A stretch of DNA of 30,187 nucleotides from Terramyces sp. JEL0728. Its lineage: Eukaryota > Chytridiomycota > Chytridiomycetes > Rhizophydiales > Terramycetaceae. Shown here one piece after another: positions 1 to 30,187 of the stretch. The notes under the pieces were generated by a model. That model saw only the letters and a list, made by a program, of their open reading frames with translations. It was not told where the DNA came from and made no database searches. Location: assembly GCA_027603945.1 (NCBI GenBank), contig JADIIU010000144.1, forward strand, positions 1-30,187. The letters are read 5' to 3'. The stretch's first letter is position 1. Each line of letters begins with the position of its first letter. The translations under genes were made by a program, and so were the position numbers.

Positions 1-293
1 TTTCCATTATTGCGTTTGTTCAGTAAATGTAAAACCGCCTCGATAAAGTTGCTGTCTATCATTGGGAATTTAGAATTGTTTTGAAACTCCAAAGTCATGT
101 AGTATTTGATAAAGAGTGTTGCGTGACTACCCAACAGATGGACCCCTTTGATATATGCTGTAATTGCATCCTTGTATTCTTGTTGGACAACCTTGTTGAA
201 TGATGTTTTTCGGCATGTATGAGCGTTTTTTTGCTGGCAGCTTGTATTATCAGGTTGCTGTGCTTCTATCTTACGCTTCTTCCTTCTATGCAT
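1..293 (-). CDS. N-terminal part of an unknown protein, possibly of a fungal transposase-like family; runs off the window
   Basis: An open frame begins with ATG at 293 on the minus strand and stays open for about 97 codons to the window edge. The start region is very basic (HRRKKRKIEA), like a nuclear localisation signal. It is followed by a mixed helical region containing LGSHATLFIKYYMTLEF and then FPMIDSNFIEAVLHLLNKR. The pattern of a helix, a short Asn-rich turn, FPxID and FIxxVxxxL reminds me of the N-terminal region of large families of transposase-like proteins common in early-diverging fungi, some of them Fanzor/TnpB-related. That is a resemblance from memory, not a domain hit, and the catalytic part would lie outside the window. 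No intron is needed in the visible part. It may equally be an ordinary lineage-specific gene. Confidence 0.5.
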   Translation of the reverse strand, partial: MHRRKKRKIEAQQPDNTSCQQKNAHTCRKTSFNKVVQQEYKDAITAYIKGVHLLGSHATLFIKYYMTLEFQNNSKFPMIDSNFIEAVLHLLNKRNNG

Positions 294-506
294 ATCAACG
301 ATACTTTTACAACAAAAAATCTATTGTCGCCTTATTTATAGCAAGACGCGTGGATTGATTCACAAACAAATATGTGATGTAAGAGCAAACAAAAAATTAT
401 TAAACACCTTTTGCAACATTACTCAATAAAGGTTGGTGGCGTTGATTTTTTTTATTGCCAACTTTGAAACCCCCAAATACCTAACGGTTTTTCACAATCG
501 AAAAAA

Positions 507-963
507 ATGTTTAGAGTGTTCAGAGCTTTAAGAATTACCCCATCATTCAGAACCTACGCTAGTAATTGTTATTTAATCAAGCCCGCAAATACACTGCAGA
601 CCATGAATGGATCTCAATTACAAACGGAATTGGAACCTTTGGAATCACTGATTACGCTCAAACCGCACTAGGCGATGTCGTTTACATTGAAGTTCCATCT
701 ATTGGCGATGCAGTAAAGGAAAAAGATCAAATTGGTGCTGTTGAATCAGTCAAAGCTGCCTCTGATATTTATTCGCCAGTTTCAGGAGAAATCGTAGAAA
801 TCAATGAAAAATTACAGGAAAATCCAGGTCTGATTAATACTTCTCCTTATGTCGACGGTAATTGTTGGTAATATCAGGTTGGATTGCAAAGATCAAGTTG
901 AGCAATGAAGGTGAACTAGATGCTTTGATGGATGAAAAGGCATATGAAGAACACACTAAATAA
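507..963 (+). CDS. GCV3: Glycine cleavage system H protein, mitochondrial (three exons)
   Basis: Exons 507-561, 582-857 and 878-963 encode 138 aa. The H protein carries the lipoyl arm that shuttles the aminomethyl group between the P, T and L proteins of the mitochondrial glycine decarboxylase. The N-terminus ([18 protein letters not shown]) is a basic, hydroxylated mitochondrial presequence. The mature part starts at [10 protein letters not shown]. The lipoyl-lysine motif ESVKAASD is present, with the modified Lys at about residue 76. The C-terminus ([18 protein letters not shown]) is typical. Two 20-nt introns, gtaattgttatttaatcaag and gtaattgttggtaatatcag, must be removed: the first restores the frame between presequence and core, the second joins YVDG to WIAKIK. 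Both start with the same nine bases. The TAA stop overlaps an AATAAA at 959-964. Length is close to the family norm. Confidence 0.95.
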
Positions 964-1589
964 AGAAATTACTTTATTCAATTGCTGGTGTATGGCAATC
1001 ATAGAGATTTCGGCAGTGTCTAAATCGCGTGTTACGGAATCTTTTGCATGGTATCACTTAGTAGCTGGTGCAGTCAATTGCAGCTGCTTTATGGAGTTAG
1101 TTTAGCGAGATAATCAAACGAGAATGCAGGCGCTGCTACTAAAGATTCGATGGGCTGATTAATCATTGGAGAAATGCATCTCATCAATAGATGTACCACA
1201 TGAATATAACTGATGGTCATTGTTCAACTAATGGCGTTTATTAGAGTCTCATATTCTCTAAAACACAACAAAAAATATGGCTAGAATGTGGCTGGACATC
1301 TAATCTCCGGAACCAAACGACCAATCGGAAGGAAATCCAATTTCAAAAAGTAAAGCTGATTTTTTGTCTTATTGCATACACAACTCATCTATAATCAGAA
1401 ATTGACTAAATCAATAAAACCACATGATTCTACTATATTCCTGGAACCAACACGGAGACCAATAGCAATACAATTTTTACTTTTGTGACTCGCCAAATGA
1501 AACCAGCTGGGAAATAACCGGAAACGAATTCAACATCAATATCGGATAAACTAATACAAAAGCCACTCTGTTTTGAAAAAAGTTGCAAA
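964..1589 (+). other. Intergenic region without a supported gene
   Basis: This 626-nt stretch lies between GCV3 and the CCC1-like gene. I see no conserved ORF on either strand, no tRNA and no long repeat. It presumably contains the 3' end of GCV3 and the promoter of the transporter gene. The sequence just before 1590 is A-rich (gaaaaaagttgcaaaATG). Confidence 0.5.
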
Positions 1590-2378
1590 ATGTCTGAAAT
1601 TGATAACCTTGGATCAAGCCAGCAGACTGTCGGAGAAGTCGATACTATCGAAATAGCAGTTAAAAATCCTAAAGATATTTCTGTTGCCTCTCATACAGAA
1701 CCTCATTTCGGCTCTGCAGAAGTGATTCGAGATGTTATTGTCGGTTTATCTGATGGTCTAACAGTTCCATTTGCTTTGGCAGCTGGTTTAGCCACACTTG
1801 AATCATCAAGGATAGTAGTTACAGCCGGTGTAGCTGAAGTAGTAGCTGGATCAATATCAATGGCACTTGGAGGATACCTCGCAGGCTTGTCGGAAATAGA
1901 ACATTATGATTCAGAAAGAGTAAGAGAACAAGTCGAGGTTGATGAAGTGCCTGAAAAAGAAACACTGGAAATATTGGAAATATTTGAACCCTATGGTATG
2001 GACAATGAACAATTGCAGCCATTGATCAACAAATTGCATAGCGATAAGGAAATATGGGTTGATTTTATGATGAAGTTTGAATTGGGATTAGAACGGCCTG
2101 ACCCAAATAGATCTTGGATCAGTGCTTTGACTATCGGTGTATCCTACTTTGGAGGAGGAGTGGTGCCATTATTACCGTATATATTCATTTCTCATGCCAT
2201 GACTGCCTTGATGGTGTCTGCCATTGTCACTGTTGTCGCACTGTTTATCTTTGGTTATGTAAAGTCCATTTTACTTGGAAATGTGCGTCCGTTCATTGGT
2301 GCACTGCAAATGACTGTTGTTGGTGCTTTAGCTGCCGGCGCTGCATTTGGAATTGCAAGTTTATTGCCAAAGCCTTGA
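1590..2378 (+). CDS. CCC1: Ccc1/VIT1-family vacuolar iron/manganese transporter
   Basis: A single uninterrupted frame of 262 aa. The Ccc1/VIT1 family moves Fe2+ or Mn2+ from cytosol into the vacuole. The N-terminal ~45 residues are soluble. A first membrane block carries the family signature (EVIRDVIVGLSDGLTVPFALAAGLA), followed by a second segment (TAGVAEVVAGSISMALGGYLA). A charged cytosolic domain rich in Glu (residues about 105-170) corresponds to the metal-binding domain of plant VIT1. Three further hydrophobic segments follow (ALTIGVSYFGGGVVPLLPYIF, a stretch around ALMVSAIVTVVALFIFGY, and the C-terminal MTVVGALAAGAAFGIASLL), giving the expected five-helix layout. An AATAAA lies about ten bases after the stop. 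Substrate preference cannot be told from sequence. Confidence 0.93.
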   Translation: MSEIDNLGSSQQTVGEVDTIEIAVKNPKDISVASHTEPHFGSAEVIRDVIVGLSDGLTVPFALAAGLATLESSRIVVTAGVAEVVAGSISMALGGYLAGLSEIEHYDSERVREQVEVDEVPEKETLEILEIFEPYGMDNEQLQPLINKLHSDKEIWVDFMMKFELGLERPDPNRSWISALTIGVSYFGGGVVPLLPYIFISHAMTALMVSAIVTVVALFIFGYVKSILLGNVRPFIGALQMTVVGALAAGAAFGIASLLPKP

Positions 2379-2654
2379 ATTTTATAAATAAATTACGTTT
2401 GCATGAACTCTGTGTGTGACGAATATTCTTAATCCTGACGTAGGAGTTCCCTTTCATTTAACCTTGACGGAACCTGTAAATTTGGCAGCTCTTGCAGTTA
2501 CAATTCAGAGACACACAATAGAAACCATCGTGCCGTCGTATGCAGCGACTATGCGCTATAATTCTTGTACTTACGAATTGGTTGCGTCATGATGGCAATA
2601 CACAGGCTCACTCAATTTATTGCAGATAAATTCAAAAAAGAAACCAGCAAGACC

Positions 2655-3110
2655 ATGCATTTAATATCCTACTTGCTCTATACCACACTACTCGCCGCTG
2701 CCACTGAATCTACAGATATCGCAATACCAGCACAGGACAAACACAAGAAACGAAAACATAAACACAAGAAAAAGAGGAAAAAAGGAATCCTTGGTACTAT
2801 AATTTTGGTGCCACAAGTTGATAGCCAAGAATCGATACCACGTCACCAGGAGAGACCGTTGAATTTTCCACTACCCCCACCAAGAGACCCAGTAGCACAA
2901 CAGGTACCATCAGATACTCCACAAACCCAAACAGTAGTCGAAGCTACACACACTGTAGCTGTTGCGACAGTCGCGGTAACAAATGTCGGCGTGGCAGCAG
3001 ATAGCACCAGTCTGCCGATTACTTTCTTTACGATACCGACGTTTTCTGCGCAATCATCCGCAAACAAACCGGAAATTTCACTTTTATTTATCCTTGTAAT
3101 CCTCTTGTAA
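2655..3110 (+). CDS. Secreted, probably GPI-anchored protein with a lysine/histidine-rich N-terminal block
   Basis: I chose the ATG at 2655 (151 aa) because it begins a good signal peptide (MHLISYLLYTTLLAAA, probable cleavage near ATES). The same frame extends upstream to 2565 but that only adds non-conserved, charged residues. After the signal comes a very basic block (residues about 28-44: DKHKKRKHKHKKKRKKG), then a Pro/Thr/Val-rich low-complexity region likely to be O-glycosylated. The C-terminus is a hydrophobic tail (EISLLFILVILL) preceded by small residues (SSAN), as expected for GPI-anchor attachment. No domain is recognised. Its stop codon is only 21 nt from that of the convergent formaldehyde dehydrogenase gene. 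The basic block makes it a relative in style, though not in sequence, of the lysine-rich secreted proteins at 11-16 kb and 22.5 kb. Confidence 0.7.
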   Translation: MHLISYLLYTTLLAAATESTDIAIPAQDKHKKRKHKHKKKRKKGILGTIILVPQVDSQESIPRHQERPLNFPLPPPRDPVAQQVPSDTPQTQTVVEATHTVAVATVAVTNVGVAADSTSLPITFFTIPTFSAQSSANKPEISLLFILVILL

Positions 3111-3131
3111 TATTAATACGCGAATAAACTT
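3111..3131. terminator. 21-nt convergent 3' region with poly(A) signals on both strands
   Basis: Only 21 nt separate the stop codons of the plus-strand GPI protein and the minus-strand dehydrogenase. An AATAAA for the plus strand lies at 3123-3128. The complement of TTTATT at 3131-3136 supplies AATAAA for the minus strand. The two 3' UTRs must therefore overlap each other or the opposite coding region. Confidence 0.7.
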
Positions 3132-5888
<2,757 letters not shown>

Positions 5889-6888
5889 ATGCCAGCGCTC
5901 GCAGAACCAGTATTAGCACTTCAAATTGGCAATTTACAAAAGCTGACAGTCGACCACGATTTGTCGACAGTGTGGAATCTCTTTACAAAATGTAAAGACA
6001 GTTTAGAAAACGGACATAGGTTAGAAAATTTGTCTTGGAGGTATTTTAATATTTAACAGCAGACTGTGGTATCGCTCCTGTCATCCTCCAGCCAACAAGA
6101 AGCAAATAAATCCAATTTCTTCATTGTCAAAGCCAATGGAAAAAAACTTGAAAGCTGATCTATCAGTGCCAATAATACCACCATTCCAGCAAAAAGAAGC
6201 AGTAAAACCGATAGAAATGAAAGCGCCAACTGTGCAAAACTTTGAAATTGCTGCTGCATCGCTTATGGGACCAGTAGTTCCAGAATTTACTTTGGTTCCG
6301 CCAAGAAGCGTTAAGGCAGATTCAAACATGGTCAAGGTGCCCAAGCCTGCTGTTGCTCCTGTGGAAAACCTGGTCAGACCTGTCCCAACTAGACCTGTTG
6401 CTATCAAGCCGACCTCTTCTGTGGCAGCAAAGCCAAAGAGCAAATCTCCCCCAAAAGAAAAGTCTCGAGCTACATTTTTCATTTCTGAATCCCAATCTAG
6501 TCACAGCACAATCGGATCGTACAGATCAAACTATTCTGACGACGAAGATTCCGATCTAGAGTCTGACATTTCTGGTGATTCATATGTAGAAGCTCCTACG
6601 CTGTTTCTAAAGAACTGTAGAAGCAATTTGCCTATTAAACGAGCTTCCCTACTCTCTGTTGCTATTCAAAGACAGGCATTCAGAAGGTCGCAATCGCATA
6701 ATACCCACATGGACACTCTGCCTCAAGATATCCCTCAACCTATTTATTCGCAAGATATTGACATTTCGCCCTCTCTAAAAGAGAATCTGGCTTGGGATCA
6801 CGCCAGACCGTTCAACACCACTGCAAAGATGGAGGTTGGACGACACATTGACTCTACTCCTATATCTAGTTCTTTTAATTATTGGTAA
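5889..6888 (+). CDS. DUF1752-domain regulatory protein (AreA N-terminal / Reg1 / Mks1-type), no zinc finger
   Basis: Exons 5889-6040 and 6063-6888 encode 325 aa. The N-terminus (residues about 17-55) matches the fungal DUF1752 domain: a DLSTVWNLFTKCKDSLENG segment running into RLENLSWRLWYR. This domain occurs in nitrogen and glucose regulators such as AreA, Gat1, Reg1 and Mks1. The middle is Pro/Lys/Val-rich and probably disordered. An acidic stretch (DDEDSDLESDISGDS) and a later KRASLLSVAIQRQAF segment resemble the DUF3295 region of Mks1-like proteins. No GATA zinc finger is present, so it is more likely a signalling or co-regulatory protein than a DNA-binding factor. The intron is 22 nt if it ends at the second AG of a cagcag acceptor, which restores the conserved SWRLW; use of the first AG (19 nt) would insert one Ser. 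Confidence 0.85.
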
Positions 6889-6998
6889 ATTATTGGTGTA
6901 TATAATATATTTTTCCTAGAAATTTATGTGAATCAATCGGTTTCTAATTCGATTGAAATTTCCAAGCAAATCTTGAAAATCCCAAAAGCATCGTGAAA

Positions 6999-9710
6999 AT
7001 GAAACTGCTTGAATGGACCAGGAATTTGCAGCTCAAATCGTCAGTGATACTGTTCCTACTGCAACTAGTGGGATTATACTTGTTCAAAGAAGGATTTTTA
7101 TTATCGCGGTTGGAGCTACATACCAAGAGCACACTCCCATCCCTGCCAACACGCTACAATAAAACTTTACTGGTAATGATTGATGCCCTCCGTTTCGATT
7201 TCATCAAATATGAGCCAGAATTAAAAACAAACATTCCCCATTACATAAACAAAGTTCCAGTGATACACGAAATGCTTACAACGCAGCCAAGGAACAGTTT
7301 GCTGTTTAGAGGATTGGCGGATCCGCCAACAACTACGCTACAAAGGTTGATGGCAATCGTAACTGGTGCTTTACCTACACTTGTTGACGCAGGAAGTAAT
7401 TTCGAAGGTGCATCGCTCAAAGAAGATAATATACTTGAAAAAATACTAAAGAGAAACCAACGGGTCGTGTCATTAGGCGATGATACTTGGGACAAACTCT
7501 TCCCATCTGGATTCAACGAATCGCACTTTTATCCTTCTTTTGAAGTGTGGGATTTGCATTCGCTTGATAAAGGCGTGTTGTCGCATTTATGGCCGATGCT
7601 AGATAAACCAGACCATGATTGGGGGTTCTTTATTGCCCATTTCCTTGGTGTTGATGTAATGGTTGTTAATATAGCATGCTGGGCATCGGTACGGACCTGG
7701 GCATTATCAAATGGGAGATAAACTTGCCCAAATGGACGGCGTATTGCGTAAATTATTTGATAAAGTCCATAAAGACACATTGGTAATCGTGATGGGCGAT
7801 CATGGGATGGACCAAAAAGGCGATCGTAATTAAATGCTGATATAGATGGTGGAGATTCGGATCCTGAAATGGATGCAGCTTTATTCTTTTACAGCAAGAA
7901 ACCATTGATAGCTGGGACAAAGAGCTACGACGATTCGCTCAAACAAATTGTACAAGGGACAAAGGAATTGGACGATGGGTATGAAAAGTTTTCTGAATGG
8001 AAGAACTATCGGACAGTCCAACAAATAGATCTGGTACCTACGCTATCTTTGCTAATGGGATTAAACATTCCATTTGGCAACCTTGGCTCCATCATTCCGG
8101 AATTCTTTACTGATTCAGACTTGCATTCGCTACTAGATGCAGTTCGATTGAATGCTCAACAAATGGATACCTACTTGAATGCATATTCTACATTACGAAA
8201 AGATGCTAAACAAGCATTCAGCAAAAGCCGTAATTTGTACAAAAAAGCCAAAGAAATAGATGGTGGAGGCGACAAAAAGTCCATGGTTGCATCTTATTTG
8301 GCGTATACGCATTTCTTGCGACATACCCTATTAATTGCCAGAAATATTTGGTCTCGGTTTGAACCTACTTTAATGGTCATGGGGATAGTGATTCTGGTAA
8401 TGTCATTTCTATCGAGCATTACAATGTATTTCAAAAACTTGGAAGCCAAGAAACCTTTGATTATCGGCGGATTCAGCTCAATAATTGGATTATTTTCTCC
8501 AATTAGATCATTCTTTTATCCAGGACACGATCTGGATTCGTTAACCATCAAAGCATCCCATGAAATGCTATTTTTTGCTGCTTTATCATTCAGTATCGCG
8601 CAGTTCTTTCACCTGAAAAGCATTCACTTTGACCTGCTCAGCAAATACTCTTTACTAGGAATCGTTGTTGTTGTACTGTATGCCAGCTGTGTAGGTTCAG
8701 ACAGCTTCACAATCTTTGAAGATTTCACTATCTTGCATTTTGTTCAGTTCATCCATGTTGCGATGCTCTACATGTCGTTCAACCTAAAGAGTAAAAAAGT
8801 GGTGATGCAGAGGCAAATCTTGGTTTGTGCTGTAATTGCTCGACTCGTGTCTTTTGTCACATTATGCCGACCTGATCAAGGTCCTTACTGTGTAGCTACA
8901 TTCAATGCGTCCCCAACGAAATCAATTTCAGCTGTTTGGTCGCCATTAGTATTGATTCTCCTGAACATTATAATTGTTTATGATGTCAGGAAAACCAAGA
9001 AATCCCGCCAGTTTGCAAACATAGCGACACTTTCAATTGCATCAGTAACTATTTATTGGACGCTGGACACCTTTGAAGCACACAACCTCCTACCTTCCAC
9101 ATTCATCAAGAACATTTTCGTGTATATTTATTGGCCAACAATTGCATATTTATTCTACACAACTCCAAAGACTGGCCAGAACATGCTGGTCTTGTATTAT
9201 GTTTTCCTCTCCATGTTCCAGAAACCAATGGGAGGAGTTGTATTATCTTTGGGATACATTTATTTCCTCAGTTTAAAAGCCATTCAACGACACTGGCCAT
9301 TGAATTACTTGATTTATCCACAAGGGTTTTTGATTGGACAGCTGATATTCTATTCCACTGGACATCAAAACACTTTGCCTTCCGTGCAGTATGATGTTGG
9401 ATTTATTGGCTTATCTTCAGCCAACTATGTCCTCTCGCCAATATTCATCAGTTTAAACACTTTTGCAGGCCCGATTTTTGGATCAGTAGCAACAAATAAT
9501 TGGAAGATTCTACGAATGATTAGTGGAACTGCACTCACAACAACTGTTATTTTCACATGTGTTTTTTCAAGACACTCTCAAGCTTTCAGAGTATGGGGTC
9601 CTAAATTCTTGTTCTTTGCTGCTGGACATACATTTAGTGGGTTTCTAAACATTTTAAATGGATTTGTCGAGGTTGAAGACCAGTCTGAAGTTGATCTTAA
9701 AAATGAATAA
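6999..9710 (+). CDS. GPI13: GPI ethanolamine phosphate transferase 3 (PIG-O / Gpi13)
   Basis: Exons 6999-7655, 7675-7825 and 7846-9710 encode 890 aa. Gpi13/PIG-O is an ER membrane enzyme that adds ethanolamine phosphate to the third mannose of the GPI precursor. There is an N-terminal signal-anchor, then an alkaline-phosphatase-superfamily luminal domain: metal site LLVMIDALRFDF, the PIG-O-specific PPTTTLQRLMAIVTGALPT followed by DAGSNF, FLGVDHAGHRYGP, and GDHGMDQKGDHGGDS. A long C-terminal part has many membrane segments. Introns of 19 nt (gtaatggttgttaatatag) and 20 nt (gtaattaaatgctgatatag) fall inside the two conserved metal-binding motifs, so the joins are unambiguous. I chose the ATG at 6999. 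AATAAA overlaps the stop codon (9706-9711). Several secreted proteins in this window are predicted GPI-anchored, i.e. clients of this pathway. Confidence 0.96.
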
Positions 9711-9754
9711 AAGAATGCAAGTTAGTTTCCTGCGAGGCTAAAGTTGGCAAAAAG

Positions 9755-9828
9755 TGATTCCATCCAGGATCGAACTGGAGACCTCAAGCATGTTAAGCTT
9801 GCGTGATAACCGACTACACCATAGAACC
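9755..9828 (-). tRNA. tRNA-Val(AAC)
   Basis: A complete 74-nt cloverleaf on the minus strand. The acceptor stem is GGTTCTA paired with TGGAATC (G-U pairs allowed), with discriminator A. A D-arm (GTGTAGTCGGTTATCAC), an anticodon stem CAAGC/GCTTG with loop TTAACAT (anticodon AAC), and a T-arm CCAG-TTCGATC-CTGG are all visible. There is no intron. The first 50 nt are identical to the tRNA at the right edge of the window. Confidence 0.96.
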
Positions 9829-10004
9829 GCCGAAAAACGAAATTTCAGGAAGCAGCATCAATGGTTTGTTACTAGTTTTAATTGCGATGGGAGTTAATAG
9901 CCTGGCACCAAGTAGGAAAGATTGAGTTTCCGTTCAGCACCAGATTGCAAGGACAACTAATTTGGGCTCTACCATAACTTTTGTTTCACATTTTTCCTGT
10001 AACC

Positions 10005-10893
10005 ATGGATAGAATTGCAGAGCTGTTTATTATATTGGAAGACTTGTTCCGGGACACAAAAGGAGTTCAAGAAAAACTAATTGCACTAAAACCAACCTGG
10101 ACTTTACCCACTGATTTGGCGCTCTTGCTACCCCAAATTGCAAGAACTTTTGGATTGCTTTCAGATTTTGACAAAGGACATGAACTAGTGACTGAAGCAG
10201 AGAAATTGCTGGATCAAGTCCCAGAATCCAATATCAAAGCCATCATTGTCGTCAGAATTTCTTTGGAAAGGGGACGATTGTTCCGGTCATCTGGTAAACC
10301 AAAGGAATCTATTCCGTTTTTCCAACAAGCATGGGATAAAAGTATTGGTGTTGAAGGAGCAGACTACTTTTTGGTGGATGCAGGACATATGATGGCATTG
10401 GTAGCTGAACGAGCGGACCGACTGAAATGGTACGAAAATAGTATAGCAGCTGCAGAAAAGAGTGATGGTAAGTTTTGTTGATGTAGACAAGAAGGCAAAA
10501 GGATGGTTAGGCGCATTATACAACAACTCTGCCTGGAATGAGCACGACATGGAGAATTTCGAAAAAGCATTGGAATTATTCCAAAGAGGACTTGATTTTA
10601 GAATTAGAAACAGCGACCCTGAACAAACAATCAATATTGCCAAGTGGTCGGTTGCTAGAGCACTAAGATCATTGAAAAGATATGATGAAGCACTGAAAAT
10701 ACAACAAGAATTAGCTAAAAATCCAAACGATGGCTATGTCTTTGAAGAACTTATGGAGTTGTACATTGCGTTGGATATGAACGACCAAATCAAGCCTGTT
10801 GCCAAGCAAGCGTACGATAAGCTTTCAAAGGATGATTGGTTTGTCAAAAACGAATCAGCGCGGTTTGAAAAGATTAAATCCTTTGCAGAATAA
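10005..10893 (+). CDS. Tetratricopeptide-repeat protein
   Basis: Exons 10005-10467 and 10487-10893 encode 289 aa. The protein is helical throughout, with TPR-like pairs. The clearest are ALELFQRGLDFRIRNSDPEQ and the RSLKRYDEALKIQQELAK region, preceded by PKESIPFFQQAWDKSIG. The stretch KGWLGALYNNSAWNEHDMENF is the type seen in small stand-alone fungal and bacterial TPR proteins, usually described only as TPR-containing. Its partner is unknown. The 19-nt intron (gtaagttttgttgatgtag) joins KSD to DKKAKGW. I use the ATG at 10005; the frame is open a little upstream but without ATG. The TAA stop is embedded in AATAAA (10889-10894). Confidence 0.85.
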
Positions 10894-11006
10894 ATCCCCA
10901 ATGTTGCGGGCGTCAAATTGAGCCATTTTATTTACAAATTAATCACTAAAGTGCAGCTGGATCACTTGAACAAAGTACATTTTTATTAAACAAGAAACAG
11001 ATCCAC

Positions 11007-11420
11007 TTAATTGGTCTTTGCAGCACCGGTTTTAGTGGAATTGCAAGGGGCGGCAGCTCCAGTGTTGGCAGCAGCATTTCCAGCTTTGTTTGCTGTTGCT
11101 GCATTGTTATTCTTAGCCTTCTTTGCCTTCTTTGCTTTTTTGGCTTTCTTTCCCTTCTTCTTTTTGTTCTTTTTACCTTTCTTGGCCTTCTTAGCCTTTT
11201 TGGCCTTCTTTGCCTTCTTTGCCTTCTTTGCTTTCTTGTTATGCGCGTCTGGATCAGCCATCGCTTCTCGCTTTACCAAAACATCAGCATTTGATTCGGC
11301 CACTTGAGTATCACGGATAGCCAAGGATGGTCCGTCAACGTCAGCTACTGGACCAGCAATAGCAGAGACATAAGCGGAGAGAGCGAGAATATTAACAAAG
11401 GATTTGAGATTGAACAACAT
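11007..11420 (-). CDS. Secreted lysine-rich repeat protein, Kex2-type processing (family member 1)
   Basis: 137 aa, no intron. The signal peptide is MLFNLKSFVNILALSAYVSA, followed by a short pro-like segment ending in LVKR (residues 48-51), a typical Kex2 cleavage site. The rest is dominated by AKKAKK/GKK units (about residues 62-103), then a Asn/Ala-rich tail (NNNAATANKAGNAAANTG) with one Cys. Kex2 processing would release a strongly cationic low-complexity polypeptide. The first ~50 codons are nearly identical at DNA level to the neighbouring gene at 11918-12409, and the signal resembles that of the gene at 22459-22869. Function is unknown; a cell-wall, matrix or secreted cationic-peptide role is speculation. 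The complementary strand has an open frame only because of the repeats. Confidence 0.8.
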   Translation of the reverse strand: MLFNLKSFVNILALSAYVSAIAGPVADVDGPSLAIRDTQVAESNADVLVKREAMADPDAHNKKAKKAKKAKKAKKAKKAKKGKKNKKKKGKKAKKAKKAKKAKNNNAATANKAGNAAANTGAAAPCNSTKTGAAKTN

Positions 11421-11445
11421 TTTAAAGAGAGTGTGTTATCTATTC

Positions 11446-11453
11446 TATTTATA
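11446..11453 (-). promoter_or_regulatory. TATA box of the lysine-rich gene at 11420
   Basis: TATAAATA on the minus strand, 26-33 nt upstream of the ATG. Members 12409 and 22869 have TATA-like boxes at nearly the same distance. Confidence 0.65.
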
Positions 11454-11487
11454 TCTGCAATTGTCAATGCCGTTTCTTACTAATAAA

Positions 11488-11518
11488 CTTGGGCTAATTT
11501 TTGCAATTGTAGCCCAAG
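11488..11518. promoter_or_regulatory. Perfect 9-bp inverted repeat CTTGGGCTA...TAGCCCAAG
   Basis: Arms at 11488-11496 and 11510-11518 with a 13-nt spacer, lying 68-98 nt upstream of the lysine-rich gene start. The half-site TTGGGCT recurs upstream of several other genes in the window, so this may be a paired operator for a dimeric factor. Confidence 0.5.
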
Positions 11519-11917
11519 AAAACATTCTTAACTGTTGGGCGACATGTCATTGTGAAAATAGGTTCCTTACAACTATTTGATTAGTTCATAATAGCATGGG
11601 GATTGAATCATGTACCAGTTTAAATAATAATACCTGTCATCTATCATTCAGCTGGAGCGAGTGTAACTGTTGAGCCCAAACTGTTGCCAAGGTGTGAAAC
11701 TCCTGCAATACCCCTCCAGATTAGAAATAGACACACTATTTGACACCTATTCTTTTTGGTTGTAAATCTGGCGGTTGGCTCAAATGACATTACTACCACT
11801 TCAACTCTGCTGAGATGCCGTATTTGACTTTGCTAGAACCAAAAATGATTTAATTACACAAGTATTGGGAGTTAATTGTGAAATCTGGTATATACAAAAG
11901 ATTTTATTAAGCTAAAT
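11519..11917. other. Intergenic region between tandem lysine-rich genes
   Basis: No supported gene. It contains the distal promoter of the gene at 11420 (with another gagcccaaa near 11670) and the 3' end of the gene at 11918. Confidence 0.5.
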
Positions 11918-12409
11918 CTAAACTGCAGCAGCGGCGTTGTTAGCAGCATCGGCAGCAGCATTGTTAGCGGCATCGGCAGCAGCATTGTTAGCAGCATCGG
12001 CAGCAGTGTTATTTGCAGCATCGGCGGCAGCGTTGTTAGCAGCATCTGCAGCTGCAGCTTGTTGGGCGGCAGCGGCAGCAGCCTTTGCCTTTTTACCTTT
12101 ACCCTTCTTGCCCTTCTTTCCTTTCTTGCCCTTCTTTTTACCCTTCTTTGCTTTCTTGCCCTTCTTTTTGCCTTTCTTTGCCTTCTTTCCCTTCTTGCCT
12201 TTCTTTCCCTTTTTGCCCTTCTTTTTCTTTTTAGCTTCTGGGTTTGGCATGGCATCGCGTTTTACGAGCAAGTTTGCAGCAGATTCGGCAATTTGAGTAT
12301 CTCTGGTTGCCAAAGATGGTCCGTCAACGTCAGCTACTGGACCAGCAATAGCAGAAACATAAGCGGAGAGAGCGAGGATATTAACAAAGGATTTGAGATT
12401 GAACAACAT
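11918..12409 (-). CDS. Secreted lysine-rich repeat protein, Kex2-type processing (family member 2)
   Basis: 163 aa, no intron. Signal peptide and pro-segment match the neighbour at 11007-11420 almost exactly, including LVKR at residues 48-51. Then come a KKGKKGKK array (about residues 60-107) and a C-terminal Ala/Asp/Asn repeat of unit AAADAANN (about six copies). The basic blocks are GKK-type here but AKK-type in the neighbour, so the repeat parts evolved or were replaced independently of the conserved 5' end. It is a tandem duplicate in the same orientation. A TATA-like ATAAAT (minus strand, 12441-12447) lies 32-38 nt before the ATG, and TTTGGGCTA lies just beyond it at 12455-12463. Function unknown. 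Confidence 0.8.
   Translation of the reverse strand: MLFNLKSFVNILALSAYVSAIAGPVADVDGPSLATRDTQIAESAANLLVKRDAMPNPEAKKKKKGKKGKKGKKGKKAKKGKKKGKKAKKGKKKGKKGKKGKKGKGKKAKAAAAAAQQAAAADAANNAAADAANNTAADAANNAAADAANNAAADAANNAAAAV
11930..12055 (-). repeat. 24-bp coding tandem repeat (AAADAANN units)
   Basis: About five to six copies of a 24-bp unit (gcagcatcggcagcagcattgtta type) encode the Ala/Asp/Asn tail of the gene at 11918-12409. Copies differ by single substitutions, including one Ala-to-Thr change. Confidence 0.85.
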
Positions 12410-12836
12410 TGTTTGATGTCTACTATGCAGTTTACCTTGAATTTATACTTTGGGTTTGGGCTAGTGAAGCAGGCACAAGGAGGCTCTGTTTCAGTCCAGA
12501 ACTGTGGCTCTTTGGAACAGGACTTGTAAACTACAGTTCGACATACAGTCAACCTTTAAATAATTCATAAGAGCTTCAAACAAACCGGAGGTAAATCATT
12601 CCGATTGGTTTGCCGAGTATTATTTTTACTTTGGCTAAACCTAATACAAATTTGAAGCATATCTGAAACAGATGAATGCCACTGTTTTTTGTGGGCACAA
12701 CGGATTAAACAGACTAGCAGTGTTACAGATAGAATTACTTGTGCATTGCTTTCCCTTTCTTTCTTTTATTCACGCTAATCAAACGGCAGTGTTGCTTAGA
12801 CTAATATTCCAAGCTGAGATGGTCCAGATAGACTTT
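12410..12836. other. Intergenic region
   Basis: Apart from the promoter elements of the lysine-rich gene at 12409 I see no gene, tRNA or clear repeat in this 427-nt stretch. Confidence 0.45.
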
Positions 12837-13098
12837 TTAGGCGGATTGTAAGCAGAATCTCAATACTAGGAATGCCGCAACAAGTGTAAATATACCGCAC
12901 AGCAATATCTCTGCACCAATCGCCAAACTAGCAATATTGATTTTGGATTCTTCGTTTGAACGTTCCCGATCCTGCAGTGACATCATTATTAAAAAGAGGG
13001 CTGCATACAAAATTAAACGACCTTGGTCCCTGGAAAATGCTGTAATTCCATTTCCCTATGATGTTACGTCTTGGATCAAGGAAAGTTCCCGGTGTCAT
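12837..13098 (-). CDS. Possible small membrane protein, two transmembrane segments
   Basis: Exons 13098-13068 and 13039-12837 would encode 77 aa, joining in frame across a 28-nt GT-AG intron (13040-13067). The C-terminal frame is distinctive for its two hydrophobic segments, LILYAALFLIMMSLQ and IASLAIGAEILLCGIFTLVA, separated by a charged loop (QDRERSNEESK), with a clean stop after LQSA. This hydrophobic pattern is why I call it. The N-terminal exon (MTPGTFLDPR) is less certain: 28 nt is longer than the usual 19-22 nt class and another start may be used. No family is recognised. Confidence 0.4.
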
Positions 13099-13229
13099 TT
13101 CGTCATGGTTGATCAGCGGAAATCATTGGTAGCATTCATCTTGTGAAACTAATACAAGTTACTTTGCACGAGGAAATGCTAGCAAACCAGAGATTAGGAA
13201 GCTGCCAAGACATGACCTACGAATTTACT

Positions 13230-14360
13230 TTATTTCTTCAACAATTTTCCGGCTTCCAACAACCCAAGCGGAGCAACTTTTAGAAACGAATTCTTCTTTT
13301 CAGGATTAGTAACTTGCAACTCAGGAAGACCAGCTTTACGTCTAATCAAGCCATTCTGTAACAACAGTGTTTGTACTAAAGTCGCGATCGCACCTACGGC
13401 TGTATAAATAAAGACACCACTGGCCAGATTGTAAAAGAATGGGATCGTACCCACAATCAAGAATCTAAAAATATTCTTTGTAACAGGCGATTGGTTTTGG
13501 GCTACAGAGGCGTTCAATTCCATAGCAGCAAGCATGCCTACTTTAAAATAAACTTACCTACAGCCGAGGCTATTGGAAGTATCATGTATGGATCAGGCAG
13601 AGTCAAATCTTGGATCCAAAAGAATCCAGATGTAGATAATCCAGGAACAGGTAAACTGCACATGTTGCGTAACGCTAAAAAGAAACTGATAAACACAGGT
13701 GCTTGCAGTAACCCCCATAATCCAGAGAACGGGCTGACACCTGACATTAATTCCACTCACCTTCTTTTTGGAATACTTGCATTAGTTTTTGTTGTTCTTT
13801 GGCTGCTCCCATCGCATCTCCAATACTTTTCAGCCTGTTCATCTCAGTTTGAATTGGTTCAATCTGTGGTTTAACATTAGACATTTTTATCATTGCTCTT
13901 TGAGTTTTAATTAGTATTGGAAAGAGCAGTACACGGGCAAATACTGTACTGACGGCAATTGTAGCCCACCTAGTATAAGTACCAAATAATATTATTAATC
14001 AGTATAATATAGTTCTTACCATTCCATTCCAGTGGTGACATGAACCAATTCCAGGATTTGTTGAATCCAGCCCACCGGAGTGTAATTACTGCCCAGACCC
14101 AACAGTTTCAAGTCTCCGATATTACTGATGCTTGTTAACTTTGTAACGACTGTATCTACTAATTCGCCATCGACTAATTCAACTGGAGGCTGCACTGGTA
14201 ATGGTTCTGCTACTGGCGCAGCTGGCGGTACTGTTGCAGCAGTCTTGCTCCAAAAACTCCTATTCAATCTCGATCCAGTAACCTGAGCCCTCGCCGATAA
14301 TTTTGAATTTAATCCAACTTGAATTCGACTGTTTAAAATATTCCTGCTGAATTTGAACAT
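13230..14360 (-). CDS. OXA1: Oxa1-family mitochondrial inner-membrane insertase (four exons)
   Basis: Exons 14360-14020, 13969-13761, 13740-13558 and 13537-13230 encode 346 aa. Oxa1 inserts mitochondrially made and some imported proteins into the inner membrane. A basic presequence ([20 protein letters not shown]) and a Pro/Val-rich linker precede the YidC/Oxa1 core. Visible core motifs are [40 protein letters not shown], the [21 protein letters not shown] segment and the C-terminal [20 protein letters not shown]. Two introns are 20 nt; the first is 50 nt, joining GMEW to WATIAV, and is the only long intron I could confirm in the window. The C-terminal ribosome-binding tail seems short. AATAAA overlaps the stop. 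The start lies 17 nt from the ATG of the divergent gene. Confidence 0.93.
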
Positions 14361-14377
14361 GAAAAAAAATTTCACTA
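14361..14377. promoter_or_regulatory. 17-nt spacer between divergent start codons
   Basis: The OXA1 ATG (minus, 14360) and the ATG of the plus-strand gene (14378) are separated by 17 A/T-rich nucleotides. If both starts are right, promoter elements or leaders of each gene must lie within the coding sequence of the other. Confidence 0.55.
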
Positions 14378-15194
14378 ATGTTGCTGGATAATTTCCTTCA
14401 GTTCCACCCCACAAACGAAATCAAGCAGAATTACTTTCAATTCAAAACGGTTAAGCGGAATATACTCAACAATTACACCTTTGCCTTGAATTGCGGTATG
14501 TATGCTAGCAATTTCCTTTTATCTTATCCTATTGGCATGTATACGATGGTCAGTTTGCTTAAACCTGGGCAGTACTTTACCTTGGACCATTCAGTGTTTG
14601 CTTGGATCAGAAGGTAGTTGCGTATTAACCAGATATGCGTCGTTGTCGTTGCATATGGCCCAAGGAGTGATTACAAGCACATTGGTGTCTTTTGTTATAC
14701 CAGATGGAACACTTCAAACTATTATAATGCATTTCCTAGTGTTTCCCATTTATAGATCAAAAATATTACTTTCATATGGCAGTGAAGTAACTTTTTTCAG
14801 TGCATTCACCAAAAACTTTGATATCCCGATACCGTCGTACATGCTCTTGTTTGGGTTGTTTTACCTTCGCAGTGTATTAGCGGAATCACTAACAACCTTT
14901 GTCCACAAACACCTTTCGCCATACTTTTTCAAAGAACGGTCGTTGGAGTATGGGAAAACGTGCCTCAGTATAGTTAGTTATGAAATTGTAGAGTGGATTA
15001 TGACTCCGTTGGACTTTTATCTCATGTATAGTAACTTGTACGGGCTGGATAAATTTGTTGGGTTTTTGGGGTCAAAGGGATTCAGGCAGTTGCCAAATGT
15101 GCTGTTTGAACTAGCGCTGTTCAAAAGTATGGTTTTTGCATGTGTTGGTGAGTTGGGGTATTGGATATCCAAGTATTTTAGCAATAAATTTTAA
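14378..15194 (+). CDS. Unknown membrane protein, possibly a diverged mitochondrial-carrier-like protein
   Basis: Exons 14378-14613 and 14633-15194 encode 265 aa; the 19-nt intron gtagttgcgtattaaccag joins AWIR to RYASLSLHM. The protein has several moderately hydrophobic segments (ASNFLLSYPIGMYTMVSLL, ITSTLVSFVIPDG, IPSYMLLFGLFYLRSVLAE, LFKSMVFACVGELGYWI). Two segments, HFLVFPIYRSKILL and EWIMTPLDFYLMYSN, resemble weak versions of the Px[D/E]xx[K/R] signature of SLC25 carriers, and the second is followed by a carrier-like YGLDKFVGFLGSKGFRQLP. Non-transporting relatives such as Ugo1/MTCH proteins diverge in this way. This is a hypothesis only. The start could be further downstream. Divergent to OXA1. 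Confidence 0.65.
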
Positions 15195-15247
15195 TGTACC
15201 ATATTTCCTTTGTGTTGCAGGTTTCCGGACTTTCGATGTTTAATGAT

Positions 15248-15567
15248 TCATTGTGCCCATTCACAGCCATGTACTCGGATCAAAGGGAAGCCCAAACGAT
15301 GGAATTGATTGATAACAGAATTTAGCCATGTTTTGACATTCCTCCAATTATCAATTTTGTCCTTGTACTGCTGGCTTCTCTTATCCCACTTGTTCTCAAA
15401 CCGTAATAAAGCTTTGACTGATAGTACCCTGAACTGCAATTGAGGATACCGTGTTGCGTCCTTACGCCTTTCAACTTTACCTGGGCTGCTTGAAAAAGTT
15501 CAAAGTTTAATTTATCACCAAAGTAGCTGTTTCCTGCCAATTCAAAATAATGTGCTTTCGCATGCAG
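15248..15567 (-). pseudogene. Possible broken or incomplete gene
   Basis: A plausible protein-like reading on the minus strand runs from an in-frame segment at 15567-15481 (HYFELAGNSYFGDKLNFELF), across a possible 47-nt GT-AG intron (15434-15480), into 15433-15248 (RFENKWDKRSQQYKDKIDNW, later VKTWLNSVINQFHRLGF), ending at TGA. No in-frame ATG exists upstream: a TAA closes the frame a few codons before, and I found no acceptable short intron to an upstream ATG. It may be a 5'-truncated remnant, or a gene with a first exon I missed. No family is recognised. The rest of the 15195-15749 gap holds only the promoter of the gene at 15750. Confidence 0.25.
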
Positions 15568-15711
15568 CTGGAATACATGAATTAATTGTATTTTTTACTC
15601 TATTCACAAATGGTACGCATTACATCATACCCCTTGAATTATTGGAAAAAATTTGGGCTTTGGATTCCCTTCAAAAAGTTGACAGGTAATAGGCTCAAAG
15701 CTGGTACAGAC

Positions 15712-15717
15712 TATAAG
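15712..15717 (+). promoter_or_regulatory. TATA-like box (TATAAG) of the gene at 15750
   Basis: It lies 33-38 nt upstream of the ATG. A TTTGGGCT motif is found further upstream at 15652-15659, the same combination as for the other secreted lysine-rich genes. Confidence 0.5.
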
Positions 15718-15749
15718 TACCGCATATCTTGATGATCTATCATCACACA

Positions 15750-16373
15750 ATGCAATTCCAACTTATTGTACTCCTAGCTACCTCCATCTCTTCTTTGGCA
15801 ATCCCACAAGTCGAAAACACAGCTGTTGCTTCTCCTGTTGCTACTCCGGAAGTAGCTAATCCAAATGACTTGAATAATGAAAAAGGAGGAAACAAAAAGG
15901 ATAACAATGGAAAGAAAAACAACGACGGAAAGAAAGCCAAGGCAGAAATCAAGAAAGCAGACAAAGATGTCAAAGGAGCTGAAAAAGATATCAAAAAAAA
16001 GAATGACAAAGGTGCTGAAAAGGAATTGAAGAAGGCAGACCAGCAAATCAAGAAAGCCGAAAAGGAAGACAAGAAGAACAAGAAAGCAGAGAAAGAACTC
16101 AAGAAAGCTGATAAGGACATTAAAGGAGCAGAGAAAGACTTGAAGAAAAAAAAGAATGGTGCTGCTGAAAAGGAGCTCAAGAAAGCTGATGGCCAATTGA
16201 AAAAAGCAGAAGGCAAGGACAAGAAAGGCAAGGACAATAAAGGCAAGGACAAGAAAGGCAAGGACAATAAAGGCAAGGACAATAAAGGCAAAAAGGACAA
16301 GAAACAAGAAAAACCACAGAATGAATCCATGATTACCAAATTCGTAAACTTGTTCAAACCAGCAAGCACCTAA
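15750..16373 (+). CDS. Secreted lysine-rich repeat protein (KELKKADKDIKGAEKDLK type)
   Basis: 207 aa from the ATG at 15750, no intron; an earlier in-frame ATG at 15729 only adds MMIYHHT ahead of the signal peptide. The signal MQFQLIVLLATSISSLA is followed by a short acidic/Ala-Val region. A long charged repeat region (about residues 50-150) is built from units like AEKELKKADKDIKGAEKDLK, likely helical. A GKDNKGKDKKG array (about residues 155-190) follows, then a short tail (ESMITKFVNLFKPAST) that looks amphipathic. There is no LVKR site as in the other lysine-rich proteins and no GPI tail, so it is probably soluble. Its sequence is not homologous to the 11-12 kb family but composition, secretion and promoter elements are similar. 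Open frames on the opposite strand are repeat artefacts. Confidence 0.8.
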   Translation: MQFQLIVLLATSISSLAIPQVENTAVASPVATPEVANPNDLNNEKGGNKKDNNGKKNNDGKKAKAEIKKADKDVKGAEKDIKKKNDKGAEKELKKADQQIKKAEKEDKKNKKAEKELKKADKDIKGAEKDLKKKKNGAAEKELKKADGQLKKAEGKDKKGKDNKGKDKKGKDNKGKDNKGKKDKKQEKPQNESMITKFVNLFKPAST

Positions 16374-16749
16374 ATATTTATTCCTGTAAATAAAACTGAT
16401 GAATAATCTATTCAATTATCCAGTATAGCCAAGTTGGTTGGATCTACTACCAATAATTTAGTCTGTGATTTTGTCCTTTTAAATACCCTGCTTGAATTAT
16501 TGCGTGTCAAAGAAAGTCTATTTACTGCTGCTTTAGATTGCTTTCCCTTGTGCGATAATGAGAGATTCGAGAGATCTCTTAATATATCCATTGACGCGAA
16601 AAAGTAAAGACGGCTCGTGTCTCAATGGCCGATATCAGACTAATAAGCAAGTTGGAAGGGCTTGGATTATCATTTTACAGATAATGTGGTAACCATTTAC
16701 GACAGCTATGTTATCTGGTATTTGATCAACTGATAAGAATTTTTCCCAC
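16374..16749. other. Intergenic region
   Basis: A poly(A)-like AATAAA follows the lysine-rich gene near 16388. A short palindrome (agagatctct, about 16570) is present. I see no gene. Confidence 0.45.
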
Positions 16750-19019
16750 ATGAAAATCAATCAGCCAGCGCATTCATTGTCACGACCAATAATAGGAAAT
16801 GGATCATTTTTGCTGGCATATCAGCTAAAAAACAAACATGTACTAGTAATCGGGGGCGGAAGAGAGGCTGCAATCCGAACCTTTTTTGCCCTTGATGCAT
16901 CAGCAAATGTTACTGTTATTGCACCAAAAGAAAATAGACATCCAGCTGTAGAACAACGGATAAACCAAGGATCGGTTCGTGTATTGGAGAGAAAATTCAA
17001 CGACAATGACCTGGAATTGAGGTGGGATGACTCTGCTGACGGGCATGCCGTTGATATGGTTTTATGCACAATTGATGATCACCAAGAATCACGCAAGATC
17101 GCCTTGCTGGCTAGGTCAAAGAGAATACCTGTAAACTGCGCAGATATCCCAGGTAGTTATTCTTAATTTCAGAATTATGTGACTTTTACTTTATGGCACA
17201 GTATCGTAATGAGGAGCTACAAATTGCAGTCTCGACAAATGGAGGAGGACCAAGACTGGGAGCTAGGATTAGAAATACTATAGTTGAAAATCTAAATCCT
17301 GCAACACCAAAAGCTGTTTCGGCAGTGTCTAAAGTCCGGGCTGGAATTAGAGAAATTTCAAGTGGAAATTCTGGTGAAGAGATCAAGAAGAGGATGGGGT
17401 GGGTAACTAGGTTTTGCGATACTTGGTCAATTGAACAACTTGCTGGAGCCAACGATCCTAGAAAGATTGAGCAGATTCTCATCGACTTTGGAAAAGGAAA
17501 AGATATACCAACACCACCAGCGACAAATACCAAAGTTGCATATTTGAATGCTAATCTACCGCCTTTTTTAACATCGTATTGGTGGTGTCCAAGTTCCATG
17601 GGGGTTTTTGCTTGGATCAGGGCTGCAATTGGATATGCGTACATGATGGCAGTCCAAATAGCTTACCTGTTCTATATTCATTTTAAACTGTTGCTGGCGG
17701 TACGAGGCATTAGCGGAGAAAAGAAGAGCGTCAAAATCAAAGAAACCAGTGATAAACGCGGGGTAGATAACACAGAAACTACAAACCCAAAGAAATTAAA
17801 GGTAGGGGAGGCTTCAAAAGCAACAGTCGGAACTGGACTCAGAGTGGTAAATGCAGAAACCGAAACTCTACCAGAGATTAGCATTGATCGCTCCACCAGT
17901 CCTGTCAAGAAAACTTCAAATAGCCAAAGCACTCTAGCCCAAATTCAAACTTTGGATCAAGGAACATACAACGACATGTATGATACTGAAGAAAAAGCAA
18001 CCAGCCCGTTAAAGCCCTGTTCAATTGGAACAGAAACCGAAAAAGTGGATAAACAAGACAAAGAAACTGCTATATCTCCTCAAACTGCAAATGATGCAAC
18101 TACCTCGATAGATGAATTAGATCTAGCAAAGTCTTATTTATCCGAAAAAGCAGCTGGAACAGAAATTGAGCGAGCAGACAAGGAATCTCAGAACGTCCCT
18201 GATATTCTAATTGATCAGTCAACCAGTCCAGTGAAAAAACAACATGCAGATACTCTTAGTTCGCCAATCTTTGAAGATGCTTTTGGCCGAGGCGGTTTTG
18301 CTCAACCAGGAAAAATGTATCTAGTTGGAGCTGGTCCTGGAAAACCAGAATTGTTGACCATTGAAGCGTTTAATTTACTTAAAACCGCTGATTATGTTGT
18401 ATCAGATCGCTTGATTCCCCAAGAAGTCCTGGATGTTATCGACCCAACCAAATTAGAACTGTCATCTTTCAAAGTAGGTGGAGCCTCAGACAAGGCGCAA
18501 GACGAATCAAACCAAAAATGTTTGGATGCACTTAGAGAAGGCAAAAGCGTTGTCCGATTGAAAACCGGTGATCCTTTTGTTTATGGCCGCGGCGGCGAAG
18601 AAATCTTATTCTTCCGTGAACATGGGTTTGAAGCTGCACCAGTTTCTGGCATATCTAGTGTGCTTGGCTCCACATTGGCTTCGAATATCCCTGTTACTCA
18701 TAGAGGTGTTGCAGACCAAGTTTTGATTTTGACAGGTCGCGGTCAAAAAGGAGCTTTCCCGTCAATCCCAGAGTTTGTAGAGACAAGAACCACAATCTTT
18801 TTAATGGCACTGGCTAGAATCCAGCCGCTCATTGAACTGCTATATGTTCACGGATATCCAGATTCTTTGCCTTGTGCAATTATTGAAAAAGGCGGTTGGG
18901 TGGTCGGACAAAAAGTATGTAAAGGCACGTTGGCTACCATCAATGATCTCCAATTAGCTCAAGGGATTGATAACCCAGCAATGTTTGTTGTAGGAAATTC
19001 TGTTGTCGCTCTTGACTAA
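16750..19019 (+). CDS. Siroheme synthase: fused precorrin-2 dehydrogenase and uroporphyrinogen-III C-methyltransferase
   Basis: Exons 16750-17152 and 17173-19019 encode 749 aa. The protein combines a Met8-like N-terminal half with a Met1/SUMT C-terminal half, giving siroheme for sulfite (and nitrite) reductase. The N-terminal part has a NAD-binding fold (HVLVIGGGREAAIRTFFAL), the NCADIPELCDFYF segment, and LQIAVSTNGGGPRLG. Residues about 282-310 (IGYAYMMAVQIAYLFYIHF) are hydrophobic, a probable membrane segment. A charged, probably disordered linker (about 315-505) holds two STSPVKK repeats. The SUMT domain begins near 516: MYLVGAGPGKPELLTIEAF, VVSDRLIP, RLKTGDPFVYGRGGEE, and IIEKGGWVVGQK. 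The 20-nt intron gtagttattcttaatttcag joins CADIP to ELCDFYF, a conserved motif, so the join is secure. Fusions of this order are known in other fungi. Confidence 0.95.
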
Positions 19020-19062
19020 TTCCATGGTAAACAATAATAAATAAAAATTTCTTGCGCATCAT

Positions 19063-19823
19063 ATGGATTTAAACCTGAATAGTTGTAAAAAGTTTTATGT
19101 TCCAGATTCTTTACCCAAACAGAAGCATTTCCGAATGACAAAGCCAATATCCAAACTGGCGCCTTCGCTCCTGCAAGACTATGACAAGTTACCCAGAATA
19201 CTGAAACCACCAGAAAAATCAAATAGATATAAAATAATTATGCAAGCAGACTATAAAAACAGAGCTCCGTTGAAACCAACCATTTGGGAAGGTGCAACAT
19301 CAATCAGTTACAAGCCGGTGGAAAAGAAATTCACAAGTATATGCTCGCAAGCACGAATAAATACACCGCCAATCAAACCAGATGTATTCCACGACGTGAT
19401 TAAAGTCGACCCAGTGAGGGAAGAATTACTAAACAAACTGTCATTAATCAAAGTAAAAAAGTGTGTCCCGTTGCAACATAATCGGATTTTACATGAAGCA
19501 AAAGTTGCGAATTCGTTGATGGAAAGATTACAGTCAAATACCACTATGCCTTGGCCCGGGCTAGATCCCAAACTGTTGAAGACGAAAGCAACCCCAATTC
19601 AAAACACAGAGTCTACTGCCACACTGATTGAAGAAACGGTAAACAAGAGCTAATATAGCGGGCTGAAACTCCACTCGAAAAAGTATTTGAGCTGCTAGAT
19701 GAATTCACTGGAAAACGAGTACTAGCAATGTACGATGATGATTTCGAAGAGGTACCACGCATTAATTACAGTACTCTGATAGCAACTGTTCAACACCAAG
19801 GACAAAATATGACTGCGATCTAA
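19063..19823 (+). CDS. Unknown, probably disordered protein
   Basis: Exons 19063-19638 and 19659-19823 encode 246 aa; the 20-nt intron gtaaacaagagctaatatag fits the same class as the others. The protein is basic and proline-rich at the N-terminus (KPISKLAPSLLQDYDKLPR, APLKPTIWEG) with a probable helical middle (REELLNKLSLIKVKK, RILHEAKVANSLMERL), a PWPGLDPKLL motif, and an acidic C-terminal segment (TPLEKVFELLDEFTGKRVLAM). No domain, signal peptide or membrane segment is seen, so it is likely nuclear or cytosolic. M25 is an alternative start. It begins 43 nt after the siroheme synthase stop on the same strand. I do not recognise it. Confidence 0.7.
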
Positions 19824-19915
19824 AGGCTTTCGTGAGTGTAAAACCCGAGCGAACCCTGAAAAAATATAAATAGCATTGTAATAAATAATTTCGCGACTGA
19901 CCACCAACAGGGCTT

Positions 19916-19981
19916 ATGTTTACAACTCCACCATACGAGTGGATCGATCACATTAAATTCACTCTGATTACAGTCAGATGA
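19916..19981 (+). promoter_or_regulatory. Upstream ORF overlapping the YOP1 start codon (ATGA)
   Basis: A 21-codon ORF (MFTTPPYEWIDHIKFTLIT...) starts at 19916 and its TGA (19979-19981) overlaps the ATG of the REEP-family gene at 19978. A TATAAATA lies at 19865-19872, so the uORF would be in the leader if that box is used. Confidence 0.4.
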
Positions 19982-20731
19982 AGCGCATAGACATGTTTGA
20001 GCGCACGCCTCCAGTTTTTAGCTTTATGTTAACAGGACATACAATTGCTTCCAAAAAGAAAAAGGAAGAGAAAAAGGAGGAAAAAGAGAAATCTCTGTCT
20101 GAAAAAATCAAGAAAGTCTATGGCGATGTAAGTTTTATTGACCAAGGTTGAAAAGGCTCTAGAACCTCATAAACCGCTTGTAGATTTTGCAAAGAAATAC
20201 GGGTGCTCCAAAATTACGATTATAGCGGCGCTACTACTGGTACTGATCTTTCATACCCTGATTGTCTTTGTATTTTTCATTTCATGTAGAATGTGCAAGC
20301 GGGAATTTTAACTGATTTGCTAGCCCATGTATATCCAGCTTACATGTCATTGAAATCAATCGAATGCGACAAGGATAAATCCAATTACAAGCAATGGCTA
20401 AGTTACTGGGTTATTTACGGGATGCTGGAACTTGTCGAAAATTTCAATGAAGCACTAATGAAAATGTCACCATTCTATTACACTCTTAAAACTGCTGTTG
20501 TGTTTTGGCTCATGCTGCCTAGGACTCAGGTAATCAAATCTAACCCAGGGGGCACTGTTTCTTTACAATACCATCATGAAACTGTGGATTCCTAATTTTG
20601 ATCGTATTGCAAAGGTGTTTAGCGAAAAGAAAAAGGAGGAACCAAAGAAGCAAGAACCAAGTACTGAAGTCCGGCTGAATCAATCCAAAATTGGGTCTGG
20701 AGGGAAAGGGACAAAGTTAAAGTATTTCTGA
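19978..20731 (+). CDS. YOP1: Yop1/REEP-family ER membrane-shaping protein (four exons)
   Basis: Exons 19978-20127, 20147-20269, 20290-20529 and 20549-20731, all joined in phase 0, encode 231 aa. Yop1/REEP proteins insert wedge-like hairpins that curve tubular ER. The TB2/DP1/HVA22 domain is clear: ITIIAALLLVLIFHTLIVF, DLLAHVYPAYMSLKSIE, KQWLSYWVIYGMLELVENF, MSPFYYTLKTAVVFWLMLP and TQGALFLYNTIMKLWIP. Introns are 19 nt (gtaagttttattgaccaag), 20 nt (gtatttttcatttcatgtag) and 19 nt (gtaatcaaatctaacccag). The N-terminal ~45 residues include a KKKKEEKKEEKEK stretch absent from typical Yop1, and the C-terminus is Lys-rich. Alternative starts at M6 or M17 would shorten the N-terminus. Convergent with the V-ATPase gene. 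Confidence 0.92.
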
Positions 20732-20827
20732 AAATATATTGATTTGTCTGTCCACGTTAGATTTGATGCAGGCCAGGCTTTATTGGAGAAACAATTGCGA
20801 CGAAAAGAATCAAAAAATGGTTCTTTA

Positions 20828-21747
20828 TTAAGATAGCGCAACGTATTCAAAATCTTGAACTTTTGAGGACATCAACAGGCCAATAATTAGCCCGAATAGA
20901 CCAATAATAGACCCAAAGATTTCAATAATCAATACCTATCATTAATCGGGGCTACTTTGACAAATAGTTGGGCATCAGCAGCGTCAGCTATGGCACAAGT
21001 GGACCCGGTGATTCCTACGCATACCCCGCAGAATAAGTTGGACAGTCCAACTGTTAGTCCGGCCCAGAATAGCGCATATCCAGAGAAATAAGTAGCTTTG
21101 CTAAAGATCTCGCCAGGCTGGATTAATAAAGAAATACTTGTCCCATTTCTGCCAAGTTGAGTTTGGATGAAAAGATGATTGCAATAATAACACCATAGAT
21201 TGCTACAACTTCACAGAAAATAATACTACGTTAATCGCGTGTTACCTAATCAGATTCTTTGTTCGAATTCTTGGTGCTCTGACTGCAGCTCCGATTAAAC
21301 TGGATCCAGTGATATAGATACCCCTATATTAACGATCTGTACCATGCAGCGCCTACGACTGACAAACCGACAGCCAAACTAGATCCCAATAGCGCCCACA
21401 TGTAAGGTGTGGTATCGGTTAGAAACTTTCCGACGTTGAACATCTCTCCGTTTCCAGTAAATAACATATTTAATAGTACAATCACAATAAATAAAGTGAA
21501 AGTGTACGCAATAACAGCTTCTTTTGAATAATACATTCTTAAATCGATCAATGGTGAAGGTGAAAAAGTAACTGCTTGTTGTTCGTTTTTTTGTAATTCG
21601 TCAAGTTTAACTCCTAGTCTTGTGTTTAAGTCTTCAAGTGGAATTTCAATGTGAGATTCTTGTGGTGTCCTCCTTCTACGAGAAATGGTTGAGATGGTTT
21701 CAAAAAATTCCACTCAAATTAAAAAGAAACTAACGCGACTCTTGCAT
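20828..21747 (-). CDS. VMA16: V-type ATPase proteolipid subunit c'' (six exons)
   Basis: Exons 21747-21735, 21712-21343, 21323-21246, 21225-21138, 21117-20956 and 20935-20828 encode 272 aa. Subunit c'' is part of the proton-carrying ring of the vacuolar ATPase. After a hydrophilic N-terminal extension of about 70 residues there are five hydrophobic helices. Conserved parts include [39 protein letters not shown], the proton-binding Glu at about residue 159 in [11 protein letters not shown], and [19 protein letters not shown]. Five introns of 22, 19, 20, 20 and 20 nt are needed; four interrupt conserved helices and each join restores the family sequence. The first exon is 13 nt and rests on splice logic only: joining gives MQES-LEFFETIS in frame, as no in-frame ATG exists otherwise. 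AATAAA overlaps the TAA stop. Confidence 0.95.
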
Positions 21748-21838
21748 TTTGATAGCAACTGACTCTGCACTGATCCACAAACATATATGCAATCGGCTGG
21801 ATAAGGAGATGAATAATGATTTTATTTTTCTATTGTGC

Positions 21839-22315
21839 TTAAAAGAGCATGCCAACGATACCTAAAGCAAGAGCGTATGCCGAGCCAGAGAGACCAGTAG
21901 CAGAACCTTTTTGGGCAGTGGTTGAGCTGGAGGATCCGGCAACGGTTTGAGTGGATGACCCAACAGTGCCAGTTGCAGCAGCAGTAGCAGTATATGTAAC
22001 CCACGGAGCAGGTTGAGGCAAGTTCTTTGGATCAAGACCAGCAGTCTTGCATTGCGCATTCAAGCTCACCAAAACTCCGCTTGTAAATTGTGTTTGAACG
22101 GTAGAGTTGTTTGGGCACTGAGCGTAGCAATTTTGTGAATTGACCAATTGGTAGCAAAGACATTTCTGGTAGTTTGCTGGCTGAGGATTTTGCAATGGCC
22201 CACAGGTGCTATCCAAGAAACCCTTGTTCTGGTCCAGGCACGCTTGGAAGTTTGTATCATCGCAGTTTTGCTGGGCGAGGACGGTTGCTACCAAAATTAC
22301 AAAGTTCAATTGCAT
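21839..22315 (-). CDS. GPI-anchored cysteine-rich surface protein
   Basis: 158 aa from the ATG at 22315, which starts the signal peptide MQLNFVILVATVLAQQ; the frame is open further upstream but that part would bury the signal. The mature region has about nine Cys in a pattern frequent in fungal GPI proteins: NFQACLDQNKGFLDSTCGPL, KCLCYQLVNSQNCYAQCPNN and a final NAQCKTAG. It is not a canonical CFEM, though it looks alike in size and architecture. A Thr/Ser/Ala-rich stem (TYTATAAATGTVGSSTQTVA) and a hydrophobic tail (AYALALGIVGMLF) follow, typical for GPI attachment. No intron. Probably at the plasma membrane or in the cell wall. Confidence 0.82.
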   Translation of the reverse strand: MQLNFVILVATVLAQQNCDDTNFQACLDQNKGFLDSTCGPLQNPQPANYQKCLCYQLVNSQNCYAQCPNNSTVQTQFTSGVLVSLNAQCKTAGLDPKNLPQPAPWVTYTATAAATGTVGSSTQTVAGSSSSTTAQKGSATGLSGSAYALALGIVGMLF

Positions 22316-22458
22316 TTGTTTTGTAAAAATAATTTTAATCGCCGTTTTAAGCGAATTGGAACAATCGGAGGTTCCAGACAAGGCGTTTGCAAGTTTGAAA
22401 CATGCGGCGGTTTAATCAAAAATTCATTTCAAATTTACACTGTTTTATTTCACACGAA

Positions 22459-22869
22459 TCATTCATCCTCGTCCCTTTTAGCTTTTGCTTTCTTTCCCTT
22501 CTTTTTCTTGTTCTTCTTTTTCTTTGGTTGTGCACTTCTTTTGGTTAACACATCCTCATCGGTTTCAGTTGAATCAGCTAAGAGAGATTGGCCATCAGCA
22601 GATTCTAGCGACTCAGAAACAGACTCGTCAGCATCCTCTGGGGTATCATCGCGCTTTGCCTTGACTTTCTTTGCCTTCTTTCCTTTTTTACTCTTCTTGC
22701 CTTTCTTTCCCTTCTTTTTCTTTGGTAGAGCAGCACGCTTGACCAACATATCGATTTGAGATTGCGAGATATCGCGGACTACCAAGTCTTGGTCAAATGA
22801 CACAGGCGAGGCAGAAACAAAAGCAGATAATGCAAGGATATTAACAATTGATTTGAGTGAAAACTTCAT
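22459..22869 (-). CDS. Secreted lysine-rich protein with two Kex2-type sites (family member 3)
   Basis: 136 aa, no intron. The signal peptide MKFSLKSIVNILALSAFVSA is clearly related to those at 11420 and 12409. LVKR (residues 42-45) is followed by a KKKKGKKGKKSKKGKKAKK block; an acidic spacer rich in Glu, Asp and Ser (about 74-106) is followed by a second dibasic site LTKR (108-111) and a second KKKKNKKKKGKK block, ending in AKRDEDE. Cleavage at both sites would give two cationic peptides separated by an acidic spacer, like a small polyprotein precursor. Function unknown. It lies about 10 kb from its paralogs. Confidence 0.8.
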   Translation of the reverse strand: MKFSLKSIVNILALSAFVSASPVSFDQDLVVRDISQSQIDMLVKRAALPKKKKGKKGKKSKKGKKAKKVKAKRDDTPEDADESVSESLESADGQSLLADSTETDEDVLTKRSAQPKKKKNKKKKGKKAKAKRDEDE

Positions 22870-22893
22870 ATTGCTGGTTAGATGGGACTTGAC

Positions 22894-22901
22894 TATTTAT
22901 A
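22894..22901 (-). promoter_or_regulatory. TATA box of the lysine-rich gene at 22869
   Basis: TATAAATA on the minus strand, 25-32 nt upstream of the ATG. TGGGCT (22915-22920) and CTTGGGCT (22933-22940) on the plus strand lie just upstream of it. Confidence 0.65.
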
Positions 22902-23162
22902 TTAAACACGATCATGGGCTTCCAACCACCAACTTGGGCTGTAAATCAAATTTACATTCATTGCTGCGGTACATAAGCCAAATATTCGGAACTCAATCGA
23001 AATATACTCGGCATTGGAACGATTGACTCTCGTTACGAGCAAACCTCATTTTGTTGCACAAAAGCCCGAATCTCCAAAGAGCTGTTCTATTGAGATACCA
23101 TCATGACCAAGATATGTGCTTTGAACTACCGAATCGAATTGAAATTATCACATTGTATTTAT

Positions 23163-25971
23163 TCATAGTTTAATTGACCATTCATCGCCAATTAAGATCC
23201 CAGGATTCTTTATCGTGACTGTAAAGCTACCACCAACTTTCTTTACTCCAAAGTGGAGATCCTTGCCACTGTGCTTGATGTCTGCAGGCTCTTGGTTGAA
23301 TCCTATAATAATGATTCTTTCCACTTTGATATTGAATGCGCCTTTGACATTCATTCGAACAGCAAGTGGGACATGCTTGGCTGATAGAGTGTTGTCTTTG
23401 AATTCAAATTTACTATTGATATAGTCTCCTGACTCATATTGGAAGGAAGATCCGTCGTCAATGTAAATTGAACCAGATGCTTTCAATTTGGAGTCAAGAG
23501 CGACAAAAATGGTATACGGATCATTCTTCATCAATTGCGAGCTTCTGCGTTGTCTATCCTTGCGAGGAACGATAGAACCCCCTTTAATAAAGACTGGGAT
23601 CTTGTCCAATGGAGTAGCAACTTCATAATGACTGTTCGTTGGTAGTGCAGCTTCAAATGTTTCATAGTCGTACCAATTTGCTTCTTTTGGAAGGAATACA
23701 TCAACTGAGGTTTGGCCAGCTTTTGAAACTGGTTTTACCAAGAGTGCAGAACCAAACATGTACTGGTCGTCCATTCCAAATGTCTCTTCGTTATTAGGAA
23801 ATTCTTGCATCATTGATCTAGGTTAGGGACTCTTACCGCATAACTGGATTACCAGTCAAGTGAGCTTCTGCAAACAAGGTGTAAATATATGGTAAAAGCT
23901 TGTATCTGCGAGTGACTGCCTCACGGATCAAACTAGTGTATGGTTCGCCGAATAGCCATGGTTCTCTTCTTTTGGTGTCGATGTGGGCATGGGCTCTAAA
24001 GAATGGCTGTAAAGCACCTAATTGATACCAACGGAGTAATAGTTCTGGATCAGGATTTAAAAAGAAACCGCCAACGTCGGCTAACAATTAACTATAAATA
24101 ACCTCCACAGAACGTTATACCTGCAATACTAACAGAAAGCAGCATAGGAATAGAGATTGATAAATGCTCCCATTCGCCAGTATTATCTCCAGTCCAGATT
24201 GCGCCGTAGCGCTGAGTACCAACAAAGAAAGCCCTGGATAAGATGAATGGCCTGTCCTTGCTATCACTCCTCTTCAAATGCCCTTCGTACGTAGATCTAT
24301 GTAGCAACATGCCGTAAGTGTTGTGCACTTCTCTGTGTTCCACGCTTTCGAAATGAAGTAAATCTTTTGGCATGGTTATTTCAGGACCAGTAAAGACAGA
24401 TGGCTATGTTAATAAAACCTACTTCATTCATATCGTTCCAGGTATACAACGAAGGAGTGGATCCTTCATAGTTGCTAAACATAAATTGCTCTGCCCAATA
24501 CTCTCTCCCTTTTGGATTAGTGTAATCAATCCAGTTGGAGTCGCCCGGCCAGCAGTGTCCGTCAAACGTTGATCCATCAGTGTTTCTTACGAATATATCC
24601 AATTCCTTTGCCTTTTTAGAGACAAAATAACTATCATCTCTTTTGATATGCGGGTCGATAATTGTAACCTAGCTCAAAATAAAAGTACCATCTTTCTTCC
24701 CTTGCTTGCAATTTTGTTTTGCATCTCAGTCGGGTTAGGAAACTTTACTTTATCCCAGGTAAAGTATCTTTTTCCATCAGTATGTTCAATATCAAGCCAT
24801 AACACATCATAAGGAATATCATAGAGGTCAAAGTTTGAGTCGACTTCCAAAGCATCTTCTTCAGTATTGTAATTCCAACGACATTGATGGTAGGTGGTTG
24901 CAAATTGCTGCGGCAATTGAGGACGTCCAGTAATTGTGGTGAAGGAGTTGAAAATGTCATTTTGAGTAGGTCCTAGGAAAAAGAATAAATCAACAATCCC
25001 TGATTCAGACATCCAGTGGGTTTTTACTGAAGGCTCGCTTGATTTTTCAACGTCAATCCACATTTCTGCAGAATTCAGCCATAAAACCCCAGCGCTGGAT
25101 CCTACTTTATGAGACAGCATGAATGGGACTGCTCCATATAAAGCCATTGGGTTATCAAGCTCGTATTCAAAGACATCCAGGTTGTATAATCTATATGGCT
25201 CAGTGTAATCTGCTCCTTCACCTCTAGTGGTTTTTAAGGAATAGGATGAAGCGTGTTCTGGAATCCCAAACACATGCTTTGAACCGGGAAAAGTGATATC
25301 AAATCCGATAGAAGATGCACCTGGTATCAAGTAAAAGTACCTCTTGGCTTGGAATCAGTCTTTCCTCCAAAAGATTCAGCTCCTACATCCTTTCCAATCT
25401 TTTCTTTGATTTCATTCAACTTTTCGTCTCCCTCCCCTTCCTTTACAGCTGCAAACTCAGGAACTTTGTTTTCAGTGCGATATGGCTCGTAGTAAAAGTA
25501 GCCGTTCTTGTTGAATACAATTTGAGATTTTCCATTGACTTTGAGTTCAAATGAAAATGGTGAAGAACTAATGAGCAACTCATTGTTTCCGAATGTCACT
25601 ACCTCCAATCCCTCTTGCTTTTTGTGATTGTAGACTGCTGTTTCAAGGGTTTCGATTGAGAATTTTGCTTCATAGCGCGGATGTACTGGAGACTTTTCAT
25701 GTAGTCTGAACCGAACGTTGTTGTCAGCCAAGATATTGAATTCAAAACTAAACGCATCTCCAAGAGAGTCAACTTGGCCGGTGATTGCATTTGGCGCATA
25801 ATCAATTGATTTCAAAGACCAATCCATCTTGCTGTTTGTAGTATCAACATAATCCGCAATTGCCTGCTGACGAACACAGAATGCTGACTGACTGCAAGTT
25901 TTAAAATCTGAGCGTTTCACCATCACTATAGGGCTGATTGAAATGAACCAAATGAGCAGCTTTAGGATCAT
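23163..25971 (-). CDS. ROT2: ER glucosidase II alpha subunit, GH31 family (six exons)
   Basis: Exons 25971-25341, 25320-24689, 24668-24423, 24403-24103, 24080-23837 and 23817-23163 encode 902 aa, a normal length. The enzyme removes the two inner alpha-1,3-linked glucoses from N-glycans in the ER. A signal peptide ([18 protein letters not shown]) precedes [14 protein letters not shown], typical of this subunit. Catalytic motifs are [12 protein letters not shown] (nucleophile Asp near residue 500) and [12 protein letters not shown] (acid/base Asp near 576); [20 protein letters not shown] and [18 protein letters not shown] follow. Introns are 20, 20, 19, 22 and 19 nt; one splits the motif right after WNDMNE, another splits FCGADVGG, making the joins secure. 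I start at the ATG at 25971 to begin with the signal peptide. AATAAA abuts the stop. No beta subunit gene is in the window. Confidence 0.97.
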
Positions 25972-26287
25972 TGCGCTTTTTAAACAAAAAATTTGTGCTA
26001 TCACGAGATTTAGATTGCGGGAACTAGATTGTTAAATATGATTCAATTAAATCCGCCAGAGCAAAACTGCGATTGTAGTTGCAGATTCGCGCATGGTTCT
26101 TTCTCATTGTGGTGTATTTTGAGTGAAATAAGCGGATCTGCGGCTTCTGCTGTTCCCATTATAGAAACCTCAATCAGTATCTTGATCAGTGATCTCGACG
26201 TGGTATCATCTAAGGTCTCTGTAAAAGGTAGTTTGACACAAAAAAGGAATACAGGATGGATTGCTAGTGAGTACTAAAGACACGATT
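25972..26287. other. Intergenic region
   Basis: It contains the promoter of the glucosidase gene. A plus-strand frame from 26038 (MIQLNPPEQNCDCSCRFAHG...) is open for about 80 codons but has no recognisable feature and lies against the promoter, so it is not called. Confidence 0.4.
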
Positions 26288-26653
26288 CTAGAGGATACCA
26301 TAGAGAAGTTTGGATGAACCAATGTCTGGTGTACAATTTTTCGATTGATTCAAATGCAAGAAACAGCCCAACTTTATTTCTTGCAGCGAGGTGTAGCAAC
26401 ATCCATTTGTGGTAGGTGTCTTATAAAAGTCGCTTAACATGCCGGTTTTGGCAGTTACTCTGCAGTTACAATCAAAAAGTAAGTCAATGGACTCGCCTCC
26501 GATTTGTGTAACTGTCCCACAATTATAAAATATGAAAAGCAACTCGCAATCATTCAGACTAGATTCTTTAGCCGCTGCAGTTCCGATACCAGAGTAAATT
26601 TAGGCTACTCGAACAGTATCTATACCGTCTCTTTTGAATCTGGATAAAGTCAT
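26288..26653 (-). CDS. Possible small cysteine-rich protein
   Basis: Exons 26653-26626 and 26574-26288, joined over a possible 51-nt GT-AG intron (26575-26625), give 104 aa. Evidence is that the main exon is Cys-rich with paired cysteines (FDCNCRVTAK, TNGCCYTSLQ, LGCFLHLNQSKNC) and the join gives a continuous MTLSRFKRDAAKESSLNDCE start. It has no clear signal peptide. The intron would be in the same ~50-nt class as the first OXA1 intron. The start is 88 nt from the divergent Kunitz-like gene. No family recognised; the exon-1 choice is the weak point. Confidence 0.35.
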
Positions 26654-26741
26654 TTCCCTTCGCTCTTTTGAGAGGTCAAATGTGGATCGGAGACTTGGCA
26701 CAGACAATATATTAAAAAGTAAGAAAAATCAAATCCTCTCA

Positions 26742-27173
26742 ATGATTCTCCCAGTGTCTCAACTTGTTCTGGTTCCAAGCATTATGCTCCCTGACCAATG
26801 TTTGATCAATCCAACAACAAACCTAAAGTTCATCCGTCCGAGTTGCTCTGGATCCTTCTATTTTGACCCATTAACTCAAAAATGTGAAGGTATTGCTTCA
26901 ATGATGGTCACCGGCTTCTGTACAACTGGCCCTACCCCGTACTTTAGGGATATCGAAACCTGTCAAAATGCCTGCGTACCATCTAGAAAGATGGACGTTG
27001 AAAAACTAGTTCCACCGCCTGGGAAATCCTGGAGCACCTGGACTTGTGCCGACAAACCGTGTGGAAACAACAACTGCATTGATGAATGGTTGCAAGTCAA
27101 CTGCTTCACCGATCCTTGCCCTCAATTCAAATGTTTTGAAGCAGTTCCACACAATGTATTGGAAAAACTTTAA
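26742..27173 (+). CDS. Cysteine-rich protein with a Kunitz (BPTI)-like domain
   Basis: 143 aa from the ATG at 26742. The segment FYFDPLTQKCEGI, then GFC, then PYFRDIETCQNAC, matches the second half of a Kunitz/BPTI domain: aromatic pair before Cys3, Cys4 in a Gly-containing loop, an aromatic residue before the Cys5-x3-Cys6 ending. Cys are at about 20, 35, 48, 60, 74 and 78. Spacing differs from classical Kunitz domains (Cys1-Cys2 is longer, Cys2-Cys3 shorter), so it is diverged and may not inhibit proteases. A second Cys cluster follows (WTCADKPCGNNNCIDEW, VNCFTDPCPQFKC). The N-terminus (MILPVSQLVLVPSIMLP) is a weak, short signal-like segment; an upstream exon is possible. Convergent with MsrB. 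Confidence 0.65.
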   Translation: MILPVSQLVLVPSIMLPDQCLINPTTNLKFIRPSCSGSFYFDPLTQKCEGIASMMVTGFCTTGPTPYFRDIETCQNACVPSRKMDVEKLVPPPGKSWSTWTCADKPCGNNNCIDEWLQVNCFTDPCPQFKCFEAVPHNVLEKL

Positions 27174-27242
27174 CTTAATACACGCAATGTTTTTTATTTG
27201 AAATCGCAGTGCCGAGTGTAACAGAATGCAGTTTTATTGGTA

Positions 27243-27629
27243 TTATTTGAACTTTAACGAGACCGAGTTTACACAATGTCTTTCATTAGTTGGAGTCTTG
27301 AACCCCTCGCCTTTGAATACGTGTCCAAGGTGTCCGTTGCAGTTGGTGCATACGATTTCAATCCGCTTCATCCCAAGTGAAGAGTCTTCGTTTCTTGATA
27401 CTGCTCCTGGAATCGCATCAAAGAACGCTGGCCAACCACATCCAGAGTCAAATTTGGTAGTGGATTTGTATAACGGAGCGTCACAAGCTGCACAGAGGTA
27501 TAACCCATCTTTGTAATGTTTGTTGTATTCTCCAGTTCCTGCCGCTTCAGTCCCTTTCTGTCTGATCACTCTGAATTGTTCAGGGGACAAGATTGCTCTC
27601 CATTCTTCTTCGCTCTTTGCTACTGACAT
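27243..27629 (-). CDS. MXR2: Methionine-R-sulfoxide reductase B
   Basis: 128 aa, no intron, close to the minimal MsrB domain. MsrB reduces methionine-R-sulfoxide in proteins with thioredoxin as electron donor. Seen are the SEEEWRAILSPEQFRVIRQKG start, two zinc CxxC motifs (LYLCAACDAPLY and EIVCTNCNGHLGHVF), the DSGCGWPAFF motif, and the catalytic Cys in RHCVNSVSLKF. There is no obvious mitochondrial presequence, so it is probably cytosolic. An AATAAA is found just after the stop on the minus strand. Confidence 0.97.
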   Translation of the reverse strand: MSVAKSEEEWRAILSPEQFRVIRQKGTEAAGTGEYNKHYKDGLYLCAACDAPLYKSTTKFDSGCGWPAFFDAIPGAVSRNEDSSLGMKRIEIVCTNCNGHLGHVFKGEGFKTPTNERHCVNSVSLKFK

Positions 27630-27946
27630 TTTGATGCTGAACCAAAGTTTGGAAGAATTTAAGGCTCTGATGGAAAATCTCGATTTGGTGGCGAAGGCAG
27701 GCTGATTGCATTAACTTGAGTTTGAGCATAATTTTCACTACTATTGCCGGACTAAACTGGTGGAAAATTAAATAGATGAATCAAACCACCACAATGCACG
27801 TATTTCAAGTGTTATGCTCGATGTAAAGGGACGATTTCTGGGAAAACCAAATCGGCTAGCGGAAAAACCGGTGGAAAATCCATTGACTATTTTTCCCTTT
27901 GCACAACTTTAAAAGGGCGAAAAGATCTCAAACAACACTAATTCAA
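27630..27946. other. Intergenic region with promoter of the GPI protein at 27947
   Basis: Two copies of ggtggaaaat lie at 27759-27768 and 27870-27879, and a TATA-like tttaaaag at 27908-27915 is 32-39 nt before the next ATG. No gene is seen. Confidence 0.45.
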
Positions 27947-28825
27947 ATGAAAACTGCTATTCTCCTGATCGCATCCGCCTTTGCTGCTGAACCAACAGCT
28001 TTCTTCAACACTGGCCTTAGCTCCCAAGTATATCCAAGAAACGATGGCTGGGCAGAAGATAAGCCAGTCAAAGTGTATACATTTACCAACTCTATGAACG
28101 GTACTGCTCAGACTGGCTTGGTGGCTGCCCCAATTTACGTTTTCAGACGCGATTCTGATCCAAAGAGCACTCCAGTGCAAAAGAACTTGATCCCTGTTGC
28201 TCCAGGCGACCCAGGATACTCTGACTTGTGGAATGTTACGGTTGTGACTGTTCCGACAAGCGTAACCGATGTGATTACTTCCTACTCTCAATTGTCTTCC
28301 TTAATCAGTTCAAAGCAAGTAACTTTGACATATCCAAACCTCCTCGTCAACTGTCCTGTTGTTCATCAAAACTCTACTTTGGAAGCTCCTAGTGATGCCA
28401 AGGATGTAGTTGGCTATTACAATGGCCAATTAGTCCACTATTTTGACTTTGGCGTAAATGGACAGGGAAATGGAAACAATCTCTTGGAAAAGGTTTACGT
28501 TATTCTTGATTCTGCTGGCCAACCTAGTGGTAATCATGTATTCCCTGGCATTCCTGGCGAAGATGGATACACTGAGTTCTGGTATGTAACTACAGTCACC
28601 ACTAAAGCAGGTTATGTAGCAAACACCATCACCAACTCTGGCGCAACTTCTCAAGGAACTCAAAATGTACCAAACCCGCTAAAAATTGTAAACTGTCCCG
28701 TCGTTTTTGTTGGAAATGCCACTAGTCCAACTGGCGCAACCACAACCATGATGGGATCAACTAAAAATCAGGCTGCGCAGTACGCTCCATCATTATTCGT
28801 TGGATTGCTGGTATTTTTGCTCTAA
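27947..28825 (+). CDS. GPI-anchored surface protein with two internal repeats
   Basis: 292 aa from the ATG at 27947, which begins the signal peptide MKTAILLIASAFA; an upstream in-frame ATG at 27899 would bury it. The mature part contains two related modules, each with a VYVxxD/RDS strand, a PGxPGxxxYSDLW or PGEDGYTEFW motif and a following VTxVT strand: NLIPVAPGDPGYSDLWNVTV and, later, HVFPGIPGEDGYTEFWYVTT. Each ends in an LLVNCPVV or LKIVNCPVVF segment. This module is familiar from fungal secreted and cell-surface proteins of unknown function. The C-terminus is a GPI signal (APSLFVGLLVFLL after a Thr/Ser-rich stretch). No intron. Poly(A) signal AATAAA follows the stop by a few bases. Confidence 0.82.
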   Translation: MKTAILLIASAFAAEPTAFFNTGLSSQVYPRNDGWAEDKPVKVYTFTNSMNGTAQTGLVAAPIYVFRRDSDPKSTPVQKNLIPVAPGDPGYSDLWNVTVVTVPTSVTDVITSYSQLSSLISSKQVTLTYPNLLVNCPVVHQNSTLEAPSDAKDVVGYYNGQLVHYFDFGVNGQGNGNNLLEKVYVILDSAGQPSGNHVFPGIPGEDGYTEFWYVTTVTTKAGYVANTITNSGATSQGTQNVPNPLKIVNCPVVFVGNATSPTGATTTMMGSTKNQAAQYAPSLFVGLLVFLL

Positions 28826-28892
28826 AATAAACTCGTTCATTTCTATTTCATGTGACATTTGAGCAACAAAACGGTAATTTTTTTGACTAATT

Positions 28893-29566
28893 ATGGTTGA
28901 CGACCCAGTAGAAATAATAGGAACATTTATGGATATGCTACGACAGCCGAGTTTATCAGCTAGAACTATTCAAAAGATCAGCGAGTTTGCCTATCAACAC
29001 TGCACACTGTACGACGGCTTATTTTCAGGATTGATCGAAGTACTGAAGCAACAGTCAATACAAAAAAGACTAAATGTATTTTATACCGTAGATAACATCT
29101 GCAAGAACAACCAGAAATACCAGTTTGAAGGATACATTGAGCAAACGCAGCTGTACCTTGACGAACTGGTGAATCTTGTTGTCGAAAGACCGGTACAAGG
29201 AAAGATTGAAAAGTGCGTACTAACCAACGCTCATAATGTCCGTAAAGTATTGACGATATGGAAATCCAGGGATATCATCACAGAAAAACAATTTGAAACA
29301 CTAAATTCCATGTTGACCAGCCTATTAGATTCACAAACGTATCTTTTATTAATAGTAGGAGTAATAAGGATATGTTTTGGAAGCGAGTTGTTGAAGACCG
29401 GGATAAACAAAAGAAGCATAGGGAGGAGAGTTGGTATCAGCCATCGTCAATGGATGGCAATCAAGAGTTCAAGAGAGCTTGGGATAAAGCCCATCCATTT
29501 TCTACCAATGACTATGAACTATTCAAAAAATACAGATTGAGCTATGATCCAATAAAAGCGGAATGA
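28893..29566 (+). CDS. CTK3: CTD kinase I gamma subunit (Ctk3-like, CID domain)
   Basis: Exons 28893-29338 and 29359-29566 encode 217 aa. Ctk3 is the non-catalytic subunit of the CTDK-I complex (with Ctk1 and Ctk2), which phosphorylates Ser2 of the RNA polymerase II CTD. Residues about 1-145 form a CID-like helical domain (IIGTFMDMLRQPSLSARTIQK, LNVFYTVDNICKN, HNVRKVLTIWKSRDIITEK). The C-terminal exon has the Ctk3-typical MFWKRVVEDRDKQKKHREE. The intron is 20 nt (gtatcttttattaatagtag); an AG three bases earlier would give a 17-nt intron and insert one Arg. Confidence 0.88.
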
Positions 29567-29646
29567 ATTCATATTCGATATAGTGATTTTACTCTCAAGA
29601 ATTGAGATATAAAAGTTTATTAGTACCGTTTATGTTATTTACATTC

Positions 29647-29883
29647 CTACAAGGATTTATTATTCATTAATTCCATCTTTTCATTGTATAATTGGAGTAC
29701 CTTGTATTCAGAGGCGACTAGCATACGTTCGTATTGGTCAATCTTTTCTTGGAGGCTGCATTTTCTTTCGACTGGTTTGACAGGTCTTTGAAGTCTATGA
29801 ACGGGCTTTCCGTATTTGATATTTGCAAGGGTGCTGGACAAGAAGGATTTAGTGATTTTGGTCTTTGGTTGGAAAGCTGTCAT
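29647..29883 (-). CDS. Small coiled-coil protein, unknown
   Basis: 78 aa, ATG at 29883, TAA at 29647. A basic N-terminal half (KPVHRLQRPVKPVERK) leads into a heptad-like helix (LQEKIDQYERMLVASEYKVL, QLYNEKMELM). The frame is intact, and the protein-like composition supports a real gene; an upstream exon cannot be excluded. Convergent with CTK3, 80 nt between stops. I do not recognise a family. Confidence 0.5.
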   Translation of the reverse strand: MTAFQPKTKITKSFLSSTLANIKYGKPVHRLQRPVKPVERKCSLQEKIDQYERMLVASEYKVLQLYNEKMELMNNKSL

Positions 29884-30137
29884 TGCAGGTTATTGTTTGT
29901 GGTGTTTGTGGTTTTATAGTGTTTGATGTGAGTCATTTTGTCATCCTGGAAAATTCGAGATGGAGAGTGACTCTTTGCTGTCAAATGCATTGTGATTGCG
30001 GTGCGGGTTTGAGAGTGGTTGCAAGTAGCTTGTGCGGTTGCAAGTAGCTGTATGCGGCTAGCTGTGGAGTGTAGAACAGAAAGATAATTATGAGACGGTG
30101 GTAAGTTTGATGTTGGACAGAGGGAAAGCAAGAATGT
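29884..30137. other. Intergenic region before the right-edge tRNA
   Basis: It contains short GT-rich direct repeats (gtggttgcaagtagct / gcggttgcaagtagct near 30016-30050). No gene is seen; open frames on the minus strand run through the tRNA and are artefacts. Confidence 0.4.
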
Positions 30138-30187
30138 GGTTCTATGGTGTAGTCGGTTATCACGCAAGCTTAACATGCTTGAGGTCT
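30138..30187 (+). tRNA. tRNA-Val(AAC), truncated by the window end
   Basis: The 50 nt from GGTTCTA through the anticodon arm (loop TTAACAT, anticodon AAC) and into the variable region are identical to the first 50 nt of the complete tRNA at 9755-9828, on the opposite strand. The T-arm and 3' half lie outside the window. Confidence 0.93.

Follow-up and report, generated by a model that had tools for sequence, protein, structure and literature searches.

Spliceosomal introns of 19 to 22 nucleotides as the probable standard intron of the chytrid fungus Terramyces sp. JEL0728

The nucleomorph of Bigelowiella natans is reported to contain 865 introns of 18 to 21 nt (PMC6461891), the heterotrich ciliate Stentor coeruleus has introns of 15 to 16 nt, present in 18% of its genes (PMC9505925), and Mikrocytos mackini has 224 introns of 16 to 17 nt (PMC10245619). 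In microsporidia, introns are described as few per genome and the spliceosome as reduced (PMC10245619). Among fungi, the introns of Cryptococcus neoformans have a mean of 56 or 63 nt, and a small subset of them falls below 40 nt (PMC11913375, PMC8476143). Human extracts are reported to require about 50 nt from the 5' site to the branch site; with 46 nt, no splicing took place (PMC6692369). Here, we describe segments of 19 to 22 nt in Terramyces sp. JEL0728 (Chytridiomycota) that are very probably U2-type (major) introns, near the physical floor, and the standard intron of this fungus. They appear to be near the smallest known in any organism. The first-pass annotation, which proposed tiny GT-AG introns as a fungal standard, knew of no other fungus of this kind; none occurs among the literature matches listed, a scope outside which preprints and most subscription papers fall, and the portions of those sources that were covered make no mention of strain JEL0728.

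The window is an entire contig of 30,187 nt from a draft assembly of 15.0 Mb in 231 contigs. All 27 introns annotated in it have GT-AG ends, with sizes of 19 nt (n = 9), 20 nt (n = 14), 22 nt (n = 3), and 50 nt (n = 1), and none is of 21 nt. That reading frames require these introns was confirmed, as the open frame is longer after their removal in 13/13 genes. Twelve of the 13 unspliced frames terminate clearly early; CTK3 encodes 215 amino acids with a different end when unspliced and 217 when spliced. The further claim, that the joins restore the family sequence, held for 19 of the 27 junctions, which lie within a match to a family model or close homologue, and for CTK3, where two domains are joined, whereas the other seven have frame and motif only.

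Matches to family models span the junctions of GCV3 intron 2 (858..877, plus strand, 20 nt; junction residue 111 within the GCV_H match 20-137), the SFA1 intron (4139..4157, minus strand, 19 nt; junction 43 within the ADH_N match 34-159), GPI13 intron 1 (7656..7674, plus strand, 19 nt; junction 220 within the Phosphodiest match 197-266), the intron of a MET8/MET1-like siroheme synthase (17153..17172, plus strand, 20 nt; junction 135 within the NAD_binding_7 match 22-142), and YOP1 intron 3 (20530..20548, plus strand, 19 nt; junction 172 within the TB2_DP1_HVA22 match 107-182). In the DUF1752 (GATA_AreA) gene, junction 51 of the 22-nt intron (6041..6062, plus strand) lies within a match to the whole PF08550 profile at residues 28-55. 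This intron ends in CAGCAG, a tandem acceptor, so that a 19-nt form using the first CAG could also occur; the Pfam run covered the 22-nt form only. The weakest case is the TPR-protein intron (10468..10486, plus strand, 19 nt), with junction 155 within the TPR_12 match 140-193, where single TPR stretches all fail alone. Removal of the CTK3 intron (29339..29358, plus strand, 20 nt) brings the CTK3 domain (4-130) and the CTK3_C domain (156-205) into one frame.

Alignments to close homologues bear on three minus-strand genes. OXA1 intron 1 (13970..14019, 50 nt), the sole longer intron, is ungapped at its junction against the OXA1 of Boothiomyces sp. JEL0866 (P0241), and introns 2 (13741..13760, 20 nt) and 3 (13538..13557, 20 nt) are ungapped against both P0241 and a deposited Terramyces protein (P0242). 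In VMA16, intron 2 (21324..21342, 19 nt) is ungapped against Kappamyces (P0125) and Batrachochytrium (P0130, P0131), intron 3 (21226..21245, 20 nt) against homologues, and intron 4 (21118..21137, 20 nt) against Boothiomyces (P0121, P0122), in a loop whose length differs among the others; intron 5 (20936..20955, 20 nt) is likewise ungapped against homologues, with Globomyces (P0149) diverging directly after this exon. The five ROT2 introns (25321..25340, 20 nt; 24669..24688, 20 nt; 24404..24422, 19 nt; 24081..24102, 22 nt; 23818..23836, 19 nt) are all ungapped in one alignment with Boothiomyces (P0001, 87% identical) and other chytrids (P0002, P0004, P0006, P0013). The homologues of ROT2, VMA16, and OXA1 also led us to reject an origin in Saccharomycotina, which the yeast gene names had suggested.

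The seven introns without homology support are GCV3 intron 1 (562..581, plus strand, 20 nt; junction residue 19, with the GCV_H match starting at 20, and motif scores of 2.5/2.8), GPI13 intron 2 (7826..7845, plus strand, 20 nt; junction 270, just beyond the Pfam match), YOP1 intron 1 (20128..20146, plus strand, 19 nt; outside the Pfam match), YOP1 intron 2 (20270..20289, plus strand, 20 nt; branch motif weak, acceptor score 0.05), and the introns of two open reading frames that have no Pfam match, 14378-15194 (14614..14632, plus strand, 19 nt) and 19063-19823 (19639..19658, plus strand, 20 nt). The last, VMA16 intron 1 (21713..21734, minus strand, 22 nt), is the least certain and lies in an N-terminal extension missing from the Boothiomyces models.

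The proposal that such introns are used genome-wide was borne out in a sample of 230 kb of the 15.0 Mb, together with one whole-genome pattern count. A motif-free, length-neutral gene finder placed 65 of 115 introns at 19 to 22 nt, and six control dinucleotide pairs in the same finder gave 2 to 11. Before iteration, its first pass had 29 of 66 introns in this range, versus 1 to 5 for five control pairs. Most tiny introns from this search contain the branch motif described below, which the search did not use. Of the 27 window introns, the motif-free finder recovered 9 and a motif-aware finder 19. Across the whole genome, a single 20-nt pattern occurs 489 times (backward control, 23), and we roughly estimate some 10,000 to 12,000 tiny introns in total.

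Avoidance of the 21-nt size was not upheld, as 29 of 158 tiny introns in the 230 kb have this length; the window's two 21-nt motif pairs are on the strand opposite YOP1 or on its upstream side. Among introns of known phase, in-frame stops are present in 27/27 at 21 nt, 20/34 at 19 nt, 50/80 at 20 nt, and 8/15 at 22 nt. Sense motif pairs read through as exon number six at 21 nt, two at 19 nt, and two at 20 nt, and with these six further 21-nt pairs, ascertainment is a likely cause of the stop excess.

A frame-free count of donor, branch, and acceptor motif pairs gave 47, 82, 36, and 9 at spacings of 19, 20, 21, and 22 nt, with 5 at 18 nt, 2 at 23 nt, and a mean of 6.2 (maximum, 14) from 30 to 80 nt. 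There is a slight excess at 13 and 14 nt (9 and 15 versus 5 and 6 in shuffles). When training introns are left out, 140 of the 174 pairs of 19 to 22 nt persist. With respect to genes, these 174 divide into 135 sense, 7 antisense, and 32 intergenic, compared to 153, 119, and 65 at 23 to 80 nt (sense/antisense contrast, Fisher p 9e-19). These counts bear on whether errors of sequencing or assembly could have created the segments as indels within continuous genes, a thought that the draft state of the assembly, in 231 contigs, invites. A common GTA...TTAAY..YAG with constant spacing is not expected of random indels, and neither is a 135 to 7 preference for gene sense. Two Boothiomyces VMA16 models are, moreover, altered exactly where Terramyces has the 19-nt intron; we regard this explanation as practically negligible. 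Those two deposited proteins lack conserved residues as a forced intron of 40 or 43 nt would cause. Gene models of related chytrids can thus be wrong at tiny introns, so fungal intron surveys may have missed this size class.

Further evidence for introns comes from two gene copies (on contigs C199 and C111), in which the same intron is 21 nt in one and 20 nt in the other, differing by one T; once spliced, both frames continue identically to the stop. Motif-free finding, spacing, strand bias, homology, and this copy indel concur in pointing to tiny introns as the standard. Could they instead be one size class only, with many longer introns missed by our methods? The window has one 50-nt intron, 14 simple calls of at least 24 nt are found among 209 introns, a few of 45 to 51 nt, and the search covered introns up to 300 nt and motif spacings up to 80 nt. 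However, the spacing counts have no second peak at 23 to 80 nt, and 34 of 48 calls of at least 24 nt have a tiny intron at their start, their end, or both, versus 8% of random segments, so that these are probably merged tiny introns. We therefore consider a large missed class highly improbable.

The donor of the tiny introns is mainly GTA, with T frequent at +5/+6 and GTAATT commonest. The branch motif is TTAAY-like, and in 156 unique tiny introns, a set that includes motif-aware calls to a motif also present in motif-free calls, its A falls at +14 (80), +15 (64), +16 (10), or +17 (2). The tail after this A is 5 or 6 nt in 147/156, usually ending in YAG, and leaves little space for a pyrimidine tract downstream. 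A branch A mostly at +14/+15 followed by such a tail accounts for lengths of 19 to 22 nt and for the sharp lower edge at 19. The introns are AT-rich (30% GC).

Inspection of spliceosome genes, suggested in the first-pass annotation, revealed that SF1, U2AF65, U2AF35, Prp8, and U2 RNA are encoded. The U2 snRNA (C70:14443-14635, 140.2 bits) agrees fully with the Rfam consensus in its GUAGUA region. The U2AF65 gene itself has four such introns (20, 20, 19, and 19 nt), whose removal yields a U2AF_lg match of 334 bits (cut-off, 310.3), versus 251.7 bits and a separate 27.9 piece in six frames unspliced. U1C is probably encoded, by a zf-U1 gene with a Met/Pro/Gly-rich tail (52.4 bits versus a cut-off of 22, which an E. 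coli control also exceeded). U1 snRNA had no Rfam match at E<=10, and U6 snRNA was not found in Rfam and pattern searches of the genome, neither being proof of absence. Two sub-threshold U6 hits were rejected because they fall in a protein gene with introns, present in one copy on C199 and another on C111; a U6 pattern match on C59 was also rejected, as it lies in 3 kb with no Rfam match at E<=1 and appears protein-coding by eye. The RED_N search gave no candidate in the genome and no match in its control either, so absence of RED is not demonstrated.

From the DNA sequence, we infer excision from RNA. The segments might instead be very short interruptions of another, non-spliced kind, such as occur elsewhere. 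The fixed spacing of splice-site and branch motifs points rather to splicing, as does the presence of U2 RNA, SF1, U2AF65, and U2AF35; the segments are also AT-rich, and one tolerates an indel. We see only a small chance for this alternative. If the segments are spliced introns, the major spliceosome would most likely remove them by intron definition. SF1 and U2 would recognize the branch motif, U2AF35 would recognize the AG next to it, and U2AF65 would either bind the T-rich sequence that precedes the branch site or chiefly bridge SF1 and U2AF35. U1, U2, and U6 would act in turn, not side by side: by human-complex geometry, U1 and U2 would be unable to co-occupy 14 to 15 nt, so U6 would take over the 5' site from U1 before U2 docks or while it does so. 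We tentatively suggest, as a possibility that we do not yet favor, that Terramyces and probably Boothiomyces, with SF1, both U2AF proteins, no detected RED, and a branch A only 14 to 15 nt away from the 5' site, have abandoned simultaneous U1-U2 occupancy and human B-complex geometry, U1 giving way to U6 before U2 has fully docked. A fungal genome working at 14 to 15 nt would make the minimal-intron question testable on the animal-fungal branch, near the best-known spliceosomes.

The likeness to nucleomorphs and ciliates drawn at the outset stands, and the mikrocytids (PMC10245619) belong beside them. As far as the cited descriptions extend, nucleomorph introns have an almost equal, narrow size range, with tiny as the standard size, but they lie in a relic endosymbiont nucleus and have no obvious 5' motif past GU, whereas the Terramyces introns are those of a fungal nucleus, start with a GTA signal, and carry a strong branch motif. 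In both Stentor and Terramyces, the introns are AU-rich, start with GTA, and have a near-fixed branch A followed by about 5 nt; the branch A of Stentor is at +10/+11 without a strong consensus, that of Terramyces mostly at +14/+15 with TTAAY. Mikrocytids share the narrow size and common sequence motifs, but are described as intracellular parasites whose introns are few and whose spliceosome is strongly reduced, in contrast to the estimated 10,000 or more introns and retained early recognition factors of Terramyces, a soil saprobe.

Nearer to the fungi, microsporidian intron sizes reach down to the low twenties. These are short introns in relatives of fungi, and Terramyces differs in having tiny introns in the thousands. 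Cryptococcus is, on the accounts cited, a short-intron fungus with a major spliceosome, but its introns are about three times longer on average. Terramyces does not have the reduced genome of a relic or parasite, with an assembly of 15.0 Mb and SF1 and U2AF kept, and it has what marks the ultra-short-intron systems: a narrow standard size across 230 kb, a near-fixed branch position, and a short tail.

Introns of 19-22 nt (tiny introns) appear to be the genome standard in Terramyces sp. JEL0728, as the first-pass annotation had proposed, with support from motif-free calls, motif spacing and sense bias in a 230,187-nt sample (200 kb from two contigs plus the window) and from a whole-genome pattern count. 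We ran a hidden-Markov gene finder that allowed only GT...AG introns of 10-200 nt, all at equal cost and motif-free; after iteration it called 115 introns. Lengths of 19, 20, 21 and 22 nt accounted for 10, 28, 16 and 11 of these, with 18 nt absent and 23 nt called once. Under six other dinucleotide pairs, the same finder returned 104-117 "introns" with 2-11 at 19-22 nt, a comparison to be read with the caveat that iterating the coding model on GT-AG calls may have biased it towards GT-AG. Before iteration, 29 of 66 introns were tiny, against 1-5 for five control pairs. A TTAAY-like motif lies near the 3' end of the tiny calls, although the search made no use of motifs. The motif-free finder is insensitive, as it recovered only 9 of the 27 introns first read in the window. 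A motif-aware run on the sample recovered 19 of these and called 209 introns, 158 of them tiny (34, 80, 29 and 15 at 19, 20, 21 and 22 nt). Two rough estimates put the genome total at 10,300 and 12,300 tiny introns, both resting on the sample's 158 and the larger also on only 6 of these that bear the 20-nt pattern counted genome-wide.

Spacing of the motifs gives a frame-free view of the same 230,187 nt. With donor and branch/acceptor matrices built from 63 unique calls, pairs counted on both strands numbered 47, 82, 36 and 9 at spacings of 19, 20, 21 and 22 nt, compared to 5 at 18 nt, 2 at 23 nt and a mean of 6.2 (maximum 14) at 30-80 nt. Excluding the training introns leaves 41, 63, 30 and 6 pairs at 19-22 nt, and dinucleotide shuffles yield 2-6 per length; there is a slight excess at 13 and 14 nt (9 and 15 pairs). 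Relative to gene models, the 19-22 nt pairs are 135 sense, 7 antisense and 32 intergenic, and those at 23-80 nt are 153, 119 and 65, respectively. Across the whole genome, a narrow 20-nt pattern occurs 489 times, versus 23 for its backward control.

Longer introns were sought up to 300 nt. Among the 48 motif-aware calls of at least 24 nt, 34 carry a tiny intron at an end, compared to 8% of random segments, and most of the 48 are thus probably merged tiny introns. Simple calls make up the remaining 14; some of these, of 45-51 nt, resemble OXA1 intron 1. In 156 unique tiny introns, a set biased towards the motif because motif-aware calls were included, the branch A, counted from the intron 5' end, is at +14 (80), +15 (64), +16 (10) or +17 (2), followed by a tail of 4 (2), 5 (71), 6 (76) or 7 nt (7). 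The donor is most often GTAATT (29/156), with GTAAGT in 7, and GC content is 30%.

Within the window, all 27 segments first read as introns proved to be GT-AG and of the lengths claimed, with a longer open frame after splicing in 13 of 13 genes. Nineteen junctions fall within conserved matches, that of CTK3 connects two domains of one family, and seven are supported by frame and motif alone. The window is all of contig C144 in an assembly of 15,016,339 bases and 231 contigs. Its end (30150-30187) lies inside a second copy of tRNA-Val(AAC), the first being at 9754-9828; because these final 38 bases match 9779-9816 exactly, the assembly probably broke at the repeated tRNA. By eye, we also noted small proteins with long lysine-rich repeats and a signal-peptide-like start at approximately 11015-11420, 11916-12410 and 22460-22870 (minus strand), and 15750-16373 (plus strand), the first three seemingly with a common N-terminal part, and a short intergenic run of CTCATCTCATA-like tandem units at 4975-5060.

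Terramyces sp. JEL0728 is placed in Chytridiomycota, Rhizophydiales, Terramycetaceae, and the closest named relatives of its spliced ROT2 and VMA16 are from Boothiomyces, also Terramycetaceae, where OXA1 has a relative too. Substitutions and the N-terminus aside, the two deposited VMA16 models from Boothiomyces depart from the Terramyces protein solely where the latter's gene has its 19-nt intron, that of B. macroporosus lacking SVVGAAW and that of JEL0866 having C in place of WGIYITGSS. Forcing this intron to 40 or 43 nt in Terramyces DNA reproduces both models; the third open choice, 76 nt, fits neither. The simplest reading of these sequences is that Boothiomyces share the tiny intron and that their gene caller failed to place it. 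In contrast to VMA16, deposited OXA1 models pass both 20-nt junctions correctly. Public records thus do include some annotated tiny introns, on which we found no remark in the literature searched; our guess is that the two genes differ in this way owing to a gene-caller limit close to 20 nt. The deposited Terramyces OXA1 (207 aa) is 100% identical to the window's (13230-14360) over 207 residues; its first residue corresponds to residue 140 after splicing, so that the region preceding and flanking the 50-nt intron is missing. Deposited VMA16 of Globomyces sp. JEL0801 diverges to VSILPV... directly after LFVK, where the final intron of Terramyces VMA16 lies, which would be expected of read-through into an intron.

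Copies of one gene within the assembly differ in intron length. Two stretches of ~3.1 kb, L037 on contig C199 and L038 on C111, perhaps haplotypes or a recent duplication, are identical in 3,072 of 3,119 aligned columns, and they share a gene with an intron that is a single T longer in one copy (21 nt) than in the other (20 nt). Besides the T, the surrounding open frame (~L037 1243-1674) has two substitutions, and the nearest further indels lie 3' of its stop. With the intron removed, translation continues in the same way in both copies; with it retained, one copy runs into stops and the other goes out of frame. On another contig (C5), an inverted duplication of ~980 bp (~8123-9102/10449-11428) is 98.6% identical and has the same tiny introns in each arm.

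The spliceosome genes flagged for inspection (U2AF, SF1 and Prp8) are all encoded in the assembly, with U2AF35 found in four pieces; for the U1 proteins, there is a zf-U1 gene, probably U1C, found with a model that also matched an E. coli control. Unspliced, U2AF65 gives 251.7 bits and a separate 27.9-bit piece; with four tiny introns removed, it becomes a single match of 334 bits (cut-off, 310.3). The U2 snRNA is canonical. Assembly searches gave no candidate for RED_N and no U1 or U6 snRNA, which is not proof of absence.

In human extracts, splicing was lost when the branch site lay 46 nt from the 5' site, and the B complex needs an estimated ~52 nt (PMC6692369), in contrast to 14-15 nt in Terramyces. 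Given this difference, either U1 is gone before full U2 docking or the early complexes are rebuilt. We favor sequential occupancy, still hypothetical, in which U1 would depart before U2 fully docks on the 14-15 nt. In Stentor, the distance is 10-11 nt, and the proposed answer there lies in regions of the branching factors that are poorly conserved (PMC9505925). Among fungi, a 644-genome survey cites the Cryptococcus mean of 63 bp as relatively short (PMC8476143), and a 2025 paper applies "ultra-short" to introns under 60 nt and mentions a minor class shorter than 40 nt (PMC11913375). In keeping with the first-pass annotation, which knew of no such fungus, the literature searched, to the extent accessible, gave no report of one with ~20 nt introns as standard. 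Ultra-short introns are a known genome standard in heterotrichs, nucleomorphs and mikrocytids (PMC10245619).
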